This document shows, piece by piece, positions 1 through 64,000 of a stretch of 64,000 nucleotides of DNA. Every line of letters starts with the position of its first letter. Positions within the stretch are counted from its first letter, which is position 1. A program made the position numbers and the translations under genes. Where the stretch lies: NCBI RefSeq assembly GCF_035917995.1, contig NZ_CP109131.1:7440001-7504000 (forward strand), read 5' to 3'. A model generated the notes under the pieces. It was given only the letters and a program-made list of their open reading frames with translations. It was not told the DNA's origin and did not search any database. The DNA comes from Streptosporangium sp. NBC_01755. GTDB lineage: Bacteria; Actinomycetota; Actinomycetes; Streptosporangiales; Streptosporangiaceae.

Positions 1-377
1 GCCACCTGCACTCCCAGCGGCACGACGGGGTTCAGCGAGGACAACGGGTCCTGGAAGATCATCGCCACGTCGGCGCCACGGCGATCGCGCAGCTCACGAT
101 CGGACAGTGAGAGCAGGTCCACGCCGTCGAAGACCGCCCTGCCGCTGACGCGGGTCCCCCGGCGGGGCAGGAGCCCCATGATGGCGAGCGAGGTCACGGA
201 CTTACCGCAGCCGGACTCGCCTACCAGACCGACCACTTCGCCGGGACGGACCTCGAACCCGACCCCGTCCACGGCTGTGAAGGGCTCCTGGCCAGGTCGT
301 GAGAACGTGACCGACAGGTCTTCGACCACCAGCAGCGGATCCGCTCCGAGCCGGGTCTGGTGCGCATGCGCATTCAT
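1..377 (-). CDS. Peptide-type ABC transporter ATP-binding subunit (DppD/OppD family), N-terminal part only
   Basis: ATPase of a family-5 (dipeptide/oligopeptide/nickel type) ABC importer that powers the two permeases encoded just upstream. The Walker A motif GESGCGKS and a Q-loop reading FQDPLSSLNP are both visible, and the reading frame stays open to the window edge, so the signature motif and Walker B lie outside. ATG at 377 is chosen because GGAGG sits 8 nt upstream. An alternative ATG at 383 overlaps the stop of the DppC-like gene as TGATG but is too close to that ribosome site. It is the last gene visible of a nine-gene operon; a partner DppF-type ATPase would be expected beyond the edge. 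Confidence 0.93.
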   Translation of the reverse strand, partial: MNAHAHQTRLGADPLLVVEDLSVTFSRPGQEPFTAVDGVGFEVRPGEVVGLVGESGCGKSVTSLAIMGLLPRRGTRVSGRAVFDGVDLLSLSDRELRDRRGADVAMIFQDPLSSLNPVVPLGVQV

Positions 378-382
378 CTGCA

Positions 383-1291
383 TCACCTCCGGGTGCGGGG
401 GTCGAGGGTCTCGCGCAGCGACTCGCCCATGAGCGTGAAGCCCAGGGCGACGACGATGATGCACAGCGCCGGGTAGATCGCGAGATGCGGGAACGAGTTG
501 AAGTACTGCTGCGCGCCGCCCAGCATCTGCCCCCACTCCGGCCGGCCGTCGTCGGGGTTGCCCAGCCCGAGGAAGGACAGGGCGGCGGCGTCGAGGATGG
601 ACACGGCCAGGCTCAGGGTCGCCTGTACGATCACCGGCCCGAGCGCGTTGGGGACCATGTGCCGGAAGACGATGGCCCCCGGCTTCACACCCAGCGCCCG
701 CGCGGCCAGCACATGGTCGGTGCCGCGCTGCACCAGCATCGATCCGCGCATGAGCCGGGCGAAGACCGGCACCTGCACGATCGCGATGGTGAGGATCAGG
801 GTCCACTCGTTGGGGTTGGCGAACAGGGCCGCGATCGAGAAGGCCATCAGCAGCGACGGGATCGCCAGCATCACGTCCACCGCCCGCATCACGAGCGTGT
901 CGACCTTGCCGCCGAACACGCCCGCGACGAGACCGAGCGCGATGCCGCCGACGAAACCGCCGAGCGTCGCCATCACCCCGACGATGAGGGTCTGCCGGGC
1001 TCCGGCGATCAGTCGGGACAGCAGATCGCGACCGGCGGGATCCCCGCCCAGCGAGAATCCCTCCTGCGGGAGCGGAACGGGGTTCGACTGGGCGCGCACC
1101 TGATCGAGCAGCAACGGGGCGGCCGGGTCGTGCGGCGCCAGCACCGGCGCGGTGACCGCGACGAGGACGAACACGAATGTGATCGCCCCGCCGATCAGGA
1201 ACGCCGGCTGGCGGAGCAGCCGCCTCAGGGTCTGCGCGCCCGGTCGTCCGGTCGCGGCACGGTGGCGCGGAACGGCCGGGGCGGCGGTCAT
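383..1291 (-). CDS. ABC transporter permease, DppC type
   Basis: Inner-membrane permease of the peptide-type importer, 302 aa. It starts with a cytoplasmic basic segment, has a first membrane helix near residues 30-50, and carries the binding-protein-dependent transport domain with the EAA-loop region ARALGVKPGAIVFRHMVPNA. It ends with LRETLDPRTRR, a typical DppC tail. ATG 1291 overlaps the DppB stop by 4 nt (ATGA), implying translational coupling. DppC proteins pair with DppB to form the channel, but the substrate cannot be read from the permease. The operon context points to a ureide or a related small nitrogenous compound rather than ordinary peptides. Confidence 0.93.
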   Translation of the reverse strand: MTAAPAVPRHRAATGRPGAQTLRRLLRQPAFLIGGAITFVFVLVAVTAPVLAPHDPAAPLLLDQVRAQSNPVPLPQEGFSLGGDPAGRDLLSRLIAGARQTLIVGVMATLGGFVGGIALGLVAGVFGGKVDTLVMRAVDVMLAIPSLLMAFSIAALFANPNEWTLILTIAIVQVPVFARLMRGSMLVQRGTDHVLAARALGVKPGAIVFRHMVPNALGPVIVQATLSLAVSILDAAALSFLGLGNPDDGRPEWGQMLGGAQQYFNSFPHLAIYPALCIIVVALGFTLMGESLRETLDPRTRR

Positions 1292-2295
1292 GGCGTCCTC
1301 ACTCTCGGATCGCACAGCGCATAGGCGATGTCGACGACGATGTTGATGACCAGGTACAGGACGGCGGCGAGCATGATGAGGGCCTGCAGCACCGCGTAGT
1401 CGCGCGTGGTGAAGGCCAGCGCCATCGACTGCCCCAGCCCGCGGTAGTTGAAGACGGTCTCGGTGAGCACGGCGCCGGAGAACAGGCCGCCGGCCTGCAA
1501 CCCGATCACCGTGATCACCGGCAGCAGCGAGTTGCGCAGCACGTGGCGCCCGGCGATCGTCGGGTTCCGCAGGCCCTTGGAGTTCGCCGTGCGGATGAAG
1601 TCCTGCTGGAGCGTCTCGGTCACGGACGCCCGGGTCAGCCGGAAGATCACGGCGAAGGGGATGATCGCCAGGGCGATCGTCGGCAGCGTGAGGTAGGTGA
1701 GACTCTCGGCGAACGCGGCCCCGCTCCCGGCGAGCAGCGAGTCCAGGAGCGTCAGCCCCGTCGTCGTCGGTATGGAGCCGCTCAGGTCGGCCCGTCCCGA
1801 CGGCGGCAGCCATCCCGCGCGGACGGCGAAGACGTACTTGAGGATGAACGCGGTGAAGAAGACCGGCACGGCGAGGCCGAGCACGGAGAAGCTGAGGAAG
1901 GCGACGTCGAACACGCCGCGCCTCTTCGCCGCCCAGTAGCCGGCGGCGATGCCGAGCACGGCGCCGACGATCAGCGCGCTCAGGGCGAGCTCGATCGTGG
2001 CGGGCGCCCGCGTGAGGATCACCTCGGTGACGGGCGCGCCGCGCCAGACGCCCGTCGATACGCCGAGGTCGCCGGTCCAGAACCGCCCCAGGTAGCGCAG
2101 GTACTGCGTCCACAGCGGCTCGTCCAGGCCGAGCGACTCGACGAGCTTGGCGCGGTCCTGCGGGCTGGCGTTCTCGCCGAGCAGCGCATCGAGCGGTCCG
2201 CCCGGGAGACTGCGCAGCCAGACGAACAGGATCGCCGTGAGGGCGGCGAAGGTCGCGACCGCCTGGAGCGTTCTTTGGAGGATGAACCGGAACAT
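1288..2295 (-). CDS. ABC transporter permease, DppB type
   Basis: Inner-membrane permease, 335 aa, full length for the family. The N-terminal MFRFILQRTLQAVATF anchor helix and the GLRNPTIAGRHVLRNSLLPV region (EAA loop) are typical of DppB/OppB, and the C-terminal half holds the remaining helices. It overlaps the DppC start by 4 nt and begins 53 nt after the stop of the substrate-binding protein gene. It forms a heteromeric channel with the next gene. Confidence 0.94.
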   Translation of the reverse strand: MFRFILQRTLQAVATFAALTAILFVWLRSLPGGPLDALLGENASPQDRAKLVESLGLDEPLWTQYLRYLGRFWTGDLGVSTGVWRGAPVTEVILTRAPATIELALSALIVGAVLGIAAGYWAAKRRGVFDVAFLSFSVLGLAVPVFFTAFILKYVFAVRAGWLPPSGRADLSGSIPTTTGLTLLDSLLAGSGAAFAESLTYLTLPTIALAIIPFAVIFRLTRASVTETLQQDFIRTANSKGLRNPTIAGRHVLRNSLLPVITVIGLQAGGLFSGAVLTETVFNYRGLGQSMALAFTTRDYAVLQALIMLAAVLYLVINIVVDIAYALCDPRVRTP

Positions 2296-2348
2296 GTCTA
2301 TCCAATCGGTGCGGAGCGCGCCTGCGCGCGGCCCGCACCCGGGTGGGA

Positions 2349-4013
2349 CTATTTGTCGAGGGTAGCCGTGGCCAGGCGCTCGCCACCGACCGGGCTGGCG
2401 ACGATGCCGCGCACGCTGCCGTCGAACACCAGCGCGGAGGGGCTACTGGCGATCGGGATCGACGGCAGCCAGTCATTGGCCATCTTTCGGTTGATCTCGA
2501 GGTACATGTCGACGCGCTTCTGCGGATCCGGCTCGCGGTCCGCCGCCTTGAGGTCGTCGACGAGCTCCTGGCCGAAGCCGAGCAGACCGGTGTCGAACGC
2601 GTTGTCGGTGGCGCCGAACAGGATGCCCAGGAAGTTCTGGGCGCTGTTGTAGTGCCCCGTGGTGCCAAGCAGGTAGACCGGTGCCTGGCCCGCCTCACGA
2701 CCGCTGAGGTAGCCGCCGGCCCATGACTTCGCGACCGGTTCGATCTGGATGCCGACTGCCTCGAGATCGGCCTTGATCAGATCGAAGAAGCGCTTGGGCT
2801 CGGGCATGTACGGGCGAGTGACCTCGGTCGGGTACCACAGCTCGATCTTGAGGTTCGGCACGCCGGCCTCGGCGAGCAGGGCGCGCGCCTTGTCCGGGTT
2901 GTACGGGTACCCCTCGACGCCGCTGTCGTAGCCCTCGACGGAACGGGGGACGAACTGCGTCACGGTCTCGGAGCCCTCGGGCAGCAGCGTGTCGACGATC
3001 TGCTGCTTGTTGATCGCCCAGGCGATGGCCTGGCGGACACGGAGATCTTTGAGCTCGGGCACGGTGGTCGCGTTCAGGCCGAGGTACATGACGTTGAACG
3101 GCGGCCGGGTGACGACCTGGAACCCGCCGTCCTTCAGGCTCTTCCAGTCGCGAGGGGCCGGCAGGTCGTAGGCGTGGATGGTGCCGGCCTCGAGCTCCTG
3201 CCGGCGCGCCGTCTCATCCGGGATCGTGCGGAACTCGATGCCCGCGATCTTCGGTGCGTCGCCCCAGTATTTGTCGTTGCGAGCGAGCTTGACCGTGCCG
3301 GTCGAGTCGTCGTACGAGACGAAGGTGAACGGGCCGGTTCCGGTCGGGTGCAGGCGGCCGTACTCCGGGAAGGCGAAGCCCTCGCCCTTGGCCTCGACTC
3401 CGTTGGCGTTGTACTTCTCCATCGCCGTCGGGCTCGACATGGCGTAGGTGCCGTGCGCGAGGATGGTGGGGAACTTCGAGCTCGAATTGGTCAGGCTCAG
3501 CACCACCGTGGACTCGCTCTGCGCCTCGCATCCGGCGTACAGCGAGGGAGTCTTGTCGCCCTCGAAGCCTCCGAAGTCGTTCACCCAGGTGTGGCTGACC
3601 GCCGAGGTGCGCGCGATCTTGGGCTGCCGGTACCACCGGTCGAAGTTCGCGCAGACGGCGGCGGCATTGAAGGCTGTGCCGTCATGGAAGCTGACGCCCT
3701 CGCGGAGCTGGAACGTCCACTGCTTTCCGCCCTCGTTCTGCTCCCATGAGACCGCCAGGCCGGGTGCGGGGTCGGCCGTGCCCGGCTTGAGGCTGAGCAG
3801 TCCTTCGAACATCTGGTTGTTCACCCGGGCGGTCTCGCCGTCCGAGGTGTAGAACGGGTCGAAGAGAGACGGGGCGCCCGCAGCGCCGAACACGAGCACC
3901 TTGGAGGTCGATCCGCCGCCGGTGCCCTTGTCGGACGTGTCGCCTCCCCCTGAGCACGAGGTCAGGAGCGTCACGCCGGCGACCGCGATGACCCCGGTCT
4001 TCTTGAACTTCAT
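2349..4013 (-). CDS. Family-5 extracellular solute-binding lipoprotein
   Basis: Substrate-capture lipoprotein of the ABC importer, 554 aa. The N-terminus MKFKKTGVIAVAG plus hydrophobic stretch ends in the lipobox LTSC (Cys about residue 20), followed by a Gly/Ser/Thr spacer. The rest is a classic SBP_bac_5 fold: FHDGTAFNAAAV near residue 110, a hinge region, and a C-terminal domain ending in TATLDK. It lies between the allantoicase (2 nt after its stop) and DppB. Family members bind peptides, nickel, opines or other small ligands. Here the neighbours suggest a ureide or purine breakdown product, which is an inference. Confidence 0.93.
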   Translation of the reverse strand: MKFKKTGVIAVAGVTLLTSCSGGGDTSDKGTGGGSTSKVLVFGAAGAPSLFDPFYTSDGETARVNNQMFEGLLSLKPGTADPAPGLAVSWEQNEGGKQWTFQLREGVSFHDGTAFNAAAVCANFDRWYRQPKIARTSAVSHTWVNDFGGFEGDKTPSLYAGCEAQSESTVVLSLTNSSSKFPTILAHGTYAMSSPTAMEKYNANGVEAKGEGFAFPEYGRLHPTGTGPFTFVSYDDSTGTVKLARNDKYWGDAPKIAGIEFRTIPDETARRQELEAGTIHAYDLPAPRDWKSLKDGGFQVVTRPPFNVMYLGLNATTVPELKDLRVRQAIAWAINKQQIVDTLLPEGSETVTQFVPRSVEGYDSGVEGYPYNPDKARALLAEAGVPNLKIELWYPTEVTRPYMPEPKRFFDLIKADLEAVGIQIEPVAKSWAGGYLSGREAGQAPVYLLGTTGHYNSAQNFLGILFGATDNAFDTGLLGFGQELVDDLKAADREPDPQKRVDMYLEINRKMANDWLPSIPIASSPSALVFDGSVRGIVASPVGGERLATATLDK

Positions 4014-4015
4014 CG

Positions 4016-4936
4016 TTACTCCTGATCTTGGGTGTGGGTGAGGGGAAGCTGAGCGCCGTAGAACCAGAGGCGGGAGAATCCGCCGTCGGGCAGGGCGCGC
4101 ACGCGGACCTGCTGCGCGTCGGTGGCGGCCAGCTCGATGGCGGTCGTCGCCCCGGAGGCGATCTCGAAGGTTCCCAGTGCCGCCCAGCCGGACGCGTCGT
4201 CCGCCCGCGCCTCGACGGCGATCCGGGCCGCGCAGTTGCCGCGGAACGGCGTGGCGACGACCTCGAGCGTCCGCAGCCGGACGGGCTCCGGCCAGGAGAG
4301 CTCGACGAAATGCCGATCGGCGTCGGACCGCCGGGGAGTCTCCCAGCCGTCGTGCGTGTTCCGCGGCATCGCGTGAGAGATCACCGACCACGGGTCCCCG
4401 AAGGAGCCTTCCGACGCGCGCACGCGGCATCCGAGCCGGATATCCGAGAGGCGCACGCCCTCCGGCGGGCGGCTGCGGGAGACGTCGACGATGCCGTGCG
4501 CGCGGAAGCGGGCGACTCCGCCGTCGGGGATGATGCGCAGCCGGACGAAGGCGGCCGAGCGCCCGGCGTCGGCGACCGGATACTCGTTCACGGAGTTCGG
4601 CTGCACCTCGGCGTCGGCGAGGATCTCGTGCCATGGGCCGTCGGCGGCGTCGGAGATGTCGACGCTGATGCGCCGCGGGGCGTTGAAACGGAACCCGGTG
4701 GTCTCCAGTTCGACCTGCTCGATCCGGCCCGGATGGGCGGCGCGGATCACGACCCAGTCGTGGTCGGGGTTGTGCCGGCGGCTCTCCCACCCGTCGACAT
4801 CCGCTCCACGCAGTCCGTAGGTGCCGGGGCGCTGCGGCGGGGTGGAGAGGAGCAGGGCGTCGGCCGCGCCGAAGAACTCGTCCGAGCAGTCCACCACGGA
4901 TGCCCCGAGCTCACGGGCCAGCAGGTTGAGGGTCAT
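4016..4936 (-). CDS. alc: Allantoicase family protein
   Basis: Allantoicase hydrolyses allantoate to ureidoglycolate and urea. This 306-aa protein has the two tandem repeats of the family. Repeat one includes VSDEFF-like SDEFFGAADALL near residue 19 and DGWESRRHNPDHDWVVIR; repeat two includes GSFGDPWSVISHAMPRN, DGWETPRR and a second jelly-roll strand set. ATG 4936 overlaps the stop of the upstream deacetylase-fold gene (ATGA). With two PuuE-like proteins directly upstream, a route allantoin to allantoate to ureidoglycolate can be drawn. The divergence of repeat two (RRSDADRH where the family usually has a DW pair) leaves room for a different ureide substrate. Confidence 0.85.
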   Translation of the reverse strand: MTLNLLARELGASVVDCSDEFFGAADALLLSTPPQRPGTYGLRGADVDGWESRRHNPDHDWVVIRAAHPGRIEQVELETTGFRFNAPRRISVDISDAADGPWHEILADAEVQPNSVNEYPVADAGRSAAFVRLRIIPDGGVARFRAHGIVDVSRSRPPEGVRLSDIRLGCRVRASEGSFGDPWSVISHAMPRNTHDGWETPRRSDADRHFVELSWPEPVRLRTLEVVATPFRGNCAARIAVEARADDASGWAALGTFEIASGATTAIELAATDAQQVRVRALPDGGFSRLWFYGAQLPLTHTQDQE

Positions 4937-5853
4937 CGTCGGTCTCCTTCGTCGTTCCGTGCCTCGCCGTCCAGATGCGCGACGACATCCGTGCCGCGCG
5001 CCCACCACAGGGCGTCCATGCCGCGCAGGGTGCGCAGCGTCTCGCGCAGGTGCGCGAACCGGAACGGCTGGCCGATGAGCCAGGGGTGGAGCCCCAGCAC
5101 CAGCGTCCGGGTGCGGGGTGCGTCCTCGTCGAGCAGCCGCCGTGCGGATGCGGTGATGTTGTCGGCCCACGTGCGGATCGGCGTGCCGCGCTTGAGGTGG
5201 GAGAACACGTCGTCGAGGTGGATGTTCACTGGGATGTCGACGATGTCGCCGCGGGACGTGGCCAGGATGTTCGGCGCCTCGTCGTTGGGCCAGTCGGCAG
5301 TCCAGCGGATGCCGAGGTCGGCGAGATCCTCCAGGGTCGTCGTGGACTGCGCGTAGTCCAGGCCGCTCCAGCCGATCGGCCGGATGCCGCTGGCCTCGGC
5401 CACGGCGTCGATCGACTCGGAGAGGTGGGCGCGCTGCCCTTGGGCACCCATCCCGTCGTGCAGGATGCCGGCGCCGTCCAGCCCGTGCGCCGCGAACTCC
5501 GCACCGGACTCGGCGATGCGCTCCACCAGGCGGGGACGGTGCCGGGCGGAGAAGGCATCGATTGCGACCGTCGGGGCGATCTCCAGCTCGTCGAGGAGGT
5601 CGAGGATCCGGAACGCTCCAACTCGCAGCCCGTATTCGTGCTGCGACGTGGTGTGCACGTCCATGATCTGCGGGTACGGGCCGCGCATCGCCACGCTCGA
5701 GGGCGGGAGGCCGGGCGCGGAGCCGGGGAGTGCGGGCACGTGGTCGAGATGCATCAGCACGACCACGGCCAGGCGCGCGCCGCTGGGCCAGCCGCGGTTC
5801 GGGGCGAGGCGGGATCCGCCTTCGGTCTCGTGCAAAGCTCTCACAAGCCGCAT
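4933..5853 (-). CDS. Polysaccharide-deacetylase-fold amidohydrolase, PuuE (allantoinase) like, copy 1
   Basis: About 306 aa, NodB/PuuE-type TIM-barrel-like deacetylase fold. Visible are the WPSGARLAVVVLMHLDH strand, HEYGLRVGAFRILDLLDEL (compare EYGSRAGFWR of PuuE), FAAHGLDG (metal-site SHG equivalent, here AHG), and GLHPWLIGQPFRF near the C-terminus, all in PuuE order. PuuE-type proteins are allantoinases unrelated to the classical cyclic amidohydrolase. The start is uncertain: ATG 5853 lies one base after the upstream stop with GGATGG upstream; ATG 5874 would overlap the previous gene. It is paired with a divergent paralogue directly upstream. Confidence 0.82.
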   Translation of the reverse strand: MRLVRALHETEGGSRLAPNRGWPSGARLAVVVLMHLDHVPALPGSAPGLPPSSVAMRGPYPQIMDVHTTSQHEYGLRVGAFRILDLLDELEIAPTVAIDAFSARHRPRLVERIAESGAEFAAHGLDGAGILHDGMGAQGQRAHLSESIDAVAEASGIRPIGWSGLDYAQSTTTLEDLADLGIRWTADWPNDEAPNILATSRGDIVDIPVNIHLDDVFSHLKRGTPIRTWADNITASARRLLDEDAPRTRTLVLGLHPWLIGQPFRFAHLRETLRTLRGMDALWWARGTDVVAHLDGEARNDEGDRR

Positions 5854-5854
5854 G

Positions 5855-6745
5855 TCAGCACCATCCGATCTCATCGACGTGGGCGGCGATCTGCTCCGGG
5901 GTGGTCCACCAGATGTCGTCGTGCGAGCTCAGCCGCTCGAACATCCGCGCCAGGTGGCCGATCCGGTGCGGGATGCCCATGTAGAGGGGGTGGAGCGCGA
6001 TCGTCATGACGTACGCGGTGTCGCGTTCGTGGGCCTCGGCGGCGAGCACCTCGTACTGCGACTGGACGATCTCGGCGAAGTAGTCGCTGTCCAGACCGAA
6101 CATCGGCGACCCGGGGAAGATCAACGCGTCGTTGACCTCGCGGGAGTAGGGCACGCCGATCAGTCCCCCGCCGCTCGGCCCGTCGAGCCGAAACGGCTGG
6201 TCGTCGATGAACCAGTCGGTCGTGTAGGTCATCCCCGCCTCGGCCATCAGCCGGTAGGTGGCCGGGGTGGCGCTGAACGACGGTCCCAGCATCCCTCGCA
6301 TGCGGTAGCCGGTGAGCTCCTGCACGGTGGAGATGGTGTAGTCGTAGAACTCGCGTTCCGAGCTCTCGGACTCGCCGAACAGGAGACGGCTGTTGTAGGT
6401 GCCGTGGCTCATGAAGCTCCACCGCCGGTCGACCATCGCCTCCGCGATGTCGGGGTACAGGCGCAGCACCTCGCAGTTGAGCGAGCAGGTCACCTGCACG
6501 GGGGAGTCGTCGAGCACCGGCAGCATCCGCCAGAAGCCGACGCGGTTGCCGAAGTCGCGGAACGAGTAGCCGACGATGTCCGGCTTTGCCGGAACGCGGT
6601 AGAAGTAGTCTCGGTGCGGGTTCGTCGGCGGAAGGTACTCGTAGTGCTCGATGTTCATCACCACGTTCACGGCGACGCGCTTGCCGTCGGGCAGGGTCAG
6701 GCTCTCCCGCCGGTCGAGGGGCCGGTAGCTGAGGAACTCGTCCAT
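5855..6745 (-). CDS. Polysaccharide-deacetylase-fold amidohydrolase, PuuE-like, copy 2
   Basis: 296 aa, same fold as the following gene but clearly divergent. It has LPDGKRVAVNVVMNIEHYEY, a GNRVGFWRMLPVLDD segment, FMSHGTYNSR (metal-binding SHG) and ALHPLYMGIPHRIGHL at the C-terminal active-site strand. The family includes allantoinase PuuE and peptidoglycan or polysaccharide deacetylases; the short length without signal peptide indicates a cytosolic small-molecule amidohydrolase. Two such enzymes beside one allantoicase suggest either consecutive ring openings or a two-subunit enzyme (inference). Start: ATG 6745; the GTG one codon earlier is also possible. Confidence 0.84.
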   Translation of the reverse strand: MDEFLSYRPLDRRESLTLPDGKRVAVNVVMNIEHYEYLPPTNPHRDYFYRVPAKPDIVGYSFRDFGNRVGFWRMLPVLDDSPVQVTCSLNCEVLRLYPDIAEAMVDRRWSFMSHGTYNSRLLFGESESSEREFYDYTISTVQELTGYRMRGMLGPSFSATPATYRLMAEAGMTYTTDWFIDDQPFRLDGPSGGGLIGVPYSREVNDALIFPGSPMFGLDSDYFAEIVQSQYEVLAAEAHERDTAYVMTIALHPLYMGIPHRIGHLARMFERLSSHDDIWWTTPEQIAAHVDEIGWC

Positions 6746-6768
6746 CACTGGTTCTTTCCGTATCTGCT

Positions 6769-7368
6769 TCAGGGCACGGTCGCGGGCTGAGGGGGTAGCG
6801 CCTCGACGACCTGGTCCAGGCTGCGGACGCGGCCGAGCTGCGGGAAGACGGCGTGCACCGAGTGGTGGTGCTGCTCGGCGGCGTAGGCCGACATCGCCTC
6901 GGGAACGAAGACGATGTTGTAGGCGTGGTCGTATGCCGCACGGGCGGTCCCCTCGACGCCGAATCCGGTGGAGATTCCCGCCATGATCACGGTGGTGACC
7001 CCGCGCCGGCGCAGCTGCAGGTCGAGGTCGGAGCCGTGGAACGCGTTCCAGCTACGCTTCACGATCACCGGCTCGGTGGGCAGCGGATCGACGCCGGGGA
7101 GGAAGCGGTCCCAGCCGGGCCGCCGTACCGGGCGTGCGGGGCGTTCGACATCGGTGAGCAGCTTGCCGCCGAGCGAATCACCCTCGTCCGGTAGGAAGCT
7201 GGTGCGCACATGCACGACAAGGCCGCCCGCGTTCCGAGTCGCGTCGATCAGCCGGATGCAGCGCTCGACGACGTCCCCTGCGGGGTGCGGGTGCACGGGG
7301 TGGTCGGCGTTCGAGCCTTGCAGGTCGATAAGGATGAGCGCGGTGCGCAGCGGATCGATGTCGGTCAC
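6769..7368 (-). CDS. Isochorismatase-fold hydrolase with Gly in place of the catalytic Cys (YecD-like)
   Basis: 199 aa, cysteine-hydrolase fold. The triad Asp is D15 in LILIDLQ and the Lys is K104 in VIVKRSWNAF, but the nucleophile site reads ISTGFGVEGTARAA, placing Gly137 where amidases such as RutB or biuret hydrolase have Cys. True isochorismatases (EntB, PhzD) and the YecD group also carry Gly there, so the protein is probably an intact member of a Cys-less subgroup rather than a mutant. GTG 7368 is preferred over ATG 7383 because AAGGA lies 6 nt upstream of the GTG. Its operon position suggests action on a ureide breakdown product. Confidence 0.85.
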   Translation of the reverse strand: MTDIDPLRTALILIDLQGSNADHPVHPHPAGDVVERCIRLIDATRNAGGLVVHVRTSFLPDEGDSLGGKLLTDVERPARPVRRPGWDRFLPGVDPLPTEPVIVKRSWNAFHGSDLDLQLRRRGVTTVIMAGISTGFGVEGTARAAYDHAYNIVFVPEAMSAYAAEQHHHSVHAVFPQLGRVRSLDQVVEALPPQPATVP

Positions 7369-7398
7369 ACGATGTCCTTCCATGGGATGCGAGCGGGG

Positions 7399-8586
7399 TC
7401 AGGCCCCGAGGATCTGACGGGTCATGCGAAGCAGGGTCTCCTCGGAGCCGGTCCCGGTGGCTTTGCAGAGCAGCCGCAGGCCGTCGAAGTCGCCCCCCGT
7501 GATGTGAGCGGTCGGGCACAGCGGCTCCAGTTCGAGCCCCGCACGCAGGCTCGTGCCGCCGAGCTGCTGGACCAGCGCCGTTGTCGTCAGGCCACCGCTG
7601 GCGACCACGCCGAGGCACTTGTTCTCGCTGCGGGCCGAGGCGTCGAGCAGGCTGCGCACCGCCCCGGCGAGCTGCTCCGCGACGATCCAGCGGTCGGGGT
7701 CGTCGCGGTCGGTCTCGTGCAGCGCGAGGATCCGATGCGAGGCAAGCACCTCGTGCGCGGCATCCGCCCCCCAACTTGCGGCTTCCGCGGCGGTGGTGAT
7801 CAGCGCACGGGAGCCGTAGGCCGCTCCGAGCCGGCGCAGCTGCGCGCGGTCGGTGTCGTGGTTGCCGGGGGTGACGACGACGACGAAACCGTCGCGGCCG
7901 AGGTCAGGGTAGAACCTCAGCCAGCCGCCGGTGCTCGCGGTCGCGACGGCGTGCCCCTCTTCGCGGAGCCGGGTCGCGGCCTGCGCCGCGGTGCCGAGGT
8001 GCGCCTCGACCGTGCCGTCGAGGACGAACCGCCGGATGCCGCGGGCGAAGGCCTCGAGGATGCGCGCGGTGACGGCATCGGCACCCTGGTTCAGCACCGT
8101 GAGCCCGATCAGCTCGGCGTCCTCGGTGCGGATCGCGGACCGCACGTCGACGTCGAGCCCGTTGCCCACCGGCATGGGGGCGAGCAGATGGCCGTCGACG
8201 CAGACACGGCCGGCGGTCGGATAGGCCGGGACGACGAGAAGGATGCCGTTCTCGTCCTGCCCCGCGTCGATCCCGGCGATCAGCGCATCCGGAGATCCGC
8301 GCAGCTCGGCGTTGAGCTTCACCTCGACCCGCTCGCAGCCGTGGTCGTCGAGCCAGGCCGCCCACTCGCGGATATGCGCCTCGGCGGCGCCTGCGGCGTG
8401 GTGCAGATCGAGGTCGACGACGATGGCATCCGCATCGGAGACGACAGATGCGGGGTCGCGCACGATCACCGGGTCGAGCCCGCGCTGGCGCAGCCGGCAG
8501 GCGACCGCGACAGAGCCCTGCAGGTCCTCTGCGAGGATGCCCATCGCCGGTCCACGAGGGGGACGCGGTAGCTCTGAGGGGGTCAT
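7399..8586 (-). CDS. Four-carbon acid sugar kinase family protein (DUF1537/OtnK-like), first gene of the ureide operon
   Basis: 395 aa. The N-terminal domain begins with MGILAEDLQGS, the counterpart of the ADDLTG motif of four-carbon acid sugar kinases (OtnK/DtnK). The C-terminal nucleotide-binding domain shows VVASGGLTTTALVQQLGG and a late Gly-rich segment KATGTGSEETL. Family members phosphorylate erythronate/threonate-type acids. An enzyme of this type next to allantoicase could deal with a C2-C4 acid product, but the substrate is unknown. The start is ATG 8586 with GGAAACC upstream; extension to 8670 lacks typical protein character. The operon promoter must lie in the 130 nt before it. Confidence 0.75.
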   Translation of the reverse strand: MTPSELPRPPRGPAMGILAEDLQGSVAVACRLRQRGLDPVIVRDPASVVSDADAIVVDLDLHHAAGAAEAHIREWAAWLDDHGCERVEVKLNAELRGSPDALIAGIDAGQDENGILLVVPAYPTAGRVCVDGHLLAPMPVGNGLDVDVRSAIRTEDAELIGLTVLNQGADAVTARILEAFARGIRRFVLDGTVEAHLGTAAQAATRLREEGHAVATASTGGWLRFYPDLGRDGFVVVVTPGNHDTDRAQLRRLGAAYGSRALITTAAEAASWGADAAHEVLASHRILALHETDRDDPDRWIVAEQLAGAVRSLLDASARSENKCLGVVASGGLTTTALVQQLGGTSLRAGLELEPLCPTAHITGGDFDGLRLLCKATGTGSEETLLRMTRQILGA

Positions 8587-8717
8587 CGGCTCGGTTTCCG
8601 TTCTCGACGTTGACAACTGCCCCGAGAGTATTGACGCCGATGACGAGCAGTCATTCGACGAATGTCGCACGTTCGCTGATGGGGGCGGGGCGTGGAACAG
8701 TGCTGCTCTGACCTAGT

Positions 8718-8797
8718 GCGACGTTCGTCTCCGAGCTCGACTATGCCCGCGGACCGGAGAAGACCTGGGTCTACGGAGCCTTGCGACCGGCCCATGC
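8718..8797 (+). pseudogene. Short transposase-like fragment
   Basis: The plus-strand frame reads [20 protein letters not shown], which resembles a DDE-type transposase interior (GPEKTWVYG). It is open on neither side for a real gene and abuts the NRPS fragment. Recognition is by eye only, so this is a weak call; it marks a possible rearrangement junction. Confidence 0.35.
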
Positions 8798-9405
8798 GCG
8801 CCGCCGACATCGACGTGCTGCCCGGCCCGGGGGCGGAGAGCGGGGTCGCTCCGCTGTGAACGCCTTCATGGTCGGCCGCCGGCGACGGTCGATCTTGCCC
8901 GCACTCGTCAGCGGTAGCTCGTCCAGCACGCGTACGGTCCCCGGCACCATGTAACCGGGCAGCCGCCCGGCCGCCCATGCTCTGGCGTCCTTCGCCGTCA
9001 CCGGTCCGGAAGCGGAGGTGGATCCGGAGGCGGAGGTGGAGGTGGATCCGGAGGCGGAGGTGGAGGTGGAGGTGGATCCGGAGGCGGAGGTGGAGGTGGA
9101 TCCGGAGGCGGAGGTGGAGGTGGATCCGGAGGCGGAGGTGGAGGTGGATCCGGAGGCGGAGGTGGAGGTGGATCCGGAGGCGGGTCCGGAGGCGGAGGTG
9201 GCCCCCGAGGTGGAGGCTCGTGCAGATGCGAAAGCGGGCATGGGGACGGCCACGTAGGCCACCAGCTGGTCGTCCTCCAGGGCCACCGCCGCGTCGTCCA
9301 CGCCGGGACAGGCCCGCAGCGTCTGCTCGATCTCGCCCAGCTCGATCCGGTAGCCGCGGTGCTTGACCTGGTGGTCCACCCGGCCGATGAAGTCGAGTTC
9401 GCGTC
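8771..9405 (-). pseudogene. NRPS adenylation-domain C-terminal fragment with an expanded Ser/Thr/Gly repeat loop
   Basis: Reading from 9405 down, the frame gives [20 protein letters not shown] (core motif A8 of adenylation domains), then [19 protein letters not shown], then LVAYVAVP, a long low-complexity insert and finally RLPGYMVPG and [12 protein letters not shown] (motif A10). Everything upstream (A1-A7) and downstream (carrier domain) is missing, and the tail after GKIDRR looks out of frame. So this is the C-terminal subdomain of one A domain, cut out of a larger NRPS. The insert sits between motifs A8 and A10, where adenylation domains normally have a short variable loop, and it preserves frame. 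Confidence 0.75.
9011..9200. repeat. 24-bp tandem repeat encoding (GSTSTSAS)n on the minus strand
   Basis: Roughly seven copies of a GGATCCGGAGGCGGAGGTGG-type unit with period 24, one copy expanded by 6 nt. All lengths are multiples of three. In the adenylation-domain frame it encodes Gly-Ser-Thr-Ser-Thr-Ser-Ala-Ser; in another frame it gives a proline/aspartate run, which is a shadow. Confidence 0.9.
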
Positions 9406-9419
9406 CAGCACCGCCAGCG

Positions 9420-9681
9420 AGCCCCGCTCGTGCACGCCGTCGACGACGTCACGCAGCAGGGCGGTGCCCGCGGTGCCGAACCGGGTGAAGAACGGTGCCT
9501 GGATCCGGTAGACGGACACCCGTTCGCCCGCGGCCCCCAGCACCGTCGCGCACATCCGCCGGGCTCCGCCCACGTCGTCGGGCATCCGCCACGCCGCAAG
9601 CCACCTGGGGGAGGGGGCGAGTCCCAGGCAGAGGGCGGATCGGCTCTGGAGCAGGTCAGTCCATATCGGTACAGCAGCCAT
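9420..9681 (-). pseudogene. Orotidine 5'-phosphate decarboxylase-like N-terminal fragment
   Basis: From ATG 9681 the protein reads MAAVPIWTDLLQSRSALCLG, then APSPRWLAAWRMPDD, then [20 protein letters not shown] and SLAVLDA. This follows the order of type-2 PyrF (LCVGIDPHP, AWGLPDD, QSAFFERFG, LVLLDAKRGD). It breaks off exactly at the LDAK position and runs into the NRPS fragment in a different frame. About 87 of some 270 residues remain. No catalytic Lys-Asp pair survives. This is one half of a deletion or recombination scar. Confidence 0.6.
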
Positions 9682-9879
9682 GGGGCCATTGCACACAACA
9701 GAGCCGGCGCCTGCATCACGCCCGCTCACCGGCGGGAATCCGTCGGCTAAAATTCTCGCCCCGTGTGGGCTGGGCCGGACCGGATCGACCCTTTTGATCT
9801 ACATTGTAAAGGCGTCGGGCTGGTGAACAACAGATACGAGGTTCCAGCCGGTGGCGTCACAAATCACGTGGCAATACTC

Positions 9880-9923
9880 AAAACCTTCGCAGGGCGGCGA
9901 AGCTGCTGCCTTGCGAAGGTTTT
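9880..9923 (-). terminator. Intrinsic terminator of the small secreted protein gene
   Basis: Perfect 12-bp inverted repeat AAAACCTTCGCA / TGCGAAGGTTTT at 9880-9891 and 9912-9923, with a GC-rich centre, lying 13 nt after the stop codon at 9936. Read on the minus strand, the distal arm ends in a short A/T run. Confidence 0.85.
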
Positions 9924-9935
9924 GATGGGGAGAGT

Positions 9936-10292
9936 TCAGCGGTTGGTCCACAGATGCCAGAACCAGTCGCCCTCGGAGCAGGTGTAGTGCTCCCAGTGGC
10001 CTCGGTCGATTCCTCCCTGGCCGGCTGCCACGCAGTTGGAGTGGCTTGAGAACCAGTCGCGGTACACATCGTCGCCGGCGGGCAGCCTGCTGACCGCGCC
10101 GGCCCGTGCGGTGACCGTGTGCGCCCCGGCCTCGGAGGTGGTGACCGAAACGGCGGAGGCAGGGGCGCCTGTCGCCAGCAGGGCCATACCGGTGATCGCG
10201 CCGACCGCCAGCAGCGCGCGAACGCGGGCTGCCTTTGTGGAACCGCTGTGCTTCTCCAGGGGGCCGGAGACGTCGCGACGGCCTGTGTTCAT
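9936..10292 (-). CDS. Small secreted protein with a two-cysteine aromatic C-terminus
   Basis: 118 aa. Residues 20-47 form a Sec signal peptide (ALLAVGAITGMALLATGAPA then SA before VSVTT), so the mature peptide is about 70 residues. The mature part ends with SNCVAAGQGG and HYTCSEGDWFWHLWTN: two Cys likely forming one disulfide, and an unusual density of Trp/Tyr/His. ATG 10292 is preceded by GGAGGT at good spacing. I do not recognise the family; short secreted proteins of this build are common in actinomycetes. It is monocistronic with its own terminator. Function unknown. Confidence 0.8.
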   Translation of the reverse strand: MNTGRRDVSGPLEKHSGSTKAARVRALLAVGAITGMALLATGAPASAVSVTTSEAGAHTVTARAGAVSRLPAGDDVYRDWFSSHSNCVAAGQGGIDRGHWEHYTCSEGDWFWHLWTNR

Positions 10293-10736
10293 CAGTTACC
10301 TCCAGTGTGGAGACCCGGTCCTTCAGGGCCGGGAGGAAAGGTGGAACGGTGCTGCATGGTGGTTTCCTTCGCGGTGCCGTAGCCGTAACCGTCTGCTCGC
10401 TGGAGCGGGCGGACGGGGCGGTGGCCGATGCCCTGCACGAGGCCGTGCCGGGTGGTGATGTTGAACCGGCCGGTGCTGCGTACCACGACGCGGCCGAGGT
10501 GGACCCCTTGCTCAACTCCGCAGTCACCGTCATGATCGTCAGTCACCTGAACGCCCGGATCCCTTTGTCGACTGTCTTCTGCCTCCGTGTTGACCGGCAC
10601 GCTCTGGCCCGCAAACGGGACGACACTGCTTTAGTCACCACTCGATTACTTAGTGTAATGGTATCCGATTGGCAAAGGGCGGGTTTTCGGCACGAGGAGG
10701 GGTGAGTATGCGGGTGAGGTCGCCGGGAGAGCCTTC
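10293..10736. promoter_or_regulatory. Intergenic region with a candidate operator ATTAC-N5-GTAAT
   Basis: Divergent 444-nt gap. An AT-rich patch contains the inverted repeat ATTACTTAGTGTAAT at 10645-10659, suitable as a repressor operator. On the plus strand GAGGAGG at about 10694 precedes ATG 10708, which opens a 10-codon peptide (MRVRSPGEPS) whose TGA overlaps the GTG start of the next gene. The minus-strand frame at 10292-10600 has no protein-like character and I treat it as noncoding. Confidence 0.45.
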
Positions 10737-11307
10737 GTGATCTCACACGGGATCGTTGACGGGCCGCACGGGCTGATCCTGGCGCGGATTCCCGGCGACG
10801 CCGGGCCGCTGGCCGAGCTGGTACGTGGTCACTATGTCGGTGAGCGGTGGCTTCGGGAGGTCCGCGACCTGGCCGCGCTGCTGGCCGAGTCCCGGCCGGT
10901 CCATCACCTGCTGCCGCTGTTCGGGCGTGTTCCCGTCGAGCCGGACACCTGGGCGGAGCTGATCGCCTGCCTGGCGCAGGAACTGGTGGTGCGTCGCGTC
11001 AACCTGACCCGGGTGCCGGCGGCGGTGCGGTGCGCCGACGCCCTGCGGGAGTCGGGGCATCCTCTCGCGGGGCTGCCGCTGAGGCTCGGCAGGGGGGGGG
11101 GCGGTGTGGCGGTCGATAGCGGGTCTGGTGCGCGCCCCCGCCGAGGCGTCCGTCCACCGGGTCAACGAACTCGCGGCCCGATGGCGGTGGCTGGTGTTCA
11201 GGATCACCAGGCGCACACCGTACTGGACGGACCAGAAGCTCGCGGTCGGCGCGCTCAGCCCGCGCGGGAACGTGCTGAGCCTGCTGGTCTCCCACGACAC
11301 CGACTGA
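10737..11307 (+). pseudogene. Unrecognised protein interrupted by a frameshift in a run of ten G
   Basis: GTG 10737 (GGGAGA upstream) opens a frame with good codon character: MISHGIVDGPHGLILARIPG, then a Leu-rich stretch ending LAGLPLRLGRGGGG. At 11092-11101 there are ten consecutive G. After them the natural continuation is in the next frame (VWRSIAGLVRAPAEASVHRV to LLSLLVSHDTD-like end, stop 11307); the original frame becomes Arg/Gly/Pro-rich. Nine G would restore a protein of about 189 aa. It could be a pseudogene, a slippage (phase-variable) gene or a sequencing error. No known domain recognised. A 10-codon leader peptide overlaps the start (TCGTGATC). Confidence 0.6.
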
Positions 11308-11329
11308 CCTTTTGAGTCGAGGGAGGAGT

Positions 11330-11790
11330 CAGGGCGGAGGCTGGGTGTGAGCAACCTCGAGGCTGGGGGCTCCGACCGGGCAGATCCGCATCGCGTGGCG
11401 GAATCGCGGCCGGCACCTCGCGTTCGCCGATTTTCGGGGTGGCCAGAGCCCACAGGATCGGCATGCCGGTCGGGGTGCACGCCAAATACAGCCGCAGGCC
11501 CCGGAAGAACCGCAAGTGCGAGGCACGGTAGCTGTAGGCGGCCAACCCATCAGGCTCGAACGCCGTACGGCCGGGCGCGACATTCCGCACGGCACCGGCG
11601 TGGAGTCGACGATCCAGTGGTTGTCGAATACTGAGCCGACATGCCGTCTACCCCCATCACGGACCGTCGAGGAAGGTGGCCGTGATGTGGCGGAAGCCGA
11701 CGAAGACCGATCGGGGCGGAGCGGGGACAAAAGCGGCGTTCCTCGTGAATGTGTACCCGCATCCAGCGTTGGTCCATTAAATCGGATATA
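11330..11790 (-). pseudogene. IS982-family transposase fragment, frameshifted
   Basis: Minus-strand pieces in two frames give IVDSTPVPCGMSRPAVRRS and then YSYRASHLRFFRGLRLYLA, followed by CTPTGMPILWALATPKIGER. This is the characteristic middle of actinobacterial IS982 transposases (DSTPVPCG, YCASHSRFFWGLRLYL, PKIGEREV). At least one frameshift separates the first two pieces near 11555-11570; the N- and C-termini are missing. It lies upstream of the repeat-protein gene and in opposite orientation to a second IS982 remnant at 13967-14089. Confidence 0.8.
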
Positions 11791-12218
11791 TGTCAGATAA
11801 ACGTCCTTTGTGAAGTCGGATGATCAGGGTCTGTAATCCGCCAGCTAGCGGCATCAAAGCATATTTTATGGCGGATAAATCTCACCTCAATGGGTCTTAT
11901 CTAAAAGGAACATTTGGTGCGTAATACGAGTTGTCGGATTCAAGGCTAAAAGCTTGTAATTTCGACTACTTACTGAAAAGATCGCAAGCTTGGCGAAATT
12001 ATGTCTTGGCGTGGACATGTGTAAGTTAACGGATAAGTCCAACATCATCAACGGGAGGGCAATTGAACAAAAGAAGCGGGAGATCGCCGTTTATTCCGTG
12101 ATGTGCAAGGAAATCAAGGTGGCGCAAGAATGATCCGTAAGGGTTATGGCGACGTTTTCTGGCCGATTTGGAGAACGTCGAAGCAGGGGGCAATCGATCC
12201 TTTCAAGGGGAACACTCA
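11791..12218. other. AT-rich upstream region of the repeat-protein gene, no gene seen
   Basis: 428 nt, clearly more AT-rich than the surroundings. An inverted repeat ATCCGCCA / TGGCGGAT lies at 11836-11843 and 11869-11876. No convincing ORF is present on either strand. The composition suggests foreign DNA or a long regulated promoter region. The AAGGGG at about 12205 is the ribosome site of the downstream gene. Confidence 0.5.
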
Positions 12219-13433
12219 ATGTCCAAACTCAAGAGCGTCGTCGTAGCATTCGCCGCCAGCAGCACGGTGTTGACAGGCGGAGTCGTTGGCCTCGGCGCCG
12301 CAACCGCCATCACCACAGCCACGGCCAGTGCCGTCCGAGTTGCTTCGTTCAGCTGCAACCACGGTTGCTGCAACCAGGGTTGCAGCCGTTCCTGGCGGCA
12401 TCAGTTGCTGGAGCAGTTCCAGCGGCAGCGGAGCTGGCAGCGCCAGTTCCAGCGGTCGCTGCAGTCGCAGAGGCTTGACCAGAGGGTCAACTTCCATCTG
12501 GACACCTCTGCCGACTCCAAGAGTCTCGCCGACGCCATCGCCAGGCAGAAGGCTGAGGCTGAGGCCAGGCAGAAGGCCGAGGCGGACGCCAGGAACAAGG
12601 CTTACAACGACGCCAAGGCCGAGGCTGAGGCCAGGCAGAAGGCCGAGGCGGACGCCAGGAACAAGGCTGAGGCTGAGGCCAGGCAGAAGGCCGAGGCGGA
12701 CGCCAGGAACAAGGCTTACAACGACGCCAAGGCCGAGGCTGAGGCCAGGCAGAAGGCCGAGGCGGACGCCAGGAACAAGGCTGAGGCTGAGGCCAGGCAG
12801 AAGGCCGAGGCGGACGCCAGGAACAAGGCTTACAACGACGCCAAGGCCGAGGCTGAGGCCAGGCAGAAGGCCGAGGCGGACGCCAGGAACAAGGCTGAGG
12901 CTGAGGCCAGGCAGAAGGCCGAGGCGGACGCCAGGAACAAGGCTGAGGCTGAGGCCAGGCAGAAGGCCGAGGCGGACGCCAGGAACAAGGCTTACAACGA
13001 CGCCAAGGCCGAGGCTGAGGCCAGGCAGAAGGCCGAGGCGGACGCCAGGAACAAGGCTGAGGCTGAGGCCAGGCAGAAGGCCGAGGCGGACGCCAGGAAC
13101 AAGGCTGAGGCTGAGGCCAGGAACAAGGCCGAGGCTGAGGCCAGGAACAAGGCTTACAACGACGCCAAGGCTGAGGCTGAGGCCAGGCAGAAGGCCGAGG
13201 CGGACGCCAGGAACAGGGCTTACAACGACGCCCGAAACAAGAACATCAACGCCGCCCTCGGGAACAAGGCCGAGGCCGACACCAGGAACGCCGCCGACAC
13301 CAGGAACACGGCCGACACCAGGAACGCGGCCGACACCAGGAACGCGGCCGCCGGTGACGCCAGCGACAAGGTCCTCGAAATCAAGCGGATTCTCGACTGC
13401 CGTGTAAATCCGCCGCTCGCTTCGTCCCTGTAA
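12219..13433 (+). CDS. Secreted Ala/Glu/Lys/Arg-rich helical repeat protein
   Basis: 404 aa from ATG 12219 (AAGGGG 8 nt upstream). Residues 1-42 look like a signal peptide ending in the TATASAV area. Then comes a Cys/Gln-rich patch ([13 protein letters not shown], then Gln/Arg repeats) and from about residue 110 a 230-residue array built from [16 protein letters not shown] and KAYNDA units. The tail has DTRNAA repeats and one final Cys in ILDCRV. The array has regularly spaced opposite charges and no Pro or Gly, so a long single helix or coiled coil is predicted. I recognise no named family; a cell-surface or spore-sheath spacer role is a guess. Confidence 0.8.
12547..13230. repeat. Coding tandem repeats (24-bp KAEAEARQ / KAEADARN and 18-bp KAYNDA units)
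   Basis: Near-identical DNA units inside the secreted repeat gene. Octapeptide units of 24 bp occur in pairs, punctuated by an 18-bp unit encoding KAYNDA; pair plus punctuation gives 22 residues, twice the 11-residue hendecad period. Nucleotide identity between copies is almost complete, implying recent expansion or gene conversion. Confidence 0.9.
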
Positions 13434-13966
13434 CGCTCCTGCCCTCGTTGATCGTTCCTGCGGTCCAAGCGAGAAGGTCGCAATAGAAGAGCCACGGACA
13501 TGGTCGACGATGCGTCCCGGCCACCGGGCATAGAGGGCCTGGCTGTCGTCAAATTCGTCGAAGGAATCGAGGGCGGCCGATCGTGCGGTCGGTGACGGCT
13601 GACAGATGAGTGCGTGCCTGTCACCACGCGTGGTGGCGCATCGTGCGTTGGCTTCACCACAAGCACCACCGCCTCAGATAGAACGAGATCCGCCACCGGC
13701 TCTGCGATCTAGACTGGAGAATTGCCCACAACTGCATCGCGGTAGCGATATCGCCTCCAGCGTCGCTGTGACGCGATATCGCTACCGCGACAGGTTCTCC
13801 GAAGTTAAGCGGAATCGTGTTCTCGCTTCGTCACAGCGAGCGATCCCTTGTTGGTGGCTCTCTGTGAGCGGAGGTGGGATCGGGTGCTTGCCGCCCGGTT
13901 CTGGGTGGAGGAGGCCCAGCGCGATCTGCGTCTTGGGCAGCATCCGGCCGCTCGCCGACTTGGGGG
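13434..13966. other. Gap after the repeat gene, no intact gene
   Basis: Apart from the 18-bp inverted repeat I see no coherent protein on either strand. Reading frames here are short or of shadow composition. It joins an IS982 remnant, so decayed mobile DNA is likely. Confidence 0.5.
13737..13790. repeat. 18-bp perfect inverted repeat with 18-nt spacer
   Basis: TCGCGGTAGCGATATCGC at 13737-13754 and its exact reverse complement at 13773-13790. The inner ten bases GCGATATCGC are themselves palindromic. There is no T-run on either side. It could be a transcript hairpin, a transposon end or a recombination site; it lies between the repeat gene and the IS982 remnant. Confidence 0.8.
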
Positions 13967-14089
13967 CGAACCTTCGAAGGCGTCGTAACCCGGGTCACCC
14001 AACGCATCCTCGCCATGCCCTCCGCGATCTGACACAACAACAAGACCGGAGCTCTGGTCACCCGATCGCTGATCGCCTATGACCACTGA
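13967..14089 (+). pseudogene. IS982-family transposase C-terminal remnant with an internal stop
   Basis: The frame reads RTFEGVVTRVTQRILAMPSA, then I, a TGA stop, then HNNKTGALVTRSLIAYDH and the natural stop. Actinobacterial IS982 transposases end in RVxQRxLAxxAAIWHN...RSLxAYDH, so the TGA replaces the conserved Trp codon of AIWHN. Upstream similarity fades within a few codons. Confidence 0.8.
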
Positions 14090-14176
14090 TCACATGGGGC
14101 CTGTCCCGCGGGTCCTGCCGTGGAAAGGAGCGGTCAGACGGCGCTCCGCGGGGCGCAGGAGGGAGTCCGCACGCGT

Positions 14177-14623
14177 TCAGGGTCCCTGGAGGCCGCGGTA
14201 GGGCAAGGTCTGGCTGTAGACGAGGTTGGTGGTGGTGCTGCCGAACTGGGCCAGCTCGTCGACGAGCTGTTCGAGGTGGGCCATGGAGGTCGCGGCCATC
14301 TTCAGCACGTAGCAGTCATCGCCGGTGGTCCGCAGGCACTCCAGGATCTCGGAGCGCTCGTCGAGCAGCCGGTGCAGGGGCTGGTGCCGGCTGCCCGGAT
14401 ACTTCAGGCGTACCACGGCGAGCACGGCGAAGCCGACCTTCGCCAGGTCGACGTGGGCGTGGTAGCCGGTGATGACGCCCGCCGCCTCCAGGCGCCTGAT
14501 CCGCTCGGTCGTGGCGGAGGCGCTGAGGTTCACCCGCCGCCCCAGCTCGGTCAACGGGATGCGGCCGTCTCGCTGGACCTCGACCAGGATCGACCAGTCG
14601 GTGGCGTCGAGGCTCTCGGTCAT
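14177..14623 (-). CDS. Lrp/AsnC-family transcriptional regulator
   Basis: 148 aa. The N-terminal winged helix is MTESLDATDWSILVEVQRDG followed by the recognition helix region NLSASATTERIRRLEAAGVI; the C-terminal RAM ligand domain starts at AVVRLKYPG and includes the typical GDDCYVLKMAATSMAHLEQ segment. Full length for the family. It is transcribed away from the LLM oxidoreductase across 93 nt, so it probably controls that gene and itself in response to an amino acid or similar effector. ATG 14623 chosen. Confidence 0.92.
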   Translation of the reverse strand: MTESLDATDWSILVEVQRDGRIPLTELGRRVNLSASATTERIRRLEAAGVITGYHAHVDLAKVGFAVLAVVRLKYPGSRHQPLHRLLDERSEILECLRTTGDDCYVLKMAATSMAHLEQLVDELAQFGSTTTNLVYSQTLPYRGLQGP

Positions 14624-14716
14624 CCGGCAAAGGTACCGGCATATTCACGGCATATCGACTATTGTGCCGGGAAAACTCTCTTCCAATAGGAAATAACGGC
14701 TGGATAGTCTGAAGTA

Positions 14717-15580
14717 GTGCAATTAGGCGTTAATGTCCCGAATTTTGGGCCAGGAACCGACCCCGGTGTACTGCGCGACTGGGCGCAGACAGTGGAGGGC
14801 CTGGGCTTTGACCTGCTCATGGTCTCCGACCACATCGCGATAACACCCGACGTCGCCGAGCAGTATCCGGCGCCGTTCTACGAGCCTTTCACCACCCTCG
14901 CCTGGCTGGCCGGTATCACCAGCCGGGTCCGGCTCGGGACCACGGTGCTCATCGTGCCGTACCGGCACCCGCTGCTCGTCGCCCGCATGGCCGCCAACCT
15001 CAACCAACTCAGTGGAGGGCGGCTCGTCCTCGGGGTGGGCGTCGGCTGGGCGCGGCAGGAGTTCGACGCGCTCGGTGTCCCGTTCCAGCGGCGCGGGGCG
15101 CTGACCGACGACCACCTTCGGGCGATCCGCGCCGCCTGGGAGGACGACAAGGACTACCGCGCCGGGCGGATACCGATCTGGGTCGGCGGCAACAGTGACA
15201 CCGGCCTGCGCCGGGCGGTACGCCTCGGCGAGGCGTGGCATCCACTGCGGGTCACCCTGCCCTGGCTGCGCGAGGCACTGGAGCGGCTGAAGGCCATCGC
15301 CGGGGAGTCCCGGCGGCCGGTGCCCGCCCTGGTCCCCCGGATCGCCCTGCGGCTCACCGAGGCACCGGTCACCGACCCCGGGCGGCTCGCCGGGGAGGGC
15401 ACGATCGACCAGGTACTCGACGACCTCGAACAGCTGCGCCTCCTGGGTTCCGACACCGTCGTGCTCGATCCGTTCAACGGCGACCCGGACGAGACACGTC
15501 ACCCGCGGGTGGCGTGGCAGGCGCTCGCCACCGTGACCGCCCGTTGGTATCCGGATACACATCACTCAGAGACGAGGTAA
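14717..15580 (+). CDS. LLM-class (F420- or FMN-dependent) oxidoreductase
   Basis: 287 aa, luciferase-like monooxygenase fold. MQLGVNVPNFGPGTDPGVLR opens with the beta-1 strand; SDHIAITPDV, SGGRLVLGVGVGWARQEF and IPIWVGGNS are the conserved coenzyme-binding segments of the F420-dependent group. GTG 14717 is the only sensible start although the ribosome site is weak. It is followed after 2 nt by the deaminase gene, and the divergent Lrp gene is the likely regulator. A catabolic role on a nitrogenous or heterocyclic compound would fit the partner deaminase (inference). Confidence 0.9.
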   Translation: MQLGVNVPNFGPGTDPGVLRDWAQTVEGLGFDLLMVSDHIAITPDVAEQYPAPFYEPFTTLAWLAGITSRVRLGTTVLIVPYRHPLLVARMAANLNQLSGGRLVLGVGVGWARQEFDALGVPFQRRGALTDDHLRAIRAAWEDDKDYRAGRIPIWVGGNSDTGLRRAVRLGEAWHPLRVTLPWLREALERLKAIAGESRRPVPALVPRIALRLTEAPVTDPGRLAGEGTIDQVLDDLEQLRLLGSDTVVLDPFNGDPDETRHPRVAWQALATVTARWYPDTHHSETR

Positions 15581-15582
15581 CC

Positions 15583-16008
15583 ATGACGCGCGACGACGAA
15601 CACCTCCTGCGCAGGGCCATCGAGCTTGCCGCCGCGGCGCGGGCGGCCGGAGACCCGCCGTTCGGGTCGCTGCTGGTGGGCCCGGACGGTGCCGTGCTCG
15701 CCGAGGACCGCAACACGGTTCTCACCGACGCCGACATCACCGCCCACCCCGAACTCAAGCTGGCCAGGTGGGCGGCCCGCGAGCTCGACCCCGCCACCGC
15801 GGCCGCCACGACCATGTACACCAGCTGCCAGCCCTGCCCCATGTGCGCGGGCGCGATCGAACGCTCCGGACTCGGCCGTGTGGTGTTCGCGCTCTCCAAC
15901 GAACAGCTCGCGAGCCTCAAACCGGCCGCGACCGGCGCCGGCGCGCGCCAGGAGGGCCCCGCCTTGTTCGACGAGGCACGCCTCCCGGTCGAGGGCTACT
16001 ACCTCTGA
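15583..16008 (+). CDS. Nucleoside/cytidine deaminase family protein
   Basis: 141 aa zinc deaminase. The zinc site is H55 in HPE, C85 and C88 in TSCQPCPMC, with Glu57 as the proton shuttle; the preceding RAAGDPPFGSLLV is typical of guanine/cytosine deaminase-like and TadA-like proteins. It starts 2 nt after the LLM gene (GACGAGG overlapping its stop), so the two are co-expressed. The C-terminal LPVEGYYL resembles nucleoside deaminases rather than the tRNA-specific TadA. Its end overlaps the convergent hemerythrin gene by 10 nt. Confidence 0.92.
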   Translation: MTRDDEHLLRRAIELAAAARAAGDPPFGSLLVGPDGAVLAEDRNTVLTDADITAHPELKLARWAARELDPATAAATTMYTSCQPCPMCAGAIERSGLGRVVFALSNEQLASLKPAATGAGARQEGPALFDEARLPVEGYYL

Positions 16009-16559
16009 TCCGCCGCGCGGGCGGTCCTCAGCAAGAAGTCGGTCTTCGAGGCTTTCCAGCCCGGGACCTCCAGCGCGTTGAGGGCCGCGACTATTTTCTT
16101 CTCCTCGTAGCGGAAGTGTGACTCAAGCAGGGCGGTCAGGCCGTCCAGCTCGGCTCGCACCTGCCGTGCCCCGTCCGGATCCGGAATCGCCTCCGCTCCC
16201 AGGCCACCGAGCAGTTCCTGGAGTCTGAGCAGGATCTCGGTCACCACGTGGTGGTCGTGCTCCAGCTCTTCGAGCACGGGGCGCAGCTCGGGGAACCGCT
16301 CTGCCAGGGCGGGGAACACCCCGCCGTCCTCACCGGTGTGATGCAGGCTCAGCGCGGAGCAGAACGCCAGGCAGTGTGCCCGCAGCTCCCGTGGACGCCC
16401 GCCGCGGCCTTCGACGGCGGAGTCGACGTCCTCGCGGAGCCTGGACAGCTCCTCGCGGAGCCAGAGATGAACTTCGATCAGCTGGTTGCCGAACGCCGTG
16501 AGGCGGCCGTCCGGTTCGATGGTTTCCATGGTGTCGTCCCATGATTTCGGCGCCTCCAT
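15999..16559 (-). CDS. Hemerythrin-like (HHE) domain protein
   Basis: About 186 aa, all-helical. Iron-ligand candidates sit in LIEVHLWLREEL, LHHTGEDGGVFPAL, ELEHDHHVVTEIL and LESHFRYEEKKI, the standard H-HxxxE-H-HxxxE spacing of HHE proteins that bind a diiron centre and sense or store oxygen, NO or iron. ATG 16559 is used; longer (16634) and shorter (16529) starts cannot be excluded. It converges on and overlaps the deaminase gene. Confidence 0.85.
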   Translation of the reverse strand: MEAPKSWDDTMETIEPDGRLTAFGNQLIEVHLWLREELSRLREDVDSAVEGRGGRPRELRAHCLAFCSALSLHHTGEDGGVFPALAERFPELRPVLEELEHDHHVVTEILLRLQELLGGLGAEAIPDPDGARQVRAELDGLTALLESHFRYEEKKIVAALNALEVPGWKASKTDFLLRTARAADQR

Positions 16560-16677
16560 GCCCTCGGCGGTCTTCTTGCCGGGTGCACTGCGACGCTGAG
16601 GCGGGATTGCATCATTTTTTCTGCGGGCCGTCAAGCGGTGCCGCTCGTGGCGTGCCCTGCTAGGGTGCGATGTCTAA

Positions 16678-16693
16678 TCAATCGTTCGATTGA
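16678..16693. promoter_or_regulatory. Candidate TetR autoregulatory operator
   Basis: Inverted repeat TCAATCG-TT-CGATTGA directly upstream of the TetR gene start (GTG 16702), overlapping where RNA polymerase and the ribosome would bind. Position and symmetry are typical of self-repressed TetR genes. Confidence 0.65.
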
Positions 16694-16701
16694 GAGATGC
16701 C

Positions 16702-17361
16702 GTGTCAAACCTCGAGCAGATCCAGCGGGCCGCGGTGGGGCTCTTCGCGGAACGGGGCTTCGCGGCCACGGGCATCCGCGAGATCGGCCGCGCGGCCGGG
16801 CTGAACTCGGCCACGCTGTACCACTACGCGGGCGGCAAGGAGGAGCTGCTGGCAGGGATCATGCGCGCGGGCCTGGGCGAGCTCCTGCGCGCCGGGCGCG
16901 AGGCCCTGGAGCCCAGCGCGGACCCGGCCGTCCAGCTCGCCAGGCTGGTGCTCGCCCAGGTCGCGACGGAGGCGGTCAACCCGCTCACCTGCCAGGTCAC
17001 CGACCGTGAGGTGCGGGCGCTGACCGGGGACAACCATGCGGAGATCGTCGCCATGCGTGACGACTACGAGTCCATGTTCCAGCGTGTACTGGAACGGGGG
17101 GTGCGTACGGGGGCGTTCCAGATCACCGACCTGCGGGTGGCCAGGCTGGCACTTCTGGAGATGTGCAACGGGGTCGCCGTCTGGTACCGCCCCGACGGCC
17201 GGCTGTCGGTCGCCCAGCTCCAGGACCGCTTCGTCGAGCTGGCCTGCAGGCTGGTCGGCTCCCGGCTGGTCGGCCGTGCGGAGTGCGGGCCCGAGATCGT
17301 CACCGTGTCGCTCAGCTCGGAGCCCCGTGACGGGAGCGCAGGTATCGAGGCGTCGGCGTGA
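16702..17361 (+). CDS. TetR-family transcriptional regulator
   Basis: 219 aa. The helix-turn-helix is FAATGIREIGRAAGLNSATL followed by YHYAGGKEELL, standard TetR. The C-terminal ligand domain contains TCQVTDREVRALTGDNHAEI and LLEMCNGVAVWYRPDGRLS, a pattern of actinobacterial TetR proteins near fatty-acid or CoA metabolism genes. GTG 16702 is favoured over TTG 16690 because it leaves the ribosome-site-like GAGAGA upstream. It stands alone here; the palindrome before it suggests autoregulation. Confidence 0.92.
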   Translation: MSNLEQIQRAAVGLFAERGFAATGIREIGRAAGLNSATLYHYAGGKEELLAGIMRAGLGELLRAGREALEPSADPAVQLARLVLAQVATEAVNPLTCQVTDREVRALTGDNHAEIVAMRDDYESMFQRVLERGVRTGAFQITDLRVARLALLEMCNGVAVWYRPDGRLSVAQLQDRFVELACRLVGSRLVGRAECGPEIVTVSLSSEPRDGSAGIEASA

Positions 17362-17448
17362 GCGCCGGAGCTGCGGTTCACGGACACCCGCGGTGACCGG
17401 TGCCGCTCCGGCCTGCGAGGAAAGTCTTCCGGTGAGGTGGTCGGGCGG

Positions 17449-17781
17449 CTACTCGCGATGCTTCGCCGGTGACCTCTGGACCTGACCGACGGCCAGCCGG
17501 GCCGGCGGTGCCAGCGCGCGGGCGAGCACGCCGAGTGCCTCGCGGGGGCCCGCCTCCAGGTGCGACGGCTCGGGTGCGCGCTCGGCGGTGAAGTAGAGGG
17601 TCCGCTTGCCGGGGAAGTCGGAGTAGACGGCGCCGCGGGTGAGCTCGGCGCGCTCGGCGATCCTGTCGATCTTGGTGTCGCGGAAACCGTGCCCGGCGAA
17701 CTCGTCCCTGGCCGCGGCCGGCACCTTGGCACGGTTGTGCTCCTGTAGCTGAGCCCTGCTGAGCCGACCCCTCGTCCCCAT
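17449..17781 (-). pseudogene. Truncated TetR-family regulator
   Basis: 110 aa: a complete TetR DNA-binding domain (GFRDTKIDRIAERAELTRGA then VYSDFPGKRTLYF) but only about 40 residues of the ligand domain, which turns Arg/Pro-rich and stops. Family members are about 190-210 aa. ATG 17781 has AGGGGGACG upstream. It is divergent from the P450 gene with 103 nt between, the classic arrangement of a local repressor, so loss of its ligand domain may have left the P450 unregulated or super-repressed. Confidence 0.75.
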
Positions 17782-17884
17782 CGTCCCCCTGGTTCCGGCG
17801 TTGCCGCCCATCCCAATCCAAGATACCGTGACCACTCGGATGATGAGATCATCTGTTTATATCATTTGAAGTTCCGGAGGATCC

Positions 17885-19078
17885 ATGATCGACATCCCCG
17901 AGATCCACCTCGCCGACGGTGAGGTGCTACGCGACCCCTTCACCGCCTACGGGCGCGCCAGGGAGCGCTCGCCGCTGGCGCGGCTGGTGGCGCCCGGTTT
18001 CGGCCCGATGCTGGCCCTCACCCGGTACGAGGACGCCAGGGCGATGCTGGGTGATCCGCGGTTCGAGATCAACGCCGCCAGTTTCATGCGGCCCGACGTG
18101 CCCGAGGACTGCCTGCCCTACATGCGGACCATGAGCGAGATGGACGGGCCGGAGCACACACGGCTGCGCAGGCTGGTCTCGCCCGCGTTCAGCGCGCGCC
18201 GCGCCGCCGAGTTCCGGCCGCGGATCGAGCCGATCGTCGAGAACCTGCTCGACGGCCTGCAGGCCCACGCCGAGCACGGCCCGGTGGACCTGCTGCGGCA
18301 CTTCGCGAGACCACTGCCGATGGACGTCATCTGCGAGCTGGTCGGCATTCCCGAGACCGACCGCCCGCAGTGGCGCGAGTACGGTGTCACCGTCGTCACG
18401 GGCGCGGGCCAGAGCTTCGCCGAGGCCATACCCGGCATCATGCGAGGTGCCAAGGCGGCGGTCGCGCGCCGGCGCGACGAGGCCGGTGACGACCTGCTCT
18501 CAGACCTCATCCGCGCCCAGGCGGAAGACGGGGACAAGCTCGGTGACACCGAACTGGTCACCCTGGTCTGGCATCTCGTCCTCGCGGGGCAGACGCCCAC
18601 CAACCTCATCGCCAACGCCGTGGACGTCCTGCTCTCCCACCCCGACCAGCTCGCCGTGCTGCGCGAGGATCCCACCCTCATGCCACGCGCCGTCGAGGAG
18701 CTGACTCGCTGGTGCGGTCCGACGCTGCTGTCGATACCCCGCTACGCGCGCCAGGACGTCGAGCTCTGCGGCACGCTGGTGCGCAAGGGCGAACCCGTCA
18801 CCGCCGCGATCGCCGCCGCCAACCGCGACCCGCGCGCGTTCGCCGACCCCGACCGGCTCGACGTCGGCCGGGCCGCGGCATCGCCCGGACATCTCGGGTT
18901 CTCCCACGGGCCACACTTCTGCCTGGGAGCCTCGCTGGCCCGCGTACAGACGGAGGTCGCGCTCGCGGCACTGCTGCGCCGCTTCCCGGACCTGGTTCTC
19001 GCCGCCTCGCCACAGGACGCGGGACGTGCCCCAGACCCCGGCACCTGGCGTCTGGCGTCACTGCCCGTGCTCCTCTGA
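17885..19078 (+). CDS. Cytochrome P450
   Basis: 397 aa soluble bacterial P450 that uses haem-bound oxygen to hydroxylate a small substrate. The haem-thiolate loop is FSHGPHFCLGASLARVQ with Cys346; the usual FGxGxHxC Phe-Gly start is FS here. The I-helix reads VLAGQTPTN instead of the usual AGxxT with its acid-alcohol pair, so oxygen activation may be atypical. ExxR is present as EELTR. GGAGG lies 4 nt before ATG 17885. No ferredoxin gene is adjacent. Substrate unknown. Confidence 0.95.
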   Translation: MIDIPEIHLADGEVLRDPFTAYGRARERSPLARLVAPGFGPMLALTRYEDARAMLGDPRFEINAASFMRPDVPEDCLPYMRTMSEMDGPEHTRLRRLVSPAFSARRAAEFRPRIEPIVENLLDGLQAHAEHGPVDLLRHFARPLPMDVICELVGIPETDRPQWREYGVTVVTGAGQSFAEAIPGIMRGAKAAVARRRDEAGDDLLSDLIRAQAEDGDKLGDTELVTLVWHLVLAGQTPTNLIANAVDVLLSHPDQLAVLREDPTLMPRAVEELTRWCGPTLLSIPRYARQDVELCGTLVRKGEPVTAAIAAANRDPRAFADPDRLDVGRAAASPGHLGFSHGPHFCLGASLARVQTEVALAALLRRFPDLVLAASPQDAGRAPDPGTWRLASLPVLL

Positions 19079-19144
19079 TGGCCGGACCCGGCCCGATCCT
19101 CCCGCGTTCCGGCACGCTCAACCGTTGAGGGGACGTGTCAAGCG

Positions 19145-19179
19145 GAGGTCGGTATCCGAACGGCGCGGGTACCGACCTC
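19145..19179. terminator. Bidirectional hairpin between convergent P450 and methyltransferase genes
   Basis: Arms GAGGTCGGTATCC (19145-19157) and GGGTACCGACCTC (19167-19179) pair over 13 bp with one wobble; loop of 9 nt. Lies between the two stop codons. Confidence 0.75.
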
Positions 19180-19189
19180 GCCCAGGTCA

Positions 19190-20008
19190 TCAGCTCAGGG
19201 GACGGGGGGTGAGCCCGGTGCCGACGATGACCGTGGCGTCCAGCTCGTCGGAACCGGCCACACGCGGGATCAGCCCGTTGCGGGTGAAGGCCTCGACGGT
19301 CAGCGGCGCCTGACGCTCGCCCGTCTCGACCAGCAGGTGGCCGCCCGGCGCCAGCCACAGCGGCGCCGCGGCGGCCAGGCGCCGCACGACGTCAAGGCCG
19401 TCTTCGCCACCGTCGAGCGCCACCCGCGGTTCGTGGACGCGGGCTTCGGCGGGCAGCAGCCCGATCGCCTCGGTGGGTACGTAGGGCGCGCTGGCGACCA
19501 GGAGGTCGACACGCCCCCGCAGCGTGCCGGGCAGCGGCTCGTAGAGGTCACCTGCGTACACCTGACCGTCGGCGGCGACATTGCGGCGGGCGCACCGCAC
19601 CGCGGCGGGGTCGATGTCGACGGCGTGCAACTCGACCCGCTCCAGGGCCGCGGCCAGCGCGGCGCCCACCGCGCCCGAGCCGCAGCACAGGTCGACGACG
19701 ACCTGCGGCCGGATGAGGGCCTGGCGCTCTCGGACGGCGACGGCCTGGTGGACGAGGAACTCGGTACGCCGTCGGGGGACGAAGACTCCGGGGTCCACGG
19801 CTATCCGCAGTCCGCAGAACTCCGCCCAGCCGAGGACGTGTTCGAGGGGCAGGCCGGCGACTCGGCGGTCCACCATGGCGGCGAGATCGGACGGAGTCCG
19901 TGCCGTGGAGAGGAGCAGGTGCGCCTCGTCCTCGGCGAACACGCAACCGGCGGCCCGGAGCCTGGTGACGATGACGGAGCGATGGCAAGGGGACAGGGAA
20001 AACGACAC
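19190..20008 (-). CDS. PrmC/HemK-like N5-glutamine methyltransferase family protein
   Basis: 272 aa. The SAM-binding motif is VVDLCCGSGAVGAAL, and the N-terminal helical region with RRVAGLPLEHVLGWAEF and FVPRRRTEFLV matches the HemK/PrmC group that methylates the GGQ glutamine of release factors. The catalytic NPPY motif, usually NAPY in actinobacterial homologues of this subgroup, reads SAPY here (VASAPYVPTEAIG), removing the Asn that binds the target amide. So a different target or weak activity is possible. GTG 20008 has AAAGG 5 nt upstream, and that site is inside a predicted hairpin (see leader). Confidence 0.88.
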   Translation of the reverse strand: MSFSLSPCHRSVIVTRLRAAGCVFAEDEAHLLLSTARTPSDLAAMVDRRVAGLPLEHVLGWAEFCGLRIAVDPGVFVPRRRTEFLVHQAVAVRERQALIRPQVVVDLCCGSGAVGAALAAALERVELHAVDIDPAAVRCARRNVAADGQVYAGDLYEPLPGTLRGRVDLLVASAPYVPTEAIGLLPAEARVHEPRVALDGGEDGLDVVRRLAAAAPLWLAPGGHLLVETGERQAPLTVEAFTRNGLIPRVAGSDELDATVIVGTGLTPRPLS

Positions 20009-20013
20009 GAGAG

Positions 20014-20089
20014 CCTTTCGGGATGCCGAAGGGTGCTCTCCCGGTCACCTATGCCCGGTGAACCGCACGGTCGTGAGATGAGAGCACCC
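20014..20089 (-). promoter_or_regulatory. Structured 5' leader that can hide the ribosome site of the PrmC-like gene
   Basis: Read on the minus strand: a 10-bp stem GGGTGCTCTC / GAGAGCACCC (20089-20080 with 20040-20031) encloses two small hairpins, one with TCACC/GGTGA arms. Immediately after comes CCTTCGG / CCGAAAGG (20032-20026 with 20021-20014), whose distal arm contains the AAAGG ribosome site. The two outer stems share two bases, so they compete. This is the geometry of a translational switch. I cannot assign it to a known riboswitch class. The remaining DNA to 20400 shows no gene. Confidence 0.5.
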
Positions 20090-20400
20090 GACCTGACACA
20101 GCGGTAATGGGTCTCACCTCCTCGATAGGTCCATTGCTGGAGAGGGCAACATTATCCGAGCCGGACCGCGACGCAAACACATTATGTTGAGCCGGAACAG
20201 CGGGGGCGCGGATCCCGACGCCCGCGTGTCGCCGCGACGACCGATTCCGGCGAGACGCCGGACCACCGACCACGTCAGGACCTCGCCCGCGGGCTGCCTC
20301 GGCCGGCGTGGCCACAGCCGCGAGTTGCGGGGAGGCGCGGACCTCGCCGTGGGCGCCGGTGCTCGGGACGCACAGGGGTGGTACGGGGGTTGGTGCGAGG

Positions 20401-21309
20401 TCAGGAGGATGCCGGCACGGCGGTCTCCTCCGTGGCAGGGGAGGTGCCGCGGGCCGAGCTCGCCAGGATGCCCCAGAGGGCGCCGGCCAGCACCACCGCG
20501 CCCCCCGAGAGCTGCTGCCAGGTCAGGGTCCCGCCCAGCAGCAGCCAGGTGGCGAGCACCGTCACGACGGGCTCCAGCATGCTGAGGATCGACGCGCGCA
20601 CCGGGCCGAGCGTCGTGGCCCCGACGAAGAACAGGGCGATCGCGAGCACCGTCGACACCAGCGCCACCGCCGTCACCCAGACCCAGCCCGCCGGCGCGAA
20701 GCCGAGGTCCAGCCCGCCGGATGCCAGCCCGAGCAGCGCGAACGAGCCCGTGGCGAACATCGACAGGTAGGCCGTGGTGACCGCGGGAGACAGCGAGGCG
20801 GAGACCCGGCTGCCCACGATGATGTAGAGGGCGTAGGCCACGGCGGCCCCGGCCGCCGCGAGCAGGCCGGGAACGTCGAGGCCGGTGTCCAGGCGGCCCA
20901 CCACCAGGGTCAGCCCGGCCAGTGAAACCAGGATCGGCCCGGCGACGGTCCAGCTCATGCGGGTGCGCTCCACCATCGCCGACAGGATCGACACGAGCGC
21001 CGGATACAGGTACAGCAGCAGCACGGCGAGAGCCGGTGAGATGCGCTGGACCGCTGTGAAGTACAGCAGCGACTGGGCCGCGTACATGCCGCCGCCCAGC
21101 AGTGCGAGGGTCGCCCACTGCCGTCCGGTCAGCCGCCCGAGCCTGCAGCGCACTCCCAGCCATCCGAGGAACACCGCCGCCGCGATCGCGAACCTCAGCA
21201 TGAGGAGCGTCGTCACCGACATCCCCGTGCCGTACGCGAAGGAGGCGAAGACGGGCATGAGCCCGAACGCCGCCGCCGAAACCAGGGTCGCCGCCACCCC
21301 TCGCCGCAT
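20401..21309 (-). CDS. EamA/DMT-family transporter
   Basis: 302 aa with about ten hydrophobic segments arranged as two EamA repeats, the second ending near GGTLTWQQLSGGAVVLAGAL, a hallmark of this family. Drug/metabolite transporters export amino acids, purines or small metabolites across the inner membrane. ATG 21309 lies 10 nt after GGAGG; GTG codons at 21321, 21318 and 21312 are alternatives. Monocistronic. Substrate not predictable. Confidence 0.9.
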   Translation of the reverse strand: MRRGVAATLVSAAAFGLMPVFASFAYGTGMSVTTLLMLRFAIAAAVFLGWLGVRCRLGRLTGRQWATLALLGGGMYAAQSLLYFTAVQRISPALAVLLLYLYPALVSILSAMVERTRMSWTVAGPILVSLAGLTLVVGRLDTGLDVPGLLAAAGAAVAYALYIIVGSRVSASLSPAVTTAYLSMFATGSFALLGLASGGLDLGFAPAGWVWVTAVALVSTVLAIALFFVGATTLGPVRASILSMLEPVVTVLATWLLLGGTLTWQQLSGGAVVLAGALWGILASSARGTSPATEETAVPASS

Positions 21310-21582
21310 CACCGTCACCACCTCCGGCGATCATTGTGACCTATGGGATTTAATGCACGTTATCGGGTACCTTCGGCGGCTGGACGGTCCTGCCGTGCGG
21401 CGCCCTGAGCGGCGATGACGGTGATCGTGACGTGATCGCGCTAGCCTGGGAAGGGCCGGGGATCCGCGCCGGTGCGGCTTGCCCGCCCCGGAAACGCGGC
21501 ACCCCGTCGCCGCCAACGGTCCCTACTCGTGACAGGTCGTGTCCGCGGTCACGCCGGGCAGCCACCACGCGTAGGGAGAGGC

Positions 21583-22077
21583 ATGCGCTCGAAACAGACG
21601 AGGTTCGAGACAGTGACCGAGCCCGTCGACCCCGGCGTTGACCCCGGCGTCGATTCCCCCGAGCCGAGCCGTTCGCACCACGGTGTCCTGGCGGCGATCG
21701 CCGCCGGCGGTGCGATCGGCGCGGGCGCCCGTTACGGCGCCGCCCTGCTGTGGCCGACCGCGGCCGGCTCCTTCCCGTGGACCACGTTCTGCGTCAACGT
21801 GGCGGGCTGCCTGCTGATCGGGGTCCTGCTGGTGGCGCTGACCGAGGTGTGGACGGCACCGGCCTGGGTGCGGCCGTTCCTCGCCACCGGAGTGCTGGGC
21901 GGGTTCACCACCTTCTCCACCTACTGCCTGGACATCGAGCGCCTGGTCTCCGGCGGCAGGACCGGCCTGGCGCTCGGCTACCTGGCGGCGACGGTCCTGG
22001 CGGCCCTGGCCGCGGTGGTCACCGGCGCGTGGACCACCCGCCGGCTCCTGGTGAGGGCAGCGAGGAGAGCACGATGA
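21583..22077 (+). CDS. crcB: Fluoride channel subunit CrcB/Fluc, first copy
   Basis: 164 aa with four membrane helices and an N-terminal hydrophilic extension (about 40 residues rich in Pro/Val/Asp). Signature segments are [27 protein letters not shown] and [13 protein letters not shown], the last carrying the pore Phe box and polar track. Fluc subunits dimerise to export fluoride. ATG 21583 with AGGGAGAG upstream. It overlaps the DUF190 gene as ATGA. No fluoride (crcB) riboswitch could be recognised upstream. Confidence 0.93.
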
Positions 22078-22415
22078 TCCCGCCTGAACGGGCGCTGCGG
22101 TTGACGATCTTCGTCGACGACACCGACACCTGGCATCACCGCCCCCTGTACAGCGAGATCGTGCATCGCGCCCATGCCGCCGGGCTGGCCGGGGCATCGG
22201 TCTTCCACGGTGTGGAGGGTTTCGGAGCCGGCTCGATCGTGCACACCACCCGGTTGCTGTCGATGACCGACGACCTGCCGGTGAGCATCGTGATCATCGA
22301 TACCGAGGAGCGGATCCGCGCCTTCCTGCCCCGGCTGGACGACCTGCTCACCGAGAGCCTGGCCGTTCTGGACGAGGTCGAGGTCGTTCGCCCCCACCGC
22401 GGGCGGGCGAAGTGA
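22074..22415 (+). CDS. DUF190 protein, fluoride-operon companion
   Basis: 113 aa cytosolic ferredoxin-fold protein of the DUF190 family, with [35 protein letters not shown] and a C-terminal [18 protein letters not shown]190 genes are commonly interleaved with crcB pairs, and a PII-like regulatory or ligand-binding role is suggested by fold. Here it overlaps both crcB genes by 4 nt (ATGA and GTGA), so the three are translationally coupled. Confidence 0.9.
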
Positions 22416-22786
22416 ACTGGCTGCTGGTGCTGCTCGGCGGCGCGGTCGGCGCGCCGTTGCGCTATCTGACCGACCGGGCCGTGCAGGCACGCCACGACAC
22501 GGTCTTCCCCTGGGGCACCTTCGCGGTCAACGTGGCCGGTTCGCTGATCCTGGGCATCCTGACCGGGGCCGTGCTGTCCGGGGCGGCGGGCACCGGCGTG
22601 CAGTTGCTGCTGGGTACCGGCTTCTGCGGGGCGCTGACCACGTACTCGACGTTCTCCTACGAGACGCTGCGGCTGGCCGAGGCCGGCGCGATGCTCCTCG
22701 CCGTCGCCAACGTCGTCGCCTCGATCGTCGCAGGCCTGGGAGCCGTGTTCGCCGGTCTCACCCTCGCCCAGGCGATCTTCGGGTGA
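22412..22786 (+). CDS. crcB: Fluoride channel subunit CrcB/Fluc, second copy
   Basis: 124 aa, four helices, no extension. It carries [30 protein letters not shown] and [19 protein letters not shown]. Tandem crcB pairs usually build a heterodimeric antiparallel channel. GTG 22412 overlaps the DUF190 stop (GTGA). The last 24 nt of the coding region are the left arm of a 19-bp inverted repeat with DNA just after the stop codon. Confidence 0.93.
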
Positions 22787-22815
22787 GCCTCTCGCGCGAA
22801 GATCGCCTGGGCGAG
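22763..22815. terminator. 19-bp perfect inverted repeat spanning the crcB stop codon
   Basis: CTCGCCCAGGCGATCTTCG (22763-22781) and its exact reverse complement (22797-22815), loop of 15 nt containing the TGA. No T-run follows. The loop segment GAGCCTCTCGCG is itself repeated directly after the second arm (22813-22824), which looks like an inverted duplication of the gene end rather than an evolved terminator, though it can fold as one. Confidence 0.75.
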
Positions 22816-22931
22816 CCTCTCGCGTGAAGAGCCGGGAAACTTCGTGCGGGTGGCCCCATCGACGGCCGGGTCTTCGAGAGCGGCGCCAGAACCGGTGGCG
22901 GGTGGACGTGGCTCACTCCCTGTCGAAGGGT

Positions 22932-23287
22932 TGGGCCACGTCGTCCCGCTGCGGGAGCTGGGCGCCGCCAGCGGGGCCATCACCTTCTTCCGCTCGCTGG
23001 GCGGCACCATCGGAGTCTCGGTGCTGGGCGCGGTCCTGGCCAACCGGGTGGCCACCGGTATCGCCGAGGGCTTCGCGAAGGCGGGCACCCGGCCATCCGG
23101 CTCCGGAGGCAGCACCCTCAACCTTGAGGCGCTGCCCGAAGCCGCGAGGACCGTCGTGCGCGCGGCGTACGGCGACGCCACCGGGCACATCTTCCTGATC
23201 TCCGCCGCGATCGCCGCGGTGGGCGTCGTCGCGGTGCTCTTCCTCAAGCCGACCAAGCTGCGCGACAGCCTGGACCTACCGGACTGA
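22932..23287 (+). pseudogene. C-terminal fragment of a DHA2-type MFS drug exporter
   Basis: About 115 residues starting VVPLRELGAASGAITFFRSL, then GGTIGVSVLGAVLANRVATG and ending IFLISAAIAAVGVVAVLFLK plus PTKLRDSLDL. This is the last quarter (TM12-TM14) of EmrB/QacA-like 14-helix exporters; the first 350 residues are absent. Upstream DNA back to the crcB repeat has no matching sequence. Confidence 0.85.
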
Positions 23288-23443
23288 TCCGCGGCTGCCG
23301 GGGCTGCGCCTGGCCACCCCGGTGAGTGAGGCCCTCCCGGCACCCGGCACCTCCCGGCAGGGCGGTACGGCGCGGATTGTTGCGCGCGGAGATGATGTCG
23401 GTGGATGCGAGGGATTGTTGTCATTCGAGCCGTCCTCAGTGGT

Positions 23444-23893
23444 CTATTCCGGGACGGTGTACTCGACCGCCGGCGCCTCGATGTATTCGTCGAGCTCAGG
23501 GAGGTTGACAACGATCGGGTCCACGCCGGACCGCACAACTGTCCAGACCGTCTCGTACTCGGCGGAGGCATTGATCTCCTGGTGAATGACATGGGCGGTG
23601 ACGAACACGAAGTCACCGCGTCCCGCTTCCGCCACGTTCTCCAGCCGGTCCTCCCACCGGTACCGGGCCGTGCCGCTGATGACGTACAGGACGGTTTCCT
23701 GCTCCCCGTGATGGTGCGCTCCGGTTGCCGCGCCGGGTTTGACCGTGCTCAGGAACGCCGAAAGATGTGCTGCGTCCGGGTTCCGGGCATCGAAGGCCAC
23801 TTCGCGGATCAGTCCAGGAGTCTGCGTCGTGTTTCTGTCGAGGGCTTCGCGGTGGACGACCCTGACCTGCTTGCTGCGGGGAATGTCACTCAT
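23444..23893 (-). CDS. Single-domain cupin protein
   Basis: 149 aa beta-barrel protein. The metal-binding cupin motif 1 is GAHHHGEQETVLYVISGTAR and motif 2 includes GDFVFVTAHVIHQEI; an Asn follows in place of other ligands. Such proteins are dioxygenases, isomerases or sugar/signal-binding proteins. ATG 23893 with GAAAGGG upstream. The downstream neighbour is a broken alcohol dehydrogenase on the same strand, 137 nt upstream of it. No specific function can be assigned. Confidence 0.88.
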   Translation of the reverse strand: MSDIPRSKQVRVVHREALDRNTTQTPGLIREVAFDARNPDAAHLSAFLSTVKPGAATGAHHHGEQETVLYVISGTARYRWEDRLENVAEAGRGDFVFVTAHVIHQEINASAEYETVWTVVRSGVDPIVVNLPELDEYIEAPAVEYTVPE

Positions 23894-24030
23894 GATTGCC
23901 CTTTCTCTAGCGCCAAGAAGCGATCACCCATGAGGGAGAGTGCCGCCCTCGTCAGCGGGCTCGGCACCGCCTGCGGGATCACCTCCCGCCCCGGCTCCAC
24001 CATCACCGTCCACCCCCGATGCGCCGGCTG

Positions 24031-24654
24031 TCACGGCCGCAGGACGGCCTTGATGACTCCGTCGACGCGCTGGTCGAAGGCCCGGAACAAGATGCTCCCG
24101 GCGCCGAACACCGCGACCGTCGCGCCCGCGGTCACCTGCGCCAACTCGGTCGCATGCCATCCGGTCACGAATGCGTCGGCCAGCAACACCAGATCGTCTT
24201 CACGATCGTCGCCCGGTTCCCCGGGCACCGGGATGCAGTTGGCGTCGGCGAAGGGCACCCTCGGCAGCTCGGCCTGCGCGCCGCGGTAAGGCCCCATGCC
24301 CGCGTAACCGTACGCCGCGCCGAAGCCGCCCGGGCGCACCCGCAGGCAGGCGGCCGACAGTCCCCGAGCGCAGTTGACGCACACTCCGCAGTACACGTGG
24401 GTCGGGATCACCACCCGGTCCCCGGGTTTGACCATCTCGACCGCGGAACCGGCCTGCTCGATGACGCCGAGAGGCTCGTGCCCCAGGATCAGGCCGGGCG
24501 TGGCTCCCGTGCGCCCGTCGTACATGTGCAGGTCGGTCCCACAGATCGCGCTCGAGCTGATCCGGACGACGACGTCTTCGGGTTCCTCGAGCACCGCGTC
24601 GGGGACGTCCTCGACCGCGACCGAGCGGGTGCCGGCGAAGACGACGGCCTTCAT
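24031..24654 (-). pseudogene. Zinc alcohol dehydrogenase with most of its Rossmann domain deleted in frame
   Basis: 207 aa where the family has about 350-390. The catalytic domain is intact: ICGTDLHMYDG (zinc Cys), GHEPLGVIEQAG and the structural zinc Cys cluster YCGVCVNCARGLSAAC. After GATVAVFGAG, the start of the NAD-binding fold, the sequence jumps to SILFRAFDQRVDGVIKAVLR P, which is the extreme C-terminus of formaldehyde-dehydrogenase-like enzymes. The join keeps frame and preserves both ends. Without the nucleotide-binding domain it cannot be an active dehydrogenase. Confidence 0.85.
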
Positions 24655-24750
24655 ATCGGCTGCCCAGTGCCAGTGCTCATCCGTACCCCCGTCTCTCATC
24701 CGGCGACCGGCGGCCGCACTACACGCACCGCCCCCGTCATGCGCCCAGTT

Positions 24751-24780
24751 TTGACATAAATCAACATAAATCAACATAAA
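24751..24780. promoter_or_regulatory. Three tandem 10-bp repeats (TCAACATAAA)
   Basis: TTGACATAAA, TCAACATAAA and TCAACATAAA lie head to tail with no gap, about 100 nt upstream of the alcohol dehydrogenase remnant. A period of one helical turn puts all copies on one face of the DNA, as in operators for cooperatively binding regulators. The first copy also contains TTGACA, a -35-like hexamer on the plus strand. Confidence 0.6.
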
Positions 24781-24857
24781 CGTACTCGCTCGCTGGCCGC
24801 CCACGCGTACTCCGACGTAATTAGCGGGGAGATCCTGCCTCTCTCCCGCGACGAACA

Positions 24858-25526
24858 ATGGACGCCGGCCGATTCCAACGCTGCTCGCCTGGCTCGTTCA
24901 TGCCGCATGCGGTCTATCTGCACTCCGCGCTGGTCCAGGGCCGCGGGATGTCGGCCGATGCCGTCCGCAGGCAGCCCGGGCTCGTACGTCGCGCACTGCG
25001 CCTCGACTGCGTGCTCGCCCTGGGCATCGCCACCGGCGTCAACGTGTCGATGATCGCTCTGGGTGCCGGGTTCGGTGTCGCGACGGGCGGGACGTGGACC
25101 GGCGACCTTATCGACGCACACTCCGAGCTGGCCGGCCGGGTCGGCGGCTTCGCCGCCCTGGCGTTCGCCGTGGCACTACTGTCTTCCGGGATCTCGTCGG
25201 CCGGGGTCGGCACGTTGGCGGGGGATGTGGTCATGCACGGATTCCTCGGCTGGCGGGTGTCCCCCCACGTGCGCAGGGTCGTGACGATGGCGCCGTCCGT
25301 GCTGGCGTTGAGCATCGGCGTGCCCCTCACCGGCTTGCTGATCGCGAGCCAGGTGGTGATCTCGCTGGGGGTACCGGTGGCGTTGTTTCTCCTCGTCTGG
25401 TTCTGCCGGGACCGGGCGTTGATGGGCCCGCTCGTCAACGCCCCGCTCACCACGCGGGTCGCCGGGGTGACGGGCGCGATTGTGGCCGCGCTCGGCGTCT
25501 GCCTGCCGTTCACGCTCCTTTTCTGA
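24858..25526 (+). pseudogene. Nramp-type metal transporter, 5'-truncated
   Basis: From about 24900 the frame reads MPHAVYLHSALVQGR, the conserved TM6 metal-site signature of Nramp/MntH proteins, followed by the remaining five or six helices ending LGVCLPFTLLF. Family members have about 410 aa with TM1 carrying the other half of the Mn/Fe site (DPGN), which is missing here. The residues before MPHAVY do not continue the family. A 5' deletion is the simplest reading. Confidence 0.85.
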
Positions 25527-25630
25527 AGCCCCCGTTCACTCCCGAAACAGCACGGAGGTCGCTGCCGGTCGCCCCTATGTCAGTCACCCGCGTCATTTAT
25601 CCATCATGCCGATACAAAGGATGAGCTCGC

Positions 25631-25893
25631 ATGCGCGACCGTACGTACAAGAACATTCCGCAGCCCCAACGAAACGGCCAGGGAGGCGTCGACACGGGCC
25701 CCGGAACATCGAGTTGGACATTCAGAATCCGGACCTGCTCACGCCGCCGGTCACCGGCCACGGCACCGTGCCCAACATGAAATTCTCCTTCTCCATGGCG
25801 CACATCCGGATCGAGGAGGGCGGATGGACCAGGGAGGTCACCGCGCGCGAATTGCCGATCGCCACCACGCCGGCCGGCGTCGACATGTACCTC
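25631..25893 (+). pseudogene. Oxalate decarboxylase-type bicupin, N-terminal fragment with frameshift
   Basis: ATG 25631 opens MRDRTYKNIPQPQRNGQGG and, after one frameshift near 25690-25705, RNIELDIQNPDLLTPPV, NMKFSFSMAHIRIEEGGWTR and ELPIATTPAGVDMYL follow. This is the N-terminal quarter of OxdC/OxdD bicupins, ending just before the first metal-binding cupin motif. It then joins a resolvase tail without a gap. Confidence 0.8.
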
Positions 25894-26052
25894 AACCTGC
25901 GCGAGCAGAACCTCGGCCTGCGCGACATCGCCGCCCGGCTTGTCATCACCAAGGGCAAGAGGAAGGGCCGACATCCCTCACCCGCCACCGTTCTGCGCCT
26001 GCTACGCGAACGCGACGAACAACCCCAAATGCCGACCTCAACCACGGGGTGA
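25894..26052 (+). pseudogene. Serine recombinase (resolvase) C-terminal fragment fused to the oxalate decarboxylase remnant
   Basis: LREQNLGLRDIAARLVITKG, then KRKGRHPSPATVLRLLRERD. This is the DNA-binding helix-turn-helix tail of resolvase/invertase-type recombinases; the catalytic serine domain is absent. The frame is shared with the preceding fragment, giving a chimeric reading frame. Confidence 0.7.
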
Positions 26053-26117
26053 ACAGGCAGTTCTCCAAGGATCAGCGGCTCGGGGTGAACAGGCAGTTCT
26101 CCAAGGATCAGCGGCTC
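26046..26117. repeat. Perfect 36-bp tandem duplication
   Basis: Two identical copies at 26046-26081 and 26082-26117, each starting GGGGTGAACAGGCAGTTCTC. The first copy overlaps the stop codon of the chimeric fragment. No gene lies in it. Confidence 0.95.
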
Positions 26118-26193
26118 TTTGGCCCCTGGTCGTAGCTATAGGAGTTTCGACATCAAGTGGTTGGCCGCCGGTGCCGTGGGCTCCAATGCGTGG

Positions 26194-26712
26194 TCAGGCT
26201 TGGCCGGGCGCGCAGACGGTTTCGTGTGGCCGTCCGTCCTCGACCCTCGCGATGGGCTCGCCGATGAGATCTTGCAACGCGCTCTTCAGCGCGGTCCGAG
26301 CCGAGGGGGTGAGGTCGGCCAGGAGCCGGTCCTCTATTGCCTCGATGTTCCCGCGGGCGGCTTTGAGGGCACGGCTCCCCTCGGAGGTGACCTCGATGAT
26401 GCGCGCCCTGCGGTCGGCGGGGTCCGGCCGGCGGCGCACCAGGCCGGCACTTTCCAGTTCGTCGAGGATGAGGACCAGCTTGCTCTTGTCGACCGACACG
26501 GCCTGGGCGAGGGCGAGCTGGGTGCGGGCGGGGGCTTCAACGATCGCCATCAACACCGTGTAGCCCCACAGAGTCATGCCGTGCTCACGCACGGCCGCGG
26601 TCTCCGCTGTGGCCAGGCCTTGCTTCAGCCGCGCGAACAGCCAATGCAGATCCCGGTGCAACCAGCTGCCGGGCGAGCCTTCGGGTGCGGGAGAGATGGC
26701 CATGGACAGCAT
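26194..26712 (-). CDS. MarR-family transcriptional regulator
   Basis: 172 aa. The winged helix is ARTQLALAQAVSVDKSKLVL followed by ELESAGLVRRRPDPADRRAR, the wing with the DRRA motif conserved in MarR proteins. It is divergent from the azoreductase/SDR operon. The shared 87-nt gap has a palindrome CAAGATGTTCTTG overlapping the -35 of the opposite promoter, so it probably represses that operon until an electrophile or phenolic ligand appears. ATG 26712 or 26703 as start. Confidence 0.92.
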   Translation of the reverse strand: MLSMAISPAPEGSPGSWLHRDLHWLFARLKQGLATAETAAVREHGMTLWGYTVLMAIVEAPARTQLALAQAVSVDKSKLVLILDELESAGLVRRRPDPADRRARIIEVTSEGSRALKAARGNIEAIEDRLLADLTPSARTALKSALQDLIGEPIARVEDGRPHETVCAPGQA

Positions 26713-26722
26713 GATAGCAAGC

Positions 26723-26760
26723 CAAGATGTTCTTGACTCGAAACCATCTTGCTCTATATT
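26723..26760 (+). promoter_or_regulatory. Promoter of the azoreductase operon with overlapping MarR-type operator
   Basis: -35 TTGACT (26733-26738), 16-bp spacer, -10 TATATT (26755-26760). The palindrome CAAGA-TGT-TCTTG (26723-26735) overlaps the -35 box. A second CATCTTG half site occurs in the spacer (26745-26751) and another downstream of the -10. Confidence 0.7.
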
Positions 26761-26799
26761 GATTGTGAATCCAGATCATCTTGAATGTGAGGCAACCCT

Positions 26800-27465
26800 G
26801 TGACGCATCTTCTGCATCTGGACGCCGGCGGACGCAGCGACTCGTTCTCGCGCAGGCTCGGCAAGACCTTCGTGGCCGACTGGCGGGCGACCCATCCCGA
26901 TGGGGTCTACACCTACCGCGACCTGGTGGCGGACCCGGTGCCGCCCATCGACGAGGACCGTGTCCACCTCGCCACCCAGTCGTCCGTGAACGGGGTGCGC
27001 GACATCGAGGCCATGGACAAGGTGGCCGCCGGCGCCCCCGAGCCGGCCAGGAGCTGGGCAGCCACCCGCCCGCTGGTGGAGCAACTCCTCGCGGCAGACG
27101 TCCTGCTCCTGGGCGTTCCGATGTACAACTTCTCGGTGCCTGCCGCGCTCAAGGCCTGGATCGACCGCGTGACCCTTCCCTGGCTGCCGCTCAAGGGAAA
27201 GTCGGCCGTGGTGCTGAGTGCGCGCGGCGGGGGCTACGGGCCGGGAACGCCCCGCGAGCAGTTCGACTTCCAGGAGCCCTACCTGCGCGCTTACTTCTCC
27301 GTGCTCGGATTGGACGACGTGGAGTTCGTCCATGCCGAGTTCACGCATGCCACGGTCATGCCCTTCCTCGCGCAGTTCCGCGAGCAGCATGAGGCCTCCC
27401 ACGCCGCGGCGCTCGACGCGGTGCACACCCTGGCGACCCGAGTGCGCGCCGCGACGCCGTCCTGA
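26800..27465 (+). CDS. FMN-dependent NADH:quinone reductase / azoreductase (AzoR-like)
   Basis: 221 aa flavodoxin-like fold. The FMN-binding loop LLLGVPMYNFSVPAALKAWI is the AzoR signature, followed by WLPLKGKSAVVLSARGGGYG. Such enzymes perform two-electron reduction of quinones and azo compounds, protecting from electrophiles, and are classically controlled by MarR proteins. GTG 26800 is preceded by GTGAGG. The next gene, an SDR, follows after 46 nt and probably shares the transcript. Confidence 0.93.
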   Translation: MTHLLHLDAGGRSDSFSRRLGKTFVADWRATHPDGVYTYRDLVADPVPPIDEDRVHLATQSSVNGVRDIEAMDKVAAGAPEPARSWAATRPLVEQLLAADVLLLGVPMYNFSVPAALKAWIDRVTLPWLPLKGKSAVVLSARGGGYGPGTPREQFDFQEPYLRAYFSVLGLDDVEFVHAEFTHATVMPFLAQFREQHEASHAAALDAVHTLATRVRAATPS

Positions 27466-27511
27466 ACGTGACTTTCTACCCGATCAGCGAAGACAAGAGG
27501 ACAACCGCACC

Positions 27512-28300
27512 ATGAACACAGATCTCAACGGCCGCGTGGTCCTGGTCACCGGCGCGTCGACCGGGATAGGAGCCGCGACCGCCCGCGCTTATGGGCGCGA
27601 AGGCGCTCGGGTGGCGATCACCTATCGGAACAACCCGGACAGCGCCGCAAAGGTGGCCGCCGACGTCGAGGCCTCCGGCGGGCAGGCGTACGTCGTCCGG
27701 CTCGACCTTGAAGACCTGCCGACCATTGACCACGCCGTCGCGAGCGTCGTCGAGCGCTGGGGCGGGATCGACGTCCTAGTCGCCAATACCGTGCGCTGGG
27801 GCGGCGACGGGCCGCCCGACCCCAGCATCCGGTTTGAGGACGTGCCGCTGCAGGAGTGGGACGCGATGATCAGTGCCAACCTGATCGGGGCAGCGGCCTC
27901 GGTCCGCGCGGTCCTGCCCAGCATGCGCGCCAGGGGCTGGGGCCGGATCGTGCTGATCTCCTCGAGTGTCGCGGAGGAGGGCCTGCCCGGGCCGGGCCCC
28001 TATGGGACCGCCAAATCGGGCCTGTACGGGCTCGCCCGCAGCCTGGCCTGGAACGGTGGCAGGGACGGCATCCTGGTCAACGTCGTGGCGCCGGGCTTCA
28101 CCCTCACCGACAGCCGCCCCGACATTCCGGCGTTCGTCACCGATGCCCTCGCCGCCGCCACCCCCACTCACAGGCTCTCCCACTCCGACGATGTGGCCAA
28201 CCTCATCGTCTTCCTGGGCTCGGGAGCCAACGGCAACCTCACCGGTGAGGTGATACGGGACGGCTCCGCCGCCGCACGCGCACCGCACATCGGCGGATAG
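27512..28300 (+). CDS. Short-chain dehydrogenase/reductase
   Basis: 262 aa classical SDR. The NADP loop TGASTGIG is at residues 13-20, with an Arg-containing TYRNNP segment that favours NADPH, a SSS catalytic serine segment in VLISSSVAEEG, and Tyr164/Lys168 in YGTAK. It ends with a nonstandard C-terminus. Paired with the azoreductase under MarR control, it may reduce reactive carbonyls or quinone products. ATG 27512 with AGAGG upstream. A strong hairpin follows the stop. Confidence 0.93.
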   Translation: MNTDLNGRVVLVTGASTGIGAATARAYGREGARVAITYRNNPDSAAKVAADVEASGGQAYVVRLDLEDLPTIDHAVASVVERWGGIDVLVANTVRWGGDGPPDPSIRFEDVPLQEWDAMISANLIGAAASVRAVLPSMRARGWGRIVLISSSVAEEGLPGPGPYGTAKSGLYGLARSLAWNGGRDGILVNVVAPGFTLTDSRPDIPAFVTDALAAATPTHRLSHSDDVANLIVFLGSGANGNLTGEVIRDGSAAARAPHIGG

Positions 28301-28322
28301 CAGTTCAAACCTCGCACCACAT

Positions 28323-28364
28323 GAATCCGCTCCCCGTCCGACCATGTGGGCGGGGAGCGGATTC
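28323..28364 (+). terminator. Hairpin terminator after the SDR gene
   Basis: Perfect 14-bp arms GAATCCGCTCCCCG (28323-28336) and CGGGGAGCGGATTC (28351-28364), 22 nt after the stop codon. Confidence 0.8.
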
Positions 28365-28504
28365 TCACATGCCGCCCAGACCGACACCCGGGGCATCGTC
28401 GTCTGACGCGGACCCGAGTGGGGGGCCGCCCAGTGGTCGGACGGGCAGCGTTCAGAGCGTGTTTTTGAAGGCCGGAGCTATTGTGACCATGGTGATCACG
28501 ATGA

Positions 28505-29419
28505 GTGCCGGGGACTTGGCCGTGGGGCGTTAGCGACAGTCGATGCGGGGGTGGTGAGTACTCCGCGCCCTCCTATCGGGTCTATTCCGTGTTGGCCTGG
28601 GGCGCACGGATGGGCGGACGACCGGTGGGGTTGTGCGCGGTCGGCGTGCCGGAACCCGACCAGCGACGGACCGCGGACGTCGTGCACTTCGTCGTCCATC
28701 CGGATGTCCGCCGGGCAGGTGTCGGGAGCCGACTCCTGGCCACGGCCACTGGCCACCTGGCCGGACTTGGTGTCCAGAAGATGACCGTCTTCACCTCCGG
28801 CCCTGCGGACGGCGCGGGAGCGGGGGATGCGTTCGCCGAGGCCACCGGGGCGGCGTGCATCCTGCGCTATCAGCGGCTGTCGCTGCGCATAGGCCCGACC
28901 AGGCCGGCCGCCGACAGCGATACCGGCGCCGGATGTGAACTACTGCATTGGCGGGACGGCGTCCCCGCAGAATATCGGGCGGCGTTTGCCGCGATGTCGT
29001 CCCGTCTGGCAGTCGAGGAGGCGGCGCGTTCGGGCAGCGACCAGGTGCCTGAGGACTTCGACGAGGACAAAATTCAAGAGCTTTACGCCGTCCTTCACGC
29101 ATGGGGATATCGCACCTATTTGACCGCCGTACGGCATCGCGAGACCGGACTGCTGGTCGGATACTCGGCGCTCGGCATGGCCGACTCGCACCGGCGGCAT
29201 GCGAGCCAGTGGGACACCATCGTGCTTCCGTCCCACCGAGGCCGGGGCCTGGGAGTGGTCCTCAAACGCGCGAATCTGTCGTGGACCGTTGAACACGAAC
29301 CTGAGCTGGCGACCGTGACGACTTGGAACGCGATCGGCAACGCCGCAATGCTGCACGTCAACGAGTCCTTTGGGTTCCGTCTCGACCAGAGCGGAGCACG
29401 CCGGGAATGGATCCTGTGA
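28505..29419 (+). CDS. Tandem GNAT-type acetyltransferase, start uncertain
   Basis: Two GNAT folds. The first carries VHPDVRRAGVGSRLLATATG (acetyl-CoA loop RRAGVG) and the second LPSHRGRGLGVVLKRANLSW (loop RGRGLG) with a late NAMLHVNESFGF segment. Double-GNAT proteins of this type include mycothiol-synthase-like and antibiotic-modifying enzymes. The open frame starts at GTG 28505, but the first 25 codons are poor protein and a better start may be ATG 28610 or a lost upstream one, so 5' truncation is possible. The downstream DNA is an IS remnant on the other strand. Confidence 0.75.
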   Translation: MPGTWPWGVSDSRCGGGEYSAPSYRVYSVLAWGARMGGRPVGLCAVGVPEPDQRRTADVVHFVVHPDVRRAGVGSRLLATATGHLAGLGVQKMTVFTSGPADGAGAGDAFAEATGAACILRYQRLSLRIGPTRPAADSDTGAGCELLHWRDGVPAEYRAAFAAMSSRLAVEEAARSGSDQVPEDFDEDKIQELYAVLHAWGYRTYLTAVRHRETGLLVGYSALGMADSHRRHASQWDTIVLPSHRGRGLGVVLKRANLSWTVEHEPELATVTTWNAIGNAAMLHVNESFGFRLDQSGARREWIL

Positions 29420-29429
29420 AGTTGCCGGA

Positions 29430-29706
29430 GTACCGAAGCGCCGGTTGCCGCGGGCGACGATCCAGGCGACGGCGCGTTCGACGGGTGGGCGCCGGCGCCG
29501 GTGGTCGTTCTGCCAGTCCGGGTCGGTGGCGGCTTGGCGGCGGGCGGCGGCCTGCAGGTCATGGTGTGGGCGGATCTGCACCACGCGGCTGTTCTTGGCG
29601 GTGGTGCACCGCTCGTGCAGCGGGCAGCCGTCACATAGCCACGGGAAGCGGCGTCGGGCAGTGACGATCAGCAGGAACTGGTCAGCCGGCTCCTCAGGTG
29701 GTTCGG
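29430..29706 (-). pseudogene. IS1182-like transposase fragment
   Basis: Reads PADQFLLIVTARRRFPWLCD, GCPLHERCTTAKNSRVVQIR, PHHDLQAAARRQAATDPDWQ and RRPPVERAVAWIVARGNRR. The CxxCPLxxxCTT cluster followed by a VER...ARGNRR segment is the late part of DDE transposases of the IS1182 type. Neither end of the transposase nor terminal repeats can be seen. Confidence 0.75.
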
Positions 29707-29716
29707 CTGAGCCCCA

Positions 29717-30152
29717 TCACGCCAGGAGGGCGCGCCAGCGGTCGGCCGACTCGATCATGTCCAGGCTGATCTGCTCCAGGAACGCCCCTGCCTTGGCCAG
29801 CCGTTGCCCCACGGGGCTGTCGAGCCCGAACGTCTCGACTGCCGCCATCGTGGCCTGCGCCGTCTCGAGGGTCTGCCGCCTGCTGGTCACGATCGAGTTG
29901 TACCAGGCGTCGTCGTCCACCACGTAGATGTCGCAACGCCGCTGCGGATCGCGCTCGCGCCGGACGAACCCCTGCTCGACCAGGTAGTTCACGGCCACGG
30001 AGACGGAGGCCGGGCTGATCTTCAGTCTGCGGGTCAACTCGGCCGCGGTGCGCCTGCCCTCCTCAGACAGCAGCAGATCGAGGTGCACGCGCGGTCATCC
30101 TCGGCAGCCCCAACCTGACCGCCATCTCGACGAGCTCGTCTTCCGTGCGGCA
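29717..30152 (-). pseudogene. GbsR/MarR-type regulator split by a frameshift
   Basis: The main frame from 30088 gives LLLSEEGRRTAAELTRRLKI, SPASVSVAVNYLVEQGFVRR and ERDPQRRCDIYVVDDDAWY, a GbsR-type winged helix. The missing N-terminus EDELVEMAVRLGLPRMTAR lies directly upstream in another frame, so a one-base deletion near 30086-30092 separates them. A leaderless short form from GTG 30088 could still be translated and would keep the DNA-binding helices. Confidence 0.75.
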
Positions 30153-30828
30153 GCCCGGCGATCCGGCCGCACGGGGCGGAGTCGGTGTGCCACGCCGCGC
30201 CCGCTGGATCGTCATCCGCACACCCCCGGTGAAGTTCCTGCACACCGAGATCCAGATCAAGCTCCTGGCCAACCGGAACCAGCCCGCCGGCGCCCGCCGC
30301 AGCGTGGTCATCGACGGCCCGCCAACCGTCGGCAAATCCACCCTGGTCAAGATGTTCGCCGCCGACTTCGAGCAGAATCTCCGCCGCAAGCACCCCGAGA
30401 ACTTCCTCCCCAGCCGACGCGACGGCTACGTCGCCGACTACACCCCGGTCGTCTATCTCAGCATCCCCTCCCAGGCCACCCCCAAGGACCTGTCAGCGGC
30501 GTTCGCCGAATGGTTCGGCATTCCCCTCACCCGCAGCAACACCAAACGAAAGGTCACCGACCTGGTCCTCAAGGCACTCCGGGTCTGTGGCACCGAACTC
30601 GTCATCATCGACGACATCCACTACCTCCACCACCGCACCAGCGGCAGCATCGCCAGCCTGTCCGCCCTGATCCGCGAAGGCGCCATCCGCGCCATCCTCA
30701 CCCAGGAAGAACGCCTCACCCGCGACATCCTCGACACCGTCGTCCTCGACCGCCGCGCCACCCGCAACTACGAGACCAACCGCGATCGCCTCCACCCCGA
30801 ACCCACCCAGATCGGAGCGACAGCATGA
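30145..30828 (+). pseudogene. TniB-like transposition ATPase with an internal deletion
   Basis: About 227 codons. From residue ~27 the sequence TPPVKFLHTEIQIKLLANRN, Walker A GPPTVGKST and Walker B ELVIIDDIHYLHHRT is TniB (AAA+ regulator of Tn5053/Tn7-like transposition). Then it jumps to SGSIASLSALIREGAIRAIL and ends LLDTV-like DILDTVVLDRRA, the C-terminal lid of the family, so the sensor region of roughly 70-80 residues is missing in frame. No TniA, TniQ or terminal repeats accompany it. ATGA at the end overlaps a 27-codon ORF that I do not regard as a gene. Confidence 0.75.
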
Positions 30829-30904
30829 CCAATCGCAGGACGCCGAGTCCATCGCAAAGGAGTGGGCATCTGCCGACCTCGACAGCTTGCCAGCGAGGGC
30901 GACT

Positions 30905-31801
30905 ATGACGATCATCATGCGCCGCTACACAGGGCCCGCCGACCTGCGTACGATGCAGGACCTGACACAACGCATGTGGTCGACCTCCGGTTCGCACCAC
31001 GTCGGTGACCTGGCCTGGGGTCGCTTCATGTTCACCACACAGCAAGCCGACTGGCCGATCGCGCTCTGGGAGTCCCAGGGCAGAGTGGTCGCCTGGGCCT
31101 GGGCCCGACTGCCGGACGACCTACGGCTCGAGGTCGACCCGGCGCACTCTCAGTTGCTACCCGAGATCTTGAACTGGTTCGACCACCTGGCCGGCGACCA
31201 CCCCCGCGAGATCAACCCCTTAGACGCCCAACCCGACCTGCACACCGCCCTGCTGCGGCACGGATACAAGCCCCAAGATGAAGCACCCTTCTTCGCCTAC
31301 CACTCGCGCGACCTGACCGGCCTGCCCGAGCCGGTGCTGCCGGACGGATTCACCGCACGAGCCGTCCGCAGCGAGGAAGACCTGGACAGGCGAGTCGCGG
31401 TCCACCAAGCAGCTTGGAACTCCACCCGTGTGACGCTCGAGTCCTACCGCAACGTGATGGCCGCCTGGCCCTACCGGCCCGAACTGGACTGGGTCATCGA
31501 GGCCCCCGACGGCCGATTCGCGGCCAACTGCCTGATCTGGCATGACGACCTCCACCAGATCGGCCTCATCGAACCCGTCGGCACCCATCTCGACTTCCGC
31601 CGCCTCGGCCTCGCCCGAGCCGTCTGCACCGCTGCCCTCCACGCGCTGGCCGAGGAGGGCGGCAAGAACGCCATCGTCTACCCGCGCGGCGACGACGCCT
31701 ATCCCGTGCCGCAGATCCTCTACCAGAGCATGGGTTTCCGCCTATACACCCGAACACGCACCTACCGGAAGAACGGCGCTGCAATCTCGCCCGCCACATG
31801 A
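30905..31801 (+). CDS. GNAT-family N-acetyltransferase
   Basis: 298 aa, two-domain GNAT. The C-terminal acetyl-CoA site is THLDFRRLGLARAVCTAAL with RRLGLA, followed by AIVYPRGDDAYPVPQILYQS and a final beta strand. The N-terminal half lacks a clear CoA loop, as in many pseudo-duplicated GNATs. ATG 30905 has GAGGG 6 nt upstream. Acceptor substrate unknown. A strong palindromic terminator follows the gene. Confidence 0.9.
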   Translation: MTIIMRRYTGPADLRTMQDLTQRMWSTSGSHHVGDLAWGRFMFTTQQADWPIALWESQGRVVAWAWARLPDDLRLEVDPAHSQLLPEILNWFDHLAGDHPREINPLDAQPDLHTALLRHGYKPQDEAPFFAYHSRDLTGLPEPVLPDGFTARAVRSEEDLDRRVAVHQAAWNSTRVTLESYRNVMAAWPYRPELDWVIEAPDGRFAANCLIWHDDLHQIGLIEPVGTHLDFRRLGLARAVCTAALHALAEEGGKNAIVYPRGDDAYPVPQILYQSMGFRLYTRTRTYRKNGAAISPAT

Positions 31802-31870
31802 CGTCCCGGACAGTCCGCACTGGAGATTTCAGCGGGTGTGTCCAGTTTCTCCGCGCACAACACGGATGAC

Positions 31871-31906
31871 GACGGCCCGCCCCGCGATGTCGCGGGGCGG
31901 GCCGTC
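31871..31906. terminator. Bidirectional terminator, 17-bp perfect stem
   Basis: GACGGCCCGCCCCGCGA (31871-31887), TG loop, TCGCGGGGCGGGCCGTC (31890-31906). It separates the convergent GNAT and Spo0M-like genes and marks the left border of the stress-gene island. Confidence 0.85.
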
Positions 31907-31950
31907 ACCGTTCCATCCCGCCTCGGCTCACCGGGCGGGACCCGGCACGG

Positions 31951-32949
31951 TCACTCCTCCTCTTCCTCGTCTTCGAAGATCTCGTCGACCACCTCGGCGG
32001 CCACGTAGCCGCCGACCAGGCCGGCCGCGCCGGCGGCCACCACCGCGCCCATTCCCGGACCACCGCGCTGCTCGTAGTGGCCGTGGTGGGAGTCGTGGTG
32101 ACCACCCTGGTGGGCGTACGGGTCGTGGCCGCCGTAGTGGCCGCCGTAGTGGCCGCCGTCATGACCGCCGTAATGGGGCCGCTGGGACAGCGCGGCCAGC
32201 CAGCCGTTGATCTCAGCGGCCCAGTCGCGGTACGCGGCCTGGTCGTGACCGGTCTGCCAGCGGCCGAAGGCGTCGGTGCCGGATCCATGGTGGCCGCTGC
32301 GCTTGTCGGCCTCCACGATGATGTCCAGTCCGCCGGGGCCGGTGATGAAGGTCAGCTCGACCTCGTTGATCTGCCCGGAGTAGGCGGGTGGCGGGTAGAA
32401 CTCGATCTCCTGGTAGAACGGCAGCCGCTGGCTCACGCCGTGGATGTGGCCATGCTCCAGGTCGGCGCTCTTGAAGTGGAAGCCGAGCTGGGAGAACGCC
32501 CGCAGGAACGCCTCCTGGGAGGCCAGCGGCTCGATCTCGACCGGATCCATGTCGCCCTTGTCGACCGCCGCGGCGATCGCCAGCTCGGTGCGCACTCCCA
32601 TGCCCATGCCGTGCAGGTGCTGCCCGGCGATCTCGGTGATCGGCGCCTCCCAGGGGACCGGGAACTGGAAGGGGACGGTCTTGTCCTCTCCGCTGCGCAA
32701 CCGGAACGGTCCAGAGACCTGTGTACGGTGAAGTTCCATCAGGCCGATCTGCTCACCCTCGCCGTGCTCGGATTCCACCCGGGTGACCAGTCCAAGCGCG
32801 ATGTACTCGATGTCGGCGTCGAAGTCGCCGCCCTTGATCCTTACCTCGCCGCGTAGCAGCCCGCCGGGTTGCACGCGTGGGGTGGACAGGACGGTGTCCA
32901 CCGACGGGGCCCCGACACCGAAGGCTCCCAGCATCCGTTTGAAGATCAC
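31951..32949 (-). CDS. Spo0M (sporulation-control)-like arrestin-fold protein with a His/Gly-rich tail
   Basis: 332 aa. Residues 1-235 match the SpoOM family: MLGAFGVGAPSVDTVL, then QPGGLLRGEVRIKGGD and LVTRVESEHGEG, two beta-sandwich layers. The C-terminus adds a region of HYGGHDGGHYGGHYGGHDP-like repeats with more than 15 His, a short hydrophobic GMGAVVAAGAAGLVGGYVA segment and an acidic EDEEEEE end. Spo0M proteins influence sporulation and cell division in Bacillus and actinomycetes; the His-rich part may bind Ni, Zn or Cu. GTG 32949 is chosen since AGAGGA lies 5 nt upstream. Confidence 0.88.
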   Translation of the reverse strand: MIFKRMLGAFGVGAPSVDTVLSTPRVQPGGLLRGEVRIKGGDFDADIEYIALGLVTRVESEHGEGEQIGLMELHRTQVSGPFRLRSGEDKTVPFQFPVPWEAPITEIAGQHLHGMGMGVRTELAIAAAVDKGDMDPVEIEPLASQEAFLRAFSQLGFHFKSADLEHGHIHGVSQRLPFYQEIEFYPPPAYSGQINEVELTFITGPGGLDIIVEADKRSGHHGSGTDAFGRWQTGHDQAAYRDWAAEINGWLAALSQRPHYGGHDGGHYGGHYGGHDPYAHQGGHHDSHHGHYEQRGGPGMGAVVAAGAAGLVGGYVAAEVVDEIFEDEEEEE

Positions 32950-33031
32950 GGCTTCCTCTCCTGCTTGTCGTTGAACCTGACCGAAGAGCAAACGATCACA
33001 GGGGGGGCGGGGTTCCCGACCCCTGACGCCG

Positions 33032-34883
33032 TCAGGCGGCGAAGCCGGTGATGTCGCGGTCGTGGTGGCGGTGGACGGCGATCGCCTCGATGAGGCCGTC
33101 GTCTCCGCTGACCACCCCCTGGGAGCCGGGGAGCGCCGCCGCCTCCAGCAGCGTCGCGCCCGAGCCGACCGCGCCGATGGCCTTACCGTGTTTGAAAGCC
33201 TCCCTGACGAAGTGGACGGCGTTCCCGACGGCGGACAGGGCCGCGCCGTCGGTCAGCAGGACCGCGTCGTAGAGCACCGAGGAGACCATCCCCAAAGAAC
33301 GGTCCACGCTCAGCGGTCCGGTCTGGCCCTCGTGCGGCGCCAGCACCTCGCAGATCGCTCCCCGGTCTTCGAGCGCCTGCCGCACCGGGTTCAGGGCGTC
33401 CGCGTCGCCTCCGTCGGCCGCCAGGATCGCGACCTTGCGGGTGGCGATACCGGCCGGCGGCTGGGCGGGCGGCCTGGCTCAGCGCGGGAGAGGCCAGGTC
33501 ATGACCGTCCTGGGCCGGCGGGACCGGCAGGCCCAGCCCCTGGGCCACCCGAGTGGCCAGGTCCGCGTGGACACCGGCGAGCTGGGCGAGGACGCCTTCC
33601 CTGACGGGCTTGCGCCGCACATGGCCCAGCTCGAACAGGAAGGCCGCGACGATGTGGTCGCGCTCCCAGCCCGACATGCTGTTCCAGAACATCCTGGCCT
33701 GGCCGTGGTGGTCGGCGAAGCTGGGACTGCGCTCGCGGATCTTCTGCCCGTCCACCCGTTCCTGGTAGTGGACGTAGCCGTCCCCGGCCATGGGACAGCC
33801 GCCGCTGATCGAGTTGATCGAGTAACTGGTGCGGGAGGTGTGGATGACGTCCTGGTGGTAACCGTCGCGCTGGTCGTTGTTCACCGTGACCACAGGCCGG
33901 TTGACCGGGATCTGCGCGAAGTTGGGGCCACCGAGCCTGATGAGCTGCGTGTCGAGATAGGAGAACAGCCTGGCCTGCAGCAGCGGGTCGTTGGTGAAGT
34001 CGATGCCCGGCACCACGTTGGCCACGTGGAAGGCGACCTGCTCGGTCTCGGCGAAGAAGTTGTCGGGGTTGCGGTCGAGCACCAGCGTGCCCACCGGGCG
34101 CAGCGGCACCACCTCCTCCGGGATGATCTTCGTCGCGTCCAGCAGGTCGAAGTCGAACTTGTGCTCCCGCTCCTCGGGCACGAGCTGCACGGCCAGCTCC
34201 CAGCGCGCCGGGGTACCGGCCTCGATCGTGTCCCACAGGTCACGCCGGTTGAAGTCGGGGTCGTTGCCCTGCAGGCGCAGCACCTCGTCCCACACCAGCG
34301 AGTGGGTGCCGAGCTCGGGCCGCCAGTGGAACTTGACGAACGTACCGTACCCTTCGGCGTTGACCAGCCGGAAGGTGTGCACTCCGAAGCCCTGCGTCAT
34401 CCGGTAGCTGCGCGGGATGGCCCGATCACTCATCAGCCACATGACCATGTGCAGTGTCTCCGGCTGGAGCTGGACGAAGTCCCAGAACGTGTCGTGGGCC
34501 GACTGCGCCTGCGGGATCTCGTTGTGCGGCTCGGGCTTGACCGCGTGCACGAAGTCGGGGAACTTGATGCCGTCCTGGATGAAGAAGACGGGGAAGTTGT
34601 TGCCGACCAGGTCGAAGTTGCCCTGCTCGGTGTAGAACTTGGTCGCGAAACCGCGCACGTCCCGCACCGTGTCGGCCGAGCCGCGTGAGCCCGCCACCGT
34701 GGAGAACCTGACGAACACCGGCGTCGTGAGCGAGGTGTCGCACAGAAAACGCGCCGAGGTGAACTCCTGCGGCTCTTCGCCGTTTCCTCGCTTGACATAT
34801 CCGTACTCCTGAGCGGCCGACCACTGGACAATCACCTGTTGCCCGGCCGCCGGGTGGATATACGCGCTGCTCAGCCTGGCCAC
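33032..34883 (-). pseudogene. katE: Large-subunit catalase (HPII/KatE type), frameshifted and N-terminally altered
   Basis: The haem catalase core is clear: [40 protein letters not shown] and the haem-Tyr segment [20 protein letters not shown]. The C-terminal flavodoxin-like domain ([34 protein letters not shown]) is in another frame from about 33460 down, so a one-base shift lies in the linker. The N-terminus has [16 protein letters not shown] where catalases carry the catalytic His (VHARGSAAHGYF), and nothing equivalent is found in other frames upstream. So the enzyme is probably inactive. Full HPII proteins have about 700 residues. Confidence 0.85.
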
Positions 34884-34978
34884 GGTAAGGGAATGGGCCG
34901 ATTTTCCCCGGGGAACGGCTCTGGCGGGGCGGAGGTGTCGCCCGCCGGTTCAGCGGCGGGCGAATGTCCTTCCGGCCG

Positions 34979-35431
34979 TCAGCGGGCGTGCTGGATGCGC
35001 CGTCCGGTGATCTCGCTGGGGATGATCCTGAGATAGAGCTCGCGGTCGCCGCCCGCCCAGGGCTGGACTCCCGAGGCGGATGCCTCGGCCTGCTCGTCGG
35101 CGGAGACATGGTGGGCGCCACCCCGGATGAGCACGCTCCATCCTTCGCGGGCGGTCTCGTCGATCCGATCGATCTCGAATGCGATCTTGAACTCGACGCC
35201 CCGGACGCCGGTGCGCAGGTTGCTGTCGAGGGGACCTCCGACAGCGGTGCGGACGATCACCGAGTTGTCGTGCAGTACGTAGTTGACCGGCAGGATCGTC
35301 AGTCCCGCGGGCTCTTCGAAGGCCACCCTGCCGACACCACCGGGAGCGATCAGCCGCAGGCACTCGTCGGCCTGCAGTTTCTCCAGGTGGGCGGGGGCGG
35401 GGTCGCCCGGGGTCGTCATATGTTCGGTCAT
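34979..35431 (-). CDS. Pyridoxamine-phosphate-oxidase-like split-barrel flavin protein, copy 1
   Basis: 150 aa. The fold is shown by ADECLRLIAPGGVGRVAFEE, GLTILPVNYVLHDNSVIVRT and GWSVLIRGGAHHVS, the pattern of actinobacterial PPOX proteins that bind FMN or F420. ATG 35431 has AGGAG 8 nt upstream. A paralogue lies at 52797-53216 under a DosR-box-like site. The 318-nt gap upstream, shared with the CBS/Acg operon, holds palindromes of the same kind, so stress co-regulation is likely. Confidence 0.88.
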   Translation of the reverse strand: MTEHMTTPGDPAPAHLEKLQADECLRLIAPGGVGRVAFEEPAGLTILPVNYVLHDNSVIVRTAVGGPLDSNLRTGVRGVEFKIAFEIDRIDETAREGWSVLIRGGAHHVSADEQAEASASGVQPWAGGDRELYLRIIPSEITGRRIQHAR

Positions 35432-35606
35432 CAAAATCTCCTGTGAGAACAAAACGATCAAAGGTTTGGCATCGTCGCACGCCGGGCGTCGTCAATCCGA
35501 CCGTGTACGGGCTCCGCGGGTTCTTCGGCCACCGCCCCTCTCCCCTTCCGAAGGGAAAACAGTACCCGGTGGGGCAGCGGGCCGCCTCGGGCCGAACCAC
35601 CCTCGC

Positions 35607-35621
35607 AGGGGATGTTCCCCT
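35607..35621. promoter_or_regulatory. Palindrome AGGGGA-TGT-TCCCCT in the gap before the CBS/Acg genes
   Basis: Perfect inverted repeat in the divergent gap 35432-35749. Related in base content to DosR boxes but with a 3-nt centre, so assignment is tentative. The rest of the gap contains no gene. Confidence 0.45.
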
Positions 35622-35657
35622 CAGCCGGTGTTCCACCACGGGCGGGGTACGAAGACG

Positions 35658-35671
35658 GGGCCGGAAGTCCC
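35658..35671. promoter_or_regulatory. Candidate DosR-type box GGGCCGGAAGTCCC
   Basis: Fits GGGAC-N4-GTCCC with one mismatch, 79 nt upstream of the USP remnant/CBS genes. Part of a set of similar sites in this island. Confidence 0.5.
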
Positions 35672-35749
35672 AGGTGGGCGGGTCTTTCGGCCGCTGCGGA
35701 GAACGGGGGGGAAGCGGTCTGATGGGGGGAGAGGCGCAAGGGGGAGAAG

Positions 35750-35854
35750 ATGACAGCGCAGGTAGTGGCGGGCACGGAAGGCTCACCTTCCGCATGGGCC
35801 GCCGATGAGGCCATGCCGGGTTCGATGACGTGCCACACCCGGGGTGAGGCGTGA
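35750..35854 (+). pseudogene. Universal stress protein N-terminal remnant coupled to the CBS gene
   Basis: 34 codons: MTAQVVAGTEGSPSAWAADE matches the start of USP-domain proteins (V.G.DGSxxAxxA), then the sequence becomes unrelated and stops. GGGGGAGAAG is a good ribosome site, and its TGA overlaps the next ATG (TGATG). So a degraded USP gene now acts as a translated leader that hands ribosomes to the CBS protein. Confidence 0.65.
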
Positions 35855-36360
35855 TGGACGTGCAAAACCTCACGGTGGCGCGGGTGATGAGCCGGACGCT
35901 GGTCGTCGTCGAACCCGATGAGTCCCCGCTCATGGCCTGGGAGATCATGCGTCGCGCGGGTGTCCACCACCTGCCGGTCGTCGACCGGAACGGCTGCCTG
36001 CGCGGTGTTCTCACCTGGGAGGATCTCGCCGCCCGCTGGTCCGGCGGCCCGGCCGAGCAGTCACGCGCGCGAGTCCGCTCGCTGCTGGCCGAGCACCGCT
36101 GCCCGCACACCACCCTCGACGCGCGCCTGACCGACGCGGCGGCGGCCATGATCGGCGCCGGTGTCGACGCGATCCCCGTTCTGGGGGAGTCCAACAGGCT
36201 GGTGGGCATGGTGACCTCCACCGACGTGCTGCGGGCCGTGGCCGGCCGGATCACCGAAGAGGAGGGGCCGCCGGAGCTGATGACGGGAATGTTCCGTCTG
36301 GTCCCCGTCCTGCCCCGGTCCCGCGGGGCCGACGATCCCTTTACCCGTGACGGAGGCTGA
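35854..36360 (+). CDS. Tandem CBS-domain protein (hypoxic-response-protein type)
   Basis: 168 aa made of two CBS motifs: VARVMSRTLVVVEPDESPLM and LPVVDRNGCLRGVLTWEDLA, then a second pair ending DAIPVLGESNRLVGMVTSTD VL. Stand-alone CBS pairs bind adenine nucleotides and, in mycobacteria, Hrp1 of this type belongs to the DosR regulon. ATG 35854 is supported by the TGATG overlap with the upstream mini-ORF. The Acg-like gene follows after 3 nt. Confidence 0.9.
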   Translation: MDVQNLTVARVMSRTLVVVEPDESPLMAWEIMRRAGVHHLPVVDRNGCLRGVLTWEDLAARWSGGPAEQSRARVRSLLAEHRCPHTTLDARLTDAAAAMIGAGVDAIPVLGESNRLVGMVTSTDVLRAVAGRITEEEGPPELMTGMFRLVPVLPRSRGADDPFTRDGG

Positions 36361-36363
36361 GTC

Positions 36364-37365
36364 ATGAGCGCTCACACCACCGAGGAGATCACCTCGGCGA
36401 TCCGTACGGCGGTCGGGGCCGCCGTGTGGGCACCATCGGTGCACAACACTCAACCGTGGTCCTTCTCCATCGACGGTGAGGAGATCGCTCTGCGGGCCGA
36501 CAGTGACAGGAGACTACGGCTCGGCGATCCCGAGGGCCGGGAAATGCTGATCAGTTGCGGTGCCGCCCTGATGAACGTGCGGCTCGCGCTGCGCAGGTTC
36601 GGCCGCGAACCGCAGGTGCGCGTGCTGCCCGACCCCGACCGTCCCGCTCTGCTGGCGACGGTACGGGTGGGGGCGGCCGTCGCCCCGGACGAGCACACCC
36701 GGTTGCTGCACGCCGAGATCGAACGCCGCCGCACCCACCGCGCCGGATTCACCGAGGTGCCCGTGGCGGACCGCCTCGTCGAGGCGTTCGTCTGCCAGGC
36801 GAGTGCCGAGGGGGCACGGCTGACGCCGGTCAGGTCCAAGGCCGCCGTCCGGGTGCTCGCCGCGCTCACCTGCGCCGCCGAGGACGTGCAGTCCCAGGAC
36901 CGGCTGCTCACCCTGGAGATGATCCGCTGGGCCCAGCCGCCGGGAAGCCCCCGCAAAGACGGGGTTTCGGCGCAGGGCTACCCGCGCGAGCCCAGGCGGA
37001 CCCATCCGCACTTCGCCCAGCGCGACTACACCCACGGTCACTCCTGGGGCAGCGACACCGACCAGTTCCTCTCCACATCCACCGGAACCGTGGCGGTGCT
37101 GACCACGCCGGGGGACTCCCGCGAGGACTGGGTCGCGGCGGGCCAGGCGCTGCAGCGTATCCTGCTGCACGCCTCCGCCTACGACATCAGCGCGGCCTTC
37201 CACACCCAGGCGCTGGAGATGTTCCACCTGCGGGAGTTCCTGCGGCAGGAACTGCTGTCCGGCGAGTACCCCCAGATGATCATGCGCCTGGGTTTCACCT
37301 CCGACGAGAGCGAGGGCGTCCGGCGGCCGGTCACCGATGTGCTGGAAGAACGCGGGCCGGGCTGA
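36364..37365 (+). CDS. Acg-like nitroreductase-fold protein
   Basis: 333 aa. AVWAPSVHNTQPWSFSIDGE is the diagnostic start of the Acg (Rv2032/Rv3131/Rv3127) family, followed by REMLISCGAALMNVRLALRR, ERRRTHRAGFTEVP and a second half-domain with TSTGTVAVLTTPGDSREDWV. In M. tuberculosis these proteins are strongly DosR-induced; they bind FMN in a lidded pocket and seem to sequester flavin. It directly follows the CBS gene, one transcript. Its presence supports a dormancy-type regulon here. Confidence 0.93.
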   Translation: MSAHTTEEITSAIRTAVGAAVWAPSVHNTQPWSFSIDGEEIALRADSDRRLRLGDPEGREMLISCGAALMNVRLALRRFGREPQVRVLPDPDRPALLATVRVGAAVAPDEHTRLLHAEIERRRTHRAGFTEVPVADRLVEAFVCQASAEGARLTPVRSKAAVRVLAALTCAAEDVQSQDRLLTLEMIRWAQPPGSPRKDGVSAQGYPREPRRTHPHFAQRDYTHGHSWGSDTDQFLSTSTGTVAVLTTPGDSREDWVAAGQALQRILLHASAYDISAAFHTQALEMFHLREFLRQELLSGEYPQMIMRLGFTSDESEGVRRPVTDVLEERGPG

Positions 37366-37406
37366 CCCGAAGGACAGGGGCGGACAGGCGGGGACGGCCG
37401 GCGCTC

Positions 37407-38057
37407 TCACGGCTCGATCAGGCCCGCGCGGATGGCGTACCGGGTGAGGTCGAGCCGGTCGCGCATGCCGAGTTTCTGCAGGATGTTGGCCCGGTGCCGG
37501 TCGACCGTCTTCACGCTGATGAACAGGGTCTCGGCGATCTGCTTGGCCGAGTTGCCCTCGGCGATCAGTTTGACGATCTCCTCCTCGCGCGGGGTCAGGA
37601 TGCTCTCCGGCATCGCCTCTCCCAGCCTGTCGCGCTGCAGGTAGTGCCGGATCAGGGCGGTGACGGCGCCCGGGTACAGGAACGGCTCGCCGCGCATCGC
37701 CGCCCTGCACGCCTCCAGCAGGTCGCGGTCGGCCACCGACTTCAGCACGTACCCAGAGGCCCCCGCCTTGAGCGCCTCGAAGAAGTACTGCTCGTTGTCG
37801 TACATCGACAGGATCAGCAGCCGGATGCCGGGCGCGCGCCGCGAGATCTCACGGGCCGCCTGCAGGCCGGTCATCCGCGGCATCGCGATGTCGAGGATCG
37901 CCAGGTCGACCGCCTCGGGTACGGCGGCCTCCACCGCCTCGGCGCCGTTGGCCGCCTCGGCCACCACGATGAGGTCGGGCTCGGCGTCCAGGATCAGCCG
38001 CAGCCCGCGGCGGACCAGGGCGTGGTCGTCGGCCAGCAGGATCCTCGTGGGGTTCAT
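37407..38057 (-). CDS. NarL/FixJ-family response regulator
   Basis: 216 aa. Receiver domain with acidic pair D10/D11 and phospho-acceptor D56 in DLAILDIAMP; C-terminal LuxR-type helix-turn-helix LTPREEEIVKLIAEGNSAKQ and SVKTVDRHRANILQKLGMRD. The ATG overlaps the kinase stop by 4 nt, so sensor and regulator are made together. Distinct from the DosR-like regulator at 44259. The target genes are unknown; the adjacent KhtT-like/CBS/antiporter operon is a candidate. Confidence 0.95.
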   Translation of the reverse strand: MNPTRILLADDHALVRRGLRLILDAEPDLIVVAEAANGAEAVEAAVPEAVDLAILDIAMPRMTGLQAAREISRRAPGIRLLILSMYDNEQYFFEALKAGASGYVLKSVADRDLLEACRAAMRGEPFLYPGAVTALIRHYLQRDRLGEAMPESILTPREEEIVKLIAEGNSAKQIAETLFISVKTVDRHRANILQKLGMRDRLDLTRYAIRAGLIEP

Positions 38058-39055
38058 CGGCTTCCCTGCCTGTTCTCGGCCGGTACGGTGAGCCGGACGT
38101 CGGTGCCGCCGCCCTGCGGAGAGGTCACGCTCAGGCGGGCGCCGATGAGCATGGCGCGCTCGCGCATCCCGCGGATCCCAGCCCCGTCCTGACGCACGCC
38201 ACCGCGGCCGTTGTCGGTGATGCGCAACTCCAGGCCGCTGGGCTCCGCTGTCAGGGCCAGTTCGACCCGGGAGGCGCAGGCGTGCCTGGCCGCGTTGGTC
38301 AGGCCCTCCTGGGCGATGCGGTAAAGGACCAGCTCGACGTCCTCGCTCAGCGAGGGCAGGTCTGGATCGACCCTGCGGGTCACGGGAACGCCGCTGCTCT
38401 GGGAGAAGTCGCTGCTCAGCGCGCTGAGGGCGCTCTGCAGGCCAAGGTCCTCCAGTACTCCTGGACGCAGGCGGCGGGCGACCTGCCCCACCTCGTCCAG
38501 GCTCGCGCGGACGCTCTCCTGCACCCCGCGCAACTCCTCGCGTAGATCGTCGGGTGCGCGGTCGGCGGCGTGTTTGAGGCTCAGCAGGACCACGGTGAGG
38601 CTCTGGCCGATCTCGTCGTGCAACTCGCGGGCGATGCGCCGTCGCTCGCCTTCCTGCGCGGCCAGGGCGTGGGCGCTGCTGGCGCTGTGCTCGGCCTCCA
38701 GCCGGTCCAGCATCGCGTTGAACGTGTCGATCAGGTGGGTCAGGTCGCCGTTGCCGTTGCTGGGCAGCCGGTCCAGCGGATGCAGCAGGTTCACCCGCTG
38801 CATCAGGGTCGTGAGCGCGTCGAGCGGGGCCAGGCTGGTGCGCAGGAGCAGCGCGTTGGCGGCCAGTATCAGCGCCAGGCCGACCGTCAGCACCGGGATC
38901 TCGGTCAGCAGCACCGGCGAGGACACGGTGGCGGGGGAGAGGGCGAGCACCAGCGTGCCGACCGTGAAGACCAGCCCGTTGATCGCGAACAGGCGTTTGA
39001 ACAGGATGCGCACCGGACTGCGCGCTCCTGCCGTCTTGTCGGGGCGCTCGCTCAT
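38054..39055 (-). CDS. Membrane sensor histidine kinase (HisKA_3, NarX/LiaS-like)
   Basis: 333 aa. Two membrane helices (about residues 22-42 and 48-70) with almost no extracytoplasmic loop, a HAMP-like linker, phospho-acceptor His146 in RRRIARELHDEIGQSL, and a HATPase domain with DNGRGG and GIRGMRERAMLIGA. The tiny loop suggests it senses a membrane or internal signal. ATG 39055 has GGGAGG 9 nt upstream; ATG 39091 is an alternative. Upstream gene of the two-gene kinase/regulator operon. Confidence 0.92.
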   Translation of the reverse strand: MSERPDKTAGARSPVRILFKRLFAINGLVFTVGTLVLALSPATVSSPVLLTEIPVLTVGLALILAANALLLRTSLAPLDALTTLMQRVNLLHPLDRLPSNGNGDLTHLIDTFNAMLDRLEAEHSASSAHALAAQEGERRRIARELHDEIGQSLTVVLLSLKHAADRAPDDLREELRGVQESVRASLDEVGQVARRLRPGVLEDLGLQSALSALSSDFSQSSGVPVTRRVDPDLPSLSEDVELVLYRIAQEGLTNAARHACASRVELALTAEPSGLELRITDNGRGGVRQDGAGIRGMRERAMLIGARLSVTSPQGGGTDVRLTVPAENRQGSR

Positions 39056-39306
39056 CTCATCAGCCTCCCGGTCGCCGAACGGCCTGTCCATGGGGGGCGT
39101 CTCCCATCTTTCCGCGTCGCTTCTGCATGTTCCACCCCTGATCAGATGGGTGCCGGCCCCGATGGTGGCAGGGGGACGGCGCCGATGGGATGGAGGGGCG
39201 GCGGACACCAACAGGGGCGAGGTGCGACTCCAGGAGGACCTGATCCGCCGGGCGGAACGCCTCGCCTCGTGACCGCGGCTTCGAGTGGAAGGGAGTGACC
39301 ACCGAT

Positions 39307-39573
39307 ATGAACATCACACGTACGACCGTGCCCGGTGAAGGGGTCCTGTTCCACTTCGCCACCCGAGACGGCCAGAACCTGGCGGTCCTGGTGGACAGGA
39401 ACGGATCCCGGCGGATCTTGGTGTACGGCGGGGGCGACGAGCCCTCGCAGGCCATCCACCTGGCGCAGGACGAGGCCGATCAGGTCGCCCAGGTCCTGCA
39501 CAGCCGGTCGGTGGACGACAGGCTCGCCACCCTCGAACAGCGGCTGGCCGAGATCACCGGAGGCGCACGGTGA
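39307..39573 (+). CDS. KhtT-N/TrkA-C-associated regulatory protein, antiporter subunit
   Basis: 88 aa. [20 protein letters not shown] and [20 protein letters not shown] resemble the N-terminal domain of KhtT-type regulatory subunits of cation/proton antiporters; the nucleotide-binding RCK_C domain is missing and replaced by a short coiled tail ([11 protein letters not shown]). It is the first gene of a three-gene set with a CBS protein and an ArsB/NhaD-like carrier, so a role in gating that carrier is likely. ATG 39307 with GGAAGGGAG upstream. Confidence 0.8.
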
Positions 39574-39617
39574 GCACACCACCCGCCGTGCGCCATCTCA
39601 CCCGACAGGAAGGTGCC

Positions 39618-40079
39618 ATGCAAGCGCGCGACATCGCGGTGAGCCTTCCGACGGTCACCACGAGTGACTCCGTCGCGAAGGCGGTACGGGTCATGGTGAT
39701 AGGTCGCCTGCCCGGACTCATCATCGTGGACGACCGCTCGCGGCCCAAGCTGGTACTTCCGGGCACCCAGGTGCTGCGGCTGGCCGTGCCCGGCTCCTAC
39801 CAGGAGGATCCCGCGCTGGCCAGGACCATCGACGAGGCCTACGCGGACCGGTTCTGGCAGGACCTGGGCAATCGCACGGTCGGTGACTGCCTGCCGCGCG
39901 AGCACGCCAGGCCGGTGACCGTCCCGGTGGACGCGAACCTGCTTGAGGTGGCCGCGCTGATGGCCAGGATACGCAGTCCGATCGTGGCCGTGGTGGAACG
40001 GGACGGCTCGCTGGCAGGGGCGATCACCCTGGAGCGGCTCCTCACCAGCCTGGCCGTCTTCGGCCTCGGTGAGTCTTGA
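39618..40079 (+). CDS. CBS-domain protein of the antiporter operon
   Basis: 153 aa with two diverged CBS motifs ([20 protein letters not shown], then [19 protein letters not shown]; second around [20 protein letters not shown] and [20 protein letters not shown]). It probably senses adenine nucleotides and gates the carrier encoded next. ATG 39618 is preferred because AGGAAGG lies 5 nt upstream; a GTG at 39570 overlapping the previous stop is possible. TTGA overlap with the next gene. Confidence 0.85.
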
Positions 40080-41362
40080 GCGCGCTGCTCGCCCTAGGGA
40101 TCTTCCTCGTCGCGTTCTTCTTCATCGCCACCGAAAAGGTGGACAAGGTCAAGGTGGTCCTTGTCGCCGCGGGCGCGATGGCGGTTCTGGGGCTGATACC
40201 GGGCTCCGAGGTGTTCTTCTCCGAGCACGAGGGCATCGACTGGAACGTCATCTTCCTGCTACTCGGGATGATGGTCATCGTAGGGATCGTCAAGCAGACG
40301 GGGATCTTCGACTACCTGGCCATCTGGGCGGCGAAGCGTTCCAAAGGCGATCCCTACCGGCTCATGGTCATGCTGATGGTGATCACCGCCGTCGCCTCGC
40401 CCTTCCTTGACAACGTCACCACCATCATGCTGGTGGCGCCGGTCACGGTGGTCGTGTGCGACCGGCTGCGGATTCCGGCCCAGCCGTACCTGATCGCGGA
40501 GGTGCTGGCCTCCAACATCGGCGGCGCGGCGACCCTCATCGGGGACCCGCCCAACATCATCATCGGCAGCAGGGCGGGGCTGACGTTCAACGACTTCCTG
40601 GTGCACATGGCGCCCGTCGTGGTCGTCATCTTCGTCGCCTTCGTGCTGCTGACCAGGGTGCTGTTCAAAGGGTCCTTCCAGTACAACCCCGAGCGCGTCG
40701 CCGCGGTGATGGCGCTGCAGGAGCGGCGGGCGATCACCGACCCCAAGCTGCTCGTACGGTGCCTGGCGGTGCTCGCCGCGGTGGTGGCCGGGTTCGGGCT
40801 GCACGCGGTGCTGCACATCGAGCCGTCCATCGTGGCGCTTGTGGGGGCGGGAGTGATGCTCCTGCTGTCGCGGATCTCGGTCTCCGAGGTGCTGGCGGAA
40901 GTCGAGTGGCCGACGCTGGTGTTCTTCATGGGACTGTTCGTGATGGTCGCGGGTCTGGTCGAGACCGGCGTGATCGCGACGGTGGGGACGTGGGCGATCG
41001 AGGCGGTCGGCGACGACTACTTCCTCGCGGCGACATCGCTGCTGTTCGGCTCCAGCGTGCTGGGGGCGTTCTTCGACAACATCCCGTATGTCGCGACGAT
41101 GGCGCCGGTCGTCGAGGGGATCGTGGCGCAGGCCCCCGACGCGGCGACCGGACAGGCGCTGTGGTGGGCGTTCGCGCTGGGCGCCGACTTCGGTGGCAAC
41201 GGTACGGCGGTGGCGGCCAGCGCGAACGTGGTCGCGATCGGGATCGCGGCGCGGACGGGTCACCCGATCAGTTTCTGGCAGTTCACCAGGTACGGAATCG
41301 TGGTGACGGTGCTGAGCACGCTCATGGCCTGGGCGTACGTCTGGCTGCGCTACTTCATGTGA
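40076..41362 (+). CDS. ArsB/NhaD-superfamily cation or anion transporter
   Basis: 428 aa, 11-12 membrane helices. The ion-transporter superfamily signatures are [20 protein letters not shown] in the first half and [20 protein letters not shown] plus [20 protein letters not shown] in the second, as in ArsB, NhaD and P-protein relatives; both repeat hairpins are intact, including the [10 protein letters not shown] loop. With KhtT-like and CBS partners a regulated Na+/H+ or K+/H+ antiporter is the best guess; arsenite export lacks support since no ars genes are near. TTG start overlaps the previous stop (TTGA). Confidence 0.9.
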
Positions 41363-41410
41363 CCGAGGTGAGAGTGCCGCCGCGTTCGAACCGGCGAGCG
41401 TCGGCTGAAC

Positions 41411-41457
41411 GGCACCCCGGCCGGGGGAGACAGCTGTGTTCTCCTGGCCGGGGTGCC
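41411..41457. terminator. Bidirectional hairpin between transporter and USP genes
   Basis: Arms GGCACCCCGGCC (41411-41422) and GGCCGGGGTGCC (41446-41457) are perfect, and the inner GGAGA/TCTCC extend the stem. Located between convergent stops. Confidence 0.8.
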
Positions 41458-41485
41458 GGCCGGCAGGACGGTGCGGAGCGAGGGC

Positions 41486-42361
41486 TCAGGCCCGGCGCAC
41501 GTGCGAAGAAGGGCGCGGGACGACGGCCACGGGCGTGTGGGCGTGGGGGAGCAGGCCGTGCACCGTCGATCCGAGAATCCTCATCGGGCCGGGGGCGCCC
41601 ACGACGACCAGTTCGGCGGAGACAGAGGCGTCGATGAGCGCTCTGGCCGGATGCTCGTGCACCACCTGCTCGACGAGGGGCACGTCGGGGAACCTCTCCC
41701 GCCAGCCGCCGATGGACTCGGCCAGCAGACGCGCCTCCTCCTGACCGACGGCTTCGACGTCGAAGACGAGCGGTTGCATGTCGCCGGGTGCCCTGAGGGC
41801 CGGATGGGTCCAGGCGTGCACCGTCCGCAGGGGCAGGCCGCGCAGCGTGGCCTCGCGGAAGGCGAACTCCAGGATGTGCTCCTGGCCGGGGTGTCCGGTG
41901 ACGCCGGCGACGATCTCAGTGCCGTGCTCGGTGCGGGGTTCGCCCACGACCACCACCGGGCAGGGGGATCGGTCGGCGAGGGTACGGCTGACCGAGCCCA
42001 GCAGCAGCCCGGCGAATCCGCCGAGACCCCGGCTGCCGACAACGATCATTTGTGCGGTCTCGGCCGCGGCGATGATCGCCTCCGCGGTGGCGCCGTCGGC
42101 GATCTCGGTGCTGACCGTCACGGTGGGGGCGTCGGCATGGGCCTGCTCGGAGGCCTGGCGCAGTAGTTTCCGGGAGGCGGACTCCGCCGACGGCCCCCAG
42201 TGGGCAGGCTGCGGGACGAGAGGGACGTCGTAGGCCCAGCGGAGAGTGACGTGCACGATGTGCAGCGGCGCGTTCCGTAAGGCGGCCTCCCGCGCGGCCC
42301 AGGCCACGGCCCGGAGTGAGGAGGCCGAGCCGTCGACGCCGACGACGATGGGCTCTGTCAT
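41486..42361 (-). CDS. Tandem universal stress protein, copy 1
   Basis: 291 aa, two USP domains. Domain 1 starts IVVGVDGSASSLRAVAWAAR and has a complete ATP loop [20 protein letters not shown]; domain 2 ends VVGAPGPMRILGSTVHGLLP, a degenerate loop that probably cannot bind ATP. DosR-regulated mycobacterial USPs have the same two-domain, ATP-binding build and slow growth. ATG 42361 with AAGGTGG upstream. It is divergent from the GAF kinase gene, and two DosR-box-like sites lie in the gap. Confidence 0.93.
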   Translation of the reverse strand: MTEPIVVGVDGSASSLRAVAWAAREAALRNAPLHIVHVTLRWAYDVPLVPQPAHWGPSAESASRKLLRQASEQAHADAPTVTVSTEIADGATAEAIIAAAETAQMIVVGSRGLGGFAGLLLGSVSRTLADRSPCPVVVVGEPRTEHGTEIVAGVTGHPGQEHILEFAFREATLRGLPLRTVHAWTHPALRAPGDMQPLVFDVEAVGQEEARLLAESIGGWRERFPDVPLVEQVVHEHPARALIDASVSAELVVVGAPGPMRILGSTVHGLLPHAHTPVAVVPRPSSHVRRA

Positions 42362-42373
42362 GGTCACCACCTT

Positions 42374-42387
42374 GGGACTGGAGTCGG
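42374..42387. promoter_or_regulatory. Candidate DosR-type box GGGACTGGAGTCGG
   Basis: Preceded by TT and centred on ACTGGAGT, close to the mycobacterial GGGACTWWAGTCCC core with mismatches in the last half. Lies 13 nt upstream of the USP start and in the divergent USP/kinase gap. Confidence 0.5.
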
Positions 42388-42401
42388 GCCGAGCCCGTAT
42401 G

Positions 42402-42415
42402 GGGGCTATGTACCC
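42402..42415. promoter_or_regulatory. Candidate DosR-type box GGGGCTATGTACCC
   Basis: Second GGGxC-N4-xxCCC site in the same divergent gap, 15 nt from the first, a spacing that allows two regulator dimers side by side. Confidence 0.4.
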
Positions 42416-42545
42416 GCCTGGCGCGGCTGTGCTCTTTTGACCTTCAGGGGCGCGTCTTCGCTGGTCCGGCACTTGCCGATCCTGATGTGGGGGTACACCG
42501 GGTGCGCGAGCGCCCGCCCCGTGCCGGGGTGCGAGACTTCGCAGT

Positions 42546-44246
42546 ATGGGGGAGTTCGAGCCCGGCGCGTTGATACCGCACATGCGGCTGGACGAGCTGC
42601 TGGCGGAACTGAGGGTGCGTCTGGAGGCGGTGCTCGCCACCCGTGACCGGGTGCACGCGCTGCTGGACGCGGTCGTCTCCGTGGGCGGAGAACTTGATCT
42701 GGAGACCGTGCTGCGCCGGATCGTGGAGGCCGCCATCCCCCTTGTCGACGCCACCTACGGTGCCCTGGGCCTGATCGGTGAGGAGAACACGCTGGTCCAG
42801 TTCGTCCCGGTGGGGTTGAGCGAGAAGGAGATCGCCGGCATCGAGCACTGGCCGCGCGGCCTGGGCCTGATCGGTCTGCTGATCAAGCAGCCGCAGTCGC
42901 TGAGGCTGGCTCACATCTGTGATCATCCGGAGTCGTACGGTTTTCCCCCCGGCCATCCACCGATGGGGTCGTTTCTGGGGGTGCCGATCCGGGTGCGTGG
43001 GGAGGTTTTCGGAAATCTTTACCTCACCGAGAAGCGTGGGGGAGGAGAGTTCGACGCCGAGGACGAGGCGATCGTGACCGCGCTGGCCACCGCCGCCGGG
43101 GTCGCCATCGAGAACGCCCGGCTGTATGAGGACAGCCGGCGGCGTGAGATGTGGCTGCAGGCCTCGGCGGAGGTCACCACCAGCCTGCTGTCGGGGGCCG
43201 AGCCGGAGATGGTGCTCGCGTTGATCGCGCGGCGGGCGCGGCAGATGGCCGATGCCGATCTTGTCGCGGTCCTGTTGCCCGACGAGGGCGGGCAGGTCCT
43301 GCGGGTGGTTCTCGCCGACGGGCCGGACGGCGACCAGGCGGTTCATGCGGAGACGTCTGTCGCCGACTCCCTTGCCGGTCTGGCCTTCACCAGCGGTGAG
43401 CCGCGTATGGTCGCCGATTCGGCCGAGGCGGAGATTCCGATGATGCTCGCCGAGCATGTCTCGCTGGGTACGGTGGCCGCGGTGCCGATCGGCGCGGCGG
43501 GAGGGGTGCGGGGCGTGCTGTTGCTGGGTAAGCAGCCGGGCCGTATCCCGTTCGGTCAGGCGGGGTTGCGCACCCTGCACTCCTTCGCCGGGCAGGCCGC
43601 GGTCGCCCTGGAGTTGGCGGAAAGGCGGGTGGACGCCGAGCGGCTGAGCCTGCTGGAAGATCGTGACCGGATCGCCAAGGATCTGCACGATGTGGTGATC
43701 CAGCGGTTGTTCGCCATCGCCATGACGCTGATGGGCGTTGCGCGGTTCGTGGAGCGGTCTGAGGCCTCGGACCGGCTACAGAACGCGATCGACGAGTTGG
43801 ACGGGACCATCCGGCAGATTCGCTCGACCATCTTCGCCCTGCAGACCCCGCACCAGGAAGGTGATCGCGGTCTGCGTGCGCAGATCGTGGAACTGGTCGA
43901 GGACGCCCGGGCCCACCTGGGTTTCATGCCGGGTCTGGTGATGGAGGGCCCGCTGGACGGCGGCGTGCCGGAACAGGTCGCGGAGCATCTGCTGGCCGTT
44001 GTGCGGGAGGCTCTGTCCAACATCGTGCGCCATGCCAGGGCCTCCAGGGCCGGGGTGACGGTTGAGATCGAGGGCGATCGGCTCGTCCTGACCGTGGCGG
44101 ACGACGGGGCCGGGTTGCCCGGGGAGTGCAGGCGCAGCGGGTTGCGTAATCTCAAGGAACGGGCCGAGCGGCTCGGTGGTTCCTTCTCGGTGGAATCCTC
44201 CCCGGAGGCGGGGACCCGCCTGATCTGGAGCGCGTCCCTCACCTAG
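42546..44246 (+). CDS. DevS/DosS-like GAF-GAF sensor histidine kinase, copy 1
   Basis: 566 aa, cytosolic. GAF-1 spans about residues 45-195 and contains PPGHPPMGSFLGVPIRVRGE, where His137 matches the haem-ligating His149 of mycobacterial DosS/DevS; GAF-2 spans about 215-365. The HisKA_3 dimerisation helix has phospho-acceptor His381 in RIAKDLHDVVIQRLFA, and the ATPase domain has REALSNIVRHARAS and GLRNLKERAERLGG. DosS/DosT kinases sense O2, NO, CO or redox through haem. It converges with the DosR-like regulator gene (13 nt apart) and has a close paralogue at 51103. Confidence 0.93.
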   Translation: MGEFEPGALIPHMRLDELLAELRVRLEAVLATRDRVHALLDAVVSVGGELDLETVLRRIVEAAIPLVDATYGALGLIGEENTLVQFVPVGLSEKEIAGIEHWPRGLGLIGLLIKQPQSLRLAHICDHPESYGFPPGHPPMGSFLGVPIRVRGEVFGNLYLTEKRGGGEFDAEDEAIVTALATAAGVAIENARLYEDSRRREMWLQASAEVTTSLLSGAEPEMVLALIARRARQMADADLVAVLLPDEGGQVLRVVLADGPDGDQAVHAETSVADSLAGLAFTSGEPRMVADSAEAEIPMMLAEHVSLGTVAAVPIGAAGGVRGVLLLGKQPGRIPFGQAGLRTLHSFAGQAAVALELAERRVDAERLSLLEDRDRIAKDLHDVVIQRLFAIAMTLMGVARFVERSEASDRLQNAIDELDGTIRQIRSTIFALQTPHQEGDRGLRAQIVELVEDARAHLGFMPGLVMEGPLDGGVPEQVAEHLLAVVREALSNIVRHARASRAGVTVEIEGDRLVLTVADDGAGLPGECRRSGLRNLKERAERLGGSFSVESSPEAGTRLIWSASLT

Positions 44247-44258
44247 CCGAAGGCCCGC

Positions 44259-44900
44259 TCATTCGGGGCGGTTGTTCTTCAGCCGTGTCACCAGGGCGGC
44301 GGCCTGGGTACGGCGCTGCATGTTCAGTTTGGACAGCAGGTTGGAGACGTAGTTCTTGACCGTTTTCTCGGCGAGGTACATCCGTTCGCCGATCTGCCGG
44401 TTGGTCAGGCCCTCGCCGATCAGTTCCAGGATGTGGCGTTCCTGATCCGACAGGGCGGCCAGGGGGTCTTTTCTGACGGCCTGTTCGCGTAGTCGCGCCA
44501 GCATGGCCGAGGTCGTCTGCGGGTCCAGCATCGACTCGCCGCCCGCCACCGTGCGTACGGCGCCGACCAGGTCTGATCCGTGGATCTGTTTGAGCACGTA
44601 GCCGGAGGCGCCGGCCATCACGGCGTTGAACAGGGCTTCGTCGTCGGCGAAGGAGGTCAGCATCAGGCAGGCCAGTTCCGGCATTCTGGAGCGGACCTCG
44701 CGGCACACGTCCACCCCGTTGCCGTCGGGCAGGCGTACGTCCAGGACCGCGACGTCCGGCCGTAGCGCCGGGATACGGGCCACCGCCGACTCGGCGGTTC
44801 CCGCCTCGCCGATCACCTCGATGTCGCCTTCGGACTCCAGCAGCGCGGCCACACCGCGCCGTACCACTTCGTGATCGTCGACCAGGAACACGCGAATCAT
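44259..44900 (-). CDS. DosR/DevR-like NarL-family response regulator
   Basis: 213 aa. MIRVFLVDDHEVVRRGVAAL opens exactly like DevR; phospho-acceptor Asp54 in AVLDVRLPDGNGVDVCREVR, the conserved Lys in GYVLKQIHGSDLV, and the LuxR-type DNA-binding end LSDQERHILELIGEGLTNRQ, AEKTVKNYVSNLLSKLNMQR. These recognition-helix residues (EKTVKNYVS) are those of DosR, which binds GGGACT-N-AGTCCC-type palindromes. It is the only obvious partner for the two GAF kinases, so it probably drives the island. ATG 44900 is the DevR-like start, with no clear ribosome site. Confidence 0.92.
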   Translation of the reverse strand: MIRVFLVDDHEVVRRGVAALLESEGDIEVIGEAGTAESAVARIPALRPDVAVLDVRLPDGNGVDVCREVRSRMPELACLMLTSFADDEALFNAVMAGASGYVLKQIHGSDLVGAVRTVAGGESMLDPQTTSAMLARLREQAVRKDPLAALSDQERHILELIGEGLTNRQIGERMYLAEKTVKNYVSNLLSKLNMQRRTQAAALVTRLKNNRPE

Positions 44901-44991
44901 GTTCTGAAGGTTAGCCTTTCCGGTGTGTCGGATGCAGGGATCAAGGTGCCGATTGTCAGCATCGGGCAAATTCGGGGGCGATGACCGGTGA

Positions 44992-47094
44992 TCAGGTCTT
45001 TGCCGCGAACAGGCAGGCCACTCCCGCCATCGCTCCCAGGTGGATCCCCTCGGAGGTGGTCCCCGCCTGGAGGTCCTTCACATCATTGTTCAGCGCCTCC
45101 ACCAGGAAGGGGTGCGAGGCGCCGGGGCGCAGGCGTGCCAGCACTCCGGCGTGGACGACGGCGCTCAGCGTCGAGCCGTGGCAGGTGCGGGCCAGGTAGT
45201 AGTCCACGGTGCGCCTGGCCATCTCGGCGTTCCATTCGTAGCCGAGACCGGTCAGGATCTCGTCGAGCCCTTCCTCGCCGAGCAGGTGGAAGAGCATGAG
45301 CACGTCGGCCTGCTTGGAGGCCTTGTACCGGTTTGGTGTGTCGCCTTCGGCGTCGAGGATGCGGTCCAGCCGCCGGATGTCCCCGTACTCGCGCCGGTAG
45401 GCGGCCCAGTCCAGTTCCTCCAGGCCCGCGTATCCCTCGAACTGGCTGATCACTCCGTCGTGGAAGTCCACCCGCATCCGCCGGGTCATGCCGGTGAACA
45501 GTTCGATCTCCTGCTCGCCGACCTCCTCGGCGCCGACCAGGCCGATCATGTCCAGGACCCGGCGCATCAGCCATGCGGTCATGACGTTGGTGTAGGCGTT
45601 GTTGTCCAGGCCGGGCTCGGTGCGGTCGGGGTAGCCGTCGTGATACTCGTCCGGGCCCATCACGCCGCGGATCGCGTAGCGTCCCTTCTCGCAGGTCGCG
45701 AGTGAGGCGAAGAAGCGGGCCACCTCCAGGAGCAGTTCGCCGCCGAAGCCCGCGAGGAAGGCGGTGTCCTTCGTCGCCTGGTAGTGCTGCCACACGTTGA
45801 AGGCGATGGCCAGGCCGACATGGCGCTGCAGGTGCGAGCGGTCGGACAGCCAGCGGCCGGAGCGGGGGTTGAAGTGCAGGTGCGGTGTCTCCTCCCGGCC
45901 GTCGCTTCCGCTCTGCCAGGGAAACATCGCTCCGGCGTATCCGGCGGCACGGGCGGCCCAGCGTGCCTCGGGCAGGCGGCGCCACCGGTACCTGAGCAGT
46001 GCCCGGGTGATCTCCGGCAGGCGCGGGGCGAGGAAGGGGACGACGAACAGGTCGTCCCAGAAAACGTGGCCTCGGTAGGCCTCGCCGTGCAGGCCCCGGG
46101 CGGGCAGCCCGGTGTCGAGTTCCGCGATGTGCGGGGAGGCCGTCTGCAGCAGGTGGAAGACGTACAGGTTGAGGATCTGCTGCACCTCGGTGTCCTCGGC
46201 GGTGACGTGCGCCCGCTGCCACAGCCGGTCCCAGGCCCGTACGTGCCGCTTGAGGAGGGTGGAGAAGCCGCCCGCGCGCACGACGGCGCTTCTCGCGGCG
46301 GCCTCGCTCTCGGCGATGGCCCTGTCCCGGGAGGTGTAGAGGGCCACGATCTTCTCCACGGCGACCTCGTCGCCGGCTTTCACCTCGACGGCCCGCTCGT
46401 CGCCCACCCAGCCCTCCTCGACGCCGGTACGGCGGTGCCCGTCGGCCAGTGCGGTGCGGGCGGCGAGTGCGATCTCCACGCGGGAGGTGGCGGTGCGGGT
46501 CAGCAGTTCGATCACGCCGTGGGCGGCGTGCCCGCAGATCGGGACGAGATGCCGGTCGGCCAGATCGCGGTAGCGGGCGACTCCGGCGTTGGTGACACGC
46601 CCGTCCAGTGCCGAGCGGATCTCCAGCAGCCCGTGCCAGTTCTCCGGAACGATCGTCATGGTGAGAGCGGCCAGGTGCGGGTCGTCCATCGAGACCAGAC
46701 GGTGCTGCTCCACCCGGGTGATCCGGCCGTGGGAGTCGCGTACCCGCAGGAACCGGCTGAGAGTTCCCTGGCGCATGTCGAGCGTGTGGCGATGGGCCAG
46801 GATCTCGGCGTGTCCTGGGGCGAACCAGTCGCCACCGTCGGCGCGGAAGGTCAGGGGCAGCCAGTTCGGCACGTTGACGAGGTCCTCGTTCTTCACCGGG
46901 TGGCCCGCGACCTGGGAGACGAGCCGGTCGTAGCAGCCGGCGACGTAGGTGCCGGGATAGTGCACCCCGTCGGCGTGTGACTCCGGTACGGCGCCCCTGG
47001 TGGCGAAGTAGCCGTTACCGAGCGTCGTCAGCGCCTCTCGCACCCCCTCCCGGGCGGGGTCGAAGCCGTCATAGGTGAGGAGCCAGGGGTTCAC
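44992..47094 (-). CDS. Glycoside hydrolase family 65 protein (kojibiose/trehalose/maltose phosphorylase-like), C-terminus short
   Basis: 700 aa. NPWLLTYDGFDPAREGVREA, LGNGYFATRGAVPESHADGV, the (alpha/alpha)6 barrel with HVFWDDLFVVPFLAPRLPE and the catalytic acid in VMGPDEYHDG are typical GH65. KASKQADVLMLFHLL and ARTCHGSTLSAVVHAGVLAR also match; they carry the phosphate-site region. The protein stops at GAMAGVACLFAAKT, where family members continue about 70-80 residues into a beta domain, so the 3' end may be truncated. GTG 47094 with GGGAG upstream. It is divergent from a USP gene across four regulator-box palindromes; mobilising trehalose or maltose in dormancy is a plausible role. Confidence 0.9.
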   Translation of the reverse strand: MNPWLLTYDGFDPAREGVREALTTLGNGYFATRGAVPESHADGVHYPGTYVAGCYDRLVSQVAGHPVKNEDLVNVPNWLPLTFRADGGDWFAPGHAEILAHRHTLDMRQGTLSRFLRVRDSHGRITRVEQHRLVSMDDPHLAALTMTIVPENWHGLLEIRSALDGRVTNAGVARYRDLADRHLVPICGHAAHGVIELLTRTATSRVEIALAARTALADGHRRTGVEEGWVGDERAVEVKAGDEVAVEKIVALYTSRDRAIAESEAAARSAVVRAGGFSTLLKRHVRAWDRLWQRAHVTAEDTEVQQILNLYVFHLLQTASPHIAELDTGLPARGLHGEAYRGHVFWDDLFVVPFLAPRLPEITRALLRYRWRRLPEARWAARAAGYAGAMFPWQSGSDGREETPHLHFNPRSGRWLSDRSHLQRHVGLAIAFNVWQHYQATKDTAFLAGFGGELLLEVARFFASLATCEKGRYAIRGVMGPDEYHDGYPDRTEPGLDNNAYTNVMTAWLMRRVLDMIGLVGAEEVGEQEIELFTGMTRRMRVDFHDGVISQFEGYAGLEELDWAAYRREYGDIRRLDRILDAEGDTPNRYKASKQADVLMLFHLLGEEGLDEILTGLGYEWNAEMARRTVDYYLARTCHGSTLSAVVHAGVLARLRPGASHPFLVEALNNDVKDLQAGTTSEGIHLGAMAGVACLFAAKT

Positions 47095-47268
47095 GTCTTC
47101 TCCCGTAAAATCGTGGTTGTGCCGGATCGGCGACGACGAGGCCGGCGACGACGAGGCCGGCGCCGGTCGATGCCGGTGACGGGACCGGAGCGGACTGCCC
47201 TGACTGCCGGGAGAGTCATTGGGTACCCCCTTCCACCCGGACGGTACGGCAGTGTTCACGGTCCTCTT

Positions 47269-47284
47269 AGGGCTGATCGGCCCT
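47269..47284. promoter_or_regulatory. Palindrome AGGGCTGATCGGCCCT (candidate DosR-type box 1 of 4)
   Basis: First of four GGGxC/GTCCC-type palindromes in the 320-nt gap between the divergent GH65 and USP genes; one internal mismatch. The gap holds no gene. Confidence 0.5.
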
Positions 47285-47292
47285 ATGGTTCA

Positions 47293-47305
47293 GGGACCTT
47301 CGTCC
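47293..47305. promoter_or_regulatory. Candidate DosR-type box GGGACCTTCGTCC (2 of 4)
   Basis: Framed by TTCA and GAA, close to the full mycobacterial consensus ends. Lies 24 nt centre-to-centre from the preceding site. Confidence 0.5.
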
Positions 47306-47332
47306 GAAGATCGGCTCTTCTCGCCGGGGAGA

Positions 47333-47344
47333 GGACGAAGGTCC
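47333..47344. promoter_or_regulatory. Candidate box GGACGAAGGTCC (3 of 4)
   Basis: Palindromic halves GGAC/GTCC around GAAG, the reverse-complement relative of the previous CCTTC centre, so sites 2 and 3 form an inverted pair. Confidence 0.5.
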
Positions 47345-47353
47345 CCGTGCCCG

Positions 47354-47367
47354 GGGACGATCGTCCC
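47354..47367 (+). promoter_or_regulatory. Perfect palindrome GGGACGATCGTCCC (candidate DosR-type box 4 of 4)
   Basis: Exact match to GGGAC-N4-GTCCC with a fully symmetrical GATC centre, 48 nt upstream of the USP start codon, the usual position for a DosR box overlapping the -35 region. Confidence 0.65.
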
Positions 47368-47414
47368 TGGGGAAACCGTCCGTGCCGCGATCCGATGGGC
47401 AGCGGGGGAAAGTG

Positions 47415-48266
47415 ATGACCGAATCGATCACTGTCGGAACGGATGGCTCGGCTGCCGCCGCAGTGGCCCTGGAATGGGCGGTCGACGACGCCGTCCGCAG
47501 GGGGGTGTCCCTGAGGATCGTGCACGCCATGGACCGCTGGCCATCCGACCTGGTCGAGTTCCCCCTGCCGGGGCGGCCCGGCCGGCTGGCGCGCTTCGGC
47601 GAACAGGTGCTCACCGAAGCGGCCAAGGCGGCGACGGAACGGGGGCCGGATGTCCGGGTGACCACCGAGCTGATCGAGGGAACGCCGTCCGAGGTTCTGT
47701 GCGGGCAGGCGGAAACGGCGGTCGAACTGGTGGTCGGCAGTCGCGGCCTGGGCGGTTTCGCCGGGTCGCCGCTCGGCTCGGTCCCCGTCCGGGTGGCGGG
47801 TCACGTACCCGGCGCCGTGGTGGTCGTCAGGCGGGGTTTCGCCGAGGCGCACGGTGAGGTGGTCGTGGGCGTCGACGGTTCCACCGAGTGCGAACCCGCT
47901 CTCGGGTTCGCCTTCGAGCAGGCCGCGTTACGCGGCTGCGGGTTGCGCGCGGTCTACGCCTGGCAGGCGGGCGGGGACACCGATGAGATCCGGCGGGCAC
48001 AGCGCCGGGTGGCCGAGGACCGGCTCGCCGGCTGGCGGGAACGGTTCCCCGCCGTCGAGGTCGTCCCGGATGTGACGCGCGCGCGCCCGGTGCCGACACT
48101 GCTGGCCGCCTCGGCGCGGGCGGACCTGCTCGTCGTGGGCTCTCGCGGTCTCGGCGCCGTCGGAGCGATCCTGCTGGGATCGGTCAGCCGTGAGATTCTC
48201 CACCATGCTCGCTGTCCTGTGGCGGTTGTCGGATCAACGTCCGGTGACCGGCGGTTTCGGGGGTAG
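47415..48266 (+). CDS. Tandem universal stress protein, copy 2
   Basis: 283 aa, two USP domains. Domain 1 has [20 protein letters not shown] and the loop [20 protein letters not shown], where Pro replaces a usual Leu; domain 2 has [20 protein letters not shown] and a complete ATP loop [23 protein letters not shown] 47415 with GGGGGAAAG upstream. First of three same-strand USP genes, each with its own upstream region, and preceded by the strongest regulator-box cluster of the window. Confidence 0.93.
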
Positions 48267-48280
48267 GAGACCTTCAACGG

Positions 48281-48304
48281 CTCTGGCCGCAGGGGCGGCC
48301 AGAG
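48281..48304 (+). terminator. Hairpin between USP copies 2 and 3
   Basis: CTCTGGCCGC-AGGG-GCGGCCAGAG, perfect 10-bp stem with a 4-nt loop, 15 nt after the stop. No T-run, but it may attenuate or protect the transcript ends between the two USP genes. Confidence 0.6.
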
Positions 48305-48322
48305 GTTCGAAAGGGGAATATT

Positions 48323-49189
48323 GTGATCTTGGTGGGAGTCGACGGCTCGCAGGCCGCGCTTGAGGCCGTGAGCTGGGCCGTACGGGAGGCCCGGCTACGC
48401 GGTGCCGAGTTGCGCGTGGTGCACGCCATGGTGGCCTGGCCGTTGGAGATGACCGAGGACGCCCCGTACGCCGACGTGGGCCGGTGGATGCGCGATGGGG
48501 CCATGTCCATGCTGACGGACGCGCTGGACCGGGCCCGCGAGAAGGACGGGCGTGTCAAGGTGGAGCCGCTGCTGCTGCCGGGCGACCCCAGGGACGTCCT
48601 GATCGAGGCCGCGAAGGACGCCGACCTCCTGGTGGTCGGCAGTCACGGGCGGGACGGTTTCTCCGGCATGCTGCTGGGATCGGTCGCGCTGGGCGTGACC
48701 GGACACAGCGCCTGCCCGGTCGCCGTCATCCGGAAGGCGCCCGAGCGGTCACACGCCGGGGTGGGCGAGGTGGTCGTCGGAGTCGACGGCTCCGCGGCAG
48801 GTGCGTCCGCCATCGAGTTCGCCTTCGCCGAGGCATCCCTGCGCGGCGCCGGCCTGCGGGCGGTGCACGCTTGGAACCGGCCCGTCGGTGGGCCGTTCCA
48901 GGCGTCTGCCGAGGAGACGGCCGAGGGCGAGCGGCGACTGCTGGCCGAGGCGCTGGCGGGCCGGGGCGAGCGTCATCCGGATGTCAAGGTCACCGAGCAG
49001 GTGGAGCGCGGGCATCCGGTGGAGGTTCTGAAGAACGCCTCGGCACACGCCGACCTGCTGGTCGTGGGGTCACGCGGCCGCGGGAACCTGGCGGGGCTGC
49101 TGCTGGGCTCGGTCAGCCACTCGCTGCTGCAGCACGCCGCCTGCCCGCTGGTCGTGACACCCGCCACGGCGGCACCCCGGCGCGCCTGA
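48323..49189 (+). CDS. Tandem universal stress protein, copy 3
   Basis: 288 aa. Domain 1: MILVGVDGSQAALEAVSWAV and loop GSHGRDGFSGMLLGSVALGV; domain 2: [20 protein letters not shown] and loop GSRGRGNLAGLLLGSVSHSL. Both ATP loops (GxxGx9GS) are complete. GTG 48323, weak ribosome site AAAGGGG. Only 56 nt separate it from copy 2, containing a hairpin, so partial read-through is likely. Confidence 0.93.
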   Translation: MILVGVDGSQAALEAVSWAVREARLRGAELRVVHAMVAWPLEMTEDAPYADVGRWMRDGAMSMLTDALDRAREKDGRVKVEPLLLPGDPRDVLIEAAKDADLLVVGSHGRDGFSGMLLGSVALGVTGHSACPVAVIRKAPERSHAGVGEVVVGVDGSAAGASAIEFAFAEASLRGAGLRAVHAWNRPVGGPFQASAEETAEGERRLLAEALAGRGERHPDVKVTEQVERGHPVEVLKNASAHADLLVVGSRGRGNLAGLLLGSVSHSLLQHAACPLVVTPATAAPRRA

Positions 49190-49205
49190 TCGGACAGCCG
49201 TTGAC

Positions 49206-49269
49206 GGCTGTATCCGCCCGCCGGCGGCGAGCGACAAGGCTGTATCCGCCCGCCGGCGGCGAGCGACAA
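49206..49269. repeat. Perfect 32-bp tandem duplication
   Basis: Copies at 49206-49237 and 49238-49269, each beginning GGCTGTATCCGCCCGCCGGC. Lies in the gap between USP copies 3 and 4; internally GCCCGCCGGCGGC can form a hairpin. Confidence 0.95.
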
Positions 49270-49400
49270 CGGCACGATGCGGTGGTTCCCTGGCATCGGG
49301 GCAGGAAGACGGGGTTTCACCCCCCGGTGTCTTTGATGTCGGAACGCCGGCCGGTTCCGTCGCGGAGTGACGAAAGGCCCTGCCATCACGTGGGCCGGTA

Positions 49401-49414
49401 GGGACTTCCGGCCC
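49401..49414 (+). promoter_or_regulatory. Candidate DosR-type box GGGACTTCCGGCCC
   Basis: GGGAC-N4-GGCCC, one mismatch to GTCCC, 47 nt upstream of USP copy 4. Confidence 0.5.
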
Positions 49415-49461
49415 TGGGGCCGCAGGTTTGACGGAGGTCGGATAGGAGAGAAGGAGGACTT

Positions 49462-50313
49462 ATGTCTAGTCTGATCATCGTTGGGGCCGACGGTTCCACC
49501 ACCGCGACCGCTGCCATCCAGTGGGCGGCCGACGACGCCGCCCGCATGGGCCTGCCGTTGCGCATCGTCACCGCCGTGCAGCGCTGGCCGAACGACATCC
49601 CCAAGTTCCCCGCTCCCGAGTGGGAGGACGCGGTGACCGAGTCCGCCCAGAAGGTGCTGGCCGCCGCGGAGGAGACGGCCCGCTCCGGGCAACCTGCCAT
49701 CGAGGTGACCACCGCGCTGGTCGAGGGACCGCCGGCGCTGGTCCTGCGCGAGCAGGAAAAGGACGCCACGGAGATCGTCGTCGGGACCAGAGGCCTCGGC
49801 GGGTTCGCCGGAGCCGTGATCGGCTCGGTCGGCATCCACGTCGCCGGTCATGTGCGCTGCCCGGTCGTCGTCGTCCGTCCCGGCCAGACCGGGGTACACG
49901 GCGAGATCACGGTCGGCCTCGACGACTCCGACGCCTGCGAGCCCGCCCTCGCCTACGCCTTCGAGCAGGCCAGGCTGCGCGGCAGCACCCTGCGCGCCCT
50001 CTACGCCTGGCAGGTGCCCGTGCACATCTACGCCCCGGAGATCGTCTATGACATGGACGAGTTCCGCGCCGCCCATCACCGGGTCGTGACGGACCGGCTC
50101 GCCGCGTGGCGAGAGAGGTACCCCGGGGTGAAGGTGATCGAGGACGTGCGCCGCGCCCACCCGGTCGAGGCGCTCAGCGACGCCTCCGATACCTGTGACC
50201 TGATCGTCGTCGGCTCCCACGGCCGCGGCGCCCTCGGCTCGCTGTTCCTGGGCTCGGTCAGCCGGGGCGTTCTGCATCACGCCCGCTGCTCCGTCGCCGT
50301 CGTCAGGTCGTAG
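49462..50313 (+). CDS. Tandem universal stress protein, copy 4
   Basis: 283 aa. Domain 1: LIIVGADGSTTATAAIQWAA, loop [20 protein letters not shown]; domain 2: EITVGLDDSDACEPALAYAF (the usual DGS is DDS), loop GSHGRGALGSLFLGSVSRGV. Closest to copy 2 in architecture and spacing. AGGAGG precedes ATG 49462. Followed after 164 nt by the DoxX gene. Confidence 0.93.
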   Translation: MSSLIIVGADGSTTATAAIQWAADDAARMGLPLRIVTAVQRWPNDIPKFPAPEWEDAVTESAQKVLAAAEETARSGQPAIEVTTALVEGPPALVLREQEKDATEIVVGTRGLGGFAGAVIGSVGIHVAGHVRCPVVVVRPGQTGVHGEITVGLDDSDACEPALAYAFEQARLRGSTLRALYAWQVPVHIYAPEIVYDMDEFRAAHHRVVTDRLAAWRERYPGVKVIEDVRRAHPVEALSDASDTCDLIVVGSHGRGALGSLFLGSVSRGVLHHARCSVAVVRS

Positions 50314-50345
50314 CCGGATACGACCGGGGCATCCCCGTGCCGGAT

Positions 50346-50359
50346 AGGCCGAAGGTCCC
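50346..50359 (+). promoter_or_regulatory. Weak candidate box AGGCCGAAGGTCCC upstream of DoxX
   Basis: Only the right half matches GTCCC fully. A second small palindrome CGGGG-CAT-CCCCG lies just upstream. Assigned mainly because of position in the island. Confidence 0.3.
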
Positions 50360-50477
50360 ATGAACGCGATGACTTTCGCAGCCCGGGCGCGAGCCGTACG
50401 GCACTGCGGAGCGGCCCCGGAAAACGATGTGATGGAGACACCACAGAGACCGCGAAACACTACCGAAAGGGGCCGTC

Positions 50478-51032
50478 ATGGCCACCAGGCACGGTCGGGA
50501 CGTTCCCTCCAAGCAGTCCGTCCCGAACGTCACCCCTCCGGCGGCGACACGCCCGGTCGACTACGTCTGGGCGATCGCGCGCATCTCCATCGGATGGATC
50601 TTCCTGTGGGCGTTCCTCGACAAGACCTTCGGCTGGGGGTTCGCCACCCCCGCCGACCGCGCCTGGATCTCCGGCGGCAGCCCCACGACCGGGTTCCTCA
50701 AGGGCACCGGTGAGAACGCCCTCGGCGGCCTCTTCTCCGGCCTGGCCGGTCAGGCCTGGGTGGACTGGCTGTTCATGCTCGGCCTGCTCGGGGTCGGCGT
50801 CGCCCTCATCCTGGGGGCCGGCATGCGGATCGCCGCCGTCGCCGGGGGCCTGATGCTGATCCTGATGTGGGCCGCCGCTCTGCCCCTGACCACCAACCCG
50901 TTCATGGACGATCACATCGTCTACATCGTCGTGCTCGCCGGGCTGGCGATGGCGGGCGCCGGCGACACCCTCGGCATCGGCAGGTGGTGGAGCAACACCT
51001 CCCTGGTGCGGAACTACCCCGTCCTGCGCTAA
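50478..51032 (+). CDS. DoxX-family membrane protein
   Basis: 184 aa with four membrane helices; ARISIGWIFLWAFLDKTFGW and GLAGQAWVDWLFMLGLLGVG are typical of DoxX/DoxD-like proteins, and the helix-4 end reads YIVVLAGLAMAGAGDTLGIG. In mycobacteria a DoxX protein works with superoxide dismutase and thiosulfate transferase in redox homeostasis; DoxD belongs to thiosulfate:quinone oxidoreductase. In this island it likely contributes to membrane redox defence. Followed by a strong terminator. Confidence 0.88.
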   Translation: MATRHGRDVPSKQSVPNVTPPAATRPVDYVWAIARISIGWIFLWAFLDKTFGWGFATPADRAWISGGSPTTGFLKGTGENALGGLFSGLAGQAWVDWLFMLGLLGVGVALILGAGMRIAAVAGGLMLILMWAAALPLTTNPFMDDHIVYIVVLAGLAMAGAGDTLGIGRWWSNTSLVRNYPVLR

Positions 51033-51045
51033 CCGGGCCACCACG

Positions 51046-51076
51046 ACGCCCACCCCATGATCGGGGTGGGCGTTTT
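51046..51076 (+). terminator. Intrinsic terminator after DoxX
   Basis: ACGCCCACCCC (51046-51056) and GGGGTGGGCGT (51063-51073) with TTTT at the end, 13 nt after the stop. Confidence 0.9.
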
Positions 51077-51102
51077 GCCGTCTTGGTGCGAGACTCGCGG
51101 AC

Positions 51103-52800
51103 ATGGCAGACACGGACTCCCATTCCCTGCTTCCGAACATGCGGCTGGACGAGCTGCTGTCGGAGCTGCAACTCCGGCTCGAAGCGGTACTCGCCACCCG
51201 CGACCGCGTACACGCCCTGCTCGAGGCGGTCGTGGCGGTCGGCAGCGACCTCGACCTGGAGACGGTGCTGCGCCGCATCGTCGAGACCGCGACCAGGCTG
51301 GTGGACGCCGGCTTCGGCGCGATGGGAGTGGTCGGCCAGGAGAACACGCTGGTGCAGTTCATTCCGGTGGGGCTCAGCGAGGAGGAGATCGCCAGGATCG
51401 AGCACTGGCCGCACGGGCTCGGCCTGCTCGGTTTGCTGATCAAGGAGCCGCGACCGCTGCGCCTGACGCGCATCTCCGACCATCCCGAGTCCTACGGCTT
51501 CCCTCCGGGCCATCCCCCCATGGGCTCCTTCCTCGGTGTGCCGGTCCGGGTGCGCGACGAGGTGTTCGGCAATCTTTACCTCACCGAGAAGCGCGGCGGC
51601 GGCGAGTTCGACGAGGAGGACCAGGCGATCGTCGTCGCGCTGGCCACCGCGGCCGGTGTGGCGATCGAGAACGCCCGCCTGTTCGAGGAGACCCGCCGCA
51701 GGGAGACGTGGCTGGCCGCGTCATCGGAGATCACCACCAGCCTGCTGTCCGGCGCGGACCCCCGGGAGGTCCTCACCCTGATGGCCGGGCACGCCCGTCA
51801 GATGACCGACGCGGACGTCGTGGCGATCCTGCTGCCGGAGGCGAACGGGCAGGTGCTGCGGGTGGCGATCGCCGACGGCGAGAACGCCGGGCAGCTGGAA
51901 CAGGTGGAGATCCAGACCGCGGGATCCCTGGCCGGACGGGCCTTCGCCGACGGCGAGCCTTTCATGGTCAACGATCCGGACGAGACCGGACTGCGGAGCG
52001 TGTTCTCCGACCATCTGCCGATGGGCCCGGTGGGGGCCGTCCCGCTGGGCGCGGCGGGCGTCGCGCGCGGCGTGCTGTCACTCGGCAAGCGTTCGGGCCG
52101 CACCCCGTTCGTCCAGTCGGAGCTGCGTACCCTGCACGCCTTCGCAGCGCAGGCGGCGGTGGCACTGGAGCTGGCCGAGAGCCGCAAGGACGCCGAACGG
52201 CTGGGCCTGCTCGAAGACCGCGACCGCATCGCCAAGGACCTGCACGACGTGGTCATCCAGCGGCTGTTCGCCATCGCCATGACGCTGATGAGCACGGTCA
52301 GGCTGGTCGAGAGACCAGAGGCCTCCAGCCGCCTGAAAGGCGCCATCGACGAGCTTGACGAGACCATCCGCCAGATCCGCTCCACCATCTTCGCCCTCCA
52401 GACGCCCAGCGGGGACAGCGCCCCCAGCCTGCGCACCCGCATCGTCGAGATGGTGGAAGGCGCCCGTGGCCACCTGGGCTTCATGCCCGGCCTGCGAATG
52501 GACGGGCAGCTCGACAACCGCGTGCCGCCCGAGATCGCCGACCACCTGCTCGCGGTGTTGCGCGAGGCCCTGTCCAACGCGGTACGGCACGCCAAGGCAG
52601 GGAGGATCGACGTCTCCGTCGAGGCGCTGGACGACCGGCTCACCCTCGTCGTGCGGGACGACGGTATCGGGCTGGCCGGCGACGGCAGGCGCAGCGGCCT
52701 GCGGAACCTGCAGGAGCGGGCGGCCCGGCTCGGCGGCTCCTTCGAGATCATCTCGCCGGAGGCGGGGGGCACCAGGCTGAGCTGGAGCGTGCCGCTCTAG
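51103..52800 (+). CDS. DevS/DosS-like GAF-GAF sensor histidine kinase, copy 2
   Basis: 565 aa, collinear with the kinase at 42546 residue for residue in the first 190 positions. The putative haem ligand is His137 (PPGHPPMGSFLGVPVRVRDE) and the phospho-acceptor is His381 (RIAKDLHDVVIQRLFA). The ATPase domain includes REALSNAVRHAKAGRIDVSV and GLRNLQERAARLGG. Two such kinases with one regulator mirror DosS and DosT of M. tuberculosis, which differ in signal. No regulator gene is adjacent. It ends with a 4-nt overlap onto the convergent PPOX gene. Confidence 0.93.
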   Translation: MADTDSHSLLPNMRLDELLSELQLRLEAVLATRDRVHALLEAVVAVGSDLDLETVLRRIVETATRLVDAGFGAMGVVGQENTLVQFIPVGLSEEEIARIEHWPHGLGLLGLLIKEPRPLRLTRISDHPESYGFPPGHPPMGSFLGVPVRVRDEVFGNLYLTEKRGGGEFDEEDQAIVVALATAAGVAIENARLFEETRRRETWLAASSEITTSLLSGADPREVLTLMAGHARQMTDADVVAILLPEANGQVLRVAIADGENAGQLEQVEIQTAGSLAGRAFADGEPFMVNDPDETGLRSVFSDHLPMGPVGAVPLGAAGVARGVLSLGKRSGRTPFVQSELRTLHAFAAQAAVALELAESRKDAERLGLLEDRDRIAKDLHDVVIQRLFAIAMTLMSTVRLVERPEASSRLKGAIDELDETIRQIRSTIFALQTPSGDSAPSLRTRIVEMVEGARGHLGFMPGLRMDGQLDNRVPPEIADHLLAVLREALSNAVRHAKAGRIDVSVEALDDRLTLVVRDDGIGLAGDGRRSGLRNLQERAARLGGSFEIISPEAGGTRLSWSVPL

Positions 52801-53216
52801 TCGACGGGCCTGGAGGAGATGCGGCGGCCGGTAAGGTGCCCCGTCTGCACCAGGATGTAGTGGTCCCGGCTTGCCGGCGCCCAGGCGGTCAGGGGTAGCC
52901 GGGCCAGGCGCTCGATCTCCTGCGACTCGTACACGGCTCGGGCGGGCCCCACCGCGGTGACCGACCAGCCGGTGCGCGCCGAAGAATCGAAGTCGTCGGC
53001 CTCGAAGGCGACGATCGCGTCGCGGGCCGCCGCGGCGAGCTTGGAATCGATGGTGGTGCGGATCACCACGGTCTCGCCGTCGAGGACGAAGTTGACCGGC
53101 TGTACGGCCGGAAGGGCACGGTCGGTGAACACGATCCGTCCGATCGAGACCGAGCCCAGGAGTTCGAGGCACTCCGGCCGGGAAAGCACTTCAAGGCCTG
53201 CCGAGTCGAGCTTCAT
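52797..53216 (-). CDS. Pyridoxamine-phosphate-oxidase-like split-barrel flavin protein, copy 2
   Basis: 139 aa. LSRPECLELLGSVSIGRIVF, ALPAVQPVNFVLDGETVVIR and GWSVTAVGPARAVYES follow the same fold as the protein at 34979. Small PPOX proteins of this kind bind FMN or F420 and are often part of redox-stress regulons; a few are DosR-regulated in mycobacteria. ATG 53216; the best DosR-box match of the window lies 37 nt upstream. Confidence 0.88.
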   Translation of the reverse strand: MKLDSAGLEVLSRPECLELLGSVSIGRIVFTDRALPAVQPVNFVLDGETVVIRTTIDSKLAAAARDAIVAFEADDFDSSARTGWSVTAVGPARAVYESQEIERLARLPLTAWAPASRDHYILVQTGHLTGRRISSRPVD

Positions 53217-53252
53217 GCCTTCAGGCTGCCCGTCGGCGCACCAGGGACGTTA

Positions 53253-53266
53253 GGGGCTAAAGTCCC
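53253..53266 (-). promoter_or_regulatory. DosR-type box GGGGCTAAAGTCCC, best match in the window
   Basis: With flanks it reads TTAGGGGCTAAAGTCCCG, matching the mycobacterial DosR consensus GGGACTWWAGTCCC with a single A-to-G change, and including the AT pair at the centre. It sits 37 nt upstream of the PPOX copy 2 start. The gap to 53781 also holds GGGGCCTTCAGCCC at 53562-53575 before the phosphoribosyltransferase gene, and no other gene. Confidence 0.75.
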
Positions 53267-53781
53267 GTCATTGGCGGTGTTCGGCCTTCCGGGGGACAGC
53301 GGTAGGCGTCGCCGTCTTGGTGCTCTTGCCCCCGGGCTACCGGGGCTCCTGCCGATGTGATGATCGTGACCATGGCCGAGATCGAGAGAGGCCGAGCTCG
53401 CGGCTCCTCGCCGTACCTGGCAGGTACGGTTCAGGCCGCGCCGTCGGCCTGGCCTCGCAGGGGGCTCCCTCACTGTTCAGCCGCCGGCCCCGGTAGCGGA
53501 CGGGACGACGATTGAAATGGGGGCGTCCGGCCGGTTGTTCCCTTATATGGGGTTCTGAATCGGGGCCTTCAGCCCTACCGCCAGGATGCCCTGGTGGCTG
53601 ACATTGGGGGTTGAGGGGTGAAGACTCGCCGTCGTCGGCTGTGAGGAGGCCGCGGCGACCGATGAGCGGCCGGTTGCCCGGCGGAGCCGGGCGCGGGCAT
53701 CGACGCCGTTTTCGGCCGCGCGCCGCGATCTCGAAGCTCCGCCGGTGAGCGGAGGTGTGCAGAGTGCCGGAAGGGGGTGGC

Positions 53782-55110
53782 GTGGTGTTCGCCGATCGTC
53801 AGGATGCCGGCGTACGGCTGGCCGAGCGGTTACGCGGGCTCGCCGGCGCCGAGGAAGTGGTCGTTCTGGGCCTGCCCAGGGGCGGCGTGCCGGTGGCGTT
53901 CGAGATCGCCCGGGCCCTTGGCGCTCCGCTGGATGTGATCGTGGTCCGCAAGCTCGGGGTGCCGTTCCAGCCGGAGCTCGGGTTCGGCGCCGTGGGAGAG
54001 GGCGGGATACGCGTCGTCAACCAGGACATCGTACGGCTCGCGCAGCTCACCTACGAGGAGACGGCCGAGGTGGAGGAGCGCCAGCGGGCCGAGGTCCTGC
54101 GCCGGGCGAGCCGGCTGCGCGGCGACCGCGCCCCGGCGGACCTGACGGGCCGCACGGCGATCGTGGTGGACGACGGGGTGGCCACCGGCGGGACGGCGCG
54201 TGTCGCCTGCCAGGCCGCTCGGGCGCGCGGTGCCTCACGGGTGGTGCTGGCGGTGCCGGTGGGGACACCGGACACGATCGAGAGCCTTCGCGAGGTCGCC
54301 GACGAGGTGGTCTGCCTGCGGACACCGGAGCACCTTCTGGCGGTCGGCGCCTGGTATGTCGATTTCGCCCAGACCACCGATGAGCAGGTGGCCTCGTTGC
54401 TCCGCAGGGCCGCGCCCGGGGTGGGGGAGCCCGACGAGAGCACGGCGTCCAATCCACCCTGCCTCGACGAGGAGGTTCTGGTGGACGCCGGGCGGGTCAG
54501 GTTGCCCGGTCAGCTCGTCCTCCCGGGCGGCGCCAGTGGAGTGGTGGTGTTCGTGCACGGCAGCGGCAGCAGCCGGCACAGCCCGCGTAACCGGCATGTG
54601 GCCGCCGTGCTCAACGACGCGGGTCTGGGGACGCTGCTGTTCGACCTGCTCACCCCGGAGGAGGGATACGACAGGGGCAACGTGTTCGACATCGGGCTGC
54701 TGGCCGAAAGGCTCATCCGGGTGACCGCCTGGCTGGGCGATCAACCCTGGGCGGCGGGCGTCCCCGTCGGTTATTTCGGGGCGAGCACCGGAGCCGCGGC
54801 CGCGCTGTGGGCGGCGGCGGAGCCGGGCTGCGAGGTCGCCGCCATCGTCTCCCGGGGCGGACGGCCCGATCTGGCCTGGCCTCGGCTGACCGAGGTGCGG
54901 GCGGCGACCCTGCTGATCGTGGGAGGTGACGACAGGGTGGTGCTCGACCTCAACCGGGCGGCACGGGGACGGTTACACGGTGAGAGCATGCTCCGGATCA
55001 TCACCGGCGCCACACATCTGTTCGAAGAGCCGGGGGCGCTCGAGCGCGTCGCCGTCCTGGCCCGCGACTGGTTCACCGGTCACTTCGGTAGCGATCAGAG
55101 CGACCTTTGA
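53782..55110 (+). CDS. Phosphoribosyltransferase-alpha/beta hydrolase fusion protein (Rv0571c-like)
   Basis: 442 aa. Residues 1-210 are a type-I phosphoribosyltransferase with LGLPRGGVPVAFEIARALGA and the PRPP loop AIVVDDGVATGGTA; residues 230-440 are a dienelactone-hydrolase-like fold with FVHGSGSSRHSPRN, nucleophile in GYFGASTGAAA, VGGDDRVV and late His in ATHLFEEPG. M. tuberculosis Rv0571c, of the DosR regulon, has the same domain pair and length. GTG 53782 is chosen after AGGGGG; the frame is open to GTG 53755. Weak box-like palindromes lie upstream. Confidence 0.88.
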   Translation: MVFADRQDAGVRLAERLRGLAGAEEVVVLGLPRGGVPVAFEIARALGAPLDVIVVRKLGVPFQPELGFGAVGEGGIRVVNQDIVRLAQLTYEETAEVEERQRAEVLRRASRLRGDRAPADLTGRTAIVVDDGVATGGTARVACQAARARGASRVVLAVPVGTPDTIESLREVADEVVCLRTPEHLLAVGAWYVDFAQTTDEQVASLLRRAAPGVGEPDESTASNPPCLDEEVLVDAGRVRLPGQLVLPGGASGVVVFVHGSGSSRHSPRNRHVAAVLNDAGLGTLLFDLLTPEEGYDRGNVFDIGLLAERLIRVTAWLGDQPWAAGVPVGYFGASTGAAAALWAAAEPGCEVAAIVSRGGRPDLAWPRLTEVRAATLLIVGGDDRVVLDLNRAARGRLHGESMLRIITGATHLFEEPGALERVAVLARDWFTGHFGSDQSDL

Positions 55111-55216
55111 CGGCCACCTCGTCCTGAAGGACGAGGATCGGGACGAGGTGACCGAGCGTGAGGATCTGGCCGCCATCGGTCCGTATCCGACGGTCAAGCC
55201 CTACCCGGTGCGGTGA
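55097..55216 (+). pseudogene. Unrecognised coding-like fragment after the fusion protein gene
   Basis: The frame AIRATFDGHLVLKDEDRDEV then TEREDLAAIGPYPTVKPYPV has normal protein composition and codon bias but no start codon in frame nearby, and overlaps the hydrolase end. It looks like the C-terminus of a lost gene. I do not recognise it. Confidence 0.35.
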
Positions 55217-55621
55217 CCGGAGGCTCGACCTCACCCCGCCCACGACCGCTCCGGGGAGCCTTCCCTCCGTGATGACGCCCCGCGATGGACGCCCCGTATT
55301 CGCGTGTTCCTCCCCCGGCTTCGCCTGGTGTCCCAGCCTGACATCCACGTCGCCGGCGAAACCGGCGGGGATCCGCATCACCATGACGCAGGGGCTGTTC
55401 CGTCCCGGATGGCACCCCTTGGGGGTCGTCTCCATGGAGAGGAGAACACCGTCGAATCGGGGGCCGGAGGGGTCCGGTTCGACGTCCGGAGCGGGGGACC
55501 CCGCTCGCGATTCGCGAGAATTTAGGAAATCTTCAGAGCTTTCGGGCTGCGGCGCTTCCCCAGAAGCCACGTCTCCCGTCGGGAATCGGTGAACGGTGAG
55601 ACCCTCCGCGTTCGACCCATG
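55217..55621. other. Gap without a recognisable gene
   Basis: About 400 nt with no coherent protein on either strand. Its right end carries the -35 (TTCGAC, 55611-55616) of the CstR-like gene. Frames covering it are shadow-like. Confidence 0.5.
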
Positions 55622-55639
55622 TACCCCCGGGGGTATATT
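55622..55639 (+). promoter_or_regulatory. CstR/CsoR-type operator over the -10 of the repressor gene
   Basis: Perfect palindrome TACCCCCGGGGGTA (55622-55635) followed by -10 TATATT (55634-55639), 17 bp after -35 TTCGAC. C/G-tract operators with TA ends are typical of CsoR/CstR proteins; this gives autorepression. Confidence 0.8.
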
Positions 55640-55659
55640 GGGTGCGGAGGTGAGGCGGG

Positions 55660-55929
55660 ATGCAGATGGACGCGACGGTCCTGTCGGATGCGCTGACACG
55701 ACTCAAACGGGCCCAGGGGCAGCTGGGCGGAGTGATCGCGATGATCGAGAACGGGGACGACTGCGAGCGGGTGCTGACCCAGCTGGCGGCGGTCTCCAAG
55801 GCGTTGGACCGGGCCGGATTCAAGATCATATCGACGGGCATGCAGCAGTGCCAGATGGCGCGTGAGCGCGGCGATCAGCCGCCGATCAGCCAGGAGCGGC
55901 TGGAGAAACTGTTCCTGGCCCTGTCGTGA
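55660..55929 (+). CDS. CsoR-family repressor, CstR (persulfide-sensing) type
   Basis: 89 aa all-helical DUF156 repressor. It has Cys35 (GDDCERVLTQL) and Cys64 (STGMQQCQMARE) but no His three residues before the second Cys, which Cu-sensing CsoR needs. The Cys-Cys-only pattern is that of CstR, which forms di- or trisulfide bridges with sulfane sulfur. Its neighbours (persulfide dioxygenase, rhodaneses, TauE) fit. ATG 55660 with GGAGG upstream; ATG 55666 also possible. A terminator and a second operator follow, so it represses both itself and the next genes. Confidence 0.92.
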   Translation: MQMDATVLSDALTRLKRAQGQLGGVIAMIENGDDCERVLTQLAAVSKALDRAGFKIISTGMQQCQMARERGDQPPISQERLEKLFLALS

Positions 55930-55933
55930 CACC

Positions 55934-55971
55934 ATCGTGCCCCGCACGCCACGCGGCGGGCGGGGCACGAT
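55934..55971 (+). terminator. Terminator after the CstR-like gene
   Basis: ATCGTGCCCCGC-like arm 55934-55945 pairs perfectly with GCGGGGCACGAT at 55960-55971, 4 nt after the stop codon. Confidence 0.8.
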
Positions 55972-55999
55972 GAGAGGCGGGGCGTTCCTCTGTCCGACG

Positions 56000-56019
56000 T
56001 ATACCCCCCTGGGTATATT
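56000..56019 (+). promoter_or_regulatory. Second CstR-type operator, before the sulfur oxidation genes
   Basis: TATACCCCCCTGGGTATA (56000-56017) overlapping -10 TATATT (56014-56019). Same C/G-tract with TA ends as the site before the repressor gene. Transcript leader to the dioxygenase gene is about 170 nt. Confidence 0.78.
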
Positions 56020-56198
56020 CGCGCCGGAGTCGGGGGAACGCCTTCCGTGACGCGCACTCCGGCGGGCCGCCGCGACACCGCCGGACGCACATCCGGCGAG
56101 AGCTCGCCGCCGGGCCGCCGGCCGGCACGAAACCCGGGCGTGGCCGGCCCTCACCCGCCGGCGAAGACAGCAACGACGAGACAAAGTGAGAGACGACG

Positions 56199-57593
56199 AT
56201 GACGACGATCGAGACAGAGGTGGTGCAGACCTCCTCGCTGGGGGACCGCAGCTACCTGGCCCATGACGGGCAGGTCGCGCTGGTGGTCGATCCGCAACGC
56301 GACATCGACCGGATCCTGGCCCTGGCCGGTCGGCTGGGCGTGCGCATCACCCACGTGGCCGAGACCCATCTACACAACGACTACGTCTCCGGTGGGCCGG
56401 CCCTGGCCAGGCTGACGGGTGCGGCCTACCTGGTGGCGGCGGCCGACGAGGTCGCCTTCGACCGGGTGTCCGTGAGCGACGGCGACGAGATGGCGCTGTC
56501 GCCGTCGATGCGCCTTTCCGTGGTGGCCACCCCCGGGCACACCTTCCACCACCTGTCCTACGTGCTCGGCGGTCCCGGCGGGGCGGTGGGGGTGTTCACC
56601 GGCGGATCGTTGCTGTTCGGCACCACCGGCCGCACAGACCTGCTCGGCGCCCGGCACGCCCACGCCCTGGCTCATCACCAGCACGCCTCGGTGCGGCGGC
56701 TGGCCGATCTGCTGCCCGACGGTACGCGGGTCTGGCCCACCCACGGGTTCGGCAGCTTCTGCTCGGCCACCCAGAGCGACGCCTCATCCTCGACGATAGG
56801 ACGTGAGCGAGGCGCCAACCCGGCGCTACGGCTGGAGGCCGACGACTTCGTCACCCAGACCCTCGCCGGGCTGGACGCCTACCCCGCCTACTACGCCCAC
56901 ATGGGCGCCAGGAACACCGCCGGCGCGGACCTGATCGACCTGACCCCGGCCCGGCGGGCCGACGCCGCCGAACTGCGCGCACGTATCGACGCCGGTGAAT
57001 GGGTGGTGGACCTGCGCTCGCGTAAGGCGTTCACCCAACGGCACCTGGCCGGAACGCTGAGCTTCGGCCTGGACGGCCCGATGTCGACCTGGCTGGGCTG
57101 GATGGCACCCTGGGGGGCGCCCATCACGCTGCTGGGCGAGTCGGCGGAGCAGGTGGCCGCCGCCCAGCGCGAGCTGGCGCGCATCGGCGTCGATCGTCCG
57201 GCCGCCGCCGCGACCGGTACCCCCGAGCAGTGGGCCGGCGGCGACGGCGCCAGGCTGGGTGAGCTGACCGTCGCCACGTTCGCCGAGCTGGCCGCCGTAC
57301 GCGAGGGCCGCGCCACACGCGGCCTGCCCAGCCCCGACGTCGTTCTGGACGTGCGGCTGCGCAACGAATGGCGCGCCGGGCACATCGACGGCGCGACGCA
57401 CATCCCGCTGCCCGAACTGCCGCACCGCCTGGCCGAGATACCGGACGGGACGGTGTGGGTGCACTGCGGCTCCGGCTACCGGGCCGCCGCCGCGAGCAGC
57501 CTGCTGGCTCGCGGCGGCCGCCGGGTCGTACACATCGACGACAACTACTCCCAAGCGGCCGAAAGCGGCCTGACCATCGAGGAGACCTCATGA
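56199..57593 (+). CDS. Persulfide dioxygenase-rhodanese fusion (CstB/ETHE1-like)
   Basis: 464 aa. The metallo-beta-lactamase domain (1-240) binds iron through H57, H59 and D61 in THLHNDYVSGG and PGHTFHHLSYV further on; it oxidises glutathione- or low-molecular-weight persulfides to sulfite. A first rhodanese domain (about 255-340) lacks an active Cys (DLRSRKAFTQRHLAGTL), and a second (about 360-464) has Cys423 in VHCGSGYRAAA. The HxHxDY variant, Tyr for the usual His, is common in actinobacterial members. Overlaps the next gene as ATGA. Confidence 0.92.
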   Translation: MTTIETEVVQTSSLGDRSYLAHDGQVALVVDPQRDIDRILALAGRLGVRITHVAETHLHNDYVSGGPALARLTGAAYLVAAADEVAFDRVSVSDGDEMALSPSMRLSVVATPGHTFHHLSYVLGGPGGAVGVFTGGSLLFGTTGRTDLLGARHAHALAHHQHASVRRLADLLPDGTRVWPTHGFGSFCSATQSDASSSTIGRERGANPALRLEADDFVTQTLAGLDAYPAYYAHMGARNTAGADLIDLTPARRADAAELRARIDAGEWVVDLRSRKAFTQRHLAGTLSFGLDGPMSTWLGWMAPWGAPITLLGESAEQVAAAQRELARIGVDRPAAAATGTPEQWAGGDGARLGELTVATFAELAAVREGRATRGLPSPDVVLDVRLRNEWRAGHIDGATHIPLPELPHRLAEIPDGTVWVHCGSGYRAAAASSLLARGGRRVVHIDDNYSQAAESGLTIEETS

Positions 57594-58198
57594 CTATTCG
57601 CTCCGACACGCCCGCCACGCTGGATGTGGCCGCCCTGCGCCACCTGATGGACTCCGGGTCCGCGCCCCGGCTGATCGACGTGCGCACCCCCGGTGAGTTC
57701 GAGACCGCCCACGTCCCCGGCTCGGTCAACGTGCCGCTGGATCTGCTGCGCGAGCACCGTGAGCGGTTGCGCGCCCACCTCGACGGCTCCGAGCGGGAGC
57801 AGGTTGTGCTCGTCTGCCGCTCCGGGCAGCGCGCCGCACAGGCCGCGGCGGCCCTGGCCGGAGCGGGACCGGTGGGCCCGCGTGTTCTGGAAGGGGGGAT
57901 CCTCGCCTGGCAGGGTGCCGGCGCGCCGCTCCGTACCGGCCGGGCCCGCTGGGAGCTGGAACGTCAGGTACGCCTGGTGGCCGGATCCCTCGTGCTGACC
58001 TCGATCCTGGCCGGCACGCTGTTTCCGCCGGCCAAGTGGCTCGCCGCCGCGATCGGTGGCGGGCTGACCTTCGCCGCGCTGTCCAACACCTGCGCGATGG
58101 GCATGCTGCTGGCCAAACTCCCCTACAACCGAGGCCCCCGCCGGCCCGACCTGGAGGCGGTGCTGAGCCGGTTGGCGCAACGGGAGACGACCCCTTGA
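57590..58198 (+). CDS. Rhodanese with C-terminal membrane (DUF2892-type) segment
   Basis: 202 aa. Rhodanese domain: [20 protein letters not shown] and active Cys76 in [10 protein letters not shown]. Residues 130-190 contain two hydrophobic helices, [20 protein letters not shown] and [20 protein letters not shown], typical of DUF2892 tails of membrane rhodaneses. It transfers sulfane sulfur, probably at the membrane next to the exporter. Overlaps its neighbours on both sides (ATGA, TTGA), so the three proteins are co-translated. Confidence 0.92.
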
Positions 58199-58977
58199 CC
58201 GCGGCACTCGGCCTGGGCGCGCTGATCGGCATCCTGCTCGGGTTGCTGGGCGGCGGCGGGTCGATCCTGGCGGTACCCGCCCTGGTGTACGGGGCGGGCC
58301 TGCCACCGGCCTCGGCGGTACCGGCCTCGCTGCTGGTGGTGGGCATCTCCTCGGCCGCCGCCGTGTTGCCCCGCATCCGGGCCGGACAGGTGCGCCGGCG
58401 CATCGCCGCGGTGTTCGGCGGCGCCGGGGCCCTGGCCGCGTTCGGTGGCGCCGCGATCAACCGGATGCTGCCCCCACAGGCGATCCTGATCGGGTTCGCC
58501 GTGCTCATGGTGGTGGCCGGCTGGCGGATGCTGGCCGGCAACACGCCGACCGGCGGGGCCTGCGCGCTGCCCGGCGGCGGGGTGAACTGGCGCGGTTGCC
58601 TGCCCAAGGCCGTCGCCGCCGGCGCGGCCGTGGGCGTGCTGACCGGCCTGTTCGGCGTCGGAGGGGGGTTCCTCATCATCCCGGCGCTGGTACTGGCGCT
58701 GGGGTTGCCGATGACGGCCGCGGTCGGTACCTCGCTGCTCATCGTGGTGGTCAACTCGGCGGCCGGGTTCGCCGCCCACGCCGGTGGCGCCGGCCTGGAC
58801 TACACGGTCATCGGGGCCTTCACGGCGGCCGCGGTGACCGGGTCGCTGGCGGCCGCCCGCCTGGGCCGCCACCTGGACGCCGAGCGCCTGCGCCGCTGGT
58901 TCGCCTACCTCGTCTTCGTCGTGGCCGCCTTCGTCCTGGCCCAGGGAGTGCTCGACCTCGTGGCGCCGGGCGGCTGA
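58195..58977 (+). CDS. TauE/SafE-type sulfite or sulfoacetate exporter
   Basis: 260 aa, about eight membrane helices in two repeats: [20 protein letters not shown] and [20 protein letters not shown] carry the GxxGGGG repeat motif of TauE proteins. It likely exports the sulfite made by the persulfide dioxygenase. TTG 58195 start overlaps the previous stop (TTGA). The product of the third enzyme would otherwise be toxic, which explains the operon order. Confidence 0.9.
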
Positions 58978-59127
58978 GCGGAAATCGCCGATCCCACCGG
59001 GGGTCCCGAAGATGTGCTTGGCCATCTTGTACTTCCAGCCCTTGCGGTGGTGCGGTACGACCTCCTCCAGCCGGCGATCTCCGGGCTGTGCTCGCCGTGC
59101 TCGTCGGCCGGCGCGCCGATGCTTTGG

Positions 59128-59343
59128 TCAGTTCTCCGGATGCAGCATGAGAAGGACAGCGCGATTGTGCGCGGCGTGACCTCGGTACAGGTGCGGGCGA
59201 GCGGCATTGAACCGGATGGAATCGCCTTCGGCCAGGTCGGTGGGGGAATCGGCCGGGCCGGTGGTGACGTGTCCATGGGTGAGCACGAGGCATTCCTCGA
59301 CGCCGGGCAGGTGGGCGTCGGAGCGCTGGGTGCTCTGGGCGAT
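59128..59343 (-). pseudogene. Cupin C-terminal fragment of an XRE-cupin regulator
   Basis: Frame: STQRSDAHLPGVEECLVLTH, GHVTTGPADSPTDLAEGDSI and RFNAARPHLYRGHAAHNRAV ending LLMLHPEN. This is the last 70 residues of XRE regulators with a C-terminal cupin domain (LxxGDSIRFxAxxPHxYxN). The HTH part is absent and the upstream sequence is unrelated. The remaining gap 58978-59608 shows no intact gene. Confidence 0.7.
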
Positions 59344-59608
59344 TCACCCCCATTAGAGGCTACTTCGTTGGAAATTTCTTCATTGCTCCAGTCCGGGACC
59401 CCTGAGGTGGCGAGGTCTGCTGACGCGTCGGATGGGGAACGGGAAGCGATGCCACCGGATCGCGAACGAGTGGATCCGCGTGCATTCCCTGTCACATAGG
59501 GTCGCCGCCCTGGTCAGATGACACGTGTCGATTTCTGCGGGTCCGGATCGACGCGTAGTCGGAAACCGGCGAGGATCGGTTCTCTGATCACCTGAAGGAG
59601 ATACAGCG

Positions 59609-59941
59609 ATGCGATTTCTGATGACGACCAAGGGCGGCGACACGGCACCCCCGAGCGAGGCGGTCTACGCGGAGATGGCCGCGTTCGTCGAGGAGATGAC
59701 CCGGGCGGGGGTGCTGCTGGCGACCGGTGGCCTGGACCCGGCCGGCCTTCACGTCTCGGCCTCCGGCGGCGAGATGACCGTCACCGACGGGCCGTTCACC
59801 GAGGCGAAGGAGGCCATCGTCAGCTTCGCGCTCATCGAGGCGCGCTCGAAGGAGGAGGCCATCGAGCTCGCCCGGCGCTTCTGGAAGATCATCGGCGACG
59901 GTGAGGGCATCATCCAGCAGGTCTTCGGCCCGGAGGACTGA
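59609..59941 (+). CDS. YCII/DGPF-domain protein, partner of the ECF42 sigma factor
   Basis: 110 aa. MRFLMTTKGGDTAPPSEAVY and the signature VTDGPFTEAKEAIVSFALIE define the DGPF subgroup of YCII proteins, which precede ECF42 sigma genes in many actinomycetes. The protein is probably a small dimeric ferredoxin-fold enzyme or signal protein. AAGGAG precedes ATG 59609. 47 nt separate it from the sigma gene, so the pair is co-transcribed. Confidence 0.93.
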   Translation: MRFLMTTKGGDTAPPSEAVYAEMAAFVEEMTRAGVLLATGGLDPAGLHVSASGGEMTVTDGPFTEAKEAIVSFALIEARSKEEAIELARRFWKIIGDGEGIIQQVFGPED

Positions 59942-59988
59942 TCGGGCGCTTGCACACCTGCCCGGCGGGTGCTGTGATCGAGCCCGTG

Positions 59989-61977
59989 ATGTCCCGGGAC
60001 GCCCATCGCGCGGTTGACGAGGTCTGGAAGATGGAGTCGGCGAGGATCATCGCCGGGCTCGTCCGGATGGTGGGCGACGTGGGGCTGGCCGAGGAGCTCG
60101 CGCAGGACGCGCTCCTCGCCGCCCTCGAACAGTGGCCTGACTCAGGTGTTCCGGACAGTCCGGGCGCCTGGCTCATGGCCGTCGCCAAACGTCGCGCCAT
60201 CGACCACCTGCGGCGCGACGAGCGGCTCGAACGCAGGCACGAGCAGCTCGCCCACGAGCTCGCGATCCGGCCGGACAGCACCGAGGCCGAGACCGACGCG
60301 GCACTCGACGATGAGGTGGGCGATGACGTCCTGCGCCTGATGTTCGTCTCCTGCCACCCGGCGCTGTCTGCCGAGTCCCGGGTGGCGTTGACGTTGCGGC
60401 TGCTCGGTGGCCTGCGTACCGACGAGATCGCGAGGGCCTTTCTCGTCCCCGAGCCGACCGTCGCGCAGCGCGTCGTCCGGGCCAAACGCACCCTCGCCGC
60501 ACTCGGGGTCCCCTTCGAGGTCCCCGTGGGGCCGGACCGGGCGGCGCGCCTGTCGTCGGTTCTCGAGGTCATCTACCTGGTGTTCAACGAGGGGTACGCG
60601 GCGAGTGCCGGTGACGACTGGATGCGCCAGGATCTCTGCCAGGAGGCGCTGCGCCTGGGCCGTCTGCTGGCCGGGCTCGCGCCAGGCGAGGCCGAGGTTC
60701 ACGGCCTGGTCGCACTGATGGAGCTCCAGGCGTCCCGGCTGGCCGCCAGGACGGGGCCATCGGGGGAACCCGTCGCGCTGCACGAGCAGAACCGCGGACG
60801 CTGGGACCGGCTCCTCATCCGTCGCGGTTTCGCGGCGCTGCTGCGGGCGAAGCGGTTCGGCGGACCTCTCGGCCCGTACGTGCTACAGGCCGCCATCGCG
60901 GTCTGTCACGCGCGGGCCCGTACGGCGGAGGAGACCGACTGGGCGCAGATCGCCGCCCTCTACGAAACGCTCGTCCGGGTGCTGCCCACTCCGGTCGTGC
61001 AGCTCAACCGTGCGGTCGCGCTGGCCATGGCGTACGGTCCCGGGGCGGGGCTGGTGCTCGTCGACACCCTGGTGGCCGAGCCGGTGCTCGAGGGCTACCA
61101 CCGGGTGCCCAGCGTGCGCGGCGATCTGCTGGCCAGGCTCGGCCGCCACGAGGAGGCCCGGCGGGAGTTCGAACGGGCCGCGGCGCTCACTCTCAACGTG
61201 CCGGAACGAACGATCCTGCTGGAACGCGCCGCCGCCTGCGCGGACGCTGCCACACCGGGGACCGCGGTCACCCTGGCCGAGGCCGCGACCGCCTTCCTCG
61301 CCCGTGACGACCTGGACGCCGCGACCGTCCGTTCCTACGGCCAGACCATGAGCCGGCTCCGTCGCGACCTCGGCGACGACATCCCGCTGCGGGGTGTGAC
61401 CGCCGGACAGGTCACCGAGGTCTTCGCCACCGCCTGGGAGAGCGCCGCCGCCGCGACGTGGAACAGGCACCGAGGTGCCGTCCGCTCCTTCTCCGCCTGG
61501 GCCGCGGACCGGGGCCGGCCGAGCGAAGACCTGGCCGCCGGGATCGCTCGCCGGCCCGAGCCCCGGTCGCGCACCCGCCCCATGGAGCCGCCACGCGTCG
61601 AGGCGCTGTGGGAGCGGCAGGACCTCGCCCCGCGCGAGCGCGCCCTGTGGCTGATGCTCCACGAGAGCGCGGCCGGGATCGGCTCGGTGCTCGCGCTCAA
61701 CGTCGAGGACCTCGACCTGGCGGGGATGCGCGGCCGGGCGCCGGGGTCCCGCTGGATTCACTGGCGGTCGGGCACCGCCGAGCTCATCCCCCAGCTCATC
61801 GCGAGCCGTCGTCGCGGCCCGCTGTTCCTGTCCGAGCGCAGGCCCGGTCCCGGTCGGCGGCCCGCCCCCGGCGACCTGTGCCCCGAGACCGGCCGCCGCA
61901 GGCTCTCCTACGAACGGGCCGAATATCTGTTCAAGCGGGCCACCGGCCACACCCTCAACCAACTTCGGACCGGTTGA
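59989..61977 (+). CDS. ECF42-type sigma factor fused to a truncated tyrosine-recombinase-like domain
   Basis: 662 aa. Residues 1-200 are sigma-2 (MVGDVGLAEELAQDALLAAL, then WLMAVAKRRAIDHLRRDERL) and sigma-4 (LRTDEIARAFLVPEPTVAQR); residues 200-420 are the DUF6596/TPR-like extension of ECF42 (LSSVLEVIYLVFNEGYAASA, then AVALAMAYGPGAGL). Normal ECF42 proteins end near 420. Here a further 240 residues look like an integrase: DAATVRSYGQTMSRLRRDLG (core-binding), LWLMLHESAAGIGSVLALNV EDLDL, GRRRLSYERAEYLFKRAT and TLNQLRTG, stopping before the conserved HxxR-Tyr end. ATG 59989 gives the standard N-terminus; a TTG at 59950 is less likely. Confidence 0.87.
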   Translation: MSRDAHRAVDEVWKMESARIIAGLVRMVGDVGLAEELAQDALLAALEQWPDSGVPDSPGAWLMAVAKRRAIDHLRRDERLERRHEQLAHELAIRPDSTEAETDAALDDEVGDDVLRLMFVSCHPALSAESRVALTLRLLGGLRTDEIARAFLVPEPTVAQRVVRAKRTLAALGVPFEVPVGPDRAARLSSVLEVIYLVFNEGYAASAGDDWMRQDLCQEALRLGRLLAGLAPGEAEVHGLVALMELQASRLAARTGPSGEPVALHEQNRGRWDRLLIRRGFAALLRAKRFGGPLGPYVLQAAIAVCHARARTAEETDWAQIAALYETLVRVLPTPVVQLNRAVALAMAYGPGAGLVLVDTLVAEPVLEGYHRVPSVRGDLLARLGRHEEARREFERAAALTLNVPERTILLERAAACADAATPGTAVTLAEAATAFLARDDLDAATVRSYGQTMSRLRRDLGDDIPLRGVTAGQVTEVFATAWESAAAATWNRHRGAVRSFSAWAADRGRPSEDLAAGIARRPEPRSRTRPMEPPRVEALWERQDLAPRERALWLMLHESAAGIGSVLALNVEDLDLAGMRGRAPGSRWIHWRSGTAELIPQLIASRRRGPLFLSERRPGPGRRPAPGDLCPETGRRRLSYERAEYLFKRATGHTLNQLRTG

Positions 61978-62367
61978 ACCGTTTCGGTGAGCCTCGGCGC
62001 GTTTCGACGTACGAGGTCGTGCCGGTTCATGCGCCCGATCAGGGGCGCCGCTGTTTCGCAGGGGGGATCGTGAAGGCGGCGACCAGGAGAGCAGGTGGTG
62101 GCCGGATCCGGTCACACCTGCCGCGGTTCGGCGGGTGACCGGCCGCCCGAGATCTCCGAGGGCCATTAGCCACGAACCTCCCGCAGGGTTTCAGCCGCCT
62201 GGCTGACGCCTTCATCCGCCGCCCCGCCCGCCGCCGCGGTGACACGCCAGGCTGTGACCAGGGGATATCCGGCCTCATCCAGGGGGTGGCGGTTAGGGTC
62301 GTTTCACCTGTCTCAGTGGGGCACAGCCAGTTCCGGCGGTGATCGGTGCGTTATCCGAGGAGTGGGC
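61978..62367. other. Gap without a recognisable gene
   Basis: 390 nt between the sigma gene and the PRISE-type reductase. No protein-like frame on either strand and no clear terminator. GAGGAG directly precedes the next ATG. Confidence 0.5.
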
Positions 62368-63420
62368 ATGGCATCGCAGGTTCTGCTGATCGGCCCGCAC
62401 GGGGTGTCCGGTAGTGCGATTCGCGTCCGGCTGGGTGAGGATCCGCAGGTGAGGCTGATCACGGTTTCGCGGCGGGAGGCCGAGCCCGCCCCGGGGGTGG
62501 AACGTCACCTCGGCGTCGACCTGATCGATCCGAGGGCCACGCACGCGGCCTTCGCCGGCCTGGGGCATATCACCCGACTGGTCTTCGCCGGGTATGCCGA
62601 GCGGTCCACCATGGCCGAGATGGTGCGTGACAACACCGCGATGCTCGCCAACACCCTCAACGGTCTGCACGGCGCGGGGGCACGGCTGGCCCACGTGACC
62701 CTGATCACCGGCGGAAAGGGGTACGGCCGGCATCTGGGGTATTACAAGACGCCGGCCAAGGAGAGTGATCCGCGCATCCTGGGTCCGATGTTCCACTACG
62801 ACCAGGAGGACCTGCTCGTCCGGCGCGGTGACGAGCGCGGTTTCACCTGGACGGTGCTGCGTCCCGATGTCGTCATCGGTTTTGCCATCGGATCCCCGAT
62901 GAGTCTGCTCAACTCCGTCGGTGTCTATGCCGCGGTCTGCAAGGACGTGGGTGTTCCGCTGCGTTTCCCCGGTACACCGGCCGACTGGAGGATGCTGCAC
63001 CAGTTCACCGATGCCCGCATCCTCGCCTCGGCCGCGCACTGGTCGCTGACCGCTGAGAGCGCACGTAACGAGGCGTTCAACGTCACCAATGGTGATCTGT
63101 ATCGCTGGGAGCATCTGTGGTCTGAGATCGCCGAGGTCTTCGAGATGCCCACCGCCGCTCCTCAGCCGATGTCGCTGGAGGAGCACATGGCCGACAAGGC
63201 CCCGGTCTGGGAGCGGCTGGTGCGGGAGCGTGACCTTGTTCCCACCCCCTACGCGCAGATGGCGTCCTGGCCTTTCGCCGATGAGATCCTGGCCCGCGAT
63301 TTCGATTCCGTGCAGAGCACCGTCAAGATCCGCCGGGCCGGCTTCCATGACTGCGTGGACTCCCATGAGAGCTTCACCGGTCTGCTCGCCCGGATGCGTC
63401 ACGAGCATCTCCTGCCCTGA
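62368..63420 (+). CDS. PRISE-type SDR reductase (progesterone 5-beta-reductase/iridoid synthase-like)
   Basis: 350 aa. N-terminal LLIGPHGVSGSAIRVRL nucleotide loop, then the PRISE active-site features YYKTPAKESDPRILGPMFHY and the FHYDQEDLL motif that replace the usual YxxxK. The C-terminal part FPGTPADWRMLHQFTDARIL and AFNVTNGDLYRWEHLWSEIA matches plant VEP1-like enzymes that reduce activated C=C bonds of enones. ATG 62368 with GAGGAG 6 nt upstream. Monocistronic. The bacterial substrate is unknown. Confidence 0.9.
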   Translation: MASQVLLIGPHGVSGSAIRVRLGEDPQVRLITVSRREAEPAPGVERHLGVDLIDPRATHAAFAGLGHITRLVFAGYAERSTMAEMVRDNTAMLANTLNGLHGAGARLAHVTLITGGKGYGRHLGYYKTPAKESDPRILGPMFHYDQEDLLVRRGDERGFTWTVLRPDVVIGFAIGSPMSLLNSVGVYAAVCKDVGVPLRFPGTPADWRMLHQFTDARILASAAHWSLTAESARNEAFNVTNGDLYRWEHLWSEIAEVFEMPTAAPQPMSLEEHMADKAPVWERLVRERDLVPTPYAQMASWPFADEILARDFDSVQSTVKIRRAGFHDCVDSHESFTGLLARMRHEHLLP

Positions 63421-63542
63421 CCTGGGGTGTCCCCGTGCGGGATCAGGTGGTGGCGCCGAGGATCGTGTCGAGGGCGTGCGCCTGTGCGAGACCCTCCCGG
63501 GTGGGTCTGGAGAGTCGAAAGTCCCACGTATCGGTGCGGCCC

Positions 63543-64000
63543 TCATCCGGTGATCCACCAGTCGGGGTGCAGCAGATCGGCGTTCGGGTCGTTGGAGAAC
63601 GGATACTGGTTGTACAGCCACGAGTACCGTGAGGTGAGGGTCATGGACTTCTTGGCTCCGCCGTTCACCATGACGTTGAGCGGTGCGGTGATGCCGCCGC
63701 CACCTTGGGCGTCCGGGATGCTGTAGCGCACGGTGATCGCGTTGGCCGCGCTCGGCAGGGTGAACTCGACGTGCTGTCCGGGCGTCAGCCTGACCGCTCT
63801 GCGGCCCGACGCCTCCGCCGGCAGCGTGTACGCGGTGCGGTCCGGGCCGATGATCGTGCCGTTCGTCGCGGCGTTCTCCGCCTCCTGCTCGGCGAAGTCG
63901 ACATCCGCGCCCCGGCCCGCGACGAGCGACGGGTCGAGGCCGGCGCGCGTCACCACGGGCGTCGAGGCTCCGTCCGCGCCCCTGTCGGCAAGGGCCGTGC
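63543..64000 (-). CDS. C-terminal part of a secreted carbohydrate-binding (CBM35-like) protein, probably truncated
   Basis: Continues past the right edge. The visible 150 residues include VAGRGADVDFAEQEAENAAT, NGTIIGPDRTAYTLPAEAS and LTPGQHVEFTLPSAANAITV, then RYSWLYNQYPFSNDPN, a beta-sandwich module seen in actinobacterial secreted glucanase/mycodextranase-like proteins. Homologues continue after the DWWIT position for a long stretch; here it stops at DWWITG. After the stop, a different frame stays open to 63446 and looks coding, so an indel or recombination break at 63545 is likely. Confidence 0.7.
   Translation of the reverse strand, partial: TALADRGADGASTPVVTRAGLDPSLVAGRGADVDFAEQEAENAATNGTIIGPDRTAYTLPAEASGRRAVRLTPGQHVEFTLPSAANAITVRYSIPDAQGGGGITAPLNVMVNGGAKKSMTLTSRYSWLYNQYPFSNDPNADLLHPDWWITG

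Follow-up and report, generated by a model that had tools for sequence, protein, structure and literature searches.

The closest described relatives of the locus considered here are the DosS-DosT/DosR (DevS/DevR) system of Mycobacterium and the OsdR/OsdK system of Streptomyces coelicolor. The mycobacterial DosR regulon, as it is generally listed, includes an Acg-type oxidoreductase, USPs, a CBS pair, PNPOx proteins and a phosphoribosyltransferase-hydrolase (PRT-hydrolase) alongside the regulator and two GAF-GAF kinases, and in M. tuberculosis these genes are scattered. In S. coelicolor, a DosR-type regulator and a DevS/DosT-type kinase are encoded beside USP, nitroreductase and PNPOx genes in the region SCO0167-SCO0219, where 16-bp palindromes, AGGGCCGATCGGCCCT, were predicted upstream of genes and several were examined by EMSA (Urem et al. 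2016, PMC5069765). Among the sites described in that study, OsdR binds those before uspA, osdR and SCO0207/0208 (PMC5069765).

Streptosporangium sp. NBC_01755, a soil actinomycete, carries a comparable island within the window, i.e., the whole 64-kb stretch of DNA that was analysed (Table 1). With a probability of roughly 85%, this island is a DosR/OsdR-type two-component stress regulon. It shares the families listed above with the mycobacterial system, but they adjoin one another instead of being scattered; the dormancy role and control by hypoxia that were originally proposed are putative. Families were assigned with Pfam, or with NCBIfam for the Acg family, in a scan covering the 30 genes called from 28505 to 61977. 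Those named in the original prediction were matched, including the Acg-type nitroreductase, the CBS pair, two split-barrel Pyridox_ox_2 proteins of the flavin type, the GH65 and Spo0M-like genes, and both parts of the PRT-hydrolase, which by its architecture is presumably Rv0571c-like. The predicted four tandem USPs with a fifth remnant were not borne out: the eight Usp domain matches of the island all lie within four USP genes, of which three are in tandem and one stands apart, and the fifth was not found. The DoxX-like and KhtT-like identities rest on weak matches in the window; in the latter protein (92 aa, against 168 in the longer KhtT chain 7agv) the N-domain aligns and RCK_C does not. 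An Rfam scan of the 64-kb window returned no family at gathering score.

Table 1. Genes and predicted DosR-type boxes of the island, in window coordinates
Feature	Position	Strand	Evidence or remark
Spo0M-family protein	31951..32991	-	Spo0M E=5e-83; no box
Catalase ORF	33183-34883		HPII match over middle only; absent from the list of the original prediction
PNPOx-like protein (a)	34979..35461	-	Pyridox_ox_2 E=1e-27
Weaker box between PNPOx a and CBS pair	35587-35604		score 11.1
Weaker box between PNPOx a and CBS pair	35656-35673		score 10.5
CBS-pair protein	35851..36360	+	Pfam
Weak box at CBS gene 3' end	36324..36341		score 10.7; 40 bp before nitroreductase
Acg family FMN-binding oxidoreductase (Rv3131-type)	36364..37365	+	NF047509 E=8e-85, 285 bits against cut-off 199
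Second NarL-type regulator (RR2)	37407-38057	-	no box
HAMP histidine kinase, partner of RR2	38054-39211	-	pair 37407..39211; no box
KhtT-N-like protein	39295-39573	+	N-domain match E=0.0015
CBS protein of antiporter set	39570-40079	+	no box
CitMHS/ArsB/NhaD-type transporter	40076-41362	+	only site lies inside preceding gene
USP1 (two Usp domains)	41486..42361	-	divergent from kinase 1; no box
DosS/DosT-type sensor kinase 1 (GAF-GAF-HisKA_3-HATPase)	42546..44246	+	Pfam; GAF-A best to DevS/DosT
DosR/DevR/OsdR-type response regulator (receiver and LuxR HTH)	44259..44900	-	ORF to 44969, likely start ATG 44900
Weak box before dosR	44935..44952		score 10.0, p=0.028 per 300 bp
GH65 glycosidase/phosphorylase	44992..47094	-	ORF to 47259, likely GTG start 47094 (counted by hand)
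Box, GH65/USP2 divergent promoter	47268-47285		score 17.5
Box, GH65/USP2 divergent promoter	47291-47308		score 13.7
Box, GH65/USP2 divergent promoter	47330-47347		score 13.5
Box, GH65/USP2 divergent promoter	47352-47369		score 19.7
USP2 (two Usp domains)	47415..48266	+	ATG 47415 chosen by hand as start
USP3 (two Usp domains)	48323..49189	+	no box of its own
Box before USP4	49365-49382		score 14.8
Box before USP4	49399-49416		score 16.8
USP4 (two Usp domains)	49462..50313	+	Pfam
Weaker box before DoxX-kinase 2	50344..50361		score 10.9, p=0.017 per 300 bp
DoxX-like membrane protein	50478..51032	+	70 bp upstream of kinase 2
DosS/DosT-type sensor kinase 2	51103..52800	+	shares 70% identity with kinase 1
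Split-barrel PNPOx-like flavin-type protein (b)	52797..53216	-	Pyridox_ox_2 E=8e-28
Box before PNPOx b	53251..53268		score 16.7; contains one-mismatch GGGACTWWAGTCCC, the only one among genome matches listed
Box before PRT-hydrolase	53560..53577		score 13.1, p=0.0027
Phosphoribosyltransferase and alpha/beta-hydrolase fusion	53755..55110	+	Pfam; hydrolase part weak, below its cut-off

The island differs from the Streptomyces region in several respects. In S. coelicolor, osdR and osdK form one operon (PMC5069765), whereas kinase 1 of Streptosporangium stands tail to tail with dosR; the latter island also has a second kinase behind a DoxX-like gene, and GH65 before dosR. The nitrate reductase narGHJI2 and the transporter of the S. 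coelicolor region had no counterpart among the Pfam matches of the 30 genes. The island is not new in kind, because OsdR/OsdK is a published precedent (Urem et al. 2016, PMC5069765) and related DosR loci often hold stress families: among 80 such loci, 52 have a relative of the USP, nitroreductase, PNPOx or CBS-pair families in their flanks, and 31 have at least two of the four. The island is thus a well-supported further example of a type already known from Streptomyces, and its new details are the tail-to-tail kinase and dosR, the glycine of the kinases described below, and the DoxX-like gene that often precedes a kinase.

The regulator is a full-length DosR orthologue by sequence, as had been predicted. 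Its top PDB chain is DevR 3c3w (E=4e-82, 278 bits against 153 for the next, a gap of 125 bits), and 127 of 212 residues (60%) are identical to M. tuberculosis DevR over the full length. Residues D54, K104, K179, K182, N183, T198 and T205 are kept, which we take to serve phosphorylation and DNA contact as in DevR. Full-length paralogues in the same genome reach at most 41% identity (one partial match, 152-229, reaches 49%). RR2, rejected as the DosR of the island, scores higher against VraR (135.6 bits) than against DevR (118.8 bits); the RR2/HAMP-kinase pair is absent from the list of the original prediction. A strong DosR match occurs in 15 of the 16 Streptosporangium genomes searched. The sixteenth (G015) had been considered as a natural dosR-minus control, as it lacks a DosR match at E<=1e-70, but N-terminal fragments with 88% identity lie at two contig ends and the C-terminal end of a kinase at a third, so that these genes were probably cut by assembly gaps. 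G015 keeps a box scoring 18.2 before USP2, and four of its eight upstream regions have a site of at least 8.

Both predicted DosS/DosT-like kinases were borne out by their GAF-GAF-HisKA_3-HATPase architecture and by GAF-A domains that match DevS/DosT best and are 53-59% identical to DosS/DosT. Each keeps the heme His, the distal Tyr and the phospho-acceptor kinase His, whose roles are presumably those of the mycobacterial proteins. Across 65 kinase sequences, these residues are found in 63, 64 and 64, respectively, the misses being two sequences with gaps at the columns concerned. At the position of DosS Glu87, both window kinases carry the DosT-type glycine, which sets them apart from the mycobacterial DosS-DosT pair and recurs in 64 of the 65 sequences. 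By analogy with the proteins reviewed in PMC4082495, this glycine suggests that the kinases may bind O2 stably in the manner of DosT; the same review records disagreement over the role of Glu87 and notes that M. smegmatis DosS was reported to be DosT-like.

The gene arrangement around the kinases is distinctive. Kinase 1 and dosR converge with a gap of 12 bp, a convergent arrangement also seen in the S. amethystogenes copy, and a GAF kinase near dosR stands tail to tail with it in 52 of 64 placements, while 30 of 93 dosR loci have no GAF kinase. A terminator-like hairpin on the + strand (44255-44271) lies in this gap, one of two found in the scanned stretch where 0.5 were expected. The DoxX-like gene and kinase 2 probably form one operon. 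The match of the DoxX-like protein to Pfam DoxX (E=0.0072, 17.4 bits) is below the curated cut-off of 23.6, and 12 of 14 members of its family match DoxX at E<=0.1 (best 7.8e-6); in 10 of the 18 loci that hold a DoxX-like gene, a kinase lies no more than 400 bp downstream of it in the same orientation. It is a doubtful generalisation that, outside mycobacteria and Streptomyces, Dos systems usually have regulator and kinase tail to tail, their 3' ends often touching or overlapping, and a kinase often placed behind a conserved DoxX-like gene; the membrane protein that it encodes might feed membrane redox state to an otherwise soluble O2 sensor, and overlap of the transcripts at the convergent 3' ends could link the amounts of kinase and regulator.

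Regulatory sites were sought with two matrices. The palindrome of the genus, caGGGaCGatCGtCCCtg, is of the DosR/OsdR type and was learnt unsupervised by palindromic EM from 94 upstream regions of other Streptosporangium species, with the genome itself and S. amethystogenes left out. When symmetry was not imposed in the last step, EM returned the ribosome-binding site and start codon and no regulator site; the rerun on regions shortened by their last 45 bases, with symmetry enforced, gave caGGGaCGatCGtCCCtg. Its log-likelihood was 220-222 (250 seeds), against 55-66 in five shuffled sets (50 seeds each), a fit to which shared ancestry adds since the motif was learnt partly from orthologous promoters. 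The genus box is nearer the mycobacterial GGGACNNNNGTCCC form than the OsdR box is. With this matrix, the island holds nine sites of at least 12 (0.69 expected), eight of them between genes, and five of at least 14 (0.06 expected), while the rest of the window has none at either threshold. Enrichment over background had been set in advance as a test of the original prediction, and the sites are indeed concentrated upstream of the co-located genes.

The outside matrix, built from 25 S. coelicolor OsdR sites, found 19 sites of at least 8 in the island, where their frequency in 400 kb of the same genome predicts 5.0, and three of at least 14 against 0.12. None of 300 column-permuted palindromic matrices reached its top score, and the counts at thresholds of 8, 9, 10 and 11 were reached by 5, 15, 28 and 13 of the 300, so that enrichment at middling thresholds is modest. 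Over the whole 64-kb window, comparison with second-order Markov sequence gave no excess at 8 or above (24 sites against a mean of 22) and a mild one at 12 or above (five sites against 1.8, a count also reached by the highest of 60 simulations); the signal therefore lies in the high-scoring sites of the island and not in the window as a whole. The IUPAC pattern GGGMCKNNMGKCCC, too blunt a count, was not enriched genome-wide (59 per strand, where the reversed control gave 131). The M. tuberculosis box GGGACTWWAGTCCC had no exact copy among the genome matches listed, and its one single-mismatch match among them is in the island (53253-53266).

Promoter by promoter, a box of at least 10 lies within 300 bp upstream of 11 of the 24 genes tested (three of them outside the island, with starts set by hand), as expected from the palindromes noted originally; divergent neighbours share sites. 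The four boxes of the GH65/USP2 promoter form two pairs, 22-23 bp apart, and recur in relatives, where an alignment of USP2 upstream regions, judged by eye, shows conserved blocks with the distal box in 7 of 13 rows and the proximal box in 11. Predicted DosR control is supported by these sites for GH65(-dosR), USP2-USP3 (USP3 likely sharing an operon with USP2), USP4 and a PNPOx gene. The sites weakly suggest control of the PRT-hydrolase, the CBS/nitroreductase genes, dosR through its own box, and DoxX-kinase 2, where two relatives have a site upstream of their own DoxX-like gene. The proposal that new members extend the regulon thus stands for GH65 and, weakly, for the DoxX-like gene; it is not supported for Spo0M, nor is control of the second two-component pair, and it is hardly supported for the antiporter set (39295..41362).

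GH65 may be the first gene of a GH65-dosR operon, and if so, DosR would exert positive feedback. The protein has GH65N and GH65m domains, and its closest solved structure by whole-sequence match (residues 59-745 of 755, E=2e-127) is the GH65 'trehalose-6-phosphate hydrolase' of PDB 9lb6/9lb7, the corresponding activity being predicted. In M. tuberculosis, a GH65 part is carried by Rv2006/otsB1. GH65 is hardly new as a regulon member, because Rv2006/otsB1 appears among the listed antigens of the DosR regulon (PMC2442614).

In upstream regions of island genes from relatives, a site of at least 8 occurs in 57 of 135, against 6.1% of 4000 random 321-bp stretches. These random stretches consist largely of coding sequence, and their composition does not mirror that of promoters; the stretches from relatives were chosen in part for many USP matches and include paralogues that repeat the same site. 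With the OsdR matrix at a threshold of 10, sites are found in 0 of 12 regions before nitroreductase genes, 0 of 8 before CBS-pair, 0 of 4 before PNPOx-a and 0 of 9 before kinase genes, which weakens the wider regulon, and in only 1 of 10 before dosR, which weakens autoregulation. Such results would also fit a general stress-gene hot spot, where USP, nitroreductase, CBS and PNPOx genes gather in a flexible region, DosR controls only a few, and several of the neighbours, being passengers, are controlled otherwise. The genes present and their order differ widely from one species to another, 28 of the 80 related loci lack all four stress families, and 13 of the 24 genes (including Spo0M, RR2 and its kinase, the KhtT-like and CBS genes, USP1 and kinase 1) have no box of at least 10 in the 300 bp upstream. 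A second two-component pair lies inside the island, and its left edge has a gene for a transposition-type ATPase (TniB/AAA_22) and a catalase fragment absent from S. amethystogenes. This explanation is nevertheless rather unlikely, as it is the core families that have the strongest boxes at their promoters, and beyond the island the density of sites drops to background.

It is improbable that the DosR relative has been rewired to development (sporulation and aerial growth), with O2 a minor input. This has been proposed for OsdR, which in vitro binds ahead of ssgB and whiE genes, and whose deletion alters chaplin expression in S. coelicolor (PMC5069765), and a Spo0M-family gene lies in the island; however, that gene has no box, and both kinases keep their heme-binding residues. 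NarL-family regulators in general recognise similar palindromes, and RR2 is encoded in the same island. That the sites belong to RR2 or a different NarL-family protein, with DosR incidental, is still very hard to sustain, given that RR2 is nearer VraR and has no box of its own, that DosR keeps its DNA-contact residues, and that the box resembles DevR half-sites and the experimentally tested OsdR consensus (PMC5069765).

For a DosR/OsdR-type regulon, the following course of events can be proposed. The two DosT-like kinases would bind O2 through the heme of their GAF-A domains, and a fall in O2, or its replacement by NO or CO, would lead the kinases to autophosphorylate and pass phosphate to DosR. 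Phosphorylated DosR would then bind paired palindromes of the GGGACNNNNGTCCC type and activate the divergent GH65(-dosR)/USP2-USP3 promoter, USP4 and a PNPOx gene, probably also the PRT-hydrolase and DoxX-kinase 2, and possibly the CBS/nitroreductase genes.

The island extends the DosR-type regulon to Streptosporangium and supplies a predicted box and a handful of candidate targets. With the conserved paired boxes of the GH65/USP2 promoter and two DosT-like kinases, an environmental host would allow work on DosR promoter architecture, and on what the Glu87/Gly position does, with no need of a pathogen. Leads on the evolution of these sensors come from the tail-to-tail placement of the kinase and from the pairing of DoxX-like and kinase genes.

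The regulator encoded in the island has the M. tuberculosis regulator DevR (DosR) as its closest solved relative, with 278 bits (second best 153) and 127 of 212 residues identical. D54, K104, K179, K182, N183, T198 and T205 of DevR, which we take to be its phosphorylation and DNA-contact residues, are unchanged. The protein is 97% identical to one from Streptosporangium amethystogenes (locus L019), which places the host in Streptosporangium. Full-length paralogues in the same genome reach at most 41% identity, with one partial match (152-229) at 49%.

The two GAF kinases, 70% identical to each other, share the DevS/DosT GAF-A domain as top match, at 53-59% identity over 147 positions. In an alignment of 65 sequences (the two from the window and 63 relatives with at least 120 bits and an alignment start no later than residue 150), the heme histidine is retained in 63, the distal tyrosine in 64 and the kinase histidine in 64; the misses belong to the related loci L091 and L141, gapped at these columns. 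The position of DosS Glu87 holds glycine, as in DosT, in 64 sequences and aspartate in L091. A review (PMC4082495) associates this glycine with the stable O2 complex of DosT and reports M. smegmatis DosS as DosT-like, and it describes the role of Glu87 as disputed.

Gene families were called by Pfam scans of 30 genes between 28505 and 61977. These scans bore out the Spo0M protein, two Pyridox_ox_2 proteins, CBS pair, nitroreductase, receiver-LuxR regulator, GAF-GAF-HisKA_3 kinases, Usp proteins, GH65 enzyme and phosphoribosyltransferase (PRT)-hydrolase of the original prediction, the hydrolase part scoring below its cut-off. NCBIfam places the nitroreductase in the Acg family of FMN-binding oxidoreductases (285 bits, cut-off 199). 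The same prediction listed four tandem USPs and a fifth remnant: four USP genes are present, only three of them in tandem, and no fifth was found, as all 8 Usp domain matches of the island (13 in the genome) fall within these four. Its gene list is corrected by a second NarL-type regulator (RR2), closer to VraR than to DevR, with a HAMP kinase. The best solved-structure match of the GH65 protein is 9lb6, named trehalose-6-phosphate hydrolase; the family comprises hydrolases and phosphorylases of trehalose, trehalose 6-phosphate and other alpha-glucosides, according to PMC8537180, and the window protein may be either. In M. tuberculosis, Rv2006/otsB1 is listed as a DosR-regulon antigen (PMC2442614).

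Features of the island and its flanks (window positions; the window is bases 7440001-7504000 of a single-contig genome of 8.15 Mb)
Feature	Position	Strand	Remark
TniB/AAA_22-type ATPase gene	30145-30828		Pfam; directly left of island
Island	31951-55110
Catalase stretch, ~1.9 kb	33019-34929
Catalase ORF	33183-34883		inside the stretch
PNPOx a	34979-35461
RR2 and HAMP kinase	37407-39211		37407-38057; 38054-39211
Lone KhtT-N-like protein, CBS protein, CitMHS/ArsB/NhaD-type transporter	39295-41362		one apparent operon
USP gene, apart	41486-42361
Kinase 1	42546-44246	+
dosR	44259-44900	-
GH65	44992-47094	-
Three tandem USP genes	47415-50313
Kinase 2	51103-52800	+
PNPOx b	52797-53216
CsoR/CstR-type repressor, metallo-beta-lactamase (MBL)-rhodanese fusion, TauE exporter	55660-58977		retained in S. 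amethystogenes
YCII-domain protein adjoining ECF sigma factor with DUF6596	59609-61977		Pfam

TniB/AAA_22-type ATPases occur in some transposition systems. The catalase ORF aligns to HPII over 130-592 of 752 only, which means that its two ends are either absent or in another reading frame; at this point just ~27 bp are present in S. amethystogenes, which implies an insertion in the window genome or a loss in S. amethystogenes. The top NCBIfam match of the transporter is magnetosome MamN, at 203 bits (cut-off 500). The CsoR/CstR set resembles a persulfide-response operon.

Among the genome matches listed for the mycobacterial box GGGACTWWAGTCCC none is exact, and the sole one-mismatch place among them lies in the island, at 53253-53266. 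A matrix built from 25 S. coelicolor OsdR sites (Urem et al., PMC5069765, Table 1) gives 19 island sites scoring at least 8, 4 at least 12 and 3 at least 14; the expected numbers, taken from 20 stretches of this genome totalling 400 kb, are 5.0, 0.58 and 0.12. Its top score, 18.2, was reached by 0 of 300 column-permuted palindromic matrices; the island counts at 8, 9, 10 and 11 were matched or exceeded by 5, 15, 28 and 13 of them. Over the whole window, the count shows no excess over a Markov model at low thresholds, and the 5 sites of at least 12 compare with a mean of 1.8 and a maximum, in 60 simulations, also of 5. An unsupervised genus matrix, trained on other Streptosporangium species (94 upstream regions, reduced from 120 by near-duplicate removal), yielded the motif caGGGaCGatCGtCCCtg, with a log-likelihood of 220-222 (250 seeds) against 55-66 in five shuffled sets (50 seeds). 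This matrix finds 18, 9 and 5 island sites at thresholds of 10, 12 and 14 (2.37, 0.69 and 0.06 expected) and 2, 0 and 0 in the rest of the window; one of the nine at 12 or above, at 40015, sits within a gene.

At individual promoters, the 300 bp upstream of 24 genes (three outside the island) were compared with 20000 random 300-bp stretches. The best scores of GH65/USP2 (boxes of 19.7, 17.5, 13.7 and 13.5, forming two pairs 22-23 bp apart), USP4 (16.8 and 14.8) and PNPOx b (16.7) were equalled in none of these, and the PRT-hydrolase box scores 13.1 (p=0.0027). Weaker sites precede PNPOx a/CBS pair, the nitroreductase, the DoxX-like gene and dosR, with p values of 0.016-0.028, of which chance alone should give one or two near 0.02-0.03 in 24 tests; the antiporter site (12.1, p=0.0066) falls within the preceding gene. 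No site of at least 10 occurs in the 300 bp upstream of Spo0M, the catalase fragment, RR2, HAMP kinase, KhtT-like gene and its neighbouring CBS gene, USP1, kinase 1, USP3, kinase 2, CsoR, MBL-rhodanese or TauE; for USP3 and kinase 2, transcription may run in from the preceding genes. GH65 and dosR share a strand, GH65 ending 22 bp ahead of the DosR ORF and 91 bp ahead of the probable ATG; dosR may therefore be transcribed from the GH65/USP2 promoter in a GH65-dosR operon.

An OsdR-matrix site of at least 8 is present in 57 of the 135 upstream regions taken from relatives, against 6.1% of 4000 random, mostly coding stretches of the window's genome; the 135 regions are not independent, since 16 of the relatives' stretches were chosen for USP matches and paralogues repeat the same site. 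Sites of at least 10 lie chiefly before USP2 (9/10) and USP4 (16/38), and also before USP1 (3/11), PNPOx b (2/5), the DoxX-like gene (2/2), PRT-hydrolase (1/3), USP3 (1/19) and dosR (1/10); none precedes the nitroreductase (0/12), CBS pair (0/8), kinase (0/9) or PNPOx a (0/4). A USP2 upstream alignment of 13 rows (window, S. amethystogenes and relatives) was counted by eye: 7 rows have the distal box conserved as a block and 11 the proximal box, some deviating by one or two bases. The related locus L181 has neither; apart from such cases, the remaining rows lacking boxes are probably not orthologous promoters.

A strong DosR match is found in 15 of 16 Streptosporangium genomes, the window genome included, and a GAF kinase likewise in 15 of 16 (1-3 matches each, some of them parts of a single split gene). 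The one genome without a strong DosR match, G015, has DosR N-terminal fragments at or near contig ends (G015:C12:1-150 and G015:C34:60400-60552), each 88% identical to the window protein, which suggests either that dosR is present twice or that a repeat broke the assembly. Island gene content differs strongly between species, and among the genus neighbourhoods examined both kinases occur together only in the window genome and genome G002. Within the flanks of 80 DosR loci lie relatives of the GAF kinase (57), USP (37), PNPOx (36), nitroreductase (20) and CBS pair (4); 28 loci have none of the last four.

Arrangement was tallied over 93 loci, these 80 found by similarity plus 13 genus neighbourhoods (S. 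amethystogenes L019 and G002, which share a gene set, counted once), a sample that is no unbiased census, being picked by similarity to the window DosR, with unequal flanks and non-independent related species. A GAF kinase lies within the flank in 63 loci and in 30 none does; its 64 placements relative to dosR are 52 convergent, 7 divergent and 5 tandem. Within 200 bp, 36 of 38 are convergent, 20 of these with a gap of at most 15 bp (overlaps included), divergent gaps being overstated as they were taken from alignment ends. The DoxX-like gene is present in 18 loci, of which 16 also have a GAF kinase; in 10 of the 18 a kinase follows within 400 bp downstream on the same strand. The window protein matches Pfam DoxX weakly, its family better (12/14 members). 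The osdRK genes of S. coelicolor are described as an operon in PMC5069765, as is Rv3134c-devR-devS by the title of a reference in PMC4082495; the Streptosporangium kinase arrangement differs from both, yet is common among relatives.

A literature search pairing DosR with Streptosporangium found no paper in the collection covered. In S. coelicolor, Urem et al. (PMC5069765) describe USP, nitroreductase and PNPOx genes that accompany a regulator and a kinase of the DosR type and have predicted palindromes, several of which were tested by EMSA; the Streptosporangium island has all of these gene types, again with predicted palindromes. Because that OsdR system is published, the DosR-type island is already known in kind, and the Streptosporangium case adds a further member.
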